Shown here: piece by piece, positions 1-53,809 of the stretch | How positions within the stretch are numbered: position 1 is the first letter of the stretch | Layout of the letters: each line of letters starts with the position of its first letter | From: Sporosarcina sp. E16_8 | GTDB lineage: Bacteria; Bacillota; Bacilli; Bacillales_A; Planococcaceae | Direction of reading: 5' to 3' | NCBI RefSeq assembly: GCF_017347095.1 | Contig: NZ_JADPRZ010000021.1 | Location: 1-53,809, forward strand | DNA: 53,809 bases | The notes under the pieces: model-generated | Told to the model about the DNA's origin: nothing | Seen by the model: only the letters and a program-made list of their open reading frames with translations | The model's database searches: none | Translations under genes and position numbers: made by a program

Positions 1-115
1 GATAGTGGTTTTCTATCAGGCTTATCACGGGAGGCATCCCCAAGCGCCAAGCGTTGTTGGTAGAATTTTTTACATCAACATAGATACCTAAGTAGTTACA
101 TAAAATCTAATATTA
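1..115. other. Window edge without a gene
   Basis: No open frame with a ribosome site is visible here. A short inverted repeat (GATAG/CTATC) lies at positions 1-17. Nothing else can be supported; a feature could be cut by the window edge. Confidence 0.5.
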
Positions 116-490
116 TTACATTCTACTAAAATGAACTTCTTTTCTTACTACGAAACTAGTATCAATATATGCTTCAGAGCTAGCATCATATTTCCAACCA
201 ATCACGATGGATCTATAATTCAAATCCATATTTAGGTCTTTAATTTCATTATAAATCATAGTACAAAGGTTTTTATATACATGCGTCGGAATACCCTCAA
301 ATTCATCATCAAAAGAATTGCCAATCAAGTTGTAGCAGACATCATCAAAAGAAACCTTTTGAAGTTCATTGTTACGGAAAAAGAGGGTAATCGATGTTTC
401 TGGCAATCCACGTAATGCATTCTGCGTTTCAATATTTTCCACCAAGGCAGTTCGTACCTGATAGGCAATGTTTATATTTACTGATTTCAT
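116..490 (-). CDS. Hypothetical protein, 124 aa
   Basis: I do not recognise the family. The frame could extend to 514, but the ATG at 490 is preceded at 9 nt by a good ribosome site (AAGGGGAG), so I use it. The product begins MKSVNINIAYQVRTALVEN and is soluble, with no membrane segment or signal peptide. The C-terminal half alternates hydrophobic and charged residues as in a small alpha/beta domain. It is the last minus-strand gene before the window edge and no other gene is clearly co-transcribed with it. It is real by frame length and ribosome site only. Confidence 0.65.
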   Translation of the reverse strand: MKSVNINIAYQVRTALVENIETQNALRGLPETSITLFFRNNELQKVSFDDVCYNLIGNSFDDEFEGIPTHVYKNLCTMIYNEIKDLNMDLNYRSIVIGWKYDASSEAYIDTSFVVRKEVHFSRM

Positions 491-533
491 TGTATAATAC
501 TCCCCTTTTTTCATTGTCTGATAAGTTAATTAC

Positions 534-755
534 ATGAAATTTCATTTATATTCCCTTCGTGAGTATATAAGACTAAAGAAAAGATATCAACCAATTTCCG
601 ACATTTATAAACAATTTTTCATCAAAAGAATTCTAATTCCCTATTTATTTGCTATTATATTGGTAAATATATCAGATTATAAATACCCATATTCTTTCTC
701 CTCACTAATACTATTGTCATATATTATAATAGTATTAGGGAGAGGAAAGAACTGA
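534..755 (+). CDS. Possible small membrane protein, 73 aa
   Basis: The product has a basic N-terminus of about 30 residues followed by two hydrophobic stretches (about residues 32-46 and 55-69) that could cross the membrane. It runs divergently from the gene ending at 490. There is no recognisable ribosome site before the ATG and the region is very AT-rich, so it may be a chance frame. No family assignment is possible. Confidence 0.25.
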   Translation: MKFHLYSLREYIRLKKRYQPISDIYKQFFIKRILIPYLFAIILVNISDYKYPYSFSSLILLSYIIIVLGRGKN

Positions 756-775
756 TTCCTCGCAATGAACGGTTG

Positions 776-1528
776 TCATTTTACCTGATAAACTGGCTCA
801 TTAAATGTTGAATATCCTGCATCTATCATCATCGGGTCTTCCCAGTGTTGTACATAAAATGAACCGTCTGTTAAAAAGTTACCTTTGACTATAATAACTT
901 CGCCGTCGATTTTACCATTAAACTCATTTTTCAGTTCGACCCAATCATTGTCGAACTCTAATCGATTTCCATTTTCACAGTACTTTCCGATCATAATTTG
1001 TGGTCCTAAGCATCCTTGATATGGTGTACAAGTAATGATACTTGCAACACGTTCACCATAATTAGTACAAATTGCTTTGTATTGGGCTGGTGTCAAGCTA
1101 GGTACAGAAGGAAAATCTTCCATTACTAACTCTTCGGGCAATTCAGCAACAAAATCATCGTGTTTATCCTCAAAAATAGATACATAGTTCTCTTGTGCTT
1201 CATCATTAAAAATAGTTGTTGTTGTGCTAGCAAGTAATTCTTCTACACTGTTCCATAATTCTTCATCCGGAATACTAGGTTTCATTTCTACGAATTCAGG
1301 AATAGCTACATTTACATGTTGCACATTGAACTCAGGAATATTTGGTGTATTAACAAATATAGGCGATTGCGTGGCAGCAACATCTGTTATCCTTTCATCC
1401 AAAACATCATTCGTTGAATAAGCCCAAGGTGAAGGATTGTTCTCACCACGGATACGAAACAAAACAGGTAAAACTCCACAAGCCATTACACTAAGAGCTA
1501 CGCCTAGAAGGAAAAGAATTTCCCACAT
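776..1528 (-). CDS. Membrane-anchored hypothetical protein, 250 aa
   Basis: The first 27 residues form one hydrophobic segment followed by Arg, as in an N-terminal membrane anchor. It contains a Cys (VMACGVL), but this does not fit a lipobox convincingly. Residues ~30-150 are acidic and low in complexity. The last ~100 residues form a separate domain with four Cys (two in CTPYQGC, one in KYC, one earlier in AICTNYG) and a beta-rich end. The start ATG has GGAGG at 7 nt. It is the only gene of its transcription unit and carries the plasmid-wide leader (hairpin at 1631-1652, terminator at 1563-1612), so it belongs to the same regulon as the replication operons. Function unknown. Confidence 0.75.
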   Translation of the reverse strand: MWEILFLLGVALSVMACGVLPVLFRIRGENNPSPWAYSTNDVLDERITDVAATQSPIFVNTPNIPEFNVQHVNVAIPEFVEMKPSIPDEELWNSVEELLASTTTTIFNDEAQENYVSIFEDKHDDFVAELPEELVMEDFPSVPSLTPAQYKAICTNYGERVASIITCTPYQGCLGPQIMIGKYCENGNRLEFDNDWVELKNEFNGKIDGEVIIVKGNFLTDGSFYVQHWEDPMMIDAGYSTFNEPVYQVK

Positions 1529-1562
1529 ACAATTACCTCCATAAAATTGGGTTTATCTATAC

Positions 1563-1612
1563 AAAAAAAGCCCATGACGACTCGTATAGATACGAATTCC
1601 CGTCATGGGCTT
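1563..1612 (-). terminator. Leader terminator (attenuator) before the 250-aa membrane protein
   Basis: The stem arms AAGCCCATGACG and CGTCATGGGCTT are perfectly paired over 12 bp and followed in the gene direction by seven T. It lies between the promoter and the first gene, so it must be bypassed for expression. Confidence 0.85.
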
Positions 1613-1630
1613 GATAGTCAATTAGTAAGT

Positions 1631-1686
1631 CATTCTCCCGCGTGGGTGAATGTTTCAAGTGAAAAATAAAATATAATTAAATTATA
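1631..1686 (-). promoter_or_regulatory. Leader hairpin element copy 1 with promoter
   Basis: The hairpin at 1631-1652 reads in the gene direction CATTC-A-CCC-ACGC-GGG-A-GAATG. A perfect -10 box (TATAAT) lies at 1681-1686, about 22 nt upstream of the hairpin counted from the predicted start. This is the copy with the longest arms, and the CATTC/GAATG pair differs from all other copies while staying complementary. Confidence 0.75.
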
Positions 1687-1697
1687 AAACAACGGAG

Positions 1698-2762
1698 TCA
1701 AAATAGCAAGGTCTGACCAATAACGATACCTTCCTTTTTATTCGCTGTTTTAGATACAACAAGTACTTTTTCATGATTCTTACCTACCGGTTGTACCGCC
1801 TCTACAGGTAGTTCCTCTTCGGTTATACTACTCAATCGAGAATCCGATGCACAAAGATTTGCCTCTGCTACTTCTTTCTCTTGCCCTAGCAATGAAGCCT
1901 TTTGTCCCTCTGAACTAAAATCTAACAGCTCAACTTCTTCCTGCTCCTCAATGACATTCATAAAATTGAAATTCTCATGTTCTTCAAATTCTTCGAGAAC
2001 GACATCTAAATCGTACTCTTCAGTAGATTCAACTGGAATTTTAAAGTTCTCTTCTGTTTTTAATACAAGTACCTCGTCAGTTTCCTCCAACAAGTCTTCT
2101 TTAGCGGGAGTTTGAGGGAGTTCTAAAACGAAAGGTTCGTCCTCGTAATCTTCAATGCGTGCTTTAATATCACTTGACTCTGGAATATCACGCAGTTCCT
2201 GAAGTTCTCGGACTACTTTTATATAGTCTGGCCAATCAGCTAACTTGAACTCTACATCATCCAATTCTTTCGGACGAAGGTTATCTTCAAGTAACATAGC
2301 TCCACCATCTAGTAATATATCTTCTGGCCTGAAATGCAGCCCCCACTTTTTAAATTCATCAGCGTGATACAAAAGATTAGTTTCAACTACTTCGATGTGA
2401 TTTAGTATGTTCTTTTTATCAGATTGACAAGATTCCGGAAGATTTTCAAACCACTCTTCGATCATTCCCCTGATATAGGGGCAAATTAATGGTCGCTCAT
2501 CAGAAGGATAGTTAGACCAATTCGCGATCCACCATCCTTTACCACCTGTGGTTGTTTCATGGGTTTTGAATTTCTTCTCTTTTGCAAATTTAATAATCCA
2601 CGAAGGACGTGCTCCTTTAAAATATGCTCGCAGTACTTCTCCGGTTGTGGGATGAAGTTGAAGGCGAAGTGGAGACTTTTTCAGATAATGATGTTCTTCC
2701 TTATCTGACTTTGTTTCTATCCATTCAATCAATAATTGATTCTTTGTTGAATCCCATATCAT
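1698..2762 (-). CDS. Hypothetical acidic protein with C-terminal clamp-binding motif, 354 aa
   Basis: Last gene of the clamp-SNF2 operon, 13 nt after the helicase stop; AGGAGG lies 8 nt before the ATG. Residues 1-130 look like a folded domain rich in Trp (GGKGWWIANWSNYP). Residues ~200-320 are very acidic and probably disordered. The protein ends exactly at QTLLF (350-354), which fits the beta-clamp-binding pentapeptide. A disordered acidic tail ending in a clamp peptide, next to a clamp gene, suggests a protein recruited to the plasmid clamp, perhaps together with the SNF2 helicase. I cannot assign the N-terminal domain to a family. Confidence 0.75.
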   Translation of the reverse strand: MIWDSTKNQLLIEWIETKSDKEEHHYLKKSPLRLQLHPTTGEVLRAYFKGARPSWIIKFAKEKKFKTHETTTGGKGWWIANWSNYPSDERPLICPYIRGMIEEWFENLPESCQSDKKNILNHIEVVETNLLYHADEFKKWGLHFRPEDILLDGGAMLLEDNLRPKELDDVEFKLADWPDYIKVVRELQELRDIPESSDIKARIEDYEDEPFVLELPQTPAKEDLLEETDEVLVLKTEENFKIPVESTEEYDLDVVLEEFEEHENFNFMNVIEEQEEVELLDFSSEGQKASLLGQEKEVAEANLCASDSRLSSITEEELPVEAVQPVGKNHEKVLVVSKTANKKEGIVIGQTLLF

Positions 2763-2775
2763 CTAAAGTTCCTCC

Positions 2776-5052
2776 TCAAGATACATAGTCTGCTCTGCTT
2801 GTGCCACGTTTTAACATGTCAGTCGCAAATTGCTGATAGTCTATACCTGGGTCCAATTCGACATTTTCTCCAGCTTCAAATTCTTTGGATACCTGAACAA
2901 AATCAAGCTCCTGCCGGTCAATGGCAAGATCTACTCCAGACTTCTTTGACAAGACCAATGCATGTAGATTGGCATCAATAGTATCAACTGCCACAAGCCA
3001 TAGAATTTCAACAACGTCCTTCTGCCCTAAACGAACAGCTCGACTGTAACATTGCTCGATTTTCTTTGAATTAAAATCCAAATCATATAAGATAACCGCT
3101 TTTGCCTCCGTGAGCGTGTAGCTCTCAGCACCCGTCCTCATCGTCATCACAAGAATAGATAAAGGATGATCCGGATTTTGAAATTGATCCATTAAATCGT
3201 GACGGTAAGCCATTGGGACGCCGCCATGAATATAAGCAGCACGCATTCCTGGTGCAACCGTATCAAGAAGTACTCCCAGTTCTTCAGCCGTCTGCTTATG
3301 CGCTGTAAATATCAGCAACTTTTTCCCCGTGCGTGCGTATTCCTTTATCTTCTCCTTCGTCACCTGCAGCTTCACAGGTTCAACTGAAGTTGAATAATCA
3401 TAGTCGGGTTGAACCCACGGGCAAGACGCTACTTTCCGAAGTTTATCCAGCCACTGGCATACTTCAATAGTCGAGATGCGATATACATCTCCACGAGCAT
3501 CTGCAGAATCTTTCCTTGCATACTCTGAGGCATACCATTCACGAAATTCATCAAGTCGTTTATCATACAGATTCCGTTCTGCCTCTTCAAGAGCTAAATG
3601 CAATCGACGGTGTTGCGGTTCAGGTATTCTAACGTCCCTCTCCACATCTATATCTGTCTTCTTTTTACGAAACATGAATTTATCTAACAAATCCCATAAC
3701 TTTTCTTGATGCGAAACACGGGCCTCAATCGACTTAGAATCCATCACCGCTTGACGACTCGCTCCACCAAAGTATCCTCTGAAATTATCTTCACCTTTTC
3801 GTCCATACGCTTGAAAACGTTGAAGTTCAAAAGGGTTTTCAAAATGGTGAGAATCTCCATAGATCCACGTTGATGGCCAATACAAGTCATCTGCTCCATT
3901 TTCAGCAGGTGTACCAGTTAGTGCAATCCGTGTTTTTGTTTTGATGGCACGAATAGATCTTGAACGTTTAGTCGTACCATTCTTAATGAGATGCGCTTCA
4001 TCTACCGCGCAAGCATCATATGAACGGTTAAAGAATCTGTAAAGGGCTTTCTTTCGAGACTTCACGACTGTAAAGCCGCAATCACAAAATAAGTTTCCTT
4101 TACACCATTCCTGTACACACATTGGGCATTCCCCAGGAAGGTCTTTGATTGTATACCGTTCCTCTGAAGCCTTGAATGATTTATTGCAGGAGTTGCATCG
4201 TTGTTTCGCGCTGTCCCAATTAAACCCATGTACACAATCCGGACATTCCGCATGTAATTTCTCTTTAAAAAGAATTATTTCACTTGCCCAACGTTCATAA
4301 GAAACAATATGAATTCGCTTATCTGATTTAAGGTCTGTCGGATGGCGAAGTTCAATATAGTCTTTTTGAAGTCCAAGTACTTTCATTTCACGAACCCAAT
4401 CGGCAATATTCCGACTCATCGTTACTATAATGATTTTCTTGTTTGATGCATTCGAGGTTAGCCCTACAAGCGTCGTTAACGTTTTACCTAGGCCCATGTC
4501 CAACCCAAGTAATAGACGCCTTCTTGATGCGATAAGAGCAGCACCTTCAAGTTGATATTGAAAGAGGGAAGCTCCATTCGATAACGGTCCACCATAAAGT
4601 TCAATAACGCGCTGCAATGTCGCTTTATAATGCGCGGTTTCCTTAAACTCTTTTAGGGATAGACCATCCGCCCGGTATTTCCTACGTTTCTTTTCAAGTA
4701 GCGGCTGAACTGTTTCAACGTTCGCTAGATCGAGTCCCCAGCGATTAAGGGTATTATGAATGGGATGTTTCGAAAAAACGGTATCCCCTCTAGTAATGAG
4801 TGAGTGCCAATTTAACTCGCTCACCGTTTTAGTTTTTCTATTCTCACGACCATTTTCATAAGTCACGTAGTCATGTTCAAAACTTTCAATCCGATTCGCA
4901 TGCAATGCCTCGGAAGCAAGTAGCTGTTCTTCTAACGTTTCTCCAGTAAAATAGACTGCTGCTTTTGAGTAATTTGCTTTTAACATAATGAATAAGGTAC
5001 TACGAATAAATCGCAGTACCTTTTCACCTCCCTTATCTAATTTCCCACTCAA
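2776..5052 (-). CDS. SNF2-family DEAD/DEAH helicase with zinc-ribbon insertion
   Basis: Superfamily 2 ATPase of the SNF2 type that should translocate on double-stranded DNA. Motif I is DMGLGKT (185-191), motif II DEAH, motif III LTGTPAENG, and the second RecA lobe shows HGGV, DLDFN and the motif VI region RAVRLGQ. An insertion before motif II has at least ten Cys in CxxC-type pairs (CPDC, CNSC, CPMC, CDC), which should bind zinc. About 165 N-terminal residues are of unknown fold. The start is uncertain: the TTG at 5052 overlaps the clamp stop (TTGA), while a GGGAGGTG site about 15 nt inside the frame and an ATG at residue 23 suggest a later start. Co-transcribed with a sliding clamp, so probably a replication, repair or recombination remodeler. 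Confidence 0.93.
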   Translation of the reverse strand: MSGKLDKGGEKVLRFIRSTLFIMLKANYSKAAVYFTGETLEEQLLASEALHANRIESFEHDYVTYENGRENRKTKTVSELNWHSLITRGDTVFSKHPIHNTLNRWGLDLANVETVQPLLEKKRRKYRADGLSLKEFKETAHYKATLQRVIELYGGPLSNGASLFQYQLEGAALIASRRRLLLGLDMGLGKTLTTLVGLTSNASNKKIIIVTMSRNIADWVREMKVLGLQKDYIELRHPTDLKSDKRIHIVSYERWASEIILFKEKLHAECPDCVHGFNWDSAKQRCNSCNKSFKASEERYTIKDLPGECPMCVQEWCKGNLFCDCGFTVVKSRKKALYRFFNRSYDACAVDEAHLIKNGTTKRSRSIRAIKTKTRIALTGTPAENGADDLYWPSTWIYGDSHHFENPFELQRFQAYGRKGEDNFRGYFGGASRQAVMDSKSIEARVSHQEKLWDLLDKFMFRKKKTDIDVERDVRIPEPQHRRLHLALEEAERNLYDKRLDEFREWYASEYARKDSADARGDVYRISTIEVCQWLDKLRKVASCPWVQPDYDYSTSVEPVKLQVTKEKIKEYARTGKKLLIFTAHKQTAEELGVLLDTVAPGMRAAYIHGGVPMAYRHDLMDQFQNPDHPLSILVMTMRTGAESYTLTEAKAVILYDLDFNSKKIEQCYSRAVRLGQKDVVEILWLVAVDTIDANLHALVLSKKSGVDLAIDRQELDFVQVSKEFEAGENVELDPGIDYQQFATDMLKRGTSRADYVS

Positions 5053-6158
5053 ACAATAAGTACTTGCGCTATGAGTGCTTTAATATCATCGTTTCCATCA
5101 CATAAAACCGTTAGAGGAAGTCCTTTGTTTTTAAGGCAAAGTAGCACTTCATCCGTTCGGTACAGTGTCAGGCATAACTCCAAGTAATCGCTGTGTACAG
5201 CGAATTGAAACTCCTCACCTTCCACATTTGCTCCGATTTGTTCAATCGAAATACCCAGTAGTTCTACAAAAGACTTCGTTCCATCTTTTTTAAACACCAT
5301 GACCGGGTTATCGCCGCCTAAGCGTTTGATACGTCGTGTCGTATTCAAGAGCTCCATTCGGTCTACTCTCCAAACAACTTTAGCTTCCTCAATATTCGTA
5401 TACGTCTTATCAATTGGTGGAAAATCTCCAACCAATAAACGTGATACCGCTTTTGTAAAACCAGATTCGAAAATTAATAACGTCTTACCTTCGTTTATGG
5501 ACACCTTCACCTCAGAATCATTTGGAAAAATCTCCGCTAATCCCGAAATCGTTTCAGTAGGAATTGATGCAAAAAAACCATCGAACCAATTCACACCCTG
5601 CGCATTTATCGTTACCGCTCGAGAACCATTAGATGCTCGAACGAGAACCTCCCCTGTCTCTTCCTTTGAAAAGTACAAACCACGTAGAACTGGATATTTT
5701 TCAGCCCCCACGCTATTTGCAATCGCCGTAAAAGATGGTAAGGAACGTGAAAATATTTGTAACTTTCCAGGGGCCCAAAGAACAGATTCTGTTGCATCTG
5801 GAATCTCAATGGAAGGGCTCATCTCAGGGACTGTCTCCATCCTTATTTTCGATGAACGTCCCCACTTTAAATTAAGTTGTTCACCGTCTTTTTCAATCAT
5901 AATGCACTCATCTTGTGGCAGCGCACCTACTTTAACTTCAAGCTCATGAACCGTTGTCGCAAAAGCAAAAGGGGCGGAAACTTCGCACGAAATTCTTTTC
6001 TGGACTTGAAGTTCTTCTCCTACAAAGTAGAAATCGACTTCGTTATTAGAATCAACCGAAGAAATATAAACCCGATTTTCACCTAACCGTGCGCGCTTAG
6101 CCCCTTTTGTTAAACTACTTACTACTTGTTGAAGCTCTCCACCGTTAATTTTGAACAT
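5049..6158 (-). CDS. dnaN: Divergent DNA polymerase III beta subunit (sliding clamp 1)
   Basis: Ring-shaped processivity clamp. Length 369 aa is normal for DnaN, and the three-domain pattern is visible; the most recognisable stretch is RLLVGDFPPID in domain 3, the counterpart of RLIDGxYP in bacterial clamps. The C-terminus (KALIAQVLIV) differs from the usual L-P-x-R end, so it is more diverged than the second clamp at 29075-30178. First gene of its operon, under leader element copy 2. Ribosome site AAGGAGG lies inside the repeated leader sequence. It may be specialised for plasmid partners carrying Q-x-x-L-F peptides. Confidence 0.88.
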   Translation of the reverse strand: MFKINGGELQQVVSSLTKGAKRARLGENRVYISSVDSNNEVDFYFVGEELQVQKRISCEVSAPFAFATTVHELEVKVGALPQDECIMIEKDGEQLNLKWGRSSKIRMETVPEMSPSIEIPDATESVLWAPGKLQIFSRSLPSFTAIANSVGAEKYPVLRGLYFSKEETGEVLVRASNGSRAVTINAQGVNWFDGFFASIPTETISGLAEIFPNDSEVKVSINEGKTLLIFESGFTKAVSRLLVGDFPPIDKTYTNIEEAKVVWRVDRMELLNTTRRIKRLGGDNPVMVFKKDGTKSFVELLGISIEQIGANVEGEEFQFAVHSDYLELCLTLYRTDEVLLCLKNKGLPLTVLCDGNDDIKALIAQVLIV

Positions 6159-6166
6159 AGAATGTT

Positions 6167-6183
6167 CCTCCTTAAAAAAGTTT
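6167..6183 (-). repeat. Recurrent ribosome-site element (representative copy)
   Basis: In the gene direction AAACTTTTTTAAGGAGG. The core ACTTTTTTAAGGAG recurs before genes starting at 6158, 11376, 14165, 15716, 26478, 30178, 31952, 38944 and 39909, plus an orphan copy at 20092-20109. In two places it overlaps the end of the upstream gene (stop at 15725; codons before the stop at 39906). The identical U-rich tract before the SD is far beyond what ribosome binding requires. Confidence 0.75.
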
Positions 6184-6201
6184 TATTTAAATAAAGCACG
6201 C

Positions 6202-6272
6202 AAAAAAGCACTTTATCTAAAATGTCATTCCGCCAGAAAAAAAGACAGATGAACACATAGATAAAGTGCTTT
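6202..6272 (-). terminator. Leader terminator (attenuator) of the clamp 1 operon
   Basis: The arms AAGCACTTTATCT and AGATAAAGTGCTT pair perfectly over 13 bp and are followed by six T in the gene direction. A nested TGTC/GACA helix lies in the long loop. The sequence is almost identical to the leader at 11411-11480. Confidence 0.85.
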
Positions 6273-6282
6273 AAATTTAACT

Positions 6283-6339
6283 TCTCTCCCGCATGGGTGA
6301 GATATAAAATGAGTGCAATAAATGTACATTCATAGTATC
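6283..6339 (-). promoter_or_regulatory. Leader hairpin element copy 2 with promoter
   Basis: The hairpin at 6283-6302 reads TCTC-A-CCC-ATGC-GGG-A-GAGA in the gene direction. A probable -10 (GATACT) lies at 6334-6339, about 25 nt upstream of the hairpin from the predicted start. The loop has T instead of C at its second position. Confidence 0.7.
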
Positions 6340-6384
6340 ACATTTCTGTAAAATTGAATAGTAAGCTACTAAAAGAAACTGATA

Positions 6385-6430
6385 AATAAAAAGAAACAGG
6401 TATCCCACATACTGAAGGAATACCTGTTTT
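6385..6430 (-). terminator. Terminator of the JAMM-E1-dnaX-holB operon
   Basis: The stem AACAGGTATTCC paired with GGGATACCTGTT is followed by TTTCTTTTT in the gene direction, directly after the 96-aa gene. Confidence 0.85.
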
Positions 6431-6444
6431 CATTGCTTGCATCT

Positions 6445-6735
6445 TCACGCCACGGGTTTTGATAAGAAAAACTTCTCAAGCCCTAACAAGTAGTGTTGAT
6501 TGGAATAAAAGCCTCGTCCCAATTCATCCACCAATTGTTGCATTAACAAAAGTTCATTCCACGTATAGTTGGGTCTACTTGCAAGCCCCCACGGATTCTT
6601 CTGATCTCGTTTAGCCAGCCATAGTGACTTCACATAGGATTGAACCAAACGGATACTAATTAACTGCGTGGACTTGTCAGAGAACCTTTCAAGCCATGCT
6701 GTTTGTACAGACAATGTAGCTTGGGTCTGTGACAA
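6445..6735 (-). CDS. Hypothetical protein, 96 aa, at the end of the dnaX-holB operon
   Basis: Mostly helical small protein (Trp-, Gln- and Leu-rich) without a recognised motif. It starts with TTG at 6735, 28 nt after the holB stop, with only a weak AGGG site upstream. Given its place right after a short delta-prime, it could supply a missing helical collar-like segment of the clamp loader, but this is a guess from position and helix content only. No upstream ATG is available in frame. Confidence 0.6.
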   Translation of the reverse strand: MSQTQATLSVQTAWLERFSDKSTQLISIRLVQSYVKSLWLAKRDQKNPWGLASRPNYTWNELLLMQQLVDELGRGFYSNQHYLLGLEKFFLSKPVA

Positions 6736-6762
6736 TTCAAATGTAGCCCTAATTAATGCTGT

Positions 6763-7338
6763 TCATTCATCTACAACTTCTTGATGTTTTTCAAATTCTT
6801 CAATTGATGTCATAACCGTACTCAAAATCGGTAATGATTTGTGAGATGTATATCCTTTAGATCGCGCTTCTCTTTCCAATGAATTCGAAACATCTATTCG
6901 AATAGTTTGAACGCGCGATAGAATGGTTGGTAAGATTGAATCCCTTTTATCTGCAATCAAAATAGAAAGTGTATCTTGGAATGGTTCTTCTAAAAATTTC
7001 AATAGCGCATTTGATGCTTGTGGATTCATTCGGTCAGCCTGTTTAATTATAAAGACTTGTTTACTTCCTTCTACACCTTTATATGCGGCCTCTTTTTGCA
7101 ATAACCGTATCTGGTCAATTTTTATTGCTTGTCCATCAGGTTCTATTACATGAACATCCGGATGATTGTGTACATTGATCCGGCGACAAGAAGAGCATTC
7201 TCCACAAGGTTCATCGCTAATGATTTTACAAAACACTTGTTTTGTCAGCCACATAGCAAGCTCGTTCCCATCACCTTCAAATAAGTACGCATGTACAAGT
7301 CGATTATTATTTAATAGTGTTGTAAAACGTTTTTTCAC
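6763..7338 (-). CDS. holB: Short DNA polymerase III delta-prime-like protein
   Basis: AAA+ clamp-loader subunit of the HolB type. It has the family's LVHAYLFEG start, a zinc site (C37, C45, C48, C51), a degenerate P-loop (EGDGNELAM) as in delta-prime, the KQVFIIKQADRM Walker-B region, NALLKFLEEP and an SRVQ arginine-finger segment. At 191 aa it lacks most of the C-terminal collar domain of normal delta-prime (about 330 aa). GTG start with AAGGAG at 9 nt. It follows dnaX in the operon, so the plasmid makes two loader subunits; no delta (HolA) is seen, so the host may supply it. Confidence 0.88.
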   Translation of the reverse strand: MKKRFTTLLNNNRLVHAYLFEGDGNELAMWLTKQVFCKIISDEPCGECSSCRRINVHNHPDVHVIEPDGQAIKIDQIRLLQKEAAYKGVEGSKQVFIIKQADRMNPQASNALLKFLEEPFQDTLSILIADKRDSILPTILSRVQTIRIDVSNSLEREARSKGYTSHKSLPILSTVMTSIEEFEKHQEVVDE

Positions 7339-7356
7339 GTTTCATCTCTCCTTATG

Positions 7357-7390
7357 AAACTAACAAGAGGAAACCTCCTCTCGTTAGTTT
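7357..7390 (+). terminator. Hairpin between dnaX and holB
   Basis: A 14-bp stem (AAACTAAC..GTTAGTTT with AGAGG/CCTCT) overlaps the dnaX stop. The T-run lies on the plus side (ATTTTTT), so it would terminate only plus-strand transcripts. For the operon it is more likely an mRNA-processing or stabilising hairpin. Confidence 0.4.
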
Positions 7391-9459
7391 ATTTTTTCTC
7401 GTAACGCGGCCACAATACGACCCCAACTATCTTCCGTTAGGAGGATCAATTGCGATGACTGATAAACTTCGTCAAAGATCGATTCAACGATTGAGCGATT
7501 TGCCACTCTTTTCATTAAATTCACTTTCGCGTTTTCACAATGACTCATGATGACATGTGTCTCGCTAACCGCTTTCAGTGAAAATTCGCGGAATAGGACT
7601 TGCGTTGATATTTTGGTTTGTTTTAACAAATCATCGATTTCAGTAAATTTTTCAGAATAAGTAGCCCTTAATTCTTTTGTACAAGAATCAAGCATAGATA
7701 AAATCTTTTCCTCATCTGCAGAAAGTGGTTTATCGGTACGTGTTACTACCGGTGCACGTTCCTCCATCGATGGTTCTTCTTCAGGAGCGGGAGGTATCTG
7801 ACTTTCGTCGATAACATGAACCCAATTCTCTTTATTTTCTATTGCTTTTTCGATTATGTGTGAAAACTCAGGAACTCCATCAGATTCCATTACAGAAGCT
7901 TCATTCCGAATATTATTCAAAACTACCGCTGCTGGTAACTCGATTGAGTGATTGTCGTCCGGCGCATTAAATGTAGGGACACTATTCATATCACCAAACA
8001 AGTCTTCCATTGTAAGATCCTGTAGGAATTCTTTTTTTGTTTCCACCTTTTCCGCATTCTCAGTTTTCATCTTTGGGGAAGCTGTTTCAGAAAACTCACT
8101 TGTCTGTATTACAGGCGGCTCATAGGGATCCTCAACGGGTGCATACCTAGGAGCTTCATCTTGCTCTAAAGGCGGAGTTGGTTCCGGAGTAATCGTAATT
8201 TCATTCGGTGTTGTAACCGGTACCTCTTGTTGAGTATCTTGAGAAACCGAAATCGCTTCCTCCACTACTTCAATAACCGGTAATGATTCAACCGAAGCAG
8301 CCACTTGTTCAAGCCTTACTCCAGATTTCAACAACTCTACTTCCTGTTTAAGCTGCATGACTTCTGCACGTAAGTCCTCATTCTGATCATTCACCATTTC
8401 TACAATCGCCATTTCAACAAGCAAATGTACGTCATGATGAAATTTCATTTTCCCCATCGTCTCTTGCAAAATGTCTAAATGACGGAAAATGAGAACCGAA
8501 TTAACCGATTGACGTACTTGATGGAATCCAGGGTCAGTTACACCTTTTTTGAGTGTTGCTTTTTCCCCCAGCTTTTCATAAAGAAGAATATCACGATAAT
8601 AATTCATCATTTCCTCAATGAAAAACCTCGGTTCTTGTCCACTTTGGAAACAGGAATTGAAATGTTCAAGTGATCCTTCTACATCCTTCGCACCAATGAA
8701 TTCAATTAATTTTCCTATTTTCCGAGTATCAACGGCTCCCGTTAGTTCAATTACATTCTTCAACGACACTTTTCCAGGTGTATGTGAAATGGCTTGGTCC
8801 AGTAGACTTAGCGCATCACGCATTCCTCCTGCAGCAATTTGTGCTATTAGTTGTAATGCCGCCATCTCTACGTCTGCCTTCTCTGCTTGGATGATTGTCT
8901 CCATACGAGAAACTATGTCATCCTGTGCGATTCGTCTAAAATCATAGCGTTGACAACGTGATAGAATTGTCAACGGGATCTTATGCGGCTCGGTAGTAGC
9001 AAGGATAAATATTGCATGTGCAGGTGGCTCTTCAAGTGTCTTAAGTAATGCATTGAAAGCTTGATTAGTGAGCATATGCACTTCGTCGATAATGTACACT
9101 TTGTACTTACCGAATACGGGTGTATATACTACTTTCTCTCGCAAATCCCTGATTTCATCGACACCATTGTTACTAGCAGCGTCCATCTCTAGTATGTCCG
9201 GGTTAGAATCTTTACACGAATCGCATACCCCACAAGGGTCAAAACCATTAGGTTCTAAGCAATTTAATGCTTTGGCTAATATTTTTGCAGAAGAAGTTTT
9301 ACCTGTTCCGCGAGGACCTGTAAATAAATATGCGTGAGAAACTTTCCCTAAACGTAATGCGTTTAATAGAGTTGTTTTGATAGTTTCCTGACCAATCAAC
9401 GAATCAAATCCTGTTGGGCGGTATTTACGATACAATGCTAGATGTTGCGTCATTGTCAT
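7384..9459 (-). CDS. dnaX: DNA polymerase III gamma/tau subunit
   Basis: Clamp-loader ATPase, 691 aa, of full tau-like length. Walker A GPRGTGKT (48-55), zinc site C67-C76-C79-C82, Walker B YIIDEVHML, sensor LATTEPHKIP and SRC motif (LSRCQRYDF) are all intact. After the collar domain comes a long Pro/Glu-rich linker (~400-540) and then a C-terminal domain that may bind polymerase. The start is uncertain between the ATG codons at 9459 and 9453; GGAG lies 4 or 10 nt upstream. It overlaps the E1-like gene by about 35 nt, so translation is coupled. No programmed-frameshift A-tract is obvious. With two clamps and holB it gives the plasmid a private clamp-loading capacity. Confidence 0.95.
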   Translation of the reverse strand: MTMTQHLALYRKYRPTGFDSLIGQETIKTTLLNALRLGKVSHAYLFTGPRGTGKTSSAKILAKALNCLEPNGFDPCGVCDSCKDSNPDILEMDAASNNGVDEIRDLREKVVYTPVFGKYKVYIIDEVHMLTNQAFNALLKTLEEPPAHAIFILATTEPHKIPLTILSRCQRYDFRRIAQDDIVSRMETIIQAEKADVEMAALQLIAQIAAGGMRDALSLLDQAISHTPGKVSLKNVIELTGAVDTRKIGKLIEFIGAKDVEGSLEHFNSCFQSGQEPRFFIEEMMNYYRDILLYEKLGEKATLKKGVTDPGFHQVRQSVNSVLIFRHLDILQETMGKMKFHHDVHLLVEMAIVEMVNDQNEDLRAEVMQLKQEVELLKSGVRLEQVAASVESLPVIEVVEEAISVSQDTQQEVPVTTPNEITITPEPTPPLEQDEAPRYAPVEDPYEPPVIQTSEFSETASPKMKTENAEKVETKKEFLQDLTMEDLFGDMNSVPTFNAPDDNHSIELPAAVVLNNIRNEASVMESDGVPEFSHIIEKAIENKENWVHVIDESQIPPAPEEEPSMEERAPVVTRTDKPLSADEEKILSMLDSCTKELRATYSEKFTEIDDLLKQTKISTQVLFREFSLKAVSETHVIMSHCENAKVNLMKRVANRSIVESIFDEVYQSSQLILLTEDSWGRIVAALREKIN

Positions 9460-10333
9460 TCATCTCCTCAAAAAAGTTTTTAAATAATTGTTTAGTCCGT
9501 TTGGATACAAAGCGAGTTTGTGCTGATCCAAATCTGGCATTAAAAATGATTTCTTCTTGAACGATTTCACCTGAATGAAACAGGTTGTTCATAAAGGTAT
9601 TTGTTAACTGTGCCGCCATTTTATTTGTAGCGGAACGTTGTGGATTTTGAAGTATCAGGTCGCCACATGATTGATTGGGAAAGACACTTTCTTCATCAGC
9701 TAATATGGTTGGGTATACATCAGCAACAGGCGGCAAAAAAACCTCGCCGTACTTTTTGTATCCGCATACCACTTGGCCAGAAAATCCTGAACCCATAATC
9801 TTCTCATCAACTAACGGTTCATTGGGCAATTCTTCCTTTAACAATACACCTTCAACACCTACATCAATGTAGAGAAGTTCATCCAGTAAATACGAATGAA
9901 AATACTCATGCATTAACATTCGTGTCCTGTTATTATCAACTAGACCAATTAGAATCGGTATCATCTTATTTTTGTTATTTTCTTCATTCAACGAAAAAAG
10001 TTCATGAAGTTCTTCGATAGATGTAACATACTCCGCCACCGCCATAACGTCGACTTCATAATGGGTCCCGTATCGTTCAGCAAGGGCATCTACCTTGAAA
10101 GCATTTATGTCCTCAACATCAAATAGTTGATTCGATAAATTCTTCTGTTCAACCTTATCTCCATCAACAATCGTCAAAGTTCCGAATAATCTTGCCTTAC
10201 GATAGAAAGAAGTACTTCTTCCAGCACCGTAGGTTGAGATATCTTGCAACAAGTTTCGGACAAAGTGACTTCCATTTGCCCCTGCACCAATACAAACAAT
10301 GTTGTACTGAGTGTGCTTATCTGCAATTATCAT
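9425..10333 (-). CDS. ThiF/E1-like adenylating enzyme (PRTRC ThiF-like)
   Basis: Rossmann-fold enzyme of the E1/ThiF/MoeB superfamily. With the ATG at 10333 (AAGGGG at 8 nt; ATGA overlap with the JAMM gene stop) it has 302 aa. The nucleotide loop is GAGANG (16-21), followed by the family's acidic strand and Arg/Asn patch VDGDKVEQKNLSNQLF (56-71) and the Asp in LIGLVDNNRT. A Cys in FPNQSCGDLILQNPQRS (C223) is placed like the conserved Cys of PRTRC-type ThiF proteins. Neighbours are a JAMM protease upstream and dnaX downstream, all overlapping. By family it should adenylate the C-terminus of a small protein or peptide; the substrate is not identified. Confidence 0.85.
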   Translation of the reverse strand: MIIADKHTQYNIVCIGAGANGSHFVRNLLQDISTYGAGRSTSFYRKARLFGTLTIVDGDKVEQKNLSNQLFDVEDINAFKVDALAERYGTHYEVDVMAVAEYVTSIEELHELFSLNEENNKNKMIPILIGLVDNNRTRMLMHEYFHSYLLDELLYIDVGVEGVLLKEELPNEPLVDEKIMGSGFSGQVVCGYKKYGEVFLPPVADVYPTILADEESVFPNQSCGDLILQNPQRSATNKMAAQLTNTFMNNLFHSGEIVQEEIIFNARFGSAQTRFVSKRTKQLFKNFFEEMNDNDATSSIVS

Positions 10334-11376
10334 AGTGACCACCCCTTAAGCGTGACTTTCTCGTCCCAATCCAATGGATAACCTTCTTGAACTCCATTAA
10401 TATCAAGTTCAAAAACATCAGAAGCGGGCACGATTACCGAATGTTCATTCGACTTCGCGCGTAGGAGTATCTCTGGTATAGGTCGATTCAAACGGCCGAC
10501 GACTGCATACAAACCGTAACGCTGCTCGTCATGGTCATCGGTCGAAGAAAAGAACGCTCGCATAACGTTATGAGAGTGGATTTCTAGAACGACCATATAA
10601 CGTAATGAATTACGTCCCATGAACTCATCACCATAACGACAATCAATGTGAGTGCCTGTTACTGTCTGCATAGGACATTCAACTACATACAATTCCTCTT
10701 GCTGGTCCCAATACACTCGAATCATTACTTCATAATTCCCTTTACGTGTATACGCTTTAAAAAACGATAGAATATTCGCGAGAATTGTCCTTGGAATCTT
10801 AGGTAAATCGAAAGTAAATCCGGATTCAACTTGTTCCAATTGCGGAACATATGATGTTTTAGCAATCATGCGCCCGAACGGTGATTTTCTGACTTCATAA
10901 AGATGCCCATCCTGCCCTGGAACATATGAAATATTCCCTGGGTGAGATTCAGCCTCTTCGATAGATGTTAAAAAAGGGCCTCGCAAAAGCGAGTGCCCTC
11001 CTTTACTTCCCGCAAATGCATCGGGGAATAAACGCTTACTTTCTTCGTCTACATCCCATTTTGTACGTGCGGCTGAAAATTGCGCGAACGATTTTTCAAG
11101 TTCTACTCGCAATTCTTCTAGCGTAACTCCCTCTTCCGGAAAATCTTCTACAAAATCCGTAACAAGGAATTGCTCCGTTGCGAAATGGATTGTCCATTCA
11201 CTTGTCACCTTAATTTCAGGTTTCGGTTCAGCTGGTGTTTTTTTGGGAGAAGAAGTTTTTCCGCTTGTGGAGGTTTTACTCTTTGTTTCTTTTTTCTCCT
11301 TTTTCGCGACTTCTTTCTTATCCTCCGTTGTTTCCATTCCAAGATCAAATAATGTTAGTTCTTGCATGTTTGACAC
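10330..11376 (-). CDS. JAMM/JAB metalloprotease (PRTRC A-like) with N-terminal clamp-binding motif
   Basis: The C-terminal domain has a complete JAMM zinc site, HxHx7Sx2D (H267, H269, S277, D280), in LEIHSHN..FSSTDDHDE, so it should be an active metallopeptidase that removes ubiquitin-like or terminal peptides. The N-terminus is MSNMQELTLF, whose QELTLF (5-10) fits the clamp-binding hexapeptide; it is followed by a Lys/Glu/Ser-rich linker (~15-55) that would act as a flexible tether. First gene of an operon with an E1-like enzyme, dnaX and holB, under leader element copy 3. Start ATG 11376 with GGAG at 10 nt. The pairing of JAMM and ThiF matches the PRTRC system known mainly from proteobacterial plasmids. 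Confidence 0.85.
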   Translation of the reverse strand: MSNMQELTLFDLGMETTEDKKEVAKKEKKETKSKTSTSGKTSSPKKTPAEPKPEIKVTSEWTIHFATEQFLVTDFVEDFPEEGVTLEELRVELEKSFAQFSAARTKWDVDEESKRLFPDAFAGSKGGHSLLRGPFLTSIEEAESHPGNISYVPGQDGHLYEVRKSPFGRMIAKTSYVPQLEQVESGFTFDLPKIPRTILANILSFFKAYTRKGNYEVMIRVYWDQQEELYVVECPMQTVTGTHIDCRYGDEFMGRNSLRYMVVLEIHSHNVMRAFFSSTDDHDEQRYGLYAVVGRLNRPIPEILLRAKSNEHSVIVPASDVFELDINGVQEGYPLDWDEKVTLKGWSL

Positions 11377-11410
11377 TCTCCTTAAAAAAGTTTTATTTTA
11401 TTTAAAGCAC

Positions 11411-11480
11411 AAAAAAGCACTTTATCTAAAATGTCATTCCGCCAGAAAAAAGACAGATGAACACAAAGATAAAGTGCTTT
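11411..11480 (-). terminator. Leader terminator (attenuator) of the JAMM-E1-dnaX operon
   Basis: The 13-bp arms AAGCACTTTATCT and AGATAAAGTGCTT are followed by six T. It is nearly identical to the leader at 6202-6272. Confidence 0.85.
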
Positions 11481-11489
11481 TAATTAACT

Positions 11490-11544
11490 TCTCTCCCGCG
11501 TGGGTGAGATAAGAAATAAGTGCAATAAATATAACCACAGTATA
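11490..11544 (-). promoter_or_regulatory. Leader hairpin element copy 3 with promoter
   Basis: The hairpin at 11490-11509 reads TCTC-A-CCC-ACGC-GGG-A-GAGA. An extended -10 (TGGTATACT) has its hexamer at 11539-11544, about 23 nt before the hairpin from the predicted start, with a TTTGCA-like -35 at 17 nt. Confidence 0.8.
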
Positions 11545-11642
11545 CCATAAACACCTCTTTCTGCAAAGAGCAAATGGTACAGTGTAGAACAATGAACATA
11601 CCAGCACTATAGAGCAAATGGCGGCATGTTCATCATTGGTTA

Positions 11643-11966
11643 TTAGATTGTGACAGCAAGTTCATCAGTAGAAAACGTCTTCGTCAACTCCGCTATGTCA
11701 TTTAAACTTAAATCTAATGCTTTAAATAACTTTTCATATGTTTCTAGACCTAAGTTATCCACTCCACCTTCAGCCCGTGAAATAGTTTTTACTCCGACTT
11801 TAGCTAGGTCCGCTAGTTCGGGTTGGGTATACCCCTTTTTCATGCGTTCTGATAATACAATGTGTCCATAGACAGCCGATAAGCCATATAACGCTTCACG
11901 GAAATGAGGATGCGCTTTTAATATTTCTGTTGTGTCTAATAGATTTCTCGCTTTTTTAATGTTAAT
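11643..11966 (-). CDS. higA: XRE-family antitoxin-like regulator (HigA-like) with non-canonical start
   Basis: The helix-turn-helix reads MKKGYTQPELADLAKVGVKTIS followed by RAEGG in two parts of one domain. The first ATG is at 11843, but this would cut off the first helix: the frame stays open and protein-like for about 40 codons upstream, with no ATG, GTG or TTG. GAGGGG lies just before two in-frame ATT codons (11966 and 11960) and a CTG (11969), so I propose ATT initiation as in infC, overlapping the toxin stop. The product would bind the operator at 12464-12504 and neutralise the upstream RelE/HigB-like protein. The start is inferred, the domain is clear. Confidence 0.65.
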   Translation of the reverse strand: MNIKKARNLLDTTEILKAHPHFREALYGLSAVYGHIVLSERMKKGYTQPELADLAKVGVKTISRAEGGVDNLGLETYEKLFKALDLSLNDIAELTKTFSTDELAVTI

Positions 11967-12456
11967 CAGTCCCCTCTAGGTATTGTCCCGGATTGCGAAG
12001 TACATCCTCATACATTTGATAAGCCAAGTCTCTCATTTGATTTGTTTGGTCCATATTAGGTCTGCGTGTTTTTATAAACTGTTTTGCAAACACGTAATAC
12101 GATTGCCCATTATGCTTCATCGGAAAAAATAGAAATCGTAAATGGATATTTCCATTCATTGCATACCGAAGTTCATAAATCGGATATACCGTCAATACCT
12201 TTACTACTACATAAGATTTTAAACGAGGATATCCTTGAAAAGTAATAAGGACATCTATTTTCTTATGAAGAATACTTTCTAAAGGATGAAATCTTAAAAT
12301 TTCAAATGCCTTTTGGATATACAGTAGATGCATTTCCGCCTCTGAAGAAATTAATGAGTGTTCGAGAATTTCGTCTAAAAATTCCCCTACAGTATCTCTA
12401 TCATTTTCATCGTATATAGAGACAATTTTATTTTCATTTACTTTCATTATATTCAC
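11962..12456 (-). CDS. higB: RelE/HigB-like toxin (Gp49 type)
   Basis: The protein (164 aa) resembles phage Gp49/HigB-type mRNA interferases in its second half: HLRFLFFPMKHNGQSYYVFAKQ then FIKTRRP is placed like the L-R-F-F...F-x-K-K core, followed by a helical end. An XRE gene overlaps its stop, giving toxin-antitoxin order as in higBA. The start is GTG 12456 or ATG 12447; neither has a clear ribosome site. A perfect 17-bp inverted repeat lies just upstream. Such a module would stabilise the plasmid. The N-terminal ~60 residues are an unusual extension. The family call rests on pattern and gene order. Confidence 0.6.
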   Translation of the reverse strand: MNIMKVNENKIVSIYDENDRDTVGEFLDEILEHSLISSEAEMHLLYIQKAFEILRFHPLESILHKKIDVLITFQGYPRLKSYVVVKVLTVYPIYELRYAMNGNIHLRFLFFPMKHNGQSYYVFAKQFIKTRRPNMDQTNQMRDLAYQMYEDVLRNPGQYLEGTD

Positions 12457-12463
12457 ACCATAT

Positions 12464-12504
12464 CATATATGACTTGAATTAGCTAATAATTCAAGTCATA
12501 TATG
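12464..12504. promoter_or_regulatory. Perfect inverted repeat before the toxin-antitoxin pair (operator and/or terminator)
   Basis: The arms CATATATGACTTGAATT and its exact complement (17 bp) flank the 7-nt centre AGCTAAT. It lies between the end of the E2-like gene and the toxin start. It is a good candidate for the operator bound by the XRE protein; it lacks a T-run, so termination is less likely. Confidence 0.6.
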
Positions 12505-12529
12505 CACCTTTCATGTTATTGAGTCAGAA

Positions 12530-13618
12530 TTACATTATCTGTTTAATCGTCATTCCAAATGGACGAAGCTGTTCAGCTGGGAAGTCCTGTCCTTGGTAAT
12601 GTTCAAACAGTTCTCGAACATTACTTTGTAAATGCGTATTATTTGTTCCACTTAAAAAGATAAGCGGCATTGTTGCTAGGTCTTTTCCGCTGTTTATTAT
12701 TTCATCTTTATATCCATTCCAACAAACTACCCCATTATCGAAAACATTCGAATACGGATAATGGTAGATAGGCGTCTCTAAAGCTATATCACCATCGTCA
12801 GGTACAGCAACAAGCTTCATTTTCGTTACTTGTTTGTTCTGAACATGTAAGATACAGGCAAGACGGGGATGTCCAACGTCTTCGTAAGCTAAATTATGAA
12901 ACTTTACACGAAAACGAGATTTATGTATTTCCAATACATAAATGTGTCGCTTGGTGGTAACTTGAGCGAGAACACAGTTCTTAGGAATTTCTAATTCTGC
13001 GACTTTCATCTCTTCCACATCTTTTAATCTTCCGAGCGCCTCAATCAGCCAAAGTGGATCGATATGAGGGATTGCTAATTCAAACCACTCCCGAAGTTGT
13101 TCACTGTTCACGTCGCTTGCCATTTTAATAAGAATCGGAAAAACTCGTGCAATTACTTCCTTTTTTGTATCAACAGCAATCACACGTTTCAATAATTCAT
13201 CCAGCAATTGAACATAAATAGGTTCATTGGGTAGTCCTTTCACTTGGTCAATTAGAGACACAAATAAGTCTTCGACCACTTCTCCATGCAACTGTAACAA
13301 GTCCACTTTTTCAAGTGCGTACTTAAGAAATAATTGATATTGCTTATTTTTCCCCAAATAAAACCTATCAGCATGCTGCATTGTCTGTACCATGAAATCC
13401 GAGAGTTCTTTAGTATCCTCTAGGGACTTAATATATTCTTTGTAATCATGATTACGCTCAACTATTATATGTTGGATAATATCAGCAATTGGTAATTCAT
13501 TCATCAAGCTGACAATATAATCATTTATATAGAGGCGGCGTGTGCCTACCTTCTTGTCCTGTTCATACCTTTCAACAGTCACTCTTTCACCATTTTCAAA
13601 CTTGGCTAGTATTTGCAT
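12530..13618 (-). CDS. Prok-E2-like protein (PRTRC B-like)
   Basis: The C-terminal domain matches the pattern of the prokaryotic E2-like group D / PRTRC protein B: a basic RHIYVLEIHKSRFRVKF strand region, then YHYPYSNVFDNGVVCWNG, in which C299 would be the candidate thiol-ester Cys, then a segment ending near the C-terminus. About 230 N-terminal residues are helical and not recognised; QYQLF (93-97) is a weak clamp-motif match. AAAGGAG at 9 nt before the ATG; it overlaps the upstream 189-aa gene by 23 nt. Together with the E1-like and JAMM proteins it would complete a conjugation-type enzyme set, although the three genes lie in two operons. Confidence 0.75.
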   Translation of the reverse strand: MQILAKFENGERVTVERYEQDKKVGTRRLYINDYIVSLMNELPIADIIQHIIVERNHDYKEYIKSLEDTKELSDFMVQTMQHADRFYLGKNKQYQLFLKYALEKVDLLQLHGEVVEDLFVSLIDQVKGLPNEPIYVQLLDELLKRVIAVDTKKEVIARVFPILIKMASDVNSEQLREWFELAIPHIDPLWLIEALGRLKDVEEMKVAELEIPKNCVLAQVTTKRHIYVLEIHKSRFRVKFHNLAYEDVGHPRLACILHVQNKQVTKMKLVAVPDDGDIALETPIYHYPYSNVFDNGVVCWNGYKDEIINSGKDLATMPLIFLSGTNNTHLQSNVRELFEHYQGQDFPAEQLRPFGMTIKQIM

Positions 13619-14165
13619 TAGTAATCTCTCCTTTTGGGTTTCTCCGTATACTACGGATCATTTTTTGTGCATCTTCATGAATTGATAGTAATTTTTGACA
13701 GAACTCACTCGCAAAGCCGACAACATAATACAATCGAAGTATTAGACTCGTTCCAACTGCATTGCATTTGCCTTCTAAATTACTTAAATCCATCAATTCA
13801 ATACCATTAGCAAATTCTCGCATCCAATCGGCAATGATATTACGCTGCGAAAGAGTAAGTTGACAATTGGTCAATTCCTCAAGTGCAAACAATTGTATAC
13901 TGACAGCCCCCGCGTAATCGCCCATGTCCAAGTTTCTAAATTTAAGCTTTCCGATCTTAGAAAGACTTAAAAAGTCTTGAACCGTTTCTAAATACGAATA
14001 GTCACCTATCCCATCCATTCCACCCTCGTAATAAAAGGAATAGTTGTCTGGTACAGGATTACTAGTGCTTTCAATCATTTTTGCTACAATGCAACGATCA
14101 AGCATATACTCCATCAATGCTTTATCCGTTTGCCACAACTCAAATGTACCTATATTCATAGTCAA
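13596..14165 (-). CDS. Hypothetical protein, 189 aa, coupled to the E2-like gene
   Basis: Soluble, largely helical protein with several Cys (DRC, TNC, GKC, EFC) but no standard zinc spacing. It overlaps the downstream E2-like gene by 23 nt, so the two are translationally coupled and probably act together. The ribosome site is one of the recurrent ACTTTTTTAAGGAG copies, 7 nt before the ATG. I do not recognise the family; position suggests a partner in the E1/E2 pathway comparable to the accessory PRTRC proteins. Confidence 0.75.
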   Translation of the reverse strand: MTMNIGTFELWQTDKALMEYMLDRCIVAKMIESTSNPVPDNYSFYYEGGMDGIGDYSYLETVQDFLSLSKIGKLKFRNLDMGDYAGAVSIQLFALEELTNCQLTLSQRNIIADWMREFANGIELMDLSNLEGKCNAVGTSLILRLYYVVGFASEFCQKLLSIHEDAQKMIRSIRRNPKGEITNANTSQV

Positions 14166-14184
14166 ATCTCCTTAAAAAAGTTTT

Positions 14185-14508
14185 TTAGAAAAATTTCTTC
14201 TTTCGACTGCATTGTTTCCACATTTCATCACTAATGGATTGCAAGATTAAACACTCTCGAAATGGATGATGTGAATAATAAGATGCTTCGCCAAAACAGT
14301 TACTTTCCTCCACTTCATCTTCCTCAGAAGTTGAGTAATAAATTGATTCAGCGGTTGATTGTAAGTCTGCAATGCTCCAAGAATTAAACAACTCTCGAAT
14401 ATCCCCTATGTTGTATTTGGTGGTTGAGAAAAAAAGTTCGTTAACTATTTCAACATCAACATCATGTTCAGTTGAACGCTCTTCAAACGATGACCACAAC
14501 TTATCCAT
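14185..14508 (-). CDS. Hypothetical acidic protein, 107 aa
   Basis: Short protein with an acidic centre (SEEDEVEES) and a basic C-terminus (CSRKKKFF). AAGGAGG lies about 6 nt before the ATG. It sits directly after an intrinsic terminator (14525-14564) and before two coupled genes including the E2-like one. No family recognised and no clear Gly-Gly end, so it is not an obvious ubiquitin-like substrate. Confidence 0.65.
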   Translation of the reverse strand: MDKLWSSFEERSTEHDVDVEIVNELFFSTTKYNIGDIRELFNSWSIADLQSTAESIYYSTSEEDEVEESNCFGEASYYSHHPFRECLILQSISDEMWKQCSRKKKFF

Positions 14509-14524
14509 GTCCGTGTCCTCCTTA

Positions 14525-14564
14525 AATAAAAAAGCAGAAGTTCAATGTAAATGAACTCCTGCTT
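14525..14564 (-). terminator. Intrinsic terminator inside the exonuclease-E2 gene string
   Basis: The stem AGCAGGAGTTCA with TGAACTTCTGCT is followed by TTTTTT in the gene direction, and the stem overlaps the stop of the upstream small gene. No clear promoter lies between it and the next gene, so the downstream genes may need read-through. Confidence 0.85.
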
Positions 14565-14772
14565 AACAGTTTTCTAATTCGATTGGTAACTTCGGCAATA
14601 ACCGAAATTCATGGGGGACTTTTGTTCCGTAACCAATATTCAACACCGGTTTCCCTAATACAGCTTCAATGAATGCTTTTGCATCATCGAGCGGGAGTTC
14701 AGGTGCGTGAATTATCGCCCATTTAAATTGATCTTCATCGCGAACAAAAAACCAATAATCAACGATTTTCAA
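14563..14772 (-). CDS. Hypothetical protein, 69 aa (alternative start at 14820)
   Basis: The frame is open from GTG 14820, which overlaps the exonuclease stop (GTGA). However, AAGGGAG stands 8 nt before the in-frame TTG at 14772, giving a start at MKIVDYWFFVRDEDQFKW, which I prefer. The product has a beta-strand-like aromatic N-terminus and a LPLDDAKAFIEAVLG helix. No known family. Third gene of the operon beginning at 15997. Confidence 0.55.
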   Translation of the reverse strand: MKIVDYWFFVRDEDQFKWAIIHAPELPLDDAKAFIEAVLGKPVLNIGYGTKVPHEFRLLPKLPIELENC

Positions 14773-14816
14773 GATAATCGCTCCCTTTTCTTCCAGTGTA
14801 ACATGATTCTTTATAA

Positions 14817-15716
14817 TCACAATAAGGAAAGTATATCATTCATACCTAATACCTGGCATGATTCCCGCAGTTTCAATGGATTCATATATTGAACCGGAAT
14901 TGAAATGGGAATGTCTCGATGAAGAGTTGTAAGAGTTTTGAAGAATACCGCCTTATCTCTTCCTTCCTCCACTTTCACCTTATACCGCTTCAATGTTTTT
15001 GGAAAATCCTTGGCTACTATTAATTCATCAACCGTTCCAAAAGTCTGAAGTAAAGAAAGTGCTCCCTTATCTCCTATCCCTGGTATTCCCGGAATATTAT
15101 CTGATGAATCTCCGGCAATTGCCTTGACATCGACGATTTGCCGTGGTTTAAGTCCTGGATATTCATCACCAAAATTATCAGGCGTCATTACAACGTCTAC
15201 TTTTGCTTTCCTAACAATAACTGAAACGCGTTCCGTGAGTAATTGATATGTATCACGGTCGTTAGAGAGAATATATACCTTCCCCTCTACTTGTTCAGCA
15301 AAAGATGCAATCAAGTCGTCAGCTTCGAATTCAGAACTCTTAAATACGGGAACGTTCGCATGTTTCAAAATTTCCTCTAATAGCGGAAACTGTTCCTTTA
15401 GCTCCTCAGGTGATTCCGACCTTCCGTCTTTATAGGCTGGATATACCTTTTTTCTATAACTTTTCCCATCATCAAACATGACTACAGCCCTTGCTTGATA
15501 AATTTTTTCGTTGGTTAACATCATCCGGAGGAATCCAAATATACCATTTGTGTATCGTCCATCAGGTGCTTGCCTCATTCCTTTAGGGGAATGAGCTGTT
15601 GCGTAGTAACAACGGTTCAATAAGTTATTACCATCAATCACTAACCAAGTTTCTTGTGTTTTCTTAACTTTAAGATCTGATGTCACTCCAAATAACGATA
15701 GTTGTTCCAATTTCAA
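14817..15716 (-). CDS. 5'-3' exonuclease (FEN/Pol I N-terminal type) with clamp-binding motif
   Basis: Flap/5' exonuclease of the PIN-like FEN family, free-standing (299 aa) without polymerase. Metal ligands are visible in WLVIDGNNLLNR, AVVMFDDG, FEADDLIAS, LSNDRD and the helix-3-turn region AIAGDSSDNIPGIPGIG. The N-terminus MKLEQLSLF carries a perfect clamp-binding pentapeptide QLSLF (5-9). It would remove RNA primers or flaps during plasmid replication or repair while tethered to a sliding clamp. It lies 8 nt after the 90-aa Cys-rich gene; the ribosome site AAGGAG is the recurrent element overlapping that gene's stop. Confidence 0.93.
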   Translation of the reverse strand: MKLEQLSLFGVTSDLKVKKTQETWLVIDGNNLLNRCYYATAHSPKGMRQAPDGRYTNGIFGFLRMMLTNEKIYQARAVVMFDDGKSYRKKVYPAYKDGRSESPEELKEQFPLLEEILKHANVPVFKSSEFEADDLIASFAEQVEGKVYILSNDRDTYQLLTERVSVIVRKAKVDVVMTPDNFGDEYPGLKPRQIVDVKAIAGDSSDNIPGIPGIGDKGALSLLQTFGTVDELIVAKDFPKTLKRYKVKVEEGRDKAVFFKTLTTLHRDIPISIPVQYMNPLKLRESCQVLGMNDILSLL

Positions 15717-15724
15717 TCATCTCC

Positions 15725-15997
15725 TTAAAAAAGTGTGAGTTGCTCTTTTGCAACGCTTTGTTTAATTGACTCTTCCCTTTCTAGTGAAACAAGGGGCAAA
15801 TCAGACTCGTTGAGTAATACGATTGATTCTGGAGGAAGTCTACCTGGAAAGTTGTTACGACTCCAAGCATTACAACCGTTCATCGTTTCAGGATCCTTTT
15901 CTTGATAAACACAGTTTTTTTTCCCAAAGTCGCAAACCTTCCAATGGGAACAACAGCCAAAACTACGTGAAAATCCACTTTTTGTATACATACTCAT
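15725..15997 (-). CDS. Small Cys-rich protein ending in a clamp-binding motif, 90 aa
   Basis: The N-terminal 45 residues hold six Cys (C15, C16, C22, C29, C42 and one nearby) in a GCCSHWKVCDFGKKNC pattern that suggests a zinc or Fe-S site. The protein ends exactly at QLTLF (86-90), a canonical beta-clamp-binding peptide. It is the first gene of the exonuclease operon, under leader element copy 4; GGGGGTGA precedes the ATG. It could be a small adaptor or regulator at the clamp. Similar Cys-rich small proteins exist in phages and plasmids of Bacillales, but I cannot name the family. Confidence 0.75.
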   Translation of the reverse strand: MSMYTKSGFSRSFGCCSHWKVCDFGKKNCVYQEKDPETMNGCNAWSRNNFPGRLPPESIVLLNESDLPLVSLEREESIKQSVAKEQLTLF

Positions 15998-16018
15998 TCA
16001 ATCACCCCCTTTTGGCAT

Positions 16019-16087
16019 AAAAAAAGCCCAAACATAAGGTTTCGTTGAACACACAAAATCGCATGTCTAGAAACTCACATTTGAGCT
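16019..16087 (-). terminator. Leader terminator (attenuator) of the exonuclease operon
   Basis: A 14-bp stem including G-U pairs (AGCTCAAATGTGAG with CTTATGTTTGGGCT) is followed by seven T in the gene direction. Confidence 0.8.
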
Positions 16088-16119
16088 GAATCATTAAAAT
16101 AATGAAATACTGTGCAACT

Positions 16120-16173
16120 CTTCTCCCGCATGGGTGAAGTAATAGAAATAACAAATATAATAACATGATTATA
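16120..16173 (-). promoter_or_regulatory. Leader hairpin element copy 4 with promoter
   Basis: The hairpin at 16120-16139 reads CTTC-A-CCC-ATGC-GGG-A-GAAG. A perfect TATAAT lies at 16168-16173, about 22 nt before the hairpin from the predicted start. Confidence 0.8.
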
Positions 16174-16199
16174 GCATAGTGTTTGAACTATGGTATAGA

Positions 16200-16330
16200 A
16201 CGAATTGAATTATTTTAAACTGACAACCTGGTATTCTCTGTTTGTACTAATGATTTAATTGATTTATATGTTTTAAATTTATTTAAGTGTTTTAGAGAGT
16301 CGTTCAGCCTTAGAGCCATAAGGGTTTAAG
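16200..16330. other. AT-rich stretch next to the iterons (candidate unwinding region)
   Basis: This segment between the exonuclease promoter and the first iteron is strongly AT-rich (for example GATTTATATGTTTTAAATTT). By analogy with iteron plasmids it could be the DNA-unwinding element. I did not find a clear DnaA box. Confidence 0.4.
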
Positions 16331-16336
16331 GCACTG

Positions 16337-16484
16337 AACTATCACCTTTTGGGCGTGAACCATCACCTTTTGGGCGTGAACTATCACTAATTAGGCGTGA
16401 ACCATCACCTTTTAGGCGTGAACTATCACTTATTTATTGTTGAACTATCACCTTTTAGGCGTGTACTATCACTAATTAGGCGTG
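16337..16484. repeat. oriV: Tandem iterons of the replication origin (7 x 21-22 bp)
   Basis: Seven head-to-tail units of the type AACTATCACYWWTTRGGCGTG, each 21 bp (one 22 bp and degenerate after TATCAC). The conserved parts are TATCAC and GGCGTG, two turns apart, as expected for an initiator contacting one face of the helix. They precede the Rep_3 gene and are the likely initiator-binding sites. Confidence 0.9.
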
Positions 16485-16524
16485 ACTACAGAAATACAGT
16501 GTTTAAAGTACATTTCACACATAT

Positions 16525-16550
16525 ACTATCACCTTTGTCGAGTGATAGTA
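16525..16550. promoter_or_regulatory. Inverted half-iteron palindrome
   Basis: The arms ACTATCAC and GTGATAGT flank 9 nt. Inverted iteron halves typically bind initiator dimers and can act as handcuffing or operator sites. Confidence 0.55.
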
Positions 16551-16563
16551 TTGGAACTTTATA

Positions 16564-16960
16564 TCTAACTATCACTAATTGGGCGTAACTTTAATTTATC
16601 GGTATGAAATCGTAAAAATGGTTCGGTAATAGTAACCATAAAATAATATTAATATAGGTTTCATTCTTCATATAAGGCTAACTATCACTAATTAGGCGTA
16701 ACTTTTGATTATCGGCATTATATCTGGAAACTTAATTTCTAATGATGTTTTATTTCAATATAACCCATGTTATACGGCTAACTATCACTAATTAGGCGTA
16801 ACTTTTGATTATCGGCATTATATCTGGAAGTTTAATTTTTAATGATGTTTATTTCGATATAACCTATGTTTTACGGCTAACTATCACTAATTAGGCGTGA
16901 AATTTGATTTGAATTCACTAATTTTTGGTGTTTTGTTGATGAACTATCACTAAATAGGAG
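16564..16960. repeat. Dispersed iterons within ~100-bp direct repeats
   Basis: Single iterons occur at about 16567, 16680, 16780, 16879 and 16942. The units starting at about 16677 and 16777 are near-identical over 100 bp (they share TTTTGATTATCGGCATTATA), and a more diverged unit starts near 16564. This regular ~100-bp spacing gives a second, widely phased set of initiator sites. Confidence 0.8.
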
Positions 16961-16978
16961 TCATGTATTATTTGCTTT

Positions 16979-17009
16979 ACTATCACTAGGTGGGTACGAT
17001 AGTGATAGT
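16979..17009 (+). promoter_or_regulatory. Operator-like inverted repeat directly before the initiator gene
   Basis: ACTATCACT and AGTGATAGT are perfect 9-bp arms around 13 nt, ending 12 nt before the GTG start and touching the ribosome site. The arm is the iteron half-site, so the initiator probably represses its own gene here. Confidence 0.7.
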
Positions 17010-17020
17010 AAAGGGAGTGA

Positions 17021-18313
17021 GTGATTACCGTGTCAATTATAGAACCAAGTTTGCTAGATATTCCTACTCAACAAGGCGTCTTAGAACGTATTGAACTACC
17101 AGAGTTCGACTTGGTGGAAGTCAATAAGTTGAACGACGAACACTGGGTAACTAAACATAACCAGTTGATCCAAAGTACATATAAGCTGTCCTTGCAGCAA
17201 CAGCGGATTCTTTTAATTATCGCTTCCCGAATACAACCTAAAGATGAAAATTTTAAATTGTATCAGTTTAACACTAAGGACATTATTGAAATACTGGGCC
17301 TTTCAAGTTCAGCAGGAAGCTATTATACACAAATAAAAAGTATCGTAAATGACCTGCAAACGAAAACACTAACCATCAAAACAGAAGACCGGGAAACAAA
17401 CTTCACATGGGTTATTACTTCAGATTACTTCCCAAAGCAGGGATTTTTCCAAGTTGAGCTTCATCCGAAGTTGAAGCCCTACTTCTTAGAACTAAAAGAT
17501 AAGTTCACACAATACCGGTTGGAAAACGTGCTAAGGTTAAACTCATCTTATTCCATACGAATGTACGAACTATTAAAACAATACGAAAGTATACGGACTA
17601 GAAGGTTTGGTGTAGAAGAGCTAAAAGAGCTGCTTGCAATTGAACCCGGAAAATATAAGCAATATGGACATTTTAAAAGTAAGATTTTGCTTCATTCACA
17701 GGAACAAATTGAAAAGCACACTGATTTGCGGTTTGAATTTAAGGAGATTAAATCAGGTAGAAAAATAACCAAAATAGAATTCTTCATAAAAACAAAAAAC
17801 GTCGGGACTACTGTGATCGGCATTAAGAAGGATGCAATCAACGATAGTTTACTTGAGATAGGGATGAGTCTAGTCCAAATCAAAAAGATTAGAGACAAAT
17901 GGGATGACGAGCAAATTCTTCGTAACCTCGCATATACAAAAGTTCAACTAAAAAAGAAGCGAATTGATAAACCTGTTGGCTATTTCATTCGTGCATTGAC
18001 TGAAGACTATGGAGGGAATGAAGATAGTGAACACAATTCAGGGGGTAGTAAGCAAGTTGAGCTATTAAATAGGACAGGCGTTGACCATAGGGATAAAAAG
18101 TATGGAAGAAAGGTTATTGATTTTGAAGTAATGCTTATTAGCACCAGAGATATACAGCGCGAATTAGGCCTAGATGAAGAGACTATTCAGGAGAAGCTGA
18201 AAGAGGAAGTAATTGCTTTTGTTATTTATCAATTTGAGCACTATAAAATATTGATTGAACCTGAAATGTTTACAGATACCCTATTAGCGTCTTATTGCGT
18301 AGGAAAAGTTTAG
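17021..18313 (+). CDS. rep: Replication initiator, Rep_3 (RepB/RepE) family
   Basis: Two winged-helix domains of the Rep_3 family. Domain 1 starts at NQLIQSTYKLSLQQQRILLI, the typical initiator opening, and includes LYQFNTKDIIEILGLS; domain 2 includes RLNSSYSIRMYELLKQYESI and RFGVEELKELLAI. The C-terminal 130 residues extend beyond the usual family length and contain another helical segment ending near 430. It should bind the iterons at 16337-16960 and load the replisome. GTG starts are possible at 17021 (AAGGGAG at 3 nt) and 17030 (12 nt). Plus strand, opposite to the replication operons. Confidence 0.93.
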   Translation: MITVSIIEPSLLDIPTQQGVLERIELPEFDLVEVNKLNDEHWVTKHNQLIQSTYKLSLQQQRILLIIASRIQPKDENFKLYQFNTKDIIEILGLSSSAGSYYTQIKSIVNDLQTKTLTIKTEDRETNFTWVITSDYFPKQGFFQVELHPKLKPYFLELKDKFTQYRLENVLRLNSSYSIRMYELLKQYESIRTRRFGVEELKELLAIEPGKYKQYGHFKSKILLHSQEQIEKHTDLRFEFKEIKSGRKITKIEFFIKTKNVGTTVIGIKKDAINDSLLEIGMSLVQIKKIRDKWDDEQILRNLAYTKVQLKKKRIDKPVGYFIRALTEDYGGNEDSEHNSGGSKQVELLNRTGVDHRDKKYGRKVIDFEVMLISTRDIQRELGLDEETIQEKLKEEVIAFVIYQFEHYKILIEPEMFTDTLLASYCVGKV

Positions 18314-18339
18314 TTAATCCTTTAAAACCCATCATAAGG

Positions 18340-18420
18340 TTGTCGATTATTATTGAATATGATATGATTTCATCAATATATCCCACATTACCATTTTTTA
18401 CTTCACCCACGCGGGAGAAG
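18340..18420 (+). promoter_or_regulatory. Leader hairpin element copy 5 with promoter (plus strand)
   Basis: TTGTCG (18340-18345), a 17-nt spacer and TATGAT (18363-18368) make a good promoter. The hairpin CTTC-A-CCC-ACGC-GGG-A-GAAG lies at 18401-18420, about 26 nt after the predicted start. It is the only plus-strand copy and is inverted with its gene, showing that orientation follows transcription. Confidence 0.85.
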
Positions 18421-18440
18421 AGATTGATTTTTTTATAACA

Positions 18441-18497
18441 AGCATTCTATTGGATGAATGAGCGAAAGCCATTATTTCCTACGGAATGCTTTTTTTG
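18441..18497 (+). terminator. Leader terminator (attenuator) of the 317-aa membrane protein
   Basis: AGCATTC pairs with GAATGCT and is followed by TTTTTTT; an inner AATGAGC-GAAA-GCCATT hairpin fills the loop. Confidence 0.8.
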
Positions 18498-18530
18498 TTT
18501 TTACATTTAACCAAAAAGGAGGAATTTCCA

Positions 18531-19484
18531 ATGTGGAAAAAAGCCGTATTTATCATTATACTTTACCCGATTTTATGGGTCATTGATCTATTTATGAAAT
18601 CTCAATTGTTGATTAGTTACCATGACTTTCTGATGAAATGGTGGCCTTATGGAGTAGTTATCGTTATGACATACTTCGCTATCCGGAAATTAGGAGATTT
18701 TAAGTATGAGGAAATGGAGAAATTACGAGAGTCACAGTTTTTCTCTGAGTTACGACGGTATCGTAATACACCGTTTATCTCACCCGTCATGCTGATGTAT
18801 TTAATTAATCCACCACGCGCCTATCGTCCATATGACAGTGACTACGTGAATAATACGTTTTATCGAACCGTGGTTAACGCCTTCCGTGATCGAGTGTACA
18901 TTATGTCGGATTATCGCCGCCCTCAACCTGAGCGTCGAGAACCCTATTTAAAGGTGGTTGGTTGGAAAACGTGCGGGGTATTATTCATTTATTTTAGTGC
19001 CCCCTTTAGCTGGCTTACTTATTGGGTCTTTGCAGATCCATCTATGCTAATAAAAGGTTGGCCACTCTTTACAATTCCGTTTGTAATATATGGCTTGATA
19101 AAATGCTCATTTATGATCCAGGCAATTATGGATCACCATCCAAAACAATTGGAACGGTTAATAAAGAGTGAGTCAGCTTATCAAGAACCTCAGACATGGC
19201 GTGAAGCTTTCCCAGACAAGTCTTTGGGTATTACGATTCTTCGTGCATATGAAATGGAAAAGGAATCTCGCATGCGGTATCATGCAATGTTAAAGCGAAT
19301 ACCGGTTCCAGAGACTACTATAGAATTTCATCATGCAAGCTTTCCACCTTATCCGCTGCCTTCACAACATTTGCCGCCCTGGACAAATGAAATGGAAGAA
19401 CAATTTATAAATAAAGCGACGGAGTGGAGTGAACCAGGGAGTACAAAATCAAATGTAGTACCTCTTCGGAGAAAGATGAAATAA
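18531..19484 (+). CDS. Multi-pass membrane protein, 317 aa
   Basis: An ATG at 18486 is inside the leader terminator, so I use 18531, which has AAGGAGG at 8 nt. Hydrophobic segments lie at about residues 4-18, 32-46, 133-153 and 163-185, giving probably four passes; the remaining ~130 residues are cytoplasmic and Pro-rich near the end. There is no enzymatic motif. The size and layout (short membrane hairpins, large soluble tail) resemble accessory membrane components of DNA-transfer systems, but I do not recognise a family. It is alone in its unit and shares the plasmid-wide leader element. Confidence 0.8.
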   Translation: MWKKAVFIIILYPILWVIDLFMKSQLLISYHDFLMKWWPYGVVIVMTYFAIRKLGDFKYEEMEKLRESQFFSELRRYRNTPFISPVMLMYLINPPRAYRPYDSDYVNNTFYRTVVNAFRDRVYIMSDYRRPQPERREPYLKVVGWKTCGVLFIYFSAPFSWLTYWVFADPSMLIKGWPLFTIPFVIYGLIKCSFMIQAIMDHHPKQLERLIKSESAYQEPQTWREAFPDKSLGITILRAYEMEKESRMRYHAMLKRIPVPETTIEFHHASFPPYPLPSQHLPPWTNEMEEQFINKATEWSEPGSTKSNVVPLRRKMK

Positions 19485-19634
19485 ATGACAGGCAACTGGG
19501 GTTTCTTCTTATTCAACGCTCAATCGAATAAGGAACGAGCATAAGTTTTTCAATCCAAATATGAAGGAAGAATGTGCACTGAATTTTGTATTTAATGGGA
19601 GACATCTACGAAACATTAGGGGAGGATGAAGACG

Positions 19635-19880
19635 ATGGAACAAGAATCTATGACGAATTCATACTCTGAAAAGATTATCATTCAACGGACTGAAGGCTCC
19701 GCTGAACCACATGAGATATCTCGAGAACTCAATCCTTTCGAGAATGCCTTCTATCCAAATGTAGGTACTCTGTTCGCTGTAAACAACGAAGTTTTAGAAG
19801 TTCTAAGCTACGATGAGGAAACTGGTATTGTAACAGTTCACAATCCTCATAGTTCTATCCCTAGATTCACATTAAAATAA
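19635..19880 (+). CDS. Hypothetical protein, 81 aa
   Basis: Start ATG 19635 has GGGGAGG at 9 nt; the ATG at 19626 directly touches the SD and is unlikely. The second half (GTLFAVNNEVLEVLSYDEETGIVTVHNPH) looks like a small beta-barrel. No family recognised. It is followed by a good terminator at 19928-19955. Confidence 0.65.
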   Translation: MEQESMTNSYSEKIIIQRTEGSAEPHEISRELNPFENAFYPNVGTLFAVNNEVLEVLSYDEETGIVTVHNPHSSIPRFTLK

Positions 19881-19927
19881 GCTATATGCATCATATAAGA
19901 ACCTCTGTAATAATACTTTTTCAAAAT

Positions 19928-19955
19928 AAAAAGCATCGGTACTCCGATGCTTTTC
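19928..19955 (+). terminator. Terminator after the 81-aa gene
   Basis: AAAAGCATCGG and CCGATGCTTTT form a perfect stem with T-rich ends on both sides; it could act in both directions. Confidence 0.85.
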
Positions 19956-20039
19956 TTGTTGTTGATAGCTATCATATGGGAGGTTGCCTGTCCTTTATTG
20001 TTTGACATGGTATGCAGGATTTGATAGATTTAGTACATA

Positions 20040-20086
20040 GGTTTCGGGCTCTCCGGTCCGAAATGTAGAGTGCGACCCGAAAGGCT
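20040..20086. repeat. Structured intergenic hairpin
   Basis: TTTCGGG and CCCGAAA arms enclose a GC-rich loop with a further TCTCCGGTCCGA fold. It is GC-richer than its surroundings. No gene is visible in 19956-20221. Confidence 0.35.
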
Positions 20087-20091
20087 CGCCG

Positions 20092-20109
20092 CTCTCCTTA
20101 AAAAAGTTT
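20092..20109 (-). repeat. Orphan copy of the recurrent ribosome-site element
   Basis: AACTTTTTTAAGGAGAG is present in the minus direction, but no ATG, GTG or TTG follows within range. It is either a relic of a lost gene or a site with a role other than translation start. Confidence 0.6.
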
Positions 20110-20111
20110 GA

Positions 20112-20150
20112 GAAATCCTCGTAGCTTCTCCGCTGCGAGGATTTCTTTTT
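20112..20150 (+). terminator. Hairpin with T-run between the 81-aa gene and the uvrX cassette
   Basis: GAAATCCTCG pairs with CGAGGATTTC, followed on the plus strand by TTTTT. On the minus strand the stem is followed after 5 nt by the TTTTTT of the orphan ribosome-site element, so it may terminate in both directions. Confidence 0.65.
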
Positions 20151-20221
20151 GCTTATTTTCAATCCACCAATTATTTTCATTTATAGTTCAGTTCCACTAA
20201 AAAAATAGTGTTATTTCTCCG

Positions 20222-20560
20222 TCAATCCATAGATTGAACTTTAATAACATCTACAACCGGTATTTTATCATCACCGAACGGCCCCTCGATCGATATTAAG
20301 CTTAGGCGGTGATCGAGTACTGATATCTTTCCGGTGTACGTTATTAGCTTCCCTTTTCGCCATGTCGATACCTTAGCCTCGGACTGTCGCTTGTATGCTA
20401 ATTCTAACTCCAACTGAATGGATTCTAATTCCCACTCATCAAACTGCGGTCGTTCTACTTTACCATCACTTTCCTTCCAATCTTTCACCGCTTGCACATG
20501 CTCCGTGAGCATCAAGCCTCTCCATTTTTTTGTTCCGCGATCACGAATGTTATCTAGCAT
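20222..20560 (-). CDS. yolD: YolD-like protein
   Basis: Matches the YolD family known beside UvrX-type polymerases in Bacillus and its prophages: N-terminal DRGTKKWRGLMLTEHVQAVKDW, a helical middle, and a C-terminal small beta-barrel with GKISVLDHRLSLISIEG. Its start sits 2 nt before the stop of the 88-aa gene, so it is the last gene of the SOS cassette. The family is thought to accompany error-prone polymerases; its exact role is not known. Confidence 0.85.
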   Translation of the reverse strand: MLDNIRDRGTKKWRGLMLTEHVQAVKDWKESDGKVERPQFDEWELESIQLELELAYKRQSEAKVSTWRKGKLITYTGKISVLDHRLSLISIEGPFGDDKIPVVDVIKVQSMD

Positions 20561-20561
20561 C

Positions 20562-20828
20562 TCATTTCACGCTCACAATATTATTCATATTGATTTTTAT
20601 GTTATCGTAACCAACTTGCAACGACAAAATCCCACGCTGGTCTTCGATTTCTATAACGACTCCCGTAAATGATTCATATCGCTTTTGGGCAAACATCGTG
20701 ATTTCAACTTCTACACCGAATTCCTTTGATTCACCAATTCTCTCCCCGTTTTCAAGATAATTAGTTTCAGTTAGTTTTGGCCCTACCACTGTAACCTTAG
20801 ATGCCTTTGGTTTTGGAATTACTGTCAT
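20562..20828 (-). CDS. Small beta-barrel protein of the uvrX cassette, 88 aa
   Basis: The ATG at 20828 has AAAGGAT at ~7 nt; an earlier ATG at 20837 is too close to that site. The C-terminal half (FTGVVIEIEDQRGILSLQ, then IKINMNNIVSV) resembles the small beta domain of YolD-like proteins without the DRG-W N-terminal part. It lies between uvrX and yolD. It may be a diverged, shortened YolD relative. Confidence 0.65.
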   Translation of the reverse strand: MTVIPKPKASKVTVVGPKLTETNYLENGERIGESKEFGVEVEITMFAQKRYESFTGVVIEIEDQRGILSLQVGYDNIKINMNNIVSVK

Positions 20829-20887
20829 CTTTATCATCCTTTCAGTTTTGGGATGGAGTTCGCTTTCCCCGATGCCATTTTGTCACA

Positions 20888-22150
20888 TTACTTGTGTCCA
20901 CCGACTAATTTCGACCGACCTATCGCCGTACCATCTTCCGTGAGCGAAACTGCCCGTAATATTGCTGTGCTTCCATATTTATCGCGGATATTATCCATTA
21001 CCATTCCTAATTTACGATTTCGAACCTTGTGCTCATCAAAAAAGCTTAGTTGCATAGAAGTTTCATCTTCTAAATTCGTAATTGATATAGAAATTTTTCT
21101 AACGGGGCGGCCGTCGTGAAACTTATCAAATATAGCCACGCACGTTCGGTAAATTTTTAGTGTGTCATTTGTAGCTTCTTCTATTGATAACGCCCGACTA
21201 AATCCACCGCCTAGAGCATGCTTACTATAACCAATTCCCAGGTGGACAGTCCTACCCTCTTTCCTCGCCTCTCTCGCTCGACGAGTAACATCCTCACACA
21301 TTTCTAATATGACTACGAGGACTGATTCACGGGTTACATAATCCCTGAATAGCGTCTGCCCTTTTCCGTAGCTCATAGCTTGATTCTCAAGCATAGGTGC
21401 TCCAATTTCGGATAAGTCGATCCCCCACGCGTGATGGTAATATTGATTTCCCATTACGCCAAATTTCTTTTCTAAACTTTTTAAATCAGCATGAGCAAGG
21501 TCCCTAACTGAAAAAATCCCTATATTGTTCAGGGATTTTTCTGTTTGATTGCCAATCCCCCACATTTCACTTAATGGAGAAACTGGCCATAATTTATTCG
21601 GGACATCTTCGAAGGTCCATTTTGCAAAACCAGTCTTTTTTGCTTCTAAATCGAGGGCTAATTTTGCCATTAACATATTTGGACCCATTCCAGCTGTCGA
21701 GGGTAAATTTAGCGTTTCTAAAATTTCCGCTTGGATATCCTTAACCGTTTTAACTGGATCTCCCCATAACTTTTCGGTTCCAGTTAGGTCAATAAACGAT
21801 TCATCGACTGAGTAGACATGTATAGCCTCTGCTGGAACGTATTTGTGTAGGATGTGAGTGATGGACATTGACATATCAATAAAGTAAGACATTTTCGGTT
21901 CAAACAATCGAATTTCGGGATGGCTAGGAATTTCAAAAAATCGATTACCAGTCTTGATCCTGAATTTATTCTTCATAACGGGACTGGCCGCAAGCACTAC
22001 ACTGCCCCGTTTATTGAAATTACCAACGACTGCAATTGGCACAGTTCGAATATCTAAATTATGCAGTGTAGCCATGCAGCTCGCATAAAAACTCATCATA
22101 TCGATACAGGCGATTTGTTTAATTGGCTGCCCCTTATATATCGGATGCAT
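20888..22150 (-). CDS. uvrX: Y-family DNA polymerase, UvrX/YqjW type
   Basis: Translesion polymerase of 420 aa. Palm residues are intact: D17 in CIDMMSFYASC and D116/E117 in VYSVDESFID. Finger, thumb (MWGIGNQTEKSLNNIGI) and little-finger domains follow. QLSFF (367-371) is the clamp-binding peptide expected in this family, so it should act on a sliding clamp at damaged templates. It lies directly after a LexA-like DNA-binding protein (1 nt) and belongs to an operon with an SOS-box-like promoter. Plasmid and prophage copies are common in Bacillales. Confidence 0.95.
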   Translation of the reverse strand: MHPIYKGQPIKQIACIDMMSFYASCMATLHNLDIRTVPIAVVGNFNKRGSVVLAASPVMKNKFRIKTGNRFFEIPSHPEIRLFEPKMSYFIDMSMSITHILHKYVPAEAIHVYSVDESFIDLTGTEKLWGDPVKTVKDIQAEILETLNLPSTAGMGPNMLMAKLALDLEAKKTGFAKWTFEDVPNKLWPVSPLSEMWGIGNQTEKSLNNIGIFSVRDLAHADLKSLEKKFGVMGNQYYHHAWGIDLSEIGAPMLENQAMSYGKGQTLFRDYVTRESVLVVILEMCEDVTRRAREARKEGRTVHLGIGYSKHALGGGFSRALSIEEATNDTLKIYRTCVAIFDKFHDGRPVRKISISITNLEDETSMQLSFFDEHKVRNRKLGMVMDNIRDKYGSTAILRAVSLTEDGTAIGRSKLVGGHK

Positions 22151-22354
22151 TTAAATCACTACTGTCAATGTTCTAGGGGATGAGGCTACGAAATTGACAT
22201 ACCCTTTTTCTTTCAATCTGTCCAGATGACCATGAACTGTTGATGATGATTTGAGACCGACTGCTGTAGCAATCTCTCGAATCGTTGGGGGATATTGGTT
22301 TTCCTCTGTATAGCTTTTAATGTATTCTAAGATATTTTTTTGACGTTCGCTCAT
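22151..22354 (-). CDS. LexA-like DNA-binding domain protein without protease domain, 67 aa
   Basis: The whole protein corresponds to the winged-helix N-terminal domain of LexA (QKNILEYIKSYTEENQYPPT, then IREIATAVGLKSSSTVHGHL). The C-terminal serine-lysine peptidase is missing, so it cannot self-cleave on DNA damage. It precedes uvrX. It may repress or fine-tune the SOS-type promoter at 22985-23013, or compete with host LexA for it. It ends in TLTVVI, shortly after the domain boundary, so the truncation looks natural rather than decayed. Confidence 0.88.
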   Translation of the reverse strand: MSERQKNILEYIKSYTEENQYPPTIREIATAVGLKSSSTVHGHLDRLKEKGYVNFVASSPRTLTVVI

Positions 22355-22368
22355 TAAATATCAGCTCC

Positions 22369-22737
22369 TTAGTTATATTGATTTCCGGACTTCGTAAAAT
22401 AGATACTTATCAATTCCTCGGTTCTGTTCCGTAGCCGTATATTCATGTAGCGTCTTATGTCCTCATAGCCACCATGGATAAACACGTACTCAGTGAATGT
22501 ATCATCTTTGCCCTTTTTAATTAACTTCATGTTTTGGCTTCGTGCATAATTATTTGTCTCTTTCAATTCGGCTCGAACAATCTTCAAGGTGCTTTCGACG
22601 ATCTTGATATAAGGTCCTTTCAATTTGAATGAACTCGTTTCAATCACTTCCCGGTCCCTCTCTAAGATATTTATAATCATCGGTAAGTAAATCATCTTTT
22701 CGAAGTACGGTAATGCTTCATCTGGGATTAACGCCAT
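22369..22737 (-). CDS. Conserved protein of uvrX cassettes, 122 aa
   Basis: Basic, helical protein starting MALIPDEALPYFEKMIYLPM, with a conserved-looking KGPYIKIVESTLKIVRAELKE helix and an RNRTEELISIYF end. I recall similar small proteins next to uvrX in Bacillus prophages and integrative elements but cannot name a function. It lies between the WYL-like and LexA-like genes, in the same operon. Confidence 0.75.
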   Translation of the reverse strand: MALIPDEALPYFEKMIYLPMIINILERDREVIETSSFKLKGPYIKIVESTLKIVRAELKETNNYARSQNMKLIKKGKDDTFTEYVFIHGGYEDIRRYMNIRLRNRTEELISIYFTKSGNQYN

Positions 22738-22740
22738 GAC

Positions 22741-22962
22741 TTAGTTCACCATTCTTTCTTTCGTTTTGACGGGAACAAGCGCAAGCAAGTTATCAATTGT
22801 AAAAGTACGTTTGGATTTACGTAGAAAACAGTATGCACGAAACGATACTTCACCGACCTGCAGTACATTGATTCTTCGTTGGCTGATTGTTCCGTCTGCA
22901 GCCATGTACATCATATCTAGGAACTCGTTATATTCCAGTGACTTCATTAATTGATTACGCAC
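22741..22962 (-). CDS. Small WYL-like protein, first gene of the uvrX cassette, 73 aa
   Basis: AAGGAGG lies 8 nt before the GTG at 22962, so I use this start; the longer frame to 23085 runs through the promoter. The core YMAADGTISQRRINVLQVG followed by FRAYCFLRKSKRTFTIDNL has the I-Y-x-x-x-G-x-x-S-x-R and AYC-x-R-x-x-R-x-F pattern of a WYL domain without its usual HTH. WYL domains sense ligands or nucleic acids in stress regulators. First gene after the SOS-type promoter. Confidence 0.75.
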   Translation of the reverse strand: MRNQLMKSLEYNEFLDMMYMAADGTISQRRINVLQVGEVSFRAYCFLRKSKRTFTIDNLLALVPVKTKERMVN

Positions 22963-22984
22963 ACTTGTTCCCTCCTTTTGTTCC

Positions 22985-23013
22985 AGTATACAGAATGAAT
23001 GTTCGTATTGCAA
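22985..23013 (-). promoter_or_regulatory. SOS-type promoter of the uvrX cassette
   Basis: TTGCAA (23008-23013), 17 nt, TATACT (22985-22990) make a strong promoter. The spacer contains CGAACATTCATTC, one or two mismatches from the Gram-positive LexA box CGAACNNNNGTTCG, so LexA binding would block RNA polymerase. Confidence 0.75.
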
Positions 23014-23167
23014 GCCACGAATAAGAAAGATGAGTGTTATATTTTGGTATTTCGATTTGTTTGCAACTAACCCACTCGATATCACGATACAGAGTCGCGC
23101 GAAGAGATTCCTGGAAGGTCTTTAGCGGTACTCGACACGTTAAGCGAAAGACGTTTTGATGTTCAAT

Positions 23168-23207
23168 AAAAAAAGCGCCCAATCCATAATTTATGGACGG
23201 GTCGCTT
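23168..23207 (-). terminator. Terminator upstream of the uvrX cassette
   Basis: AGCGACCCGTCCATAA pairs with TTATGGATTGGGCGCT (two mismatched spots) and is followed by TTTTTTT. It ends the 54-aa gene's transcript and shows that a long frame across 22955-23242 is not a gene. Confidence 0.85.
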
Positions 23208-23275
23208 ATCACTTCATGATTCCTTACTGAGTCTTCAAACACATAGTCACTGAAGATTATCTGTTTTGATTGACC

Positions 23276-23440
23276 TTAATTATTTATATACTTGTAAATA
23301 TTGATTGTATCTTCTAAATCGCATAAGCGACTAGATATAGCTAATTGAAAATCCTCTTCAGAAAGCTTCTCTTTTAATTCATTTTCAATAGCTCTTTGTA
23401 TGTTATCTGGCAATAAGAAGATAAATGTCGTTTTATCCAT
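23276..23440 (-). CDS. Hypothetical protein, 54 aa
   Basis: The ATG at 23440 has AAAAGGAT at 9 nt. The product is a short alpha-helical protein with an aromatic N-terminus (MDKTTFIFLLPDNIQRAI) and a charged helix with repeated Glu/Lys. No family recognised. It is followed by the terminator at 23168-23207. Confidence 0.6.
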   Translation of the reverse strand: MDKTTFIFLLPDNIQRAIENELKEKLSEEDFQLAISSRLCDLEDTINIYKYINN

Positions 23441-23529
23441 TAAAAGCACATCCTTTTTAGATATTATCACTCTTGTAAAGTAAAGTTTTTAATAACACAC
23501 CTATTTGATTGGGAGTGTCTTTAACTTTT

Positions 23530-25005
23530 TTAATAATAAATCGCTTGCGGTTGAAGAAGTGAATTATTAAACTTCTTAATAGCTCCCTTTACAGCTTTTG
23601 CGATAGCACGAGTCATTTCTATAGGAATAGAATTACACACCATTTGCTGAATCGAAGAAAGACTGCCAGTAAACAAATAATCATCACTGATTCCGAATAA
23701 TCTCGCACACTCTCTCACACTTATCGTGCGATTTTCCGATGGATGTAAAATATTTGATTTCCGGAAGTTCGGTAACGCAATAGAAGGCTTGTCCCATAAA
23801 AGTCGTCTAAATACATGACTATGGGTTTTACCTTCTTTCATACCATTAGACATTAATTCGGTTGGTAGTTCTCGCCAATTTGACCCTGGACCGATGTGAT
23901 TCATTCTTTCAATGGTTTCTGGTTTAGGTTTTGTAAAATCCAGTTGGTTTCGCACCTTATCATTTAAGCCATTTAATGCTTGTTTGACGGTCGTATACGA
24001 ATCCTCGTTATGTGTGGGACTTGGTAACTCAATGTATCCAATTTTCGAACCGATGATAAAGGCTCTCTTACGCAGTTGTGCAGTCCCGTAATCAGCTGCA
24101 CAGAGTACACCGGAGGTAATATCAAAGTCTCTCAATTCATCGAAAATCTCTTGCTTGAACATCCCGTTACCGGCTGTTAGTAGTCTTGGCACATTCTCTA
24201 GTACAAAGACTTTGCAATTAGGATTATTTTTAATTGAATCAATATACTCCCGAACAAGTAGATTGTTAGGGTTATCCAAAAAGTTTGTGTGTCGATTAGA
24301 GTTTGAAAAACCTTGACAAGGCGAGCCGCCAATCATAACGGTAGAACCAATTTTATTAAATGCACTTTTGTCGAATTCTGTAATATCAACGCATGCAATA
24401 TCATTAGAATGATTTAATCGATAACTCATAACGGCTTCGCTATTATTCTCTAATGCAAATTTTACTTGAAAGCCTTCTTGGACAAAACCCTCATCCATGA
24501 TACCTGCACCGCTAAATAGGCTAATAACATCAAATGATAGCTTCAGCCCGTTCTTTGCTGTATCAGATAAACCGATATGTCGAAGTAAAGGATCCGCTAC
24601 TTTTAATGCACGTTGAAAGTAGTTTGTGTATTTAGTATCTGCAACTGCACTTTGTATATCCTCAGATGTAGTATCAAGTATTGTCGTATGTTCGTTAAAC
24701 TTTCCTACAACACGAATACGATTTTGCTCTATTATTATTTCTAAATGTTTTGCACCCTCTAAAACACTTAAAACTGATTTATCTCGAATGTCGATAACTG
24801 GTTTGACATAATCTCTCATTCGACGTTTGGATACACGATTCTTGGTCTCTTCCGTTCGTTCTGATGGCCGAATAGTGATTGACCGTCCTTTTGTATCGAT
24901 TTCGTAAACAAAAGGTATAGAAGGTTGGAAATTAGTTTGTAACAGTTCTTTATCCTGAATGTATATTCCTCTTGTAGAGTTTTTGGCTTTCCTAGTCTTT
25001 AACAT
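23530..25005 (-). CDS. DNA (cytosine-5) methyltransferase
   Basis: All main C5-methyltransferase motifs are seen: I (SLFSGAGIMDEGF, from 162), IV with the catalytic Cys (GGSPCQGFSNS, C230), VI (LENV, 269-272), VIII (QLRKR, 310-314) and the C-terminal RECARLFG and NSIPI segments. About 155 residues precede the catalytic domain; they are rich in strands and not recognised, and could be a specificity or regulatory extension. No endonuclease gene is adjacent, so this is an orphan enzyme that could protect the plasmid from host restriction or tag its DNA. AAGGGGAG at 7 nt before the ATG. Confidence 0.93.
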   Translation of the reverse strand: MLKTRKAKNSTRGIYIQDKELLQTNFQPSIPFVYEIDTKGRSITIRPSERTEETKNRVSKRRMRDYVKPVIDIRDKSVLSVLEGAKHLEIIIEQNRIRVVGKFNEHTTILDTTSEDIQSAVADTKYTNYFQRALKVADPLLRHIGLSDTAKNGLKLSFDVISLFSGAGIMDEGFVQEGFQVKFALENNSEAVMSYRLNHSNDIACVDITEFDKSAFNKIGSTVMIGGSPCQGFSNSNRHTNFLDNPNNLLVREYIDSIKNNPNCKVFVLENVPRLLTAGNGMFKQEIFDELRDFDITSGVLCAADYGTAQLRKRAFIIGSKIGYIELPSPTHNEDSYTTVKQALNGLNDKVRNQLDFTKPKPETIERMNHIGPGSNWRELPTELMSNGMKEGKTHSHVFRRLLWDKPSIALPNFRKSNILHPSENRTISVRECARLFGISDDYLFTGSLSSIQQMVCNSIPIEMTRAIAKAVKGAIKKFNNSLLQPQAIYY

Positions 25006-25024
25006 AGTATGGCTCCCCTTTTAT

Positions 25025-25064
25025 AAAAAAAGAGTAGCTGCATTGAATATGCAACCACTCTTTT
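25025..25064 (-). terminator. Terminator between the 90-aa gene and the cytosine methyltransferase
   Basis: The stem AAGAGTGGTTGCAT with ATGCAGCTACTCTT is followed by TTTTTTTAT in the minus direction. It has no hairpin element upstream, so it ends the 90-aa gene or attenuates the methyltransferase. Confidence 0.75.
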
Positions 25065-25099
25065 CTATTATTCGAATCAGATTACAAAATCACACAAGT

Positions 25100-25372
25100 T
25101 TAGTGTGCACGTAATCCGTATAATACATTTTCTACATCCCATTTTTCATCGTCTGAAAGAACAAATCCAAATTCATCGATGTGTAATGGTTTACTAGTTG
25201 CAATCGTAGCCAAGTGATTAACGAATACAAAGTTAGCTATTTCGCATGGACTGTCTTGGCATTCATCGTCATGACGAATTTCGTAATAAAATAAGTTTTC
25301 GTCACGTTCTGATGTAGGTATTCGTAAACTTGTACTAAATACGATTTCAACATTTTGGATTGAATTTTTCAT
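25100..25372 (-). CDS. Hypothetical protein, 90 aa
   Basis: Soluble acidic protein with the pattern FYYEIRHDDECQDSPCEIA and FVFVNHLATIATSKPL, compatible with a small alpha/beta fold. Similar small proteins with E-I-R-H-D-D and a later W-x-V-E-N end occur on Gram-positive mobile elements, but I know no function. AAGGGG lies 6 nt before the ATG. Confidence 0.7.
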   Translation of the reverse strand: MKNSIQNVEIVFSTSLRIPTSERDENLFYYEIRHDDECQDSPCEIANFVFVNHLATIATSKPLHIDEFGFVLSDDEKWDVENVLYGLRAH

Positions 25373-25436
25373 GCTCTACCCCTTTTCATACAGGTCTTCT
25401 GTTTTTCACAAGATAAATATGTCTTTAAAAACAAAT

Positions 25437-26105
25437 TCACATATAACCTTTGTCTTTCAAAGATATATAACTATCATTTGCCACAATGATATGGTCCAGA
25501 CATTCTATGCCTAACGTTAAGCCACAGTCCACCAACCGCTTAGTGACCTCAATATCCTCTGCAGATGGAGAGGAATTTCCACTGGGGTGCTGATGAGCTA
25601 CAATAATAGATGCAGCAGTCTTCTCCAAAGCAAATTTAAATACCTCGCGCGGGTGAACTATGGTGGAGTTGAGCGAACCTTTAAAGATTACTTTTCTACC
25701 TGTTACCTCGTTTTTCACATTCAGACAAATAACAACAAATTGTTCCTGCTCTTCATGTCGCAAATGCCGAAAATAGTGATATGCATCTTCGGGGCTTCTT
25801 ATTGTAGAAGTTTCTGGAAGGTCCATTTCGCCAATTTTCTTCGAAAGTGCTATCGTGGCTTCAAGTCGTTCGCCCATGGCCTTAGATATTCCCTCAAGTG
25901 AAGAAAAATCTTTTGCAGTCATTGCGAGCAAATCTCTTACACTCAACAGTGACAATTGACCACATACATTTACATCTGCAGAACGTCCAATCACAATTGC
26001 GAGTAAGTCCTGAATTGAGGATTGGTCCTTTCCATACAGACTCATTCTTTCTTTCACAACATCAATGTAGGATTTATGGTCAAGTTGAAATAGATTAGTT
26101 TGCAT
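25437..26105 (-). CDS. radC: RadC-family JAB-domain protein with N-terminal clamp-binding motif
   Basis: 222 aa with the ATG at 26105 (TAGGAG at ~7 nt). The N-terminal helix-hairpin-helix-like half (SLEGISKAMGERLEATIAL) and the C-terminal MPN/JAB domain with VAHQHPSGNSSPSAED are typical of RadC. The zinc-site residues (HxH-P-S-G, D) are complete. Residues 2-6, QTNLF, match the clamp-binding peptide, which is not a usual feature of chromosomal RadC as far as I know. The 5' region has competing hairpins (26117-26160). RadC-like proteins are common on mobile elements; their biochemical role is unresolved. Confidence 0.92.
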   Translation of the reverse strand: MQTNLFQLDHKSYIDVVKERMSLYGKDQSSIQDLLAIVIGRSADVNVCGQLSLLSVRDLLAMTAKDFSSLEGISKAMGERLEATIALSKKIGEMDLPETSTIRSPEDAYHYFRHLRHEEQEQFVVICLNVKNEVTGRKVIFKGSLNSTIVHPREVFKFALEKTAASIIVAHQHPSGNSSPSAEDIEVTKRLVDCGLTLGIECLDHIIVANDSYISLKDKGYM

Positions 26106-26286
26106 TAGTAGTCTCCTACACATACTCCGGCCAAAAGCGGCAGAGTATGTGCCGCCTCGTTATATGCCGGAGGGGAAGGCAAATTTTAACCAAAATATTT
26201 TTTGGCTTTTCCGAATTTTATCGTTCTACAAACAGAAGATAACTTCGCCAACTGAACTAACCGTCTGGCGAGTTATGTCAATCCAT
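26106..26286 (-). promoter_or_regulatory. Structured 5' region of radC
   Basis: In the minus direction GCGGCA..TGCCGC-TTTT (terminator-like) overlaps CACATACTC..GAGTATGTG, which ends just before the ribosome site; the two cannot form together. Further upstream are AACTCGCCA/TGGCGAAGTT and a CCAAAAT-type repeat. A TTGACA lies near 26281 but no good -10 follows. Confidence 0.45.
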
Positions 26287-26478
26287 TCATTTTTTTTCAG
26301 CATCAATGGGAAACACTTTTAAATGTTCTAAGCCATTTACACAGTGTTGTGTAACGGGAACAGGAACAGGAACACGTTTTACGACAGACATTGTTACATG
26401 TTCATGTCGCCTTTTCATACGTTGCATAATTGCATGCATTAGTGGTTCCTCCTCAAAGGGTAAAATTTCTTGACTCAT
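26287..26478 (-). CDS. Hypothetical protein, 63 aa
   Basis: Small basic protein with a PVPVPV stretch. The start MSQEILPFEEE could be a weak clamp-binding hexapeptide (QEILPF), but this is far from consensus. The ribosome site is a recurrent ACTTTTTTAAGGAG copy, 8 nt before the ATG. It is the first annotated gene after leader element copy 6, and radC follows 182 nt downstream. Confidence 0.65.
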   Translation of the reverse strand: MSQEILPFEEEPLMHAIMQRMKRRHEHVTMSVVKRVPVPVPVTQHCVNGLEHLKVFPIDAEKK

Positions 26479-26520
26479 TTAAATCTCTCCTTAAAAAAGT
26501 TTTGTTATCCTTATTTCGCT

Positions 26521-26607
26521 GTGCGTCTTGCATTTTCTCCGACACAAGAGATAGGATACGAATTTGCTGATACTGATACTCCGTTAATTAACAGGTACTG
26601 CTTCCTC
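26521..26607 (-). CDS. Possible leader peptide with CTG start, 28 aa
   Basis: AAAGGAGG stands 9 nt before a CTG that opens a 28-codon frame (LINGVSVSANSYPISCVGEN, then ARRTAK) ending in TAA. No ATG, GTG or TTG is in frame. It lies between the leader terminator and the 63-aa gene. The perfect ribosome site is the main reason to list it; the start codon is unusual. Confidence 0.3.
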
Positions 26608-26630
26608 CTTTCGTTAAAGTAAATAAGCAT

Positions 26631-26711
26631 AAAAAATACGCCTATTCATTAACAAACAAAAGATGAACCCTCCCTAAAGAAAAGGTCATTTGTTCGCAAA
26701 TGAATAAGCGC
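26631..26711 (-). terminator. Leader terminator (attenuator) of the 63-aa gene and radC
   Basis: GCGCTTATTCATT pairs with AATGAATAGGCGT, with a second inner helix (AACAAATGACC/GGTTCATCTTTTGTT), followed by ATTTTTT. Confidence 0.75.
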
Positions 26712-26735
26712 ATGATGGTACACATTGGTGAAAAC

Positions 26736-26785
26736 TCTCTCCCGCGTGGGTGAGATCAAAAATAAATAAAGTATACTGTATTATA
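26736..26785 (-). promoter_or_regulatory. Leader hairpin element copy 6 with promoter
   Basis: The hairpin at 26736-26755 reads TCTC-A-CCC-ACGC-GGG-A-GAGA. A perfect extended -10 (TGATATAAT) has its hexamer at 26780-26785, about 18-20 nt upstream from the predicted start. Confidence 0.8.
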
Positions 26786-26911
26786 TCACGAATCGATCAG
26801 CCTACATAATATCAGAATTTCCTATCTTCACTTTATACACCGTATTTATCGATAAAAGTTAGATATGTGATTACGTTCTATTGTGTAAAATAACTCCCTT
26901 TCCTCTATTGA

Positions 26912-27307
26912 TTAGTATTGCTTCTTCATGTGTTTTTCGAATTTCTTAATTAAATATCTAACTTTCTCAACCGTATATCCATTCTTTCTTGCAATGAATT
27001 CCATACTTTCACCACTTTTAAAACTTCGAATTAGAGAAGTATAGTTTTCTTTTTTGTTGAATGTATCAATCAAGCTTTCAACTGTTGTAATAGGATACTT
27101 ATATTTTAAAGATATAAATTCGATGCTTTCATCTTTTAAAAAGTCCTCTAATATAGAGTTGTACTTTTCTTTTTGCTTGTATTTCACATAAATTTGTCTT
27201 GGCCTACTCCGACTTACATCGATAAATTCACTTATAGCATTAAAAGTTTTTCCGTTTTCTCTTAAGTTATTCACCAATAATTCTTGTTCGGTAAAATGAT
27301 ACATCAC
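26912..27307 (-). CDS. Helical-repeat, HTH-like protein, 131 aa
   Basis: Three similar segments can be aligned, each with an acidic-aromatic helix and a short HTH-like unit: NAISEFIDVSRSRPRQIYVKY, EFISLKYKYPITTVESLIDTF and EFIARKNGYTVEKVRYLIKKF are each about 20 residues and share E-F-I and a Val/Ile pair. This suggests an internal triplication of a homeodomain-like HTH. GTG 27307 or ATG 27304, with AAGGGGG at ~6-9 nt. Likely a DNA-binding regulator; the target is unknown. Confidence 0.7.
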   Translation of the reverse strand: MMYHFTEQELLVNNLRENGKTFNAISEFIDVSRSRPRQIYVKYKQKEKYNSILEDFLKDESIEFISLKYKYPITTVESLIDTFNKKENYTSLIRSFKSGESMEFIARKNGYTVEKVRYLIKKFEKHMKKQY

Positions 27308-27419
27308 ATAAATCCCCCTTAACTCAATGAAGCAACTATAACATCAAATTATTTATGCTTGAAGGACATTAAGCGGACATTACAGAAAAACAACATTAAA
27401 TTTTTACAGAGCCTAAAGA

Positions 27420-27462
27420 ATAACCCCCCCGACAATTCAAAATCATCAAGGGGTTTTAAGGA
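27420..27462 (-). terminator. Weak terminator-like hairpin after the methyltransferase operon
   Basis: AACCCC and GGGGTT arms with a long AT-rich loop; the following T-run is poor (TTATTCTTT). Confidence 0.35.
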
Positions 27463-27499
27463 ATTTATATAATCTTCGTTTTGTAGTCCTAAAAAGAAT

Positions 27500-28564
27500 T
27501 TAAAATAATGCTAATTGGGTCAATTCATATGTTCTAACATCATTTGCTCTAGCACCTTTTAATTCGGAAGAAAAAGCAATATTATCTTTTTCAATTTCCG
27601 CTAACGTTTCTTGTTCAAATTTGGATAACTTCATGCTAAACGGTGGATTCGATAAGACCACATCAAAGGAGTGTTCTCTTGCCATTGCTTGAACGATCTT
27701 AAATCGTAAAGCTTTCGGCATAGTTGACCATTCCTTTTTCAATTCTTCTTGATACTTATACACTTCTTTATGCCGTTCACGTACTGGGTGAAGATAAATA
27801 TCTTCAAATACGCTATCCTGCTCGAAAATTTTACGGGGAGCTTGAAATTCTCCAAGGAGTGAATTTCCACAATAGATTCGCGTATCCGTTTTAAATTCAA
27901 AATATTGATGGACCCGCTGCTCTTCTGGGTGAACATGAATCCCCAGGATAGGCGCTGGCGTAAACAAAAGCTGTGGTTTATAGAAAAACGAATGGATGCA
28001 CGCCGCCTTAACCATCAGCAAGCTCAAGTCCATTCCTACCATGTTTAAAGACTTTAACGGCAGGATAATACTTCCTGGACCAATGCATGGTTCCAGAACA
28101 GAATCCGTCCAATTTGGATCCATCATCATTCCCATCGCCATCGATATGCTCAAAGGTGTTGGGTAATAAGATAAGTGTCCAGACGATCCGTTTTCCGCAA
28201 GAAAACGACTGAGATAATCCGATGGGTTTCTAATCAAATCCTCCCATGGAAAGTGTTCCTCCAAATGCGCTTCAATTCTAGTTGAGTATTTGGGAGCTTT
28301 GCTGCACCATGCAATTCCGATTGCATATCCAATCCAGTCGATTAGATCATGCGAACGGTGCCCTTCTCTTGCAGCTGTATCAAAGCAATCTTGCAATGTT
28401 TTAAAAACCGATTGTTTCCCGCTAGTTGATATAGGCGCATAAGGGGCAGCGTCGCCTTCCATAAAGACACCTTTATCAATGATGTCAGTCCAATTCCCCC
28501 ATAGATTATAAGAGTCGCTATCGATTAACAGACATGTGCTGCGATTCCATCCGAACTCACGCAT
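27500..28564 (-). CDS. N6-adenine-type DNA methyltransferase with C-terminal clamp-binding motif
   Basis: 354 aa with the ATG at 28564, which overlaps the upstream stop and has GGGGGT at ~7 nt. The SAM motif is DSVLEPCIGPGSIILPL and the catalytic motif is NPPF in VVLSNPPFSMKL, as in gamma-type adenine methyltransferases; an upstream SGHLSYYPTPLSISMAM segment resembles the phage/plasmid subgroup in which the YYPTP start precedes motif I. The protein ends exactly at QLALF (350-354), a clamp-binding peptide, which would let methylation follow replication. No endonuclease is adjacent. It is coupled to the zinc-ribbon protein upstream. Confidence 0.88.
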   Translation of the reverse strand: MREFGWNRSTCLLIDSDSYNLWGNWTDIIDKGVFMEGDAAPYAPISTSGKQSVFKTLQDCFDTAAREGHRSHDLIDWIGYAIGIAWCSKAPKYSTRIEAHLEEHFPWEDLIRNPSDYLSRFLAENGSSGHLSYYPTPLSISMAMGMMMDPNWTDSVLEPCIGPGSIILPLKSLNMVGMDLSLLMVKAACIHSFFYKPQLLFTPAPILGIHVHPEEQRVHQYFEFKTDTRIYCGNSLLGEFQAPRKIFEQDSVFEDIYLHPVRERHKEVYKYQEELKKEWSTMPKALRFKIVQAMAREHSFDVVLSNPPFSMKLSKFEQETLAEIEKDNIAFSSELKGARANDVRTYELTQLALF

Positions 28565-28973
28565 ATTGATTACCCCCAACTCTAATGGATTCATCGCTCT
28601 TTTTTTCATAAAGAGGCGGCACAGTACCAACCAGTGCATGTAACTTTCCTTTATCAAATCGAACTAAGGAACAAGCCGCTGCTTCGATTGATGGATCAAA
28701 GTTAAGGAAATGGATGAAACGTTCTACTTCACGCCCGGTGATAGGTGTCTGAAAGCGACCGTATGAATGTGTCCCGTTTTTGTAATGGATATGATAAGTT
28801 CCATACCCCCCACGTTCTTTGCGTATAAGTCCCTGGCTTGAATACCCAGAGAGTGATAGTTGGTACCCACAATGCAGGCATGACATAATTGTTTCTCTTG
28901 TGCTTTCAATATGTGATTCGGTTACAACGCCGCCACAATATACACATGCGGATGTAAGTTGAATAAATGACAT
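28557..28973 (-). CDS. Zinc-ribbon protein coupled to the adenine methyltransferase, 138 aa
   Basis: N-terminal zinc ribbon with CVYCGG (C10, C13) and SCLHCGY about 20 residues later, then a beta-rich region (GYGTYHIHYKNGTHSYGRF) and a PLYEKKSDE end. Its stop overlaps the start of the methyltransferase. The upstream region has a perfect TCCAAT/ATTGGA inverted repeat around TATAAT (29005-29025), which may be promoter or operator. Family unknown; may target the methyltransferase to nucleic acid. Confidence 0.75.
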   Translation of the reverse strand: MSFIQLTSACVYCGGVVTESHIESTRETIMSCLHCGYQLSLSGYSSQGLIRKERGGYGTYHIHYKNGTHSYGRFQTPITGREVERFIHFLNFDPSIEAAACSLVRFDKGKLHALVGTVPPLYEKKSDESIRVGGNQYA

Positions 28974-29029
28974 AAGACATTCCTCTTTCTAAATAAGGTT
29001 TTTGGTCCAATATAATGATTGGATTAAAT

Positions 29030-29068
29030 AAAAAAGGACAATCCCAGTATTAGGGAAAGTCCTTTTTT
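29030..29068 (-). terminator. Terminator of the primase-SSB-clamp operon
   Basis: AAAGGAC TTTCCC and GGGATTGTCC TTTTTT form a stem with T-runs on both sides, directly after the clamp gene. It can act in both directions. Confidence 0.85.
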
Positions 29069-29074
29069 AACTAA

Positions 29075-30178
29075 TTAAGCTGTACGTATTGGAAGCACCA
29101 ATTGCGTCAGCGTTGGATCTTTTTCACTGAAGATAAAGATCGGTTTCTCATTGCTCTGAATATGCAGCGTTACTTCTTCTGTAGTAAAAGCCTTCAAAGC
29201 ATCGCTTACAAAAAGGGCATTAATAGTGAACTTTACAGGTTCTCCATCAATAGCAGCTTCAAGTGTTTCTTCTATCGAGCCGGATTCATCAGATGCGCTA
29301 TAAATGCGTAATGCACTCTCTTGCGGCTCTAACGTGATGGATCGATATTGTTCATCCTTAGCAAAGGTTAAGGACCTGTTAATGGATGCTAGGAGCTCCT
29401 GGCGATTTACTTTGACCTTCAACGAGGCATTGCATTGAATCAATCGTGAGGTGTTTGGATATTCACCTTCTAATTGTCGAATGTATACTTCACGGTCACT
29501 CGTTTGGATAAGTATATGATTACCTGCTGGGATCAACGATAGCTGCTGTTTCTCCTCCAAAGTATTCACAACTTCAGCCAGGCGTTTTGCCGGAATATTT
29601 AACGTCGGAAGTTTTAAAGGTTTTGGTATAGTTTTTTGGCTTAACCTATGTGAATCTGTCGAAGTTACTCTGAAGCTCGTTTCATCACTTTGCATATTAA
29701 CGGCTTTTAGAATCGGACGTCCATCTTTATCCGATGCTGAAAAAGCAGTTTGAGTAACCAGCATAGTTAACACCTCTGTCGTTAACGTAATGCCATCCCC
29801 TTTTACATGCTCTGGAATACCCGGAAGTTCTCCATCGACTCCATTTATTTTCGCAGATGTTTTGCCTTGCTTCACTTCGATCTGATTCGTATCGAGTAGC
29901 GTGACAGACATCATTCCACTGGAAAGTTTTCTCGTTACCTCCTCTAATTTTGGGGGTAACAGCAATTCTCCTGGCGTTATAATTTCAACGATGACATCCT
30001 CTCCATTTGACAGAGCGACTTTCTTAACATACGTCACTTCACCGTCAGTGGCTCGGAACGTCAATCCATCTTTTTCGCTTACAGACAAATGGATGTGTTG
30101 CATGATCCCCTTACCTCGGAATCGTGATATTTCGCTGAATACCGCCTGAAGTGTTGTTTTTTGTATTTTCATTTTCAT
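29075..30178 (-). CDS. dnaN: DNA polymerase III beta subunit (sliding clamp 2, canonical type)
   Basis: 367-aa clamp closer to chromosomal DnaN than clamp 1. Recognisable: VTSTDSHRLSQ in domain 2, LNIPAKRLAEV, the QLEGEYPNTSRLIQ stretch (R-L-x-x-G-x-YP equivalent) and the C-terminus TLTQLVLPIRTA, equivalent to the QL-x-LP-x-R end that lines the peptide-binding pocket. It therefore should bind Q-x-x-L-F peptides. Third gene of the operon with primase and SSB; AAGGAGG (recurrent element) at ~10 nt. Two clamps on one element suggests different partners or a host-versus-plasmid division of labour. Confidence 0.95.
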   Translation of the reverse strand: MKMKIQKTTLQAVFSEISRFRGKGIMQHIHLSVSEKDGLTFRATDGEVTYVKKVALSNGEDVIVEIITPGELLLPPKLEEVTRKLSSGMMSVTLLDTNQIEVKQGKTSAKINGVDGELPGIPEHVKGDGITLTTEVLTMLVTQTAFSASDKDGRPILKAVNMQSDETSFRVTSTDSHRLSQKTIPKPLKLPTLNIPAKRLAEVVNTLEEKQQLSLIPAGNHILIQTSDREVYIRQLEGEYPNTSRLIQCNASLKVKVNRQELLASINRSLTFAKDEQYRSITLEPQESALRIYSASDESGSIEETLEAAIDGEPVKFTINALFVSDALKAFTTEEVTLHIQSNEKPIFIFSEKDPTLTQLVLPIRTA

Positions 30179-30245
30179 GATTAATAATCCTCCTTAAAAA
30201 AGTTTTGAGAGAGCAGAAATACTGCGTCTCTATTACAAAGGTCTA

Positions 30246-30560
30246 CTAGTTCTGCAGCGGCGAATCATAGAATTCACAATCATCAACTTCTACTTCAAAG
30301 CGCACTTGTTTTTCGCCGTTTTTTTCAAATGTGTGCGAACGCCATAAGCCTTCAATGCCGACTCGTTGACCCTTGGAAGTAAAATTCGAAATTACTTCCG
30401 CTAGACCACGCCAAGCCACACATGGGATAAAATCGGTTTTCTTGAAACTCCCTTTTCGTGAGTCAACCGCAATGACAAATGTACATTTTGCTATTCCAGA
30501 TCCCGTATATGTTAGTACCGGTTCTCTGGTCAATCTGCCAACTGCTATATATTTTTGCAT
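30246..30560 (-). CDS. ssb: Single-stranded DNA-binding protein
   Basis: 104-aa OB-fold SSB: YIAVGRLTREPVLTYT, KCTFVIAVDSR, DFIPCVAWRGLAEVISNFTSK and RVGIEGLWRSHTF are typical. It stops right after the OB fold and lacks the Gly-rich linker and acidic D-x-D-I-P-F tip that recruits partners, so it is a core-only SSB. It sits between primase and clamp 2, 12 nt after the primase stop, with AGGAGG at 8 nt. Probably coats plasmid single strands and might avoid host SSB-tip partners. Confidence 0.93.
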   Translation of the reverse strand: MQKYIAVGRLTREPVLTYTGSGIAKCTFVIAVDSRKGSFKKTDFIPCVAWRGLAEVISNFTSKGQRVGIEGLWRSHTFEKNGEKQVRFEVEVDDCEFYDSPLQN

Positions 30561-30572
30561 CGTAAACTCCTC

Positions 30573-31952
30573 CTACATCCGTTGTAATGCATTTAAGTCT
30601 ACCAGTTTCCGTTCACCTGTTCTCAGGTTCACTTCAAACGGCAGTTTATTTGCAAGCAACAAATCATCGAGTCCTTTTCCATCATTCAAGTTCCACGTCC
30701 ACAAATAAACATCAATGCCTAACTGGAGCACTTGTGCAGCAAACTCTTTCAGCGTTTCAAAAAGAGACTGTTGTTTTTTTGCGGATTTGGCGGAATCATC
30801 AATACGTTGTAGTGAATCCATATCATACGCAATGATGAACTTCTCCACTCCCCATTCTTTAATCAATGGAAGCATATCTCGGAAATTACCTACACCAGGT
30901 GCACCAAATACCGGAATTTCAAGGATATTAGCGCTGATATTCGATTTGTGCTCACCTTCCGTCGCTAACAAAGTGCTAACGCGAAACACTTCTGGTAAGC
31001 ATGTGCCAGGCTGCCAAGTCTTCATAAAGGAAGTAGGAACAACGACATTTAATGGTGCACCACTGCTCACACCATTTTTCCTCCATCGTCTCGGTTGTTC
31101 TTCGGTTTCTAAGTTGTGCTGGGATGAAAACCAAACATACTTAGGATTACCATCATCTTTCCGGATGCGAAGTCTAATGATTCGTCCGTATTCATCGCGT
31201 ACTGGAATGAAGTAACCGGCGGCGGCGCTTGGCATATAAACCCATACGCCTTTCCTCTCTTCATCTACCTCAACTAGACTGTCTGGAAATACATGAGTCA
31301 TGTGCTCTGGGATAAAGATTTGACTAAATCCAGGAATCCGTTCAAACGGGAACCCTTTGCTGCTCATTTGTTCGTAAATCTTGACCCATTCTAGCTGAGA
31401 AGGTACAGACCGTAGCATAAGCGTCTGGATATCTTCTTGGGAATATTTACGTTCATGTGTCCATTCATGTTGATGTTGATTGTGGATTGGGCAAAGGGAT
31501 AGAAATACCCTGTAAACCTGATCGACTATTTCAGCAGACTGAACAGGAAGTTCGACAAACCTATTTCCTGTTTTACGGGGTTTGTACTCCTCATTACCAG
31601 GCTTGAGTATTTTACCGTCTTCTGTCTTGATTGGGATTCCCATAAGCTCGGCAATACCTCTAATACTCTTCAAAAAATGTTGTTTGGGCTCATATTCACC
31701 AAATTCATGCCATGCAAAATAAGAAATAGAATTATTTCCTCCTGCACCGCATCCACCTCCACCAAAACATTTGAATATGTTTTTGTTGGGTTCGATAAAA
31801 GTATCAGGCGTACTCTCGTTATGCTGAGGGTTGGGACAACAGACGTTGTATTGTTTACCAGCTCGTCTTGGTTGATCTCCTAGTGCCTCCGCTAACTCTA
31901 AAATTGGTACAGCCTTTACTTGTTCGATGGTTTCCTGACTAATTCGCGACAT
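30573..31952 (-). CDS. DnaG-like primase
   Basis: 459-aa primase of the CHC2-TOPRIM class. The zinc finger has C39, H44, C62 and C68 in a CCPNPQH...CFGGGGCG arrangement. The TOPRIM part shows ATEGEHKSNI (acidic residue of motif I) and IIAYDMDS (D-x-D motif), and the typical WNLNDGKGLDDLL end. It lacks the full RNA-polymerase-like middle and the helicase-binding C-terminal domain of chromosomal DnaG, as in plasmid and phage primases. QQSLF near the TOPRIM end is a weak clamp match. First gene of its operon, leader element copy 7; AAGGAGGT at ~9 nt. Confidence 0.9.
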   Translation of the reverse strand: MSRISQETIEQVKAVPILELAEALGDQPRRAGKQYNVCCPNPQHNESTPDTFIEPNKNIFKCFGGGGCGAGGNNSISYFAWHEFGEYEPKQHFLKSIRGIAELMGIPIKTEDGKILKPGNEEYKPRKTGNRFVELPVQSAEIVDQVYRVFLSLCPIHNQHQHEWTHERKYSQEDIQTLMLRSVPSQLEWVKIYEQMSSKGFPFERIPGFSQIFIPEHMTHVFPDSLVEVDEERKGVWVYMPSAAAGYFIPVRDEYGRIIRLRIRKDDGNPKYVWFSSQHNLETEEQPRRWRKNGVSSGAPLNVVVPTSFMKTWQPGTCLPEVFRVSTLLATEGEHKSNISANILEIPVFGAPGVGNFRDMLPLIKEWGVEKFIIAYDMDSLQRIDDSAKSAKKQQSLFETLKEFAAQVLQLGIDVYLWTWNLNDGKGLDDLLLANKLPFEVNLRTGERKLVDLNALQRM

Positions 31953-31998
31953 TAAACCACGACCTCCTTAAAAAAGTTTATTAAAAATGGGCATATAC

Positions 31999-32068
31999 AA
32001 AAAAACACCCATCTCAATAAACGATGCCATCCTCATAAAAGGAAAGTTCGTTCACTCAGATGAGCGTT
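31999..32068 (-). terminator. Leader terminator (attenuator) of the primase operon
   Basis: AACGCTCATCT pairs with AGATGGGTGTT over 11 bp (with G-U pairs), followed by TTTTTTT. Confidence 0.8.
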
Positions 32069-32086
32069 TTAAAAAAAATAAAAACG

Positions 32087-32164
32087 TTCCTCCCGCGTGG
32101 GTGGAATAATAAAAAGGTTAAAAAGGTATATGTACAGTATACGGTAATGAATATAATTTGTCAT
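32087..32164 (-). promoter_or_regulatory. Leader hairpin element copy 7 with promoter
   Basis: The hairpin at 32087-32106 reads TTCC-A-CCC-ACGC-GGG-A-GGAA; the arms differ from all other copies yet still pair. ATGACA-17-TATACT (hexamer 32136-32141) is a good promoter about 23 nt upstream from the predicted start. Confidence 0.85.
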
Positions 32165-32542
32165 TTGTTTCTTATAAGCTATTAATACTGAAAAATTTAT
32201 ATAGACTCTATCTTCAAGACCAACCTATTGTAGAAAAACAAAGTCGGTAGTGGGAAATAGAATACAACTCAATAATAGGTATAGAAAGAACACTAAAAGA
32301 TAGGGAGCCTGTCTATATGCGCTACAAAGCATTGGGGTTATTGGGATAGGCGGTTTGTCAAAAAGGTTCTAAATAAATTGTACATATGTTTAAACAGGTC
32401 CTATTAAAATTATCCTCATATGCACATACAGCAAAAGATTTACTAACAACCGTAAAACGATTTTAATTTTTATTAACATCCTGAAAACAATCCCTATATA
32501 TGGGTAACAGCGTTTTTTTATGAAGTAAGAGTTAAAAAAGAG
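32165..32542. other. Intergenic region without a supported gene
   Basis: No clear gene. A 10-codon frame (MRYKALGLLG) at about 32317-32349 on the plus strand has GGGAG 9 nt upstream; it may be chance. The rest is AT-rich. Confidence 0.4.
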
Positions 32543-32580
32543 CAAAAAAAAGTTCAGTAACCCTAAAAAGGATCCTGAAC
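32543..32580 (-). terminator. Terminator after the winged-helix protein
   Basis: GTTCAGGATCC and GGGTTACTGAAC pair and are followed by TTTTTTT in the minus direction. Confidence 0.85.
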
Positions 32581-32642
32581 AAGATTTATTAATTGTCGGT
32601 TGATTTTAAGTGCATAGGGAATAACCCTTGCGATTTAACAGT

Positions 32643-33719
32643 TTACGCAAGGGTTTGTTCAGCATTTAAAAACGCTGGAAGTGGAATCTTCGTTAGAAGA
32701 GCTTCTTTTTTTAACTCGACTTTAAAGTTCGTATGTAGTTCTTCGTATTGTGTTTTTAAGATTGGACGAATGATTGTGCGGAAGAATCCACCGAAGTTAC
32801 CAATTTTTTCGCCTTCTCGATTCTTTAAGACATAGACGGTCTTATGGATAGTCTCATGTATCAATAATCGTAATTCTCGTAATCCTTCGCCAGCAATATT
32901 CGTCATTGGATAGAATGTATCCAGACAATCTTGTTGTAAGGAACGGAATGCATCACGCACATCGCCGCCCGTATATGGAACCGGTAAAGAAGTAAGTGTT
33001 GCTTGTAATTCTTTCCGAAGAGTTGCACGTAGTACGGCTTTCTGCTGGTCATATTCAGTATGATCGTAGCATTCATCCACAAATGTAAAAGAGAACATCT
33101 TGTCTTTTAAAAATCGATGTGCCGCCTTCTTCTCTTCAGTTGATTTGATTAGTAAGATTAGGCGATTCATCCAGTCCGTAATATTCCGTGTTGTTTTACC
33201 CATTTTTCTAAGCAACGTTTCCACTTTCAATGGAATACTTTGTTTATTACGACGTGTATGTTCACGGGATAACGAATTCAATACATGTAACAAGCCCAAT
33301 ACTCCGGATACGTCACGGGCACGGATAAAGTCATTTAAGACACCGGACTGGAGCAAGTGGTGCGGAATGATAAAGTAGTTCATCTTGCCTTCTTGGTCGG
33401 GAGTATTGTTATTTGCGTACTTAGTAATGGTTATGTAGGCCTTGCCATTTTGGACATTGCGCTGAAGAAGCCCCATGTCAAATAAATGATGGTAGCCTTT
33501 ATGTATTGAACAATACGGTAGCTGATATTTGTTGGACATGTGTTTCAATACAAGTTCATCTTCACGAATCCTTCCAAATTCATCACAATAAAAGTGGAAT
33601 AATATAAATGTTGCTAAAGAAGATGCAGTAAGGCGCAACTCTCCGCTATATTCGCGATTATATAAATCTAAAAAATTCAATTCTTGTTGGAAAAACTTCA
33701 CGCCATTCAATTTACTCAC
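32643..33719 (-). CDS. Winged-helix protein, possible replication-associated regulator, 358 aa
   Basis: The GTG at 33719 has AGGAGGT at 8 nt; an ATG at 33743 is upstream of the ribosome site. The N-terminal ~130 residues look like a winged helix (LTASSLATFILFHFYCDEFGRI, then a wing-like GKAYITITKY), followed by a second helical part with LRKMGKTTRNITDWMNRL that could also be HTH. This resembles DnaD/RepA-type plasmid proteins but no signature is decisive. It stands alone between a terminator and a divergent promoter for a probable ncRNA. It could be a second initiator or copy regulator. Confidence 0.7.
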   Translation of the reverse strand: MSKLNGVKFFQQELNFLDLYNREYSGELRLTASSLATFILFHFYCDEFGRIREDELVLKHMSNKYQLPYCSIHKGYHHLFDMGLLQRNVQNGKAYITITKYANNNTPDQEGKMNYFIIPHHLLQSGVLNDFIRARDVSGVLGLLHVLNSLSREHTRRNKQSIPLKVETLLRKMGKTTRNITDWMNRLILLIKSTEEKKAAHRFLKDKMFSFTFVDECYDHTEYDQQKAVLRATLRKELQATLTSLPVPYTGGDVRDAFRSLQQDCLDTFYPMTNIAGEGLRELRLLIHETIHKTVYVLKNREGEKIGNFGGFFRTIIRPILKTQYEELHTNFKVELKKEALLTKIPLPAFLNAEQTLA

Positions 33720-33780
33720 GGGAATGCACCTCCTTCCTGTCATCTTCTAATATAAGTTAAGTAAAATAGTTCGATTGCCA

Positions 33781-33809
33781 TTGTCAAAATGAAAAGAAGT
33801 GGGTATACT
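33781..33809 (+). promoter_or_regulatory. Strong plus-strand promoter of a probable ncRNA
   Basis: TTGTCA (33781-33786), 17-nt spacer, TATACT (33804-33809). No gene follows on the plus strand, but a terminator does at 34046-34074. Confidence 0.75.
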
Positions 33810-33815
33810 TATATG

Positions 33816-34074
33816 TAATTAAAGAAAAGCGGCCGCATTTAAGGGGCCTCCAATACGTTTCCTTTTTTTAGAAAAGGCGTACAGAGACTTTTTGTTTATG
33901 AGTTTGATTTTGATTTTGAATCCGAAGTTATCTTTGAATTCAATTCACAACACCTGACAGCATTGCTCGTGCTTAACAGTTGGTAGCTGTTAATCACACC
34001 GTCCTCCCAAATTTGTCGTTTCGGAAGACTTATTCTTTTAATCACACCGGTCGCTCCCCAGCGATCGGTTTTTT
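33816..34074 (+). ncRNA. Candidate small non-coding RNA (~260 nt)
   Basis: Bounded by a good promoter and an intrinsic terminator. The longest plus-strand frame without ribosome site is 19 codons. The interior has a TTAACAG..CTGTTAA hairpin and a direct repeat TTAATCACACCG (about 33989 and 34036), the second lying at the base of the terminator stem. It runs away from the winged-helix gene. Function unknown. Confidence 0.55.
34046..34074 (+). terminator. Terminator of the candidate ncRNA
   Basis: ACCGGTCGCT and AGCGATCGGT with a CCCC loop, followed by TTTTTTC. GC-rich and typical. Confidence 0.85.
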
Positions 34075-34257
34075 CTTTGCATTTGGTAATCGCATTTGAA
34101 AAATGGACAACAAAAAAATGCGGATTTATATGCATTCTTAAATGGATATAACTATCCCGTTAAGAACTGCCAAATGATTGTTTATAGTTTATCATAGTTG
34201 TAGACTATCTGGAAGTTATTTCTGAATACCACCGGTCACCATTCGATATAATAAAAC

Positions 34258-34290
34258 AAAAAATGGGCATAAGAAATTAATCTTATGCCC
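34258..34290 (-). terminator. Terminator downstream of the PAPS-reductase-like gene
   Basis: GGGCATAAGA and TCTTATGCCC form a perfect stem followed by ATTTTTTG in the minus direction. Confidence 0.8.
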
Positions 34291-34403
34291 GGTGCTTCCG
34301 GAGATAGAGTCGTTTTTTTTATTAATCGGGTTTAAAACTATGAGTTCATTATTACGAAATAAACGTGTATTGTCAATAGAACGTACATTCTATTCCTAGA
34401 AAG

Positions 34404-34438
34404 CAAAAAGCTCCCCTTAGTAAAAAGAGAAGCTTTTC
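34404..34438. terminator. Second terminator-like hairpin downstream of the PAPS-reductase-like gene
   Basis: AAAAGCT..AGCTTTT-type arms with CTTTTT/AAAAGAG in the middle; T-runs on both strands. Moderate quality. Confidence 0.5.
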
Positions 34439-34563
34439 TATCATTTGGCATCATAAATTCGCATTTATAACGACCGATTAAGTTGTAAAGTGATTGTATA
34501 ACAGTTTTATAAAAAAAGCAATGCTAAACTGAAATAGTTTGCAATATTTTACTCAAATGCTAT

Positions 34564-35568
34564 TTAATTGATGCTATCTTGTTCGTATTCCACGAAACAT
34601 CCACATCCGCCGAAATCAAAAATGTCTAATTGCTTTTCATCTTCCAGGAGTTCTTTGTCAAAACGACTTAATGGATATGGTTTAGGTATCCCCTTGATAG
34701 ATTTCTTCATGAAACTGTACGTTGTGAATTTAACGTTTTCGGGTGAAGCAGTTGCCGCTGGTGGTATATACATTTTTGGTTTATCCATTCGGCCATAAAA
34801 GTAATCGCGGTAAGCGTCATCGATTTCTTGGTATAAGTATTCGCGTTCCGACTCACAGATTTCATTGTCTGGAATCGCTTTAATGTACCGGTACGAGTCC
34901 ACACAAACCTTTAAATGGTGTTCTTGTTTCAATAGTTTTTTGAATTCGTCAGGCATTTGTTCTTTTAAGTTTTTGAAATGCGCCTGCCCCGCCTTAACAC
35001 AACGCCCCATACAATTATTATGAGTGAAGTGCATGTCATATAGTCGCGGTTGACGTAGATTGTATTTCGCTAACACTTCGTTATGTTCCACATACTCATT
35101 GATTAGTGGCATTTCTACATCAAACGGCCTCCAGTTTTTCCGAATTGCCTTCTCGCGATGCATTTCATCAAAACCTATTCCGAAATAAAGTGTAGCTCCC
35201 TGGATAAAGTCATCGGATTTCAAACGTTCTTTATTTCTCCATTTTTCAATTAAGGGTTTCTTGCCCCTTTTCAAAAAGTCTGCCGCCACTTTCATTTTCA
35301 AGAGCTTAGAGCAATCCCCAATCCGACTATTGAATACAAGTTTCTTTTCAAACATCAATTCTAGAGGATTTAGTCCAGTTGCGTGTGTGAGCATAGGTAA
35401 CTCTAATCGATCCGCTGCTTGGTATATGAACCGATAGAGATCATCATCCTCCCACTGAGTATCTGTAAAATAGAGAAGGATATTGTCATTCGGAAAACGT
35501 TCTTTAACGTGGTGTGCGACAGTAAAGCTTGCCTTCCCACCACTAAAGAAAATAATATGATTTTTCAT
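34564..35568 (-). CDS. PAPS-reductase/adenine-nucleotide alpha-hydrolase-like protein with clamp-binding motif
   Basis: N-terminal PP-loop FFSGGKAS (SGGK 9-12) of the ATP-pyrophosphatase/PAPS-reductase superfamily, followed by FTDTQWEDDDLY. A CMGRC (C186, C190) plus C86 could hold an Fe-S cluster or zinc, as in DndC/PAPS-like subfamilies found in phages and plasmids. QLDIF (313-317) fits the clamp-binding peptide and precedes a Cys-rich C-terminus (GGCGCF). No dnd or ssp partner genes are present, so a DNA phosphorothioation role is not supported. Clamp tethering suggests a substrate in DNA or a replication-linked thiol/adenylation chemistry; this is inference. Confidence 0.85.
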   Translation of the reverse strand: MKNHIIFFSGGKASFTVAHHVKERFPNDNILLYFTDTQWEDDDLYRFIYQAADRLELPMLTHATGLNPLELMFEKKLVFNSRIGDCSKLLKMKVAADFLKRGKKPLIEKWRNKERLKSDDFIQGATLYFGIGFDEMHREKAIRKNWRPFDVEMPLINEYVEHNEVLAKYNLRQPRLYDMHFTHNNCMGRCVKAGQAHFKNLKEQMPDEFKKLLKQEHHLKVCVDSYRYIKAIPDNEICESEREYLYQEIDDAYRDYFYGRMDKPKMYIPPAATASPENVKFTTYSFMKKSIKGIPKPYPLSRFDKELLEDEKQLDIFDFGGCGCFVEYEQDSIN

Positions 35569-35600
35569 AGTCTCCTACCTTTCTTATTCGCTTTACGCGA

Positions 35601-35632
35601 TAAAACCAACACTGACTAGCAGCGTTGGTTCA
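35601..35632 (-). terminator. Terminator of the NYN-MoxR-VWA operon
   Basis: AACCAACGCTG and TCAGTGTTGGTT form a long stem with a short T-run (TTTTAT) in the minus direction. Confidence 0.65.
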
Positions 35633-35694
35633 GTTTAATATTATTTAGACAGCTGAGTTTCAATTTGAATACTGCGCCAAGTCCATTGGAATAC

Positions 35695-37515
35695 TTATCG
35701 TCGTTGACGAATTATCCGTTTAACGTGTTTTTGCAATTCCTTTGTAATGCCTTTATTAGCAGCAATTACACGACCAGGATACATCTTCTTAACCATGTCA
35801 ACTGTGTAAGTGTCGTGATCGCCTATAAATAAGCATAAAACGTCAATACCTGACTTCTCCGCCTCTTTTACCATGTAGGTGATCGTTTCAGGACTTTCAT
35901 TATTTTCGAAAATCGGCATACCGTCAGATAACATAATTGCCAAGCGGATCCCTTCAGTACGTAACTGTGTACGGTCAAGAAGGTATTTGAGGGCTACAGT
36001 GTCCCTATTACCCGCAATCGCTTCAATCCCACCAATCGCACGTCTATGTGTATCAGATAAGGCGGCGTCTGTAGGTTTCAATCGAAAGACCATAGTTTCG
36101 TCATACTCTGTGAAAGCATAAGCTTCAGTAGGAATGCCTGCTATCTCTGAAGCCTCTAGTAGCAAAGCAAGACCTTTACGCATTTCTTCGTATATCGGCA
36201 CGCCGTTCGATAAGTAATTATCAGTGGAACCGCTAATATCCGTCATACAACCAATAAAGGCATCTTCTTTTGGAGTTCCTTTAAGTTGCTTGCTGAACAC
36301 ATGTGAGTCTTCACAGTGAATGGCTCTCCATGCATGTCCAGCCATGAAACGACCACTTCTTATATTACGTCTTGCTTGTTCAGGAACAGCTTCTAACAAC
36401 GCCTTGAGCTCTTTAGCAACGGGTTTAATATACCGTTGGACTTTCGAGAGTGAATCTCTATAGGTTTCAAGACTAGGTTCCACGATCGGTAGCTCATTGA
36501 CAGTGGCGCTCAAGTCTCCTCTTTCCCCTATGAAAGTCACGGTTATTTTCGAAGGAGTTTCTTCAGCTATTTCCTGTTCAACCTCAGCCTCGTCCTTTTC
36601 AAGACTTTTTGCTAGCTGCCGTAACATAGCTGCTTGTTTAGCTTCTCTTCCATTAGATTTAGCTGGCCCCTCATTTTCTTGTTCGTTAACGGATGATGGT
36701 TCATATCGTTCTAGCACAGTTCGGCCATGTTCCGCCGCCTCTTCTGCACTTTCTGCCCAAGTTCCACTTGTCATATCTGACGTAAAGGAATCCGTATCAG
36801 AGGGTTCGCTGTCTTCAATATCCATCCATGTCAACAATGTTGGCCAAACTTCACGAATCACCTCAGTGACGCATGCTAAGGATGCTTTGGTAGTAGGTGC
36901 AACGCGGACTTTGTCGATTAAGGGTTGGACCCTGTTTACTAATTCAACAACATCCTCTAACCATTCTTCCATATCCTCCATACCAAGTACGCGGTGAGCA
37001 TAAGCTATTCTGAAATCATCTAAGTTAGTTTTCCCTACACCATCAAATCGTTTACCAAAGCGCCACTCGTAGTTGTTTAAGTCAAGATAAGGTTGTTGGC
37101 TCGGTGTTTTCAAAACGATTAAACGTTCCATCCGCCCATCGAGACCCATATTTCCAAAGTATTGCAACCAAGGAAGTGGATACTTTTCGTTAGCCAGATA
37201 ATCTTCCTTTGAAGTAGCAATCATTTCTTTTTGCCAGTCGATATAATCCTGTAAAAAATCATATTCGCTATGTCCTGCTTCATGAACTCCATGCCCATAG
37301 CGAAGTGCGCTAAGTTCAGGTTCCGTAAAAGTACGATGGTGTTCAGTCTGCATGTCGTATTTCACGAAGATGTCCTTCCCATTGAAATAAGAAGTTTCAT
37401 CATTTGTCCAAGAGAAACCGAATGACTTTTTAAACAAACGACGAAGAGACCGAAATAAACGGTCGCCTTCTCGTTGTTTGATACGTTCGTTACGGGGAGT
37501 TAAGAGTACACTCAT
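35695..37515 (-). CDS. VWA-domain protein with zincin-like HEAGH motif (CobT-like)
   Basis: 606 aa from ATG 37515 (AAAGGTGG at ~8 nt, just after the MoxR stop). The C-terminal ~250 residues are a von Willebrand A domain with MIDAS residues in CMTDISGSTDN and IMLSDGMPIFE. The N-terminal part has GVHEAGHSEYDF, where HEAGH (78-82) fits the HExxH zinc motif, and the middle is acidic and variable (~250-340). The order MoxR-type AAA+ then VWA, overlapping, matches chelatase-like (CobS/CobT, MoxR/CoxE) pairs, which remodel or load metal into targets. The target here is unknown. Last gene of the operon with leader element copy 8. Confidence 0.85.
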   Translation of the reverse strand: MSVLLTPRNERIKQREGDRLFRSLRRLFKKSFGFSWTNDETSYFNGKDIFVKYDMQTEHHRTFTEPELSALRYGHGVHEAGHSEYDFLQDYIDWQKEMIATSKEDYLANEKYPLPWLQYFGNMGLDGRMERLIVLKTPSQQPYLDLNNYEWRFGKRFDGVGKTNLDDFRIAYAHRVLGMEDMEEWLEDVVELVNRVQPLIDKVRVAPTTKASLACVTEVIREVWPTLLTWMDIEDSEPSDTDSFTSDMTSGTWAESAEEAAEHGRTVLERYEPSSVNEQENEGPAKSNGREAKQAAMLRQLAKSLEKDEAEVEQEIAEETPSKITVTFIGERGDLSATVNELPIVEPSLETYRDSLSKVQRYIKPVAKELKALLEAVPEQARRNIRSGRFMAGHAWRAIHCEDSHVFSKQLKGTPKEDAFIGCMTDISGSTDNYLSNGVPIYEEMRKGLALLLEASEIAGIPTEAYAFTEYDETMVFRLKPTDAALSDTHRRAIGGIEAIAGNRDTVALKYLLDRTQLRTEGIRLAIMLSDGMPIFENNESPETITYMVKEAEKSGIDVLCLFIGDHDTYTVDMVKKMYPGRVIAANKGITKELQKHVKRIIRQRR

Positions 37516-37516
37516 C

Positions 37517-38944
37517 TCAGTACCCACCTTTCTGGTATTCATCCTCTTCAGCAGAAATCGGGAAGTCGCCCCATGCCGAATCCCGGATCATATGTCGAAG
37601 CGCCATATATTCATCTAGGTCTTCGATTTTGTTCAATACATAATCCTCGATGATTTCATGTTTTGTTTCTGCAGTGATGCCGTTTTCAAGGAAGTAGCGG
37701 GCGGCGTCTATATATCCACGGATGGTAGATGCTGCATGGCCCTGACTCTCTTCCTGAATTAGTTGGTCCACAGCCTTTTTAACCTTTTCTAGGAACAAAA
37801 GTCCGTGGCGATCATGTAGACCCGTCTTGTTCTGAATCATTTCCACGAATTCTAATGTAGATGGTAAACGAAGAACGGCAAAACGATCTTTAAAAGCATC
37901 GTTTAAAGCGCGAACTCCTGCATAACCAGCACCTACGTTCATGGAACCTATCATCAAGAATTGGGAATGGCGTTTAATCGCACCGACAGGGCTTGATAGA
38001 ACTCGGTTCTCGTCTAGTAGTGAGTGGTAGACAGAAGTAACATCTCCCATCAACATATTGACTTCAGCCATGTTCGCAAGACCGCCATTTTTAACGGTTG
38101 AGGCAAATTGACTCAAATCAAATGTGCTTTCTCCATCCCGAAAAGCAGGTTCCCCGACAATTGATTCTTTTGTTTCGTCTTTGTTCCCCACGTGAATGGT
38201 TTGCGGCAATCCAAGCACCCATCCGATAGTAGCGATAAGCGTGTCTTTACCTGTACCTTTATCTCCAATTAATATCAGGTCTTTGCCAAGTAGGACGTGG
38301 CGTAATGCACGTGCAAGCATAGGACCTGAATACGGGTAGTGAGGTTGTTCCGGTTTAATCATCATTGGTAAGCAAGAAACAGTGGCATGAATAGCACCAC
38401 GACGTTCTAATACCCGATGTATTAAAGCCGGTGGCAATCCTTCCTTGTCCAAATAGGTTTGAACAGTCCCCCATCCTACATTACAGTCCCGAATTTCAGT
38501 CGTGGTTGTAGGTGCCGCCGCGTCTCCTGGTTCAACAGGGGCGGCGACAGGAGGCGCGTCTACTTCTTCAATAGGTGCGAGCAATCCGAATTGAGAATTC
38601 ACATTCGTAAAGTCAATATCATTTAATTGTTCATGGATGGTTTCGATTTCCTGTATAGAACCTTTTGTCGAAAACTTAACAAGCGTCTCGCCAATCGTGT
38701 CTATGATGGAACTAAAGACGTTTAAGTGCTTACAAGAAACACCCTTCTCATTGGCTTCACAGTAATGAATCGCTTTGAACTCATCGTTTTGGAAGAGAAT
38801 GTAACCAGAAATGTCAAGATCCTTAAAGACGACCCGGTAATTATTGTTAACGGAATCGACTTCGATTGATGAAACATGTTGATGTAGATTTGCTTTCATA
38901 TCCTGGATAGCCATTTTGTTTAAAGTTATTTTTGCAATTTTCAT
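37517..38944 (-). CDS. MoxR-type AAA+ ATPase (CobS-like) with SWIM-like N-terminal zinc motif
   Basis: 475 aa from ATG 38944 (AAGGAGAG of a recurrent element at 8 nt). Walker A GDKGTGKDT (227-235), then NMAEVNMLMGDVTSVYHSLLD (Walker B region with Asn in place of the usual Asp-Glu pair in part), sensor GSMNVGAG and an arginine finger region DRFAVLRL. The N-terminal ~90 residues hold IHYC...VSCKHL, the C-x-n-C-x-H half of a SWIM zinc finger, then an acidic Pro/Ala linker. It should power the VWA partner. I do not know the substrate. Confidence 0.85.
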   Translation of the reverse strand: MKIAKITLNKMAIQDMKANLHQHVSSIEVDSVNNNYRVVFKDLDISGYILFQNDEFKAIHYCEANEKGVSCKHLNVFSSIIDTIGETLVKFSTKGSIQEIETIHEQLNDIDFTNVNSQFGLLAPIEEVDAPPVAAPVEPGDAAAPTTTTEIRDCNVGWGTVQTYLDKEGLPPALIHRVLERRGAIHATVSCLPMMIKPEQPHYPYSGPMLARALRHVLLGKDLILIGDKGTGKDTLIATIGWVLGLPQTIHVGNKDETKESIVGEPAFRDGESTFDLSQFASTVKNGGLANMAEVNMLMGDVTSVYHSLLDENRVLSSPVGAIKRHSQFLMIGSMNVGAGYAGVRALNDAFKDRFAVLRLPSTLEFVEMIQNKTGLHDRHGLLFLEKVKKAVDQLIQEESQGHAASTIRGYIDAARYFLENGITAETKHEIIEDYVLNKIEDLDEYMALRHMIRDSAWGDFPISAEEDEYQKGGY

Positions 38945-39036
38945 GTGTAATTCTCTCCTTAAAAAAAGTTTTTGTGGTCGAGCCAATTAAAAAGAAAGAC
39001 AGTCCTCCGAAGAGTGCCGCCTTTCCAATGAAACGG

Positions 39037-39909
39037 TTATACCGCTTGATTATTTTCGATTACGGGTACCTCTTTTGATAGCCGTAATCGATTGTCATTA
39101 TTGTTGAGCCATCCTTTCACTCGCAAGACAGCACGATTAGGTAAAGACCTCGCAAAATCTTGATGCAAAATGGGAATGACCATTTCAACGGTATCTCGCG
39201 ACTCCAACATGACTGGAACCGTCGAACTGTTGTCTTGATTGAAAAGAATGTCACCTACAATTGCTACCCGGAAAGAGATTGGTTTATTGCTAGAGGTAGA
39301 GGGTTGGAAATGCTCATTGGCAGCAATTGAATCTGGATGAATCGATTCAGGAATTGCATTTTGTTCTTCAGCAGAAGAGAGCATACCCGTTCCAACTAAT
39401 CCATAGCCCATGAAACCAAGAGCCCGTCCGATAGCAGAAGTCTGTGCATTCGCACATGGATTGGAAGCATCGACGCCGCCACCAAAACCAACTTCGACAA
39501 TTCCTGTAGATGTTCCAAACACTTCTGATTCAATAGTGACTGATACTAGTAGTCGATCAGCGATTGATTGGAAAACTGGCGGATGAATATCTAGTCGTTT
39601 ACCTAGCTTTACGTGTTCATCTCTTGCCATTCGAACACGTCCGTCAACAGTCATATATGGTTTTTCAATAGAAACATATGTCCCGTTTTGTGTGGAAAAC
39701 ATGCCAAGCTTATCTGCTTCGGCTGTAATTTTATATTGTACTTTGTTAATCTTCACATTCTGAGGCAATAAAACCAAAAAGTCATGATACTCTTCAGGAA
39801 TACGCTTTTTTGCCTGGATGATCTCTTGTTGCGTATGAAAAATATCATCCTTACCTTTTTTCAATACGTAATGAGGTAGATTTGCTGTAGGCTTATTGTT
39901 GGTTGTCAT
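39037..39909 (-). CDS. Two-domain protein: annealing-like N-terminal domain plus OB-like domain
   Basis: 290 aa. Around residue 150 it shows NPCANAQTSAIGRALGFMGYG, a T-x-AIGRAL-x-x-x-G-Y-G pattern that recurs in phage single-strand-annealing (Rad52/ERF-like) proteins. The C-terminal ~85 residues (ISFRVAIVGDILFNQDNSS...VLRVKGWLNN) look like an OB fold. A recombination mediator or ssDNA-binding role is plausible, matching the operon with NYN, MoxR and VWA. Start ATG overlaps the NYN stop (ATGA); GGAG at 11 nt. The family call is tentative. Confidence 0.6.
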   Translation of the reverse strand: MTTNNKPTANLPHYVLKKGKDDIFHTQQEIIQAKKRIPEEYHDFLVLLPQNVKINKVQYKITAEADKLGMFSTQNGTYVSIEKPYMTVDGRVRMARDEHVKLGKRLDIHPPVFQSIADRLLVSVTIESEVFGTSTGIVEVGFGGGVDASNPCANAQTSAIGRALGFMGYGLVGTGMLSSAEEQNAIPESIHPDSIAANEHFQPSTSSNKPISFRVAIVGDILFNQDNSSTVPVMLESRDTVEMVIPILHQDFARSLPNRAVLRVKGWLNNNDNRLRLSKEVPVIENNQAV

Positions 39910-40502
39910 ATGGCAACACTCTCCTTAAAAAAGTTTGTATTAGTTCGGTCTTGCCACAAAATGTGTTGTGGTTCGATCCAACTTATAACATCTTCTAACC
40001 GAATAACGACATCGGCTATCTCCGTAATCATCGCAGCAGGAATGTTCTTTGATACGACGACATGAACTCGTGCTCCATACATTTGCGCGCGTTTAATAGC
40101 GGGAACTAAATCGCCATCTCCGGAACACACGATAATGTCTTGGAACCCATCCTTCGCAAATATGGCCAAATCCATAGCGAGCATAACGTCTACTCCCTTT
40201 TCAATGAATTTGTTACGACCATGATCGACAACAGTGAATCCTTCATGTACTAGGATGTCATCCCGTCCTAAGGCACGAAAGAATCCCGCACGCTTTGTAT
40301 GACGTTCTGGATGAGTTAGCACAGGCACGTTCGCACCATAGAAGTGTTTCTCAGATGGATAACCAATGTACCTTTGTAGTGACTCGTAAAAAGCATTCCA
40401 AGGATTGATACCTTGTACGCCTATGCGGTGCAACTGACCCATAATGTTCATTTCGTCTACTAAAATAGCAGAACTCGTCATGATTTGATGTTGATTTCTC
40501 AT
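39906..40502 (-). CDS. NYN/LabA-type PIN-fold nuclease-like protein
   Basis: 198 aa from ATG 40502 (GGGAGGG at 9 nt; overlaps the upstream stop). The NYN/LabA-like fold is visible: ILVDEMNIMGQ (first Asp), GFFRALG, KGVDVMLAMDLAIFA and IIVCSGDGDLVPAIKRAQMYG, with the conserved acidic residues of a metal-dependent nuclease. LabA-like proteins often act on RNA. First position is shared with the 141-aa protein in an operon that also has an annealing-like protein. The last codons before its stop form the ribosome site of the next gene. Confidence 0.85.
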   Translation of the reverse strand: MRNQHQIMTSSAILVDEMNIMGQLHRIGVQGINPWNAFYESLQRYIGYPSEKHFYGANVPVLTHPERHTKRAGFFRALGRDDILVHEGFTVVDHGRNKFIEKGVDVMLAMDLAIFAKDGFQDIIVCSGDGDLVPAIKRAQMYGARVHVVVSKNIPAAMITEIADVVIRLEDVISWIEPQHILWQDRTNTNFFKESVAI

Positions 40503-40924
40503 GAAATAATTCCCTCCCATAACGTAGTTTGATAATCTTCTTGATAAACCGGAACAAAGTCGAGGACGTGCATAGGCACACCATGACCTGTTCGCTTTTC
40601 TATCAAAAGACACCACTCGTTTTTTCCGTATGGGATTCCCGCGATCTCAATCTGTTTATGCGGATACACATACCACTCACCTTCACGAATATAACCGTAA
40701 GAAGAAAGATCGGGCAGTGAACCGGCGAAAAACAGTTTGATACTTCTACACGTGAATCCATTGCGCTTAATTTGAGTGTATAGATGTTTAATTTCGGAAA
40801 ACTCTACATCTGACTCACACACCAATAGGCGCCAGTGTTCTGATTCTTGTATTCTTAAAAAACCTGGCAAATCATCTTTAAAAATTGCCGTCTTGCTGCA
40901 ATGCCAGACGGTTTGAATTCGCAT
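40499..40924 (-). CDS. Hypothetical protein, 141 aa, first gene of the NYN operon
   Basis: Start ATG 40924 (AGAGGA about 9 nt upstream). The product has alternating strands and helices (WRLLVCESDVEFSEIKHLYT, SIKLFFAGSLPD, EWYVYPHKQIEIAGIPYG). No known motif. It overlaps the NYN gene by 4 nt (ATGA), and leader element copy 8 precedes it. Confidence 0.75.
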   Translation of the reverse strand: MRIQTVWHCSKTAIFKDDLPGFLRIQESEHWRLLVCESDVEFSEIKHLYTQIKRNGFTCRSIKLFFAGSLPDLSSYGYIREGEWYVYPHKQIEIAGIPYGKNEWCLLIEKRTGHGVPMHVLDFVPVYQEDYQTTLWEGIIS

Positions 40925-40964
40925 TACGAACACATCCTCTCTCAATCTATCAATAAATGAACAC

Positions 40965-41050
40965 AAAAAAATACGCTCATTTGCAAAGGATTGAAAACAT
41001 GAAAACTCTCAAAAAAGAGTTTTTAGTCAATCGCATGCAAATAAGCGTAT
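40965..41050 (-). terminator. Leader terminator (attenuator) of the NYN-MoxR-VWA operon
   Basis: ATACGCTTATTTGCA pairs with TGCAAATGAGCGTAT over 15 bp (one G-U), followed by TTTTTTT; a nested AAACTC/GAGTTT hairpin fills the loop. The longest leader stem in the set. Confidence 0.85.
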
Positions 41051-41069
41051 AGTAACCGGTTAATGTACG

Positions 41070-41124
41070 TCTCTCCCGCGTGGGTGAGAATAGAGAAAAA
41101 GTAAAATAATATAAGGTTAGCATA
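41070..41124 (-). promoter_or_regulatory. Leader hairpin element copy 8 with promoter
   Basis: The hairpin at 41070-41089 reads TCTC-A-CCC-ACGC-GGG-A-GAGA. An extended -10 (TGATATGCT) has its hexamer at 41119-41124, about 23 nt upstream from the predicted start. Confidence 0.8.
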
Positions 41125-41228
41125 TCATAGGCAGCGGTATTTGAAAAGAACCAAACGGGGGAAAGCCCATGCTTAAATAACCATGTTCAGGCGTGTCTGT
41201 TCTAATTGGGGGCGGCGTCTTGAACACC

Positions 41229-41522
41229 TTAAGAACTCGGGTTTTCAACTCCAAAGTTCCGACCTGTAGATGTGACGCCGGTTTCTATAGTCAGTATCCA
41301 CTCTTGTAAGTCATCTAGATTGAAATGTCTTTCGATTAATTCTGTTGGGAACTTTTCAGGATTGTCTCGGAACCAATACATTTGTTCTAAAGCATTCGGC
41401 ATTTTTCCAAACGAGAAAATATATTCATGATTTACCTTATTTCGCTCTCGATATGATCTTCGAAGGTAAATATAAAATGCACCATTGGATTTCTTTCTTG
41501 TGAGATAGCCACTTCGTTTCAT
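41229..41522 (-). CDS. Hypothetical protein, 97 aa
   Basis: Basic N-terminus (MKRSGYLTRKKSNGAFYIYLRR) that resembles a small SH3-like or arm-type DNA/RNA-binding strand pair, then a helical end. GGGAG lies rather far (~13 nt) before the ATG. An 11-bp hairpin (TTTTCCCCTAC/GTAGGGGAAAA, 41545-41582) sits directly before the ribosome site and could hide it. Function unknown. Confidence 0.65.
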   Translation of the reverse strand: MKRSGYLTRKKSNGAFYIYLRRSYRERNKVNHEYIFSFGKMPNALEQMYWFRDNPEKFPTELIERHFNLDDLQEWILTIETGVTSTGRNFGVENPSS

Positions 41523-41669
41523 TTATTCACACCCGCTCCCTTTTTTCCCCTACCATTGATATTTACAACGTGTAGGGGAAAAGTGGTATTTTTATATATA
41601 CTTGTACTAGTCATTTCCGCCTCTCCTTTGCAGTGTATAATGGACGCATTAGCTTGTTTTCATTGAACA

Positions 41670-41933
41670 TTATGCCATTATTACTGCATAGTGATGCTTA
41701 ACAGAAGGGGCAGTCGCAATCACGGTTGCTCGTAACTCGTCTCCGAAATCAAGAACGGATATTTCCACCCCTTTTCGATGCTTTTTGCTTAACTTGTCAA
41801 AAACCTTGTGAAAAGTAGAGTCGTTATGCCAACTGGTGTCTATGATTTCACCATTTTCATCTATAGTTTGAACTTCAAAATCAGAAACCATTTCCAGTCT
41901 TGAATCCCCGTCTATCAAAAATTTCGCCATCAT
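41670..41933 (-). CDS. Hypothetical protein, 87 aa
   Basis: Acidic small protein with strands (MMAKFLIDGDSRLEMVSD) and a helix. AAGGGGG precedes the double ATG. It follows the 86-aa gene after 6 nt, so the two are co-transcribed. Not recognised. Confidence 0.65.
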   Translation of the reverse strand: MMAKFLIDGDSRLEMVSDFEVQTIDENGEIIDTSWHNDSTFHKVFDKLSKKHRKGVEISVLDFGDELRATVIATAPSVKHHYAVIMA

Positions 41934-41939
41934 TGAATG

Positions 41940-42200
41940 TCAACCCCCTTTCTGCTGCGTTTTATGTGTTTGCAATGCATCGGTACTAATAGTCCAATTT
42001 GACCCAATTACACTTCCCGTTAAACTTTCACGAGACCATTCTTTCCAATGTTTAACGTAAAACATCAAATCCCCATCAGCATCTAATTTTGCTTTGGTAT
42101 AAGCATCTGAGCAATCTCCTGATGGCTCAAATATTCTTTCGGCAATTTGACCAACTTCTAAATTATCTAACATTTGTCCAGTAGTTAATAAACTTCTCAT
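41940..42200 (-). CDS. Hypothetical protein, 86 aa
   Basis: ATG 42200 has AAGGAG at 8 nt (an in-frame GTG at 42209 is too close). The product has VGQIAERIF, DLMFYVKHWKEW and a Ser/Thr-rich end. First gene of a small pair; the 11-bp repeat array lies upstream. Not recognised. Confidence 0.65.
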   Translation of the reverse strand: MRSLLTTGQMLDNLEVGQIAERIFEPSGDCSDAYTKAKLDADGDLMFYVKHWKEWSRESLTGSVIGSNWTISTDALQTHKTQQKGG

Positions 42201-42413
42201 TACTTTCACTCCTTCGCATTATAAACGTGAAGTTTGCTACCAATCCATAAAAATCACGGTGTGTGGTGGGTAGTGAACTGTCATTTCGAAACCTTTTCTA
42301 CCACTTATAATTATTGCTACTATATCTTACGCAATTACAAAGTGAATGTTATGCAGTTAATCTCTTATTTTCTTCCGTTTCCTTCTGGGTTTCCGCAAAG
42401 TTTAATTCCGTTC

Positions 42414-42457
42414 GTATCACATCCGTAACACATTAGTAATACACGGGTAACAGAACG
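42414..42457. repeat. Four 11-bp phased direct repeats (second centromere-like array)
   Basis: Units GTATCACATCC, GTAACACATTA, GTAATACACGG and GTAACAGAACG follow each other exactly every 11 bp. The consensus GTAWYACNNNN equals that of the array upstream of parM (51279-51366), 9 kb away. Confidence 0.7.
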
Positions 42458-42506
42458 TGTTGGTATATCAAAAAGTTTATAGAAGGCAACTTTTTATAGC
42501 TAGAAA

Positions 42507-43130
42507 TTATGATGACTTTTCAAGTGATTTATCAGACACGTACCAAAACTGGAATTGTTCATCATCCAAGTATTCAAACATCATCTGTGACCGTTTAAAC
42601 GAGTCCTCTAATAAATTCTTGGCTGAAGTTATGTTGTGGTTTCGTTCGGTGATAAGTAGATTAATCATTTTGTATTGACTGTTACGTGAAGATATATGAA
42701 CTTCTAGAGCTTGATGTAGCTGCAGGGAGATGAAAAAGGATTCCTTTGCTGCAGCATGAAATTCTTCGAAGTATTTTGGCACTCTAGCTTCATCGAAAAC
42801 AATTCGAGCACTCGTTAGTTTATTTTTGAATGCTTGAAGTTCACTTGACGGAATGACCCTACTTCTTTCTGAAAGGTCCTTTAAAAACCCACTCATCGCT
42901 AGATTAACTTCTCGGTACTCGGAGTATACTTCGTCCATGTAATGGACTACTTGTTCATGCTTGAAAATGACATAGCGGTCGTATACTTTACTTCCTCCAA
43001 ACAGTGTAAGTACGATTATAAGTGCGAACAATAACATCCAGGAACGGGATCTAGGAGAACCCTTTTTGCCATGAATCTCCTTTGGTTTCCACTGACTTAT
43101 ATTCTGAGATTCTGTTGGCTTCGCCGTCAT
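42507..43130 (-). CDS. Single-pass membrane protein with helical domain, 207 aa
   Basis: Basic N-terminus (1-30), one membrane segment (SWMLLFALIIVLTLF, ~31-46), then a ~160-residue helical domain likely outside the membrane, with many Glu and aromatic residues. AAGGTGAG at 6 nt before the ATG. This layout (N-in, helical exposed domain) is like small accessory membrane proteins of Gram-positive conjugation systems. The phased repeats lie just downstream. Family unknown. Confidence 0.75.
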   Translation of the reverse strand: MTAKPTESQNISQWKPKEIHGKKGSPRSRSWMLLFALIIVLTLFGGSKVYDRYVIFKHEQVVHYMDEVYSEYREVNLAMSGFLKDLSERSRVIPSSELQAFKNKLTSARIVFDEARVPKYFEEFHAAAKESFFISLQLHQALEVHISSRNSQYKMINLLITERNHNITSAKNLLEDSFKRSQMMFEYLDDEQFQFWYVSDKSLEKSS

Positions 43131-43164
43131 TATTTTCTCACCTTGCCTTTGCTAAATAATTATT

Positions 43165-43524
43165 CTAGTGTAGGGGGAAAGAAAGACCATTAATTGCAGC
43201 AACAACATCAAGTTCAGTACAATCTTTCAACGAATCTAAAGGTAAGCCGGACTGGAATAAATCGTATTGAAAGGGTTTTAGGCTTTCGATATCTTCAATA
43301 CTGTTTCTCAAATCCCTAGCAAGTGCTTGTAAGCCTATCAGATGGTTTTTATCTTCCGCAACTTCGATATTGGAGAGTACTGCGTCAAGATATAGATATA
43401 TGGCTGAATCCTCATTTAAACCATTTTCCGCCGCATTTAATATCTCAACTTGTTTAGACTTTAAAAAGAACTCTTGGTCATCCAATTCGGAAAACATTCT
43501 GTTTTTAACAATTTGATAATCCAT
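43165..43524 (-). CDS. Hypothetical helical protein with QYDLF motif, 119 aa
   Basis: ATG 43524 has GGAG at 9 nt (the longer frame to 43539 starts inside that site). Helical, acidic protein; QYDLF (86-90) is compatible with a clamp-binding peptide of the Q-x-D-L-F type and lies in a loop-like region (SLKPFQYDLFQSGLPLD). The gene is next to the membrane protein, so replication involvement is uncertain. Confidence 0.65.
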   Translation of the reverse strand: MDYQIVKNRMFSELDDQEFFLKSKQVEILNAAENGLNEDSAIYLYLDAVLSNIEVAEDKNHLIGLQALARDLRNSIEDIESLKPFQYDLFQSGLPLDSLKDCTELDVVAAINGLSFPLH

Positions 43525-43617
43525 ACCTGTCATCTCCATATTCTTACTTACTTGTATGTAGCGGCATTAAATCTGCAGTTAGATTTTTGTAGTCGAAGCA
43601 ATCGTGTTTTAAGCTTC

Positions 43618-44190
43618 CTATAGATAGGCAACAATTATGACTCGTCCTCTTTGTAGTTCAGGTTCCAATCTTCTTAAACGACAGCTTACAAAGTCGCCTA
43701 CTGCAGGTGCTTCAAGCGCACGAACTTTACTAGCTATTATTTTCACCGAAGGTTCAATTTGTACGTAAACCCCTTTCGAATCAGCCTGCACGACCTTCCC
43801 TTCCACAAGTTCACCTACTTTGTCAGCAAGATTGAACCAAGGATTTGCTAGCTTTCTACGTAGCTGTGCCGCCTCGTTCGCGGATAAGAGTGCGACGTTG
43901 TTTTCTAAATCCAATTCCTTGATGATAAATGAATCCTTTTGTGACATAAACTTCGTGTAGGAATGAAGAGGTCGTTCACGGAATGCAGATGCTGGACAAT
44001 ATCCAGTCACGCCGCCTGGCAGTAGAACAACAAGTGTTACTTCTTCAATGATTGTCGTCCCGTTTTCATATTTTTGCGGTAACTTCATAGGGCGTACACT
44101 CTGAATAACCCCCTCAATGATTTCACTATTTCGTTTGATGGCTGCAAGGTCAACTACAAGGTCTCCGTGTTCAAAAGATTGATTAACCAT
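43618..44190 (-). CDS. S1-domain RNA-binding protein, 190 aa
   Basis: Two S1/OB-type modules: residues ~20-100 (IIEGVIQSVRPM, LPGGVTGYCPASAF, ELDLENNVALLSANEA) and ~125-190 (KVGELVEGKVVQADSKGVYVQI, PAVGDFVSCRL). The second has the GxVxxxxxxGVYVxI S1 pattern. GAGGAGGT 7 nt before the ATG. A second S1 protein lies at 45723. Plasmid-encoded S1 proteins are unusual; they may bind plasmid transcripts, ribosomes or RNA leaders. Confidence 0.85.
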   Translation of the reverse strand: MVNQSFEHGDLVVDLAAIKRNSEIIEGVIQSVRPMKLPQKYENGTTIIEEVTLVVLLPGGVTGYCPASAFRERPLHSYTKFMSQKDSFIIKELDLENNVALLSANEAAQLRRKLANPWFNLADKVGELVEGKVVQADSKGVYVQIEPSVKIIASKVRALEAPAVGDFVSCRLRRLEPELQRGRVIIVAYL

Positions 44191-44231
44191 TGTGGATACC
44201 TCCTCTTCACATTTTTTATTTGCTTTTACCC

Positions 44232-44261
44232 GAAAAGCCGCCTTGCTATGCTAGACGGCTC
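44232..44261 (-). terminator. Hairpin between the 78-aa and S1 genes
   Basis: AGCCGTCTAGC and GCAAGGCGGCT pair with one mismatch, followed by TTTTC in the minus direction. Lies after the 78-aa gene. Confidence 0.55.
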
Positions 44262-44357
44262 TATATTTCAACGATAAAATGGTCGTTCCTATTAAATTGT
44301 AATTACCGAAATAAATGTTATGAAGCATATAACCGGGGGCGGAATTGTAAACTTGCT

Positions 44358-44594
44358 TTATTGTGGGGCCAAGGCTGACACGAATACTTTTTGAACCATT
44401 TCAAATTCTGAATCATCCACAATGTCCGCCAAACGCATGGTTTGGTCATATTCTTTGACAATCTTACAGAAAGTTTGTTGTGTATCATTCTGAACTATAG
44501 CGTATTGCACATCATCAATAACGATAACCTGCTCGACATTTAACAAGTCCAACTGTACATCGTTTTCGTTGACGACAATAATCGAAATTCGCAA
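44358..44594 (-). CDS. Hypothetical protein, 78 aa
   Basis: Beta-rich start (MRISIIVVNENDVQLDL, then VEQVIVIDDVQYAIVQN), acidic. TTG start with GGGGGG at 7 nt. It follows the winged-helix gene after 17 nt. It has no Gly-Gly end, so I do not propose it as a ubiquitin-like protein. Confidence 0.6.
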   Translation of the reverse strand: MRISIIVVNENDVQLDLLNVEQVIVIDDVQYAIVQNDTQQTFCKIVKEYDQTMRLADIVDDSEFEMVQKVFVSALAPQ

Positions 44595-44611
44595 GTAAAT
44601 ACCCCCCCTTT

Positions 44612-45733
44612 CTAAATATCCTCGAAATCATCTTCTGTAATTTCGACGACTTGGTGAGCGAGATATTCACTGGCTTTCATTCCTTGTGCATCTTTCAATA
44701 AAAACGGAATTGGAGAAAGTATTAATGATCCGTCTACAGGGTTAGACAGGAATGTTTGTTTATCAATTCCTGCAAGTAAACGTTCATCCGTTGTAAAGCG
44801 TAAAACAACGTCAGGCATATGTTCCTCTGCAAGTGAACCGATCATGGGTATCCTTGAGTCACTATCTACAATGAGAATAAGACGGTCGGGTTTGAGCGAT
44901 GTGCTGACTTTATCAAAACCAATTTGAATTTCTCGGAATCGACTAATCAATCTTTGATACCATCCGTTCGTAATTCGTACTGGCTCAATCCATAAAGTCT
45001 TTAAATCTCCAGCATCCTTAATTACTTCTGCCACAAAGGCGGGACGGAATGTGGTTTGATCCTCAAGTAGTATATGAGGCTCTCGTTCCCATTTCACGAT
45101 ACGGTCAATTGATTTCAACTGGCAGAAGAATTCATTTGCTGTTAAATGCGAATAAAAATGGCTCATGAGTGGTCCTGCACCATTAGGAAACGTAACAGCA
45201 TGGAATTTGAACCTATCAGGTACTCGTATATGGAATAGCTGCTCCGCCACTTCTGCACCTACTCGGGTCAACCCGTAGATTAGCGGTTTCTTCTTGCCGT
45301 CTGCACAAGGTGTCTTCCAAGAGAAGGCGGAAATAATGCCTCGTTGATGACACTTTGATATGAAATCTTTGATTTTATAGACATTATCTGTGTCTGCGAA
45401 TACAGCTCGTGCAATTTGAGAACGAGTGGCACAACGATGTTGGGATAAGAAGTCCAATAGTTTTAACTCTGAATCTGTAAAGGAATGATTCTCCATACGA
45501 CTTCCTTGCCAAAAACGAGCGGTGTTGTTGCCAGTCTTCGGCATGTAGTAGGTCATTTTTGCGTAGGGATCCGAAAATAAACTGAAATAAGTACCGTCAG
45601 GCGGCAGGTACTGCATAATGTCAGGTGGTGACGTATTTGGGTCATATGGATTTGAAGTAGCAAGGGGAATCTCAGACTTCCCCTGCCTTTTCGTTAACGT
45701 TTTTTCGTCAAATGTAAGAATGTCACCGACCAT
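44612..45733 (-). CDS. Winged-helix 'replication-relaxation'-like protein, 373 aa
   Basis: ATG 45733 has GAGGT at 10 nt; an earlier frame to 45811 overlaps the S1 gene heavily. Residues ~85-160 form a winged helix (TDSELKLLDFLSQHRCATRS, QIARAVF, then KPLIYGLTRVGAEVAEQL). The C-terminal ~200 residues contain FRPAFVAEVIKD and TLWIEPVRITNGWY, placed like the nuclease-like core of the replication-relaxation family (compare the clearer relative at 49712). Such proteins accompany coupling ATPases in Gram-positive plasmids. The C-terminal core residues are weaker than in the second copy. Confidence 0.7.
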   Translation of the reverse strand: MVGDILTFDEKTLTKRQGKSEIPLATSNPYDPNTSPPDIMQYLPPDGTYFSLFSDPYAKMTYYMPKTGNNTARFWQGSRMENHSFTDSELKLLDFLSQHRCATRSQIARAVFADTDNVYKIKDFISKCHQRGIISAFSWKTPCADGKKKPLIYGLTRVGAEVAEQLFHIRVPDRFKFHAVTFPNGAGPLMSHFYSHLTANEFFCQLKSIDRIVKWEREPHILLEDQTTFRPAFVAEVIKDAGDLKTLWIEPVRITNGWYQRLISRFREIQIGFDKVSTSLKPDRLILIVDSDSRIPMIGSLAEEHMPDVVLRFTTDERLLAGIDKQTFLSNPVDGSLILSPIPFLLKDAQGMKASEYLAHQVVEITEDDFEDI

Positions 45734-46580
45734 GTGACGTATTACCTCTAGTTTTTTGCCCCGCCCGTGGAATAATGACCAAACCGCGTAGACGTGCCCT
45801 TTGTTCATCAATATCTGTCACCTTGAAATTCACCTGGTCACCCTCATTCAGTATGCGCTTCCCTAAATTCGGCGGGAAGCCAGCGCGGCCTACTAGCCCC
45901 CGTGGTTCTAAACGAACAAAAACACCATGGTCAATATCGATATTAATGATAGTACCTAGATAGAATCCACCACGTTTATATTCAAGAATGAAATCACGAG
46001 GATCGCGTTCAAGTGCTTTCCTGCTTACATCTAGACGTTTATTCTCTTTATCTAATTGCATCACACGTACGTCCATTGTGGACCCGATATCAACCTCTTC
46101 TCGGAGGTCTGTTACAAAGTCGTAAGAATAATCATCGCGTTCCATTCGCACCCTTACACCTTCAACAAGTAGGTAAACACCGTACTTGTCTACACCCGAT
46201 ACATAGGCTTCAAAATCTTGTCCCGCCTTTGCTTTACGCCAGAACTTTACAGCTAGGGCATCTAACGCTTTTTTTCGGTTCCCTAAGAATAAACGACTGT
46301 CATTTTCATCGAACAGTTTATCAACTACAAATTGTATTGTTGAGCCCACAAAAGATTGAAGGGAACTAAATTCATAGTCATCCACTAAAGAAACAGGAAT
46401 GTAGCCGTAAATGCCATTGTAGTAGACTTTTAATGCATCTTGCATCTTTTCACCATACTGCAATTTTTCAAGTCCTATTGCTTGTGCCTCAATGACATAG
46501 TTTTTTTCGCGGTGGCGATAAGCCTCTCGTAAATCAGCCCACGCTTGTGCTGTTTCGATATCTTTTTGTTTATGAACCAT
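45723..46580 (-). CDS. Multi-S1-domain protein, 285 aa
   Basis: ATG 46580 has AAAGGAGG at 7 nt; an upstream frame to 46637 runs through a terminator. Three S1/OB-type modules are visible: ~25-105 (VYYNGIYGYIPVSLVDD), ~115-195 (AGQDFEAYVSGVDKYGVYLLVEG, IGSTMDVRVMQLDKENKRLDVS) and ~200-275 (GFYLGTIINIDIDHGVFVRL, EGDQVNFKVTDIDEQRARLRG). This layout resembles ribosomal protein S1-type proteins. Overlaps the winged-helix gene by 11 nt. Candidate trans-acting RNA-binding factor of the plasmid. Confidence 0.85.
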   Translation of the reverse strand: MVHKQKDIETAQAWADLREAYRHREKNYVIEAQAIGLEKLQYGEKMQDALKVYYNGIYGYIPVSLVDDYEFSSLQSFVGSTIQFVVDKLFDENDSRLFLGNRKKALDALAVKFWRKAKAGQDFEAYVSGVDKYGVYLLVEGVRVRMERDDYSYDFVTDLREEVDIGSTMDVRVMQLDKENKRLDVSRKALERDPRDFILEYKRGGFYLGTIINIDIDHGVFVRLEPRGLVGRAGFPPNLGKRILNEGDQVNFKVTDIDEQRARLRGLVIIPRAGQKTRGNTSHGR

Positions 46581-46608
46581 TCTAATTCCTCCTTTGAATT
46601 TTAAAAAC

Positions 46609-46658
46609 AAAAAAGGAAGCACCAAATTTCCGCGCATAAGCGCAGAAACGGTACTTCC
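46609..46658 (-). terminator. Terminator after the coupling ATPase gene
   Basis: GGAAGTACC and GGTGCTTCC with an inner GCGC helix, followed by TTTTTTG in the minus direction. It lies between the coupling ATPase stop and the S1 gene start. Confidence 0.8.
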
Positions 46659-46777
46659 GTTTGTTTTCTTGATAATGAGATTAACATTACTATAGCGAAC
46701 CTAATCTGAATTGACAAGCATAAATTATTCGGAATACAACATGAATGGCATTATTACAGTTGTACGAGACTGAGATA

Positions 46778-49576
46778 TTAGAAATCATCAGTGATACTTT
46801 CTTTTATAGCGAATGGAGCATTGCTAACTGATGGTACGGACTCCAATATCTCAGGAGGGGCGGCGCTTAGTTTATTCTCTTGTTCTTTTATGGATTGTTC
46901 TAATGTTTGGAGTTCGCTTATTCGTATTGCATCCTCGTCATTAGAAGTTGAGACATTTGCCGATTGTACTTCACTTTCCGGGGGGCTAAACAATTGGTCA
47001 AAGTTTATATATTCAATTTCACTTTCCGGTGGGATTTCGTCCACTGGCCATATTGGTAGCTCGTCATTAGTTGATTCACCTTCTGCTTTAGGCAACTCAA
47101 CAAAGCCTGACAGCAGTTCTTCTACCTGGCGATTGATTTCATCCGAGGGAACAGATGCGTTAGGTACAGGATTCGCTGGTTTATTTGGTTCTATAGGTTC
47201 CAAATCTGCATCAATTGAAAAGTCTATTTCCGATTGGAATAAAGTAGCGGACTTCGATTCTTTTTTCTTCTTTTGCTTTGCGTGTATGGGTACAACCTCT
47301 GCTTTTGTAATAATCTGTTCACTCTCTAGTTGAAGGTCAACTTGCTCTTGTTCCTCTAATGACTCAACAACACCTTTATCATCAAATGAAGGAGGTTCAG
47401 TACCACTTAAGTTTGTAACTATCTCTTGCGATACCATTGTGTCGATGATGAAATCCTTTTCATCAGTTGATTTAATTTCAGCTTTTTTCACTCGCAAATA
47501 CGGTTTTAAGAACTTAGCCTCATGAACAAAACGTCCGACCGCTTTTGTTGAAATGGAAATGCTGTTATTTTCATCAACAACTTGAACAACCATTTGCTTA
47601 AATGGTAACTCGCGGATCTGGGTTGGCGAAAAACGGGGCATAAATTTCTTTTGCGTATTCATTCGGAACCCCCAAGATTTGCTGTCAGTCGTCATAGGAG
47701 AAGCACTTTCGTTTACAGATTCTTCTACAACCAACTCTTCTCCGAATTCTTTCGAGAAGTATTCGTTATCTGTAACTGTACCGCGGCCAAATACTGTCTT
47801 GGAAGATGCATTGGATAGAACAGTTTCTTTGAATCCTTTTACTATGTTGTCTAATTGACCAAGGGACTGCATCGCGATTAAAGTACCCACCTTATAAGAA
47901 CGACCGAGTGTAAGGAAACGTTCAAAAGCTTCATTGGCGTAAAGAGGAAATTCATCCACATAGAGAAAGATAGGAATTCTTCCTTCTTGAGGGCGGCGGA
48001 ATACAGCGCTCTGTAACTGACGAATAAAAAACTGGCCAAACATCAAGGAAAGTTCCTCAAGTTCTGCTAAAGCTGTATTGACTAGCAAGACGCCGCCATT
48101 TGCTAAGAATTCGTCGGCATCAAAAACCATGTCCCCTTCTTCACTGACAAAAAGGTTGGTTAGCATAGAGTTCAAAGCAATCTCGTTTAAATACTTCTTT
48201 GCACCTGTAACAAATTTATCTTTCTTATTTTCTACAACCTGTCTGCCTTCGTATCGAGTTCCTGGTGGGTATGTTTGTATCATTACATCATCTTTCACAC
48301 GGTAAATCTTGAAGTCTAGAACTTCATCTTCAAAGTAACGGACGATGTTCTCCCAACTTTCTAACAACTTTCTAACATCTTCAGTTATATCGTCTTTTTC
48401 TAACTTTGAAATTAGTTGGTTTTTAACCTCTTCTACAACGTCGGCTAAATATCGGGGATCAGTAAACATTCGTTGAATGTGTGTGATATTGGTCAGATTG
48501 CCGTATCTAATTTTGGCCAACAGCGTATAAGTCTGTGCTGCTTCGTTTTGTTGCCCTTTAAAAAATTCATCCTGGTCACCAGTTAGTGCGTTAAGAGTTC
48601 CTTGGAATGAGGCGGCGGCGGCTTCAAGTGGTCCGGCGAATGGATTGTACTTAGTAGAAAATGCTTTAGTCGGGTCAATAACCATAATCTTTTCATCTGG
48701 AATCCCCAACTTCTTCGCAAGCATTAAGACATCATCTACTCCGTCACCCTTTGGCTCCAAAAAGATCAAGCCCATCTTTCTTCTCCCAGTAGCAATCTTA
48801 ATAAGATCTTGTGCAATCCTGAGCAAGATGGCAGTACTGGTTTTACCAGAACCGGTAGCACCAAATGATCCTTCGTGTAAAAACCGTTGGTCCTCTTTTA
48901 TTACGAGGGGTTTCTTTGTACTCATGTCATATCCAACAATTACATCACACATATCCATTTCTGCTGTATGTGTATAACGGGTGAGGAATGGCATCTCCCA
49001 AGTGTAGAACTGGTCATGCAAGATATCTTTGTTAATTTGAAAGTGCCGAACAATCGTGAAACCTAACAAAGCAGTCACGATAACAGGCATAAAATACACG
49101 AGTAGGATTAATGAGTTTAAATCATCAACTAGAAAGAATCCTTTTCGTGACTCATTTACTTGTATGGAGCTTAAATAGGGCACGTACTTTTCAGTGGAAT
49201 ACCTTGCCGCCCCCGCCCAAGACATCATGACGAACGAGCTTATGTTTAAAAGTAAAGATAAAATCCGTCCTTTTTTTGTACGAGACCAATCCAAAATCAC
49301 CTTATACCCTTTTTTTATCGGGTAGGTAATTGTGGAGTAGTTCCAAGTGAAATAAGGAAGTATCCAGAGCGTAATAAATGCTGGCCAAGAAATTTCATAT
49401 AGCCAACTAAAGGCATAACTACCTAACAATGATGAGAACCAAGTGAAGAACCCTAGTGGTAGTAATACCAATAGATTAAAGGCGGTAAAGATCGTCACTA
49501 GAATAGTATGCCCTTTTAAACGGATAAATTCGTACGTACGTTCGGTAAGTTCAGCCTTGCGAAAACGTGGTTCCAA
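46778..49576 (-). CDS. VirD4/TraG-type coupling ATPase, 932 aa
   Basis: Type IV coupling protein. N-terminal membrane segments at about residues 25-60, 110-125 and 155-185, then an AAA+ core with Walker A GATGSGKT (~239-246), a LEPKGDGVDD segment, and Walker B IFLYVDEFP with the following LTLGRSYKVGTLIAMQSLGQL that is typical of TraG/VirD4/TraK-like ATPases. A ~250-residue acidic, Pro-rich tail follows. The start TTG 49576 has GAGGGG at 8 nt; longer frames lie inside the terminator. Marks a DNA-transfer or DNA-packaging-like region; no relaxase or VirB4 is present in the window. Confidence 0.92.
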   Translation of the reverse strand: MEPRFRKAELTERTYEFIRLKGHTILVTIFTAFNLLVLLPLGFFTWFSSLLGSYAFSWLYEISWPAFITLWILPYFTWNYSTITYPIKKGYKVILDWSRTKKGRILSLLLNISSFVMMSWAGAARYSTEKYVPYLSSIQVNESRKGFFLVDDLNSLILLVYFMPVIVTALLGFTIVRHFQINKDILHDQFYTWEMPFLTRYTHTAEMDMCDVIVGYDMSTKKPLVIKEDQRFLHEGSFGATGSGKTSTAILLRIAQDLIKIATGRRKMGLIFLEPKGDGVDDVLMLAKKLGIPDEKIMVIDPTKAFSTKYNPFAGPLEAAAASFQGTLNALTGDQDEFFKGQQNEAAQTYTLLAKIRYGNLTNITHIQRMFTDPRYLADVVEEVKNQLISKLEKDDITEDVRKLLESWENIVRYFEDEVLDFKIYRVKDDVMIQTYPPGTRYEGRQVVENKKDKFVTGAKKYLNEIALNSMLTNLFVSEEGDMVFDADEFLANGGVLLVNTALAELEELSLMFGQFFIRQLQSAVFRRPQEGRIPIFLYVDEFPLYANEAFERFLTLGRSYKVGTLIAMQSLGQLDNIVKGFKETVLSNASSKTVFGRGTVTDNEYFSKEFGEELVVEESVNESASPMTTDSKSWGFRMNTQKKFMPRFSPTQIRELPFKQMVVQVVDENNSISISTKAVGRFVHEAKFLKPYLRVKKAEIKSTDEKDFIIDTMVSQEIVTNLSGTEPPSFDDKGVVESLEEQEQVDLQLESEQIITKAEVVPIHAKQKKKKESKSATLFQSEIDFSIDADLEPIEPNKPANPVPNASVPSDEINRQVEELLSGFVELPKAEGESTNDELPIWPVDEIPPESEIEYINFDQLFSPPESEVQSANVSTSNDEDAIRISELQTLEQSIKEQENKLSAAPPEILESVPSVSNAPFAIKESITDDF

Positions 49577-49609
49577 AAAGCACTCCCCTCTCAATACCTC
49601 CAAAAAACA

Positions 49610-49650
49610 AAAAAAGCACCGAAAAGACATAAACTGTCTAAACGGTGCTT
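49610..49650 (-). terminator. Terminator between the second winged-helix gene and the coupling ATPase
   Basis: AAGCACCG and CGGTGCTT with an inner AGACA/TGTCT helix, followed by TTTTTTT. It ends 34 nt before the TTG of the ATPase, so expression of the ATPase needs read-through or a promoter in between; none is clear. Confidence 0.9.
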
Positions 49651-49711
49651 CCGTTGAAAGTGAAATTTGGTGGTTTATTATGCTTCAGTATAGAAAACGT
49701 TGGTAAGCCTG

Positions 49712-50968
49712 TCAATCTGAAAACGGAGGTTGCTCTAAGATTTCACGTTTTGAGTTATACCAAATAGGTGAACTCGCACCTAAGTCTACAGAGTGCGTAT
49801 GTTCGTAAAATATTCTTTCCTCAATATCCCTTACTTGCTGCAGGTCAAAACCTTTAAGGGGCGGCACGGGATAAAAAGTAGAATAATAGAGGACCAAAAA
49901 TACATGTTTATGCTCCCGCTTGAATTTTTGATAAACCTTAAAAAATTTCCCCCATGGTTCACTTTGATAGCCTTCTCCGTTTACGACGAAATAGTAATGA
50001 CTCTCTTGACCTCGTTTTACAACGGCAATCTTATAACCTACTACCTCCCCTATTGCAATTGGCTTGTTATTAGTCGAGAAGGATTTAAAATATGACAAAG
50101 CATTTCGTTCAAACTCTAACCTTGTGCTAGGGATCATAAGTTGTAGGCGGGACTCAAAATGCCTTAATTCCATTACCAGTAAATCAACCTTATCTACAAA
50201 ATCCTTACAAGTTGATGTATAGGCTTGATAAAAGGACTGAAAACGAACTTGTTCGCTCGCATTAACCAATTGGTTTTGATAGCGTTTACCTCGGTTAGGA
50301 ATAATAACTATAACTCCTTTTGGTAACGGCATGTTGTTTTTGGTCAACCATTGAAAGTATCGGTTATACCCACTAAACTTATTTACTAAAGCTTCCCCTC
50401 GCTCCGTTGAACGGTCTACCTCTAATTCATAAAGTTCATCCAATACTTTAATTTCACCGTCAGGGCGGAACTTCGCTTTCCCCTCGTTAGACACTTTATA
50501 AGCTGTAGCAGCATATCGATTGTCACGATAGTCAAACACGCCCGGGTAGTTTCTCTCAAGCACTTGATAGACGTTAAATACGTCTACCTGTTTTAGAAAA
50601 TGGTCAATATTGATAAGAGTAGGAGTGGCCAATGAGTAATCAAAATAGCCGTTATCATTATTAAAGCCTTTACCTATGTAAGACGGCTGAAGATCTAAAT
50701 AGGCTATTAGTTCATCGTAGCCGTAGGCGGTTAAGTAATACACCCCCCCTTCTTTAAAGTCCCTACTAGATCTTTTCACGAACTTTTTTTCAGTTAACTT
50801 ACTGAGTATCTGATAAACAGATCTACGAGTTGAATCATAATGAGACGATTGGCTCGGTACATTCCAAACAGAAAAAACGATTTGTTCGACAATAGCTCCC
50901 CTTACTCGATACAAATACATAAGTACGTCGAACTGTTTTGGTGCCGATTCTTCTAGAGATTCTATCAA
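49712..50968 (-). CDS. Replication-relaxation-family protein (winged helix plus nuclease-like core), 418 aa
   Basis: TTG 50968 has GGAGGT at 6 nt; the ATG at 51010 has no ribosome site. N-terminal winged helix (FDVLMYLYRVRGAIVEQIVF, TRRSVYQILSKLTEKKFVKR). The core FRPDGEIKVLDELYELEVDR plus STERGEALVNKFSGYNRYF has the D...E-x-D-x-x-T-E pattern of the family, like a restriction-nuclease-type fold. C-terminal ~180 residues are specific. Found beside coupling ATPases in Firmicutes plasmids and conjugative elements. A shorter relative lies at 44612. Confidence 0.85.
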   Translation of the reverse strand: MIESLEESAPKQFDVLMYLYRVRGAIVEQIVFSVWNVPSQSSHYDSTRRSVYQILSKLTEKKFVKRSSRDFKEGGVYYLTAYGYDELIAYLDLQPSYIGKGFNNDNGYFDYSLATPTLINIDHFLKQVDVFNVYQVLERNYPGVFDYRDNRYAATAYKVSNEGKAKFRPDGEIKVLDELYELEVDRSTERGEALVNKFSGYNRYFQWLTKNNMPLPKGVIVIIPNRGKRYQNQLVNASEQVRFQSFYQAYTSTCKDFVDKVDLLVMELRHFESRLQLMIPSTRLEFERNALSYFKSFSTNNKPIAIGEVVGYKIAVVKRGQESHYYFVVNGEGYQSEPWGKFFKVYQKFKREHKHVFLVLYYSTFYPVPPLKGFDLQQVRDIEERIFYEHTHSVDLGASSPIWYNSKREILEQPPFSD

Positions 50969-51129
50969 TTTTATACCTCCAAATATTTGGTTCAAATTTA
51001 GGTGTATCATAGGGCAAATTAGTCACGCTGTCAAAAGAGGCGATGAAATTCGAATTAAAAGCTAGTGTAAATAAGGCTTTATATTACTTTATATACATCA
51101 AACAAGTACATCAATCTACTGCTTCAATC

Positions 51130-51168
51130 ATTGAAGTGCTTAATTGAAGTACTTGATTGAAGTACCTA
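51130..51168. repeat. Three 13-bp direct repeats
   Basis: ATTGAAGTGCTTA, ATTGAAGTACTTG and ATTGAAGTACCTA follow without spacers; a CTTCAAT just before them makes a small palindrome. They lie in the divergent region before parM and may bind a regulator of either side. Confidence 0.65.
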
Positions 51169-51278
51169 AGAGGGCATTAACTCATTGTTCAACACAAATA
51201 ATAAAAGAGAAATCTAATGAAGTTTACATCTCGTAGTTGTGTCGTAAGTGGAGGTCTATAAAGCGATAGAATGATTAT

Positions 51279-51366
51279 GTATTACATTGGTAACACAATG
51301 TAATACCAATGTAATATTAATGGGTATACAAATGTATTACACTCGTATCACACCCGTATCACGAAA
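51279..51366. repeat. parC: parC centromere: eight ~11-bp phased repeats
   Basis: GTA-starting units begin at 51279, 51290, 51300, 51311, 51324, 51334, 51345 and 51356, spaced 10-13 bp (mostly 11). Consensus GTAWYACNNNN. This matches the helically phased 11-bp repeats of type II (ParM/ParR) centromeres such as R1 parC. It lies directly upstream of parM and likely also serves as the operator for ParR. Confidence 0.85.
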
Positions 51367-51439
51367 TACTTGCTAAACCCTTAACAACGCTGTAAACTGT
51401 AAATAGTAAGGCAAACTTTTCTAAGGAGATGGAGATTAA

Positions 51440-52600
51440 ATGAGCAAAATTATTAAAGTCGGTGTAGATGCAGGGAACAACGCGTTAAAGCTGTGGGTAG
51501 AAGGCGAAGATCCGGTAATGGTGCCTTCCACTTACGCATTACATTTCGGAAATGCTACAGAACAATTCGAACAGGCAGATATACCAATAGATGAACTGTT
51601 AGACAACATTGACGTTACGATAAACTCTAAAGCTCTCAAACATAATAACCTACGTTACTATGTGGGAGAAACGGTTCTTGGAAACCAAATAAAAGGGAAT
51701 GAGTTTGAAAAGCTGTCCGATAAGTCAACTGATGAAATTCCAGTCATTTTGACTCTTTCAGCACTTGCTGTGGAAGCTATTAAAAGAAATCCAACTACAG
51801 ATATGATCAAAATGTCTTTCGATTTGTCGGTTGCGTTGCCAGTGGCTACGATTACTCAGGATAAAGCTATTGCGCATTCAAAAAGATTGATGGGTGCTCA
51901 CGAAGTTGTGTACCATCATCCATCAGGTAGAAACGTAACTGTGGAAGTAAATGTAGAATTTTGCAAATGCATTCCTGAAGGTGCAGCTGCCGCTTGGGGT
52001 GTAGTTTTCGACGAAAAAGGCAACCTATCTTCTCGTCAAGTTGAAACGAACGATAAATTAAAAACGATCAACTTTTCGGACAAGCTTTTACTTCACATCG
52101 ATATAGGTGCTGGTACAACCGAGATCGTTGTTACCGACGGAGTTCAATACAAGCCTAGAATGTCAGAAGGCCTGAACTACGGTACGAAGGACACGATAAA
52201 CGAAATCATTAAAAGATGGAACAAGGAGTATCCTAGAAAATCGATTAATGGAATTTCTGAGTACAATGAAATCTATTTCAATTCAGAACACCCAAGACAT
52301 ATCGATCTTTTGGCTATATCTAAAATACCCTTACGCAACTTGGCCATATTATTGAGTCAGGCTATCATTAATAAAATCGATGATTTAAAGGATGATCCTT
52401 ACACGTTTATTTATGGTGGTGGTTCAATTATCTTAAAATCGCACTTAGAAGAAATTCTGAAGTCAAAAGATCGTTTAACGAATGTGGTCTTCCTTGGTAA
52501 TCCTATGTACGTAAACGCTCGAGGTTTATTAGTATTTGCCCTTTCACCAGTATATGATGCGTCTAAGGATACAGCGTTAGCTACTAAGTCAGGAAAATAA
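51440..52600 (+). CDS. parM: Actin-like plasmid segregation protein ParM/StbA family
   Basis: 386-aa actin-fold ATPase that polymerises to push plasmids apart. Phosphate loop 1 is VGVDAGNNALKLW (D10, G12), loop 2 HIDIGAGTTEIVV (~215-227), and the adenosine segment FIYGGGSIIL (~338). Insertion regions are longer than in R1 ParM and resemble Gram-positive ParM/Alp7A-type filaments. GGAG stands 11 nt before the ATG. A possible promoter (TTAACA-17-TAGTAA) lies upstream next to parC. parR follows after 160 nt that contain a hairpin. Confidence 0.93.
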   Translation: MSKIIKVGVDAGNNALKLWVEGEDPVMVPSTYALHFGNATEQFEQADIPIDELLDNIDVTINSKALKHNNLRYYVGETVLGNQIKGNEFEKLSDKSTDEIPVILTLSALAVEAIKRNPTTDMIKMSFDLSVALPVATITQDKAIAHSKRLMGAHEVVYHHPSGRNVTVEVNVEFCKCIPEGAAAAWGVVFDEKGNLSSRQVETNDKLKTINFSDKLLLHIDIGAGTTEIVVTDGVQYKPRMSEGLNYGTKDTINEIIKRWNKEYPRKSINGISEYNEIYFNSEHPRHIDLLAISKIPLRNLAILLSQAIINKIDDLKDDPYTFIYGGGSIILKSHLEEILKSKDRLTNVVFLGNPMYVNARGLLVFALSPVYDASKDTALATKSGK

Positions 52601-52673
52601 TATTCATTGATACGTTTCGGTTAAAAAAACGAAGTTTGAGTTTATAATAAAGGCATACAATGATGACCAGCTT

Positions 52674-52705
52674 GTGCTACTACTTTAAAAAGTAGTAGCA
52701 TTTGT
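52674..52705 (+). terminator. Hairpin between parM and parR
   Basis: TGCTACTACTTT and AAAGTAGTAGCA form a perfect 12-bp stem followed by TTTG. It could reduce read-through into parR and set the ParM:ParR ratio; a TATAAT at 52642 is upstream of the hairpin. Confidence 0.6.
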
Positions 52706-52763
52706 TGAGAAGTGAAAAGCGAGGTGAAATCGCTTCAGGAGATAATGTTTCCTAGCGGATATT

Positions 52764-53321
52764 ATGAGCAAAAAAAGAGACAAAATTCATAAACCGGGAG
52801 AACGCCTATCTGTCTATCTAAACAAAGAGCTTCCAGACCATTTCTTTGATTGGATTGCTAAACAAGATGATGTATCAGCATTCGTAATTTATGCCTTGGA
52901 ACAACTTTACAGTGAAACAGGAAATAAGAATGTCGCAAATATGCTACCGCGAAGATTTCATTTTGAAGATACAAAAACTAGCATTCAGCAGCGTGAACTT
53001 GTTAAAGTACCAGTAATCGTTGAAACTATCACTTCTGAGTTCGAACATGATGAGTCAACAGCGTCAACAGCGTCAACAGAGTCAGCAGAGTCAACAGCGC
53101 CAACAGAGTCAACAGCGTCAACAGCGCCAACAGCGTCAACAGAGTCAACAGCGCCAACAGCGTCAACAGCGTCAACAGCGCCAACAGAGTCAACAGCGTC
53201 AACAGCGTCAACAGAGTCAGCAGAGTCAACAGCGTCAATAGAATCAAATGATTTAGAAGATAACTCTCTTGAGACAAAAAAGTGGGCTAACACAAGTAAT
53301 GTAGATCCAGACAACTTTTAA
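52764..53321 (+). CDS. parR: ParR-like centromere-binding protein with Ser-Thr-Ala repeat tail
   Basis: Residues ~10-55 (GERLSVYLNKELPDHFFDWI, then AKQDDVSAFVIYALEQLY) fit a ribbon-helix-helix domain as in ParR; the next ~35 residues (TGNKNVANMLPRRFHFEDT) are basic. From the ninth decade of residues a run of 21 triplets of STA/STE/PTA/SAE type follows, then a short acidic end. ParR normally uses its C-terminus to bind ParM; here a long repetitive linker separates it. No good ribosome site (GCGGAT only). It should bind the parC repeats upstream of parM. Confidence 0.8.
   Translation: MSKKRDKIHKPGERLSVYLNKELPDHFFDWIAKQDDVSAFVIYALEQLYSETGNKNVANMLPRRFHFEDTKTSIQQRELVKVPVIVETITSEFEHDESTASTASTESAESTAPTESTASTAPTASTESTAPTASTASTAPTESTASTASTESAESTASIESNDLEDNSLETKKWANTSNVDPDNF
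53055..53243 (+). repeat. 9-bp minisatellite inside parR
   Basis: About 21 tandem copies of TCAACAGMG variants (TCAACAGCG, TCAACAGAG, CCAACAGAG, TCAGCAGAG). In frame they encode STA/STE/PTA/SAE triads. The tract is long enough to create open frames in several other phases, which are not genes. Confidence 0.9.
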
Positions 53322-53342
53322 CCACCCTCGGGTGGTTTTTTT
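53319..53342 (+). terminator. Terminator of the par operon
   Basis: AACCACCC and GGGTGGTT with a TC loop, followed by TTTTT; it directly follows the parR stop. Confidence 0.92.
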
Positions 53343-53424
53343 ACTTATACATATTTACTTGTGATAACTGGTAGATCCAGGTTCAAATCTACCTCACACT
53401 GCCCCCTACTCGTAGCTGCATTGT

Positions 53425-53527
53425 TCCTGCCGGGGGATTATAAACTGATAGGTATTTCCTTGGATTAAACGGCAAAGAGAACTACATTTGCTTTGAACAA
53501 TACAAAAGCGGTACTACAATTGATTAA
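53425..53527 (+). pseudogene. Possible gene remnant
   Basis: A 27-codon frame without any start codon (TDRYFLGLNGKENYICFEQY, then KSGTTID) ends inside the hairpin at 53504-53543. It reads like the end of a protein whose beginning is missing. Evidence is weak. Confidence 0.2.
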
Positions 53528-53543
53528 GTAGTACCGCTTTTTA
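53504..53543 (+). terminator. Strong terminator after the possible remnant
   Basis: AAAAGCGGTACTAC and GTAGTACCGCTTTT form a perfect 14-bp stem with T/A-runs on both sides; it can act in both directions. Confidence 0.85.
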
Positions 53544-53599
53544 CCTTTGTAGTGTTACCTGTTTTCCTGCTAGTTCACCAAGGGCATGACTCTATATAT

Positions 53600-53780
53600 G
53601 CCAATGTCCACTTTAGTTTTCGGATAACTTTGCAATCGGCTAAGGAATTTGAGTCAAGGGATTCCAATTCTTTAAGGACAAAGATTTGTAAACTCTTTGC
53701 TATCTTGTTACTGACACGGCTTAATGTCCATCGATTGACGGTAACCATTGTCCAATGATTGCTAAATTAATGTCCAACGT
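53600..53780. repeat. Repeated ATGTCCA sites at the window end (candidate transposon end)
   Basis: AATGTCCA/ATTGTCCA occurs at about 53600, 53725, 53750 and 53770, three of them within 55 bp and with TTAATGTCCA in two. Clustered short direct repeats of this sort are typical of transposase-binding ends of Mu/Tn7/Tn552-like elements. No transposase is in the window; it could lie beyond the edge. Confidence 0.3.
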
Positions 53781-53809
53781 AAATTAGAGAAAAAGGGAAC
53801 TATGATAGT

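What the first reader, a model, noticed from the sequence alone, without database searches (positions are those of the whole stretch)
1563..41124. Eight copies of a covarying leader hairpin, each followed by an intrinsic terminator: a plasmid-wide RNA-controlled regulon
Seen: at 1631-1652, 6283-6302, 11490-11509, 16120-16139, 18401-18420, 26736-26755, 32087-32106 and 41070-41089 the transcript-sense sequence is N4-A-CCC-AYGC-GGG-A-N4'. The inner part is invariant, while the outer arms change in pairs (CATTC/GAATG, TCTC/GAGA, CTTC/GAAG, TTCC/GGAA), i.e. compensatory changes. All eight lie 18-26 nt after a predicted start and upstream of a strong terminator hairpin that precedes the first gene. 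The orientation always follows transcription, including the one plus-strand copy. The core ACGC is not symmetric, so a dimer-binding DNA operator does not explain the fixed orientation. The controlled units include both clamps, SNF2, dnaX/holB, JAMM/E1, exonuclease, primase/SSB and MoxR/VWA. Inference: a structured RNA that controls terminator read-through, either by local attenuation or by modifying RNA polymerase (put-, LoaP- or conAn-like precedents).
Basis: partly seen in the sequence, partly recalled or inferred. Interest (0 to 1): 0.93.

Follow-up and report, generated by a model that had tools for sequence, protein, structure and literature searches.

The report
Plasmid-wide antitermination RNA hairpin family
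The leaders of eight predicted operons on a likely plasmid carry the same small hairpin sequence followed by a long predicted transcription terminator, a design also found on large plasmids of several other Bacillales genera, and the hairpin is predicted to let RNA polymerase pass that stop so that replication and transfer genes would be switched on together.

Summary
Confirmed and extended. All eight hairpins (P1) are present in the stated orientation. Each lies 24-32 nt after a -10-like box (29 nt in five of eight) and ahead of a predicted 45-80 nt intrinsic terminator (T) that precedes the first gene. Relatives on plasmids of Peribacillus, Cytobacillus, Lysinibacillus, Alkalihalophilus and Paenibacillus have different stems but mostly the same tetraloop, A-N-G-C. 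In 38 distinct hairpins all 7 stem pairs change on both sides (86 double-changed cells, 20 in shuffles).

A test blind to loop sequence took 145 long U-tract terminators. Of the 73 with any tetraloop hairpin upstream, 55 have an ANGC loop; controls gave 0 of 13 (downstream) and 1 of 125 (shuffles). P1-led terminators also share a small hairpin (P2) in the terminator's 5' arm that excludes the terminator. A few conserved terminators lie inside P1-led units.

I read P1 as a likely loading signal for antitermination, probably processive. The trans factor is unknown. No NusG-family gene lies on nine complete plasmids, Rfam gave no match to P1, and nine literature searches listed nothing describing it. 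The main rival is a local P2/terminator switch. No RNA has been measured.

The parts
1631..1652 (-). P1 hairpin CATTC-A-CCC-ACGC-GGG-A-GAATG
   Evidence: counterpart in pSP10-266k at 250986-250997
1568..1612 (-). predicted leader terminator T (45 nt, dG -25.9); -10-like box TATAAT at 1686-1681
6283..6302 (-). P1 hairpin TCTC-A-CCC-ATGC-GGG-A-GAGA
6205..6272 (-). predicted leader terminator T (68 nt, dG -30.0) ahead of the clamp-like gene 5049-6158 and SNF2 2776-5052; -10-like box TACTAT at 6337-6332
11490..11509 (-). P1 hairpin TCTC-A-CCC-ACGC-GGG-A-GAGA
11413..11481 (-). predicted leader terminator T (69 nt, dG -30.1) ahead of JAB-like 10330-11376, ThiF 9425-10342, DnaX 7384-9459; -10-like box TATACT at 11544-11539
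16120..16139 (-). P1 hairpin CTTC-A-CCC-ATGC-GGG-A-GAAG
   Evidence: P. asahii has a P1-led leader ahead of a similar first gene (by eye)
16025..16087 (-). predicted leader terminator T (63 nt, dG -23.6) ahead of 15725-15997 and the 5'-3' exonuclease 14817-15716; -10-like box TATAAT at 16173-16168
14532..14564 (-). intrinsic terminator between genes downstream of the 16135 leader, in a 54-nt gap; conserved in pSP10-266k
18401..18420 (+). P1 hairpin CTTC-A-CCC-ACGC-GGG-A-GAAG (the plus-strand copy)
18440..18491 (+). predicted leader terminator T (52 nt, dG -18.6) ahead of ORF 18486-19484 (likely true start near 18531); -10-like box TATGAT at 18363-18368
26736..26755 (-). P1 hairpin TCTC-A-CCC-ACGC-GGG-A-GAGA
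26636..26713 (-). predicted leader terminator T (78 nt, dG -36.3); -10-like box TATAAT at 26785-26780
25030..25062 (-). intrinsic terminator (14-bp stem) between genes downstream of the 26751 leader, in a 94-nt gap; conserved in pSP10-266k
32087..32106 (-). P1 hairpin TTCC-A-CCC-ACGC-GGG-A-GGAA
32002..32070 (-). predicted leader terminator T (69 nt, dG -34.4) ahead of primase 30573-31952, SSB-like 30246-30560, beta clamp 29075-30178; -10-like box TATACT at 32141-32136
   Evidence: primase and SSB by annotation of homologs; primase leaders of other Bacillales carry P1 and T
41070..41089 (-). P1 hairpin TCTC-A-CCC-ACGC-GGG-A-GAGA
40971..41050 (-). predicted leader terminator T (80 nt, dG -33.4) ahead of the unit with NYN protein 39906-40616 and AAA_5 protein 37517-38986; -10-like box TATGCT at 41124-41119
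38993..39026 (-). intrinsic terminator in a 50-nt gap downstream of the 41085 leader; hairpin kept with base changes in pSP10-266k
35604..35630 (-). further terminator downstream of the 41085 leader (may be the end of that unit), conserved in pSP10-266k
45723..46637 (-). protein with an S1 RNA-binding domain, related to several domains of ribosomal protein S1; found on all nine relatives W01-W09; candidate trans factor (untested)

Best explanation
Each of the eight predicted operons starts with a covarying hairpin (P1, ANGC loop) and then a long predicted terminator, and P1 is likely the loading signal by which a trans-acting RNA-binding factor would make RNA polymerase read through that terminator and probably the internal ones.

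Steps shown by sequence: P1, predicted terminator and gene come in this order and orientation in all eight window copies. P1 is held as a structure, not as a sequence. The loop is nearly fixed. P1-led terminators have a 5' arm that can fold on itself (P2).

Steps inferred: the promoter; the terminator stops most transcripts by default; P1 emerges early, about 20 nt from the start, and is bound through its loop; the bound complex overrides T, possibly helped by P2 as a pause or antiterminator hairpin; all P1-led units of a plasmid are switched together; the factor is plasmid-encoded or host-encoded and is not a NusG paralog carried by the plasmid.
For: RNA structure: 38 distinct hairpins, 7 of 7 pairs with changes on both sides, 86 double-changed cells against 20.0 shuffled, 0/500; slid structures 4-20; 22 hairpins, 8 of 8 pairs, 41 against 9.9, 0/500. 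The plain count of pairs with a double change does not separate (102 of 500 shuffles reach 7).

Link to terminators without choosing the loop. Of 145 long terminators, 73 have a tetraloop hairpin of at least 7 bp upstream; 55 loops are A.GC and 67 A.(GC/GA/AC). Downstream windows: 13 hairpins, 0 such loops. Shuffles: 125 hairpins, 1 and 10. On the antisense strand 61 hairpins, 0 such loops, mostly the same hairpins read backwards; 55 A.GC against 0 GC.T, 53 distinct hairpins; 21 of 24 replicons or contigs have at least one A.(GC/GA/AC).

Geometry: -10-like box to P1 is 29 nt in 5 of 8; loop to terminator is 24-26 nt in 35 of 67.

Strong default stop: mean dG -31.3 for 67 P1-led terminators.

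Internal terminators in gaps of 50-94 nt without P1, conserved in pSP10-266k: 14532-14564, 25030-25062, 38993-39026. PMC8955417 (passages) calls terminators inside an operon a good indication of a processive system.

Analogy: LoaP needs one small leader hairpin and reads through leader and internal terminators (PMC12691694 passages).
Against: No factor is identified, and no read-through has been measured. The P2/T pair gives a local switch that needs no processive complex. Internal terminators are few: of 34 minus-strand gaps checked in the window, 10 had a terminator-like hairpin by a loose rule, some of them leader regions. Of five of these compared with pSP10-266k, four are conserved and one (gap 26124-26286) is not. 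Promoters inside the upstream genes are not excluded. conAn's operon has more than 20.

72 of 145 long terminators had no tetraloop hairpin upstream by my definition, so long terminators are not exclusive to P1. The stricter model R2 found nothing in four of eight plasmids (W05-W08). The looser scan found P1 in stretches of W06 and W08 but not W05 or W07, although a copy with loop AAGA precedes the W05 primase. Four plasmids with a distant S1 protein had long terminators but no ANGC hairpin, so the S1 protein does not predict P1. Hairpins were selected for being paired, which inflates the percentage paired, though not the variety of pairs.
Confidence: 0.55

Rival explanations
1. Local attenuation switch: P1 and P2 are a two-hairpin antiterminator. 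A factor (or P1 itself) stabilises P2, the local hairpin in the 5' arm of T, so T cannot form; the effect is limited to that leader, as in ANTAR or BglG/SacY systems.
For: P1-led terminators have a 5' arm that folds on itself more than expected (mean z -1.40, Wilcoxon p 5e-12, n 67); long terminators without a tetraloop hairpin upstream do not (z -0.36, p 0.11, n 72); the two groups differ in arm energy (p 7e-6), and in the 67 the 5' arm exceeds the 3' arm (p 1e-9) (the 6 terminators with other loops were dropped). Loop-to-terminator spacing peaks at 24-26 nt. ANTAR leaders have two small hairpins with the second overlapping the terminator (PMC3369931 passages).
Against: P2 loops are not conserved, so P2 is not a second copy of the recognised hairpin. 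Loop-to-terminator distance ranges from 20 to 44 nt in the seven window copies. Conserved internal terminators would still need another explanation. The leaders are related, so p values overstate independence, and the comparison group still holds some P1 copies that the script missed.
Confidence: 0.27
2. P1 is a target for repression: binding of a plasmid product to P1 promotes termination (feedback or copy-number control), and the default state is read-through because P2 folds first.
For: The units include replication genes, for which feedback is common (established knowledge). P2 can fold before T is complete (inferred from its position).
Against: T is far more stable than P2 (mean dG -31.3 against -3.9), so default read-through is unlikely. 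Conserved internal terminators would reduce expression further.
Confidence: 0.1
3. P1 is a 5' mRNA stability or processing element and T is only an insulator against upstream transcription.
For: P1 sits near the predicted 5' end of the transcript, where stem-loops can protect mRNA (recalled).
Against: Stability hairpins need no fixed loop. ANGC is mostly kept while all stem pairs change, and P1 goes with a special class of terminator.
Confidence: 0.05
4. P1 is a DNA operator for a dimeric protein.
For: It is an inverted repeat close to predicted promoters.
Against: Arms change in matched pairs at every position counted, the loop is asymmetric with orientation 55 to 0, and an A.A internal mismatch is kept in 23 of 38 hairpins.
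Confidence: 0.02

Closest known systems
LoaP and the dfn/mln leader hairpin (Bacillus velezensis)
   Same: A small leader hairpin with a conserved tetraloop ahead of a leader terminator, in Bacillota; read-through of leader and internal terminators (PMC12691694, passages).
   Different: The dfn loop is UNCG, here mostly ANGC. No NusG-family gene on any of nine complete plasmids. Here up to eleven copies per plasmid, on replication and transfer genes rather than two antibiotic clusters.
ANTAR two-hairpin antiterminators (EutV, NasR)
   Same: An upstream recognition hairpin plus a second hairpin that overlaps and excludes the terminator; conserved loop residues (PMC3369931, passages).
   Different: ANTAR loops are hexanucleotides with important A1 and G4; here P1 has a tetraloop ANGC and P2 has no conserved loop. 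No ANTAR protein found in the host genome or five plasmids (but no control genome rang either).
conAn of pLS20 (ConAn1 protein plus conAn2 RNA)
   Same: A Gram-positive conjugative plasmid using an RNA component for processive antitermination (PMC8955417, passages).
   Different: One system at the start of a conjugation operon, with its own protein; here many short leaders per plasmid. No ANGC hairpin ahead of the 4 long terminators found in the first 50 kb of pLS20; two ANGC hairpins elsewhere in that stretch by a loose scan.
lambda N/nut boxB, HK022 put, EAR
   Same: A promoter-proximal RNA element or factor that modifies RNA polymerase against terminators (N, put and EAR named in PMC8955417 passages; details recalled).
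   Different: Different size and sequence (recalled); not compared by calculation here.
Bacillus-plasmid RNA (RF01691)
   Same: A structured RNA of Bacillus plasmids.
   Different: Thought to act in copy-number control (PMC10531132, passage). No match of this family in the sequences searched.

Membership tests
LoaP-dependent leader | UNCG-type tetraloop hairpin | tested here: not met
   Of the 73 tetraloops listed, 55 are A.GC, 12 A.GA or A.AC, and none is UNCG
LoaP-dependent leader | NusG paralog encoded with the regulon | tested here: not met
   PF02357 absent from W01-W03 and W04-W09; the control rang in 10 of 14 genomes. A host-encoded paralog is not excluded: G000 has a second NusG-like ORF on contig C22
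ANTAR antiterminator RNA | two hairpins with hexanucleotide loops, A at 1 and G at 4 | tested here: not met
   P1 is a tetraloop; P2 loops vary in length and sequence (by eye)
ANTAR antiterminator RNA | second hairpin overlaps the terminator | tested here: met
   P2 lies in the 5' arm of T
ANTAR antiterminator RNA | ANTAR-domain protein in the organism | tested here: inconclusive
   0 of 6, but no control genome rang
Processive antitermination system | terminators within the controlled operon | tested here: met
   three in gaps of 50-94 nt, conserved in pSP10-266k; that the genes form one unit is inferred, and promoters inside upstream genes are not excluded
Processive antitermination system | read-through of distant terminators depends on the element | not testable with these tools
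   needs reporter or in vitro transcription
Any Rfam family | covariance-model match | tested here: not met
   Searches (window, E up to 5; L086, L100, L092, E up to 2): no hit on a P1; one hit far below its gathering score (mir-890, E 0.67) lies over a terminator. Other loci were not searched
Structured RNA (against DNA operator) | compensatory changes and fixed orientation | tested here: met

The most novel reading that the evidence does not exclude
A previously undescribed antitermination system of Bacillales megaplasmids: its own RNA signal (the ANGC hairpin, repeated in front of many core operons) and its own plasmid-encoded RNA-binding factor, perhaps the S1-domain protein related to ribosomal protein bS1, act together as one plasmid-wide switch that opens the replication and transfer operons by overriding leader and internal terminators.
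Probability: 0.3. Interest if true: 0.92.

Novelty: new variant of a known kind. Interest (0 to 1): 0.8.

Why it matters
[quoted passage not shown] This would be a further one, and it would control many separate operons of one replicon with one short RNA signal. It gives a sequence handle on how very large plasmids of environmental Bacillales coordinate replication, DNA metabolism and transfer. The signal is short and modular, so it can be tested directly in laboratory Bacillus reporters and used to fish out its binding partner.

Tried and rejected
DNA operator: rejected by covariation and orientation.

Known Rfam family: none in the window and three loci searched. LoaP on the plasmid: none on nine. 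ANTAR: none, but uninformative control.

Base-pairing between the constant P1 and the terminators (classic mutual exclusion): rejected by inspection, because T sequences differ between leaders while P1 does not.

Chromosomal or phage spread: the covariance search of 261 order-level genomes gave 4 genomes, of which G020 looks like a coding-sequence false hit. The search of 398 class-level genomes gave 18 with E <= 0.001. I read the context of 17 loci covering the 16 genomes other than G000 and G100; by eye none had the promoter-terminator context. They look like coding sequence, antisense 16S rRNA, and a site ahead of a cggR-like gene (names recalled, not searched). Only 19-30 candidates per genome were scored, so absence is weak. 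The phage collection gave no DNA match to an 8-kb piece and one weak primase match; viral contigs was not searched.

S1 protein as factor: present on 9 of 9 relatives W01-W09, but four plasmids with a distant S1 protein had no ANGC hairpin in the roughly 41-kb stretches read. The structure model of the window's protein alone was useless (mean pLDDT 33.3).

A first automatic terminator search picked wrong, too distant hairpins for some leaders; a second still did so for some; later scans replaced them. A per-leader pairing script stopped with an error after 45 of 50 leaders; the last five were read by eye.
Full report
OBSERVATION. The eight stated hairpins exist. With one mismatch allowed the window still has exactly eight hits, with 0.11 expected. 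In the genome behind the window (G000, 138 contigs) the exact pattern occurs 11 times, 8 on the window's contig C21 and 3 on C11. The other 10 hits carry one mismatch and lie on other contigs; the control pattern gave 12 hits. A covariance model built from 17 hairpins (R1) also finds only these 11 in G000 at E up to 1 (150 of 922 candidates scored). The closest named plasmid, pSP10-266k of Sporosarcina psychrophila (NZ_CP146247.1, 91% identical over 85% of an 8-kb query), has 11 copies (9 exact, 2 with loop AAGC). By flanking sequence, compared by eye, they are the counterparts of the same 11 leaders. That the window is part of a plasmid rests on this likeness.

ANATOMY. Every window copy has the order -10-like box, P1, predicted terminator, gene. 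The distance from the -10-like box to the hairpin is 29 nt in five of eight and 24-32 in all. Promoters are predictions: the consensus scans found no excess over shuffles and list the promoter of 4 of the 7 copies in the range scanned. The leader terminators (T) are 45-80 nt long and mostly paired, with dG from -18.6 to -36.3. The simple terminator scan (loop 3-8) does not see most of them. The long-terminator scan found ten in the window, eight of them exactly those behind P1; the other two are 27665 (plus strand) and 49656 (minus strand).

IT IS A FAMILY, AND IT IS RNA. Peribacillus asahii plasmid NZ_CP085715.1 has copies with inner stems CTC/GAG, TCC/GGA and CCC/GGG, and quite different outer arms. 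Cytobacillus solani NZ_CP085713.1, with no hit by the exact pattern, has two with CCT/AGG. Lysinibacillus fusiformis pHJ.T1 and Alkalihalophilus pBpOF4-01 have ACC/GGT and TCC/GGA. Leaders of the homologous primase gene in other Bacillales carry the same arrangement, in part read by eye and with other internal loops in Paenibacillus. The loop stays A-N-G-C, sometimes A-N-G-A or A-N-A-C. In 22 hairpins all 8 pairs counted have changes on both sides, 41 such cells against 9.9 in shuffles, 0 of 500 as high; the outermost pair is unpaired in 11 of 22 rows. In 38 distinct hairpins with a 1x1 internal loop or a continuous stem, taken from the later scan (29 of its 67 hairpins were left out as other types or repeats), 7 of 7 pairs vary on both sides, 86 cells against 20.0, covariation score 0.948 against 0.291, and 4-20 cells for slid structures; the bare number of pairs with a double change is reached by 102 of 500 shuffles. 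These 38 were selected for pairing; the variety of pair types is the informative part.

LINK TO TERMINATORS. I collected long U-tract terminators (45-95 nt, dG at most -22) from 32 loci; pSP10-266k was left out as a near duplicate. I then looked for the best tetraloop hairpin in the 78 nt upstream without regard to loop sequence. Of 145 terminators, 73 have one; 55 loops are A.GC and 67 are A.(GC/GA/AC). The same search downstream (144 windows) gives 13 hairpins, none with these loops. On the antisense strand it gives 61, none, mostly the same hairpins read backwards. In 2900 shuffles it gives 125, of which 1 and 10. The sense windows hold no reversed loop (GC.T), and 53 of the 55 hairpins are distinct. 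The terminators come from 24 replicons or contigs, and 21 have at least one A.(GC/GA/AC) hairpin; the three without are the stretches of Rossellomorea, Paenibacillus sp. 37 and P. oralis. The plus-strand window copy is not in this count, because its terminator (-18.6) misses the threshold. Loop start to terminator is 24-26 nt in 35 of 67.

P2. In P1-led terminators the first 26 nt of the 5' arm fold on themselves (typical form CACTC-CTT-GAGTG), which excludes T: mean z -1.40, Wilcoxon p 5e-12, n 67. In 72 long terminators without an upstream tetraloop hairpin the z is -0.36 (p 0.11), and the two groups differ in energy (p 7e-6); 6 terminators with other loops were dropped. These sequences are related, so p values are optimistic, and the group of 72 still holds some P1 copies that the script missed.

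INTERNAL TERMINATORS. Downstream of P1 leaders, on the same strand, there are intrinsic terminators in gaps between genes: 14532-14564 (54-nt gap), 25030-25062 (94 nt), 38993-39026 (50 nt), and one at 35604-35630 that may end its unit. Of 34 minus-strand gaps checked, 10 had a terminator-like hairpin by a loose rule, some of them leader regions. I compared five with pSP10-266k: these four are conserved, the one in gap 26124-26286 is not. PMC8955417 (passages read) states that terminators within an operon are a good indication of a processive antitermination system.

MECHANISM. T is strong and stands between the predicted promoter and core plasmid genes, so something must let polymerase pass. 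P1 is the conserved upstream signal. Its fixed loop with freely changing stems points to recognition by a factor or by polymerase. I therefore commit to antitermination loaded at P1 (0.55), probably processive because of the internal terminators. A purely local P2/T switch is the main rival (0.27). What is shown is sequence anatomy and covariation; transcription start, termination, read-through, binding and co-regulation are inferred.

TRANS FACTOR. No NusG-family gene on nine complete plasmids. A protein with an S1 RNA-binding domain (Pfam), whose family profile aligns with ribosomal protein S1 over positions 50-272, is on all nine (the window's protein and seven of the nine were aligned, W05 and W06 not). 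It is a candidate only. Four plasmids with more distant S1 proteins have long terminators but no ANGC hairpin in the roughly 41-kb stretches read.

DISTRIBUTION. Among 261 order-level genomes the hits with the right context are G000, G100 and G143; among 398 class-level genomes, G000 and G100. The searches scored 19-30 candidates per genome with strict filters, so these are lower bounds; within them the element looks like an accessory trait. G100's copy precedes what looks like a broken gene. The stricter model R2 found nothing on W05-W08, of which W06 and W08 have copies by the looser scan.

NOVELTY. Rfam 15 has no match to P1 in the window or in three further loci. Nine literature searches listed no title or abstract start that describes this hairpin; the library holds only open-licence papers, so this is not proof. 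Passages were read from PMC12691694, PMC8955417, PMC3369931, PMC2864571 and PMC10531132. It works like the leader hairpins of LoaP or ANTAR systems but fails defining features of both, so I file it as a new variant of leader-RNA (anti)termination.

Noticed in passing
window 49608-49656 (-); L024 34253, L073 13011, L074 3543/10339/13979/17265, L075 2326, L071 8441: A second class of leader terminators without P1, starting GAAGCACC (or GGAGCACC), often directly ahead of the conjugative ATPase or the S1-domain protein gene. It may be another regulated leader family.
   Followed up: partly
L130 and L131 (Cytobacillus pseudoceanisediminis, Virgibacillus plasmids): Long leader terminators with a P2-like CCTTTGGG arm; in L130 a recurring upstream GTTAGCRG stretch instead of the ANGC hairpin. 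Possibly a diverged version of the system.
   Followed up: no
window 6445-7338 (-): pSP10-266k has one 894-nt delta' (holB) gene annotated at the matching place; the window shows two ORFs (6763-7338 and 6445-6735), so the gene looks interrupted or the assembly has an error.
   Followed up: no
G000 contig C22, L032 4260-5189 (-): A 309-aa ORF with a weak but above-cut-off NusG domain match (26.5 bits) beside a normal-looking NusG on C7.
   Followed up: no
window 9425-13618 (-): A ThiF (E1-like), a JAB-like (below cut-off) and a prokaryotic E2 family D (just below cut-off) protein lie in P1-led units; P. asahii has an annotated E2 family D protein in a similar place.
   Followed up: no
L060 (G100:C3): A P1-led leader ahead of what looks like a broken relative of the first gene after the 11505 leader, on a 200-kb contig of another genus; possibly a plasmid relic.
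   Followed up: no
L086 247-289: A PreQ1 riboswitch match above the gathering score on the Bacillus sp. FJAT-29937 contig.
   Followed up: no
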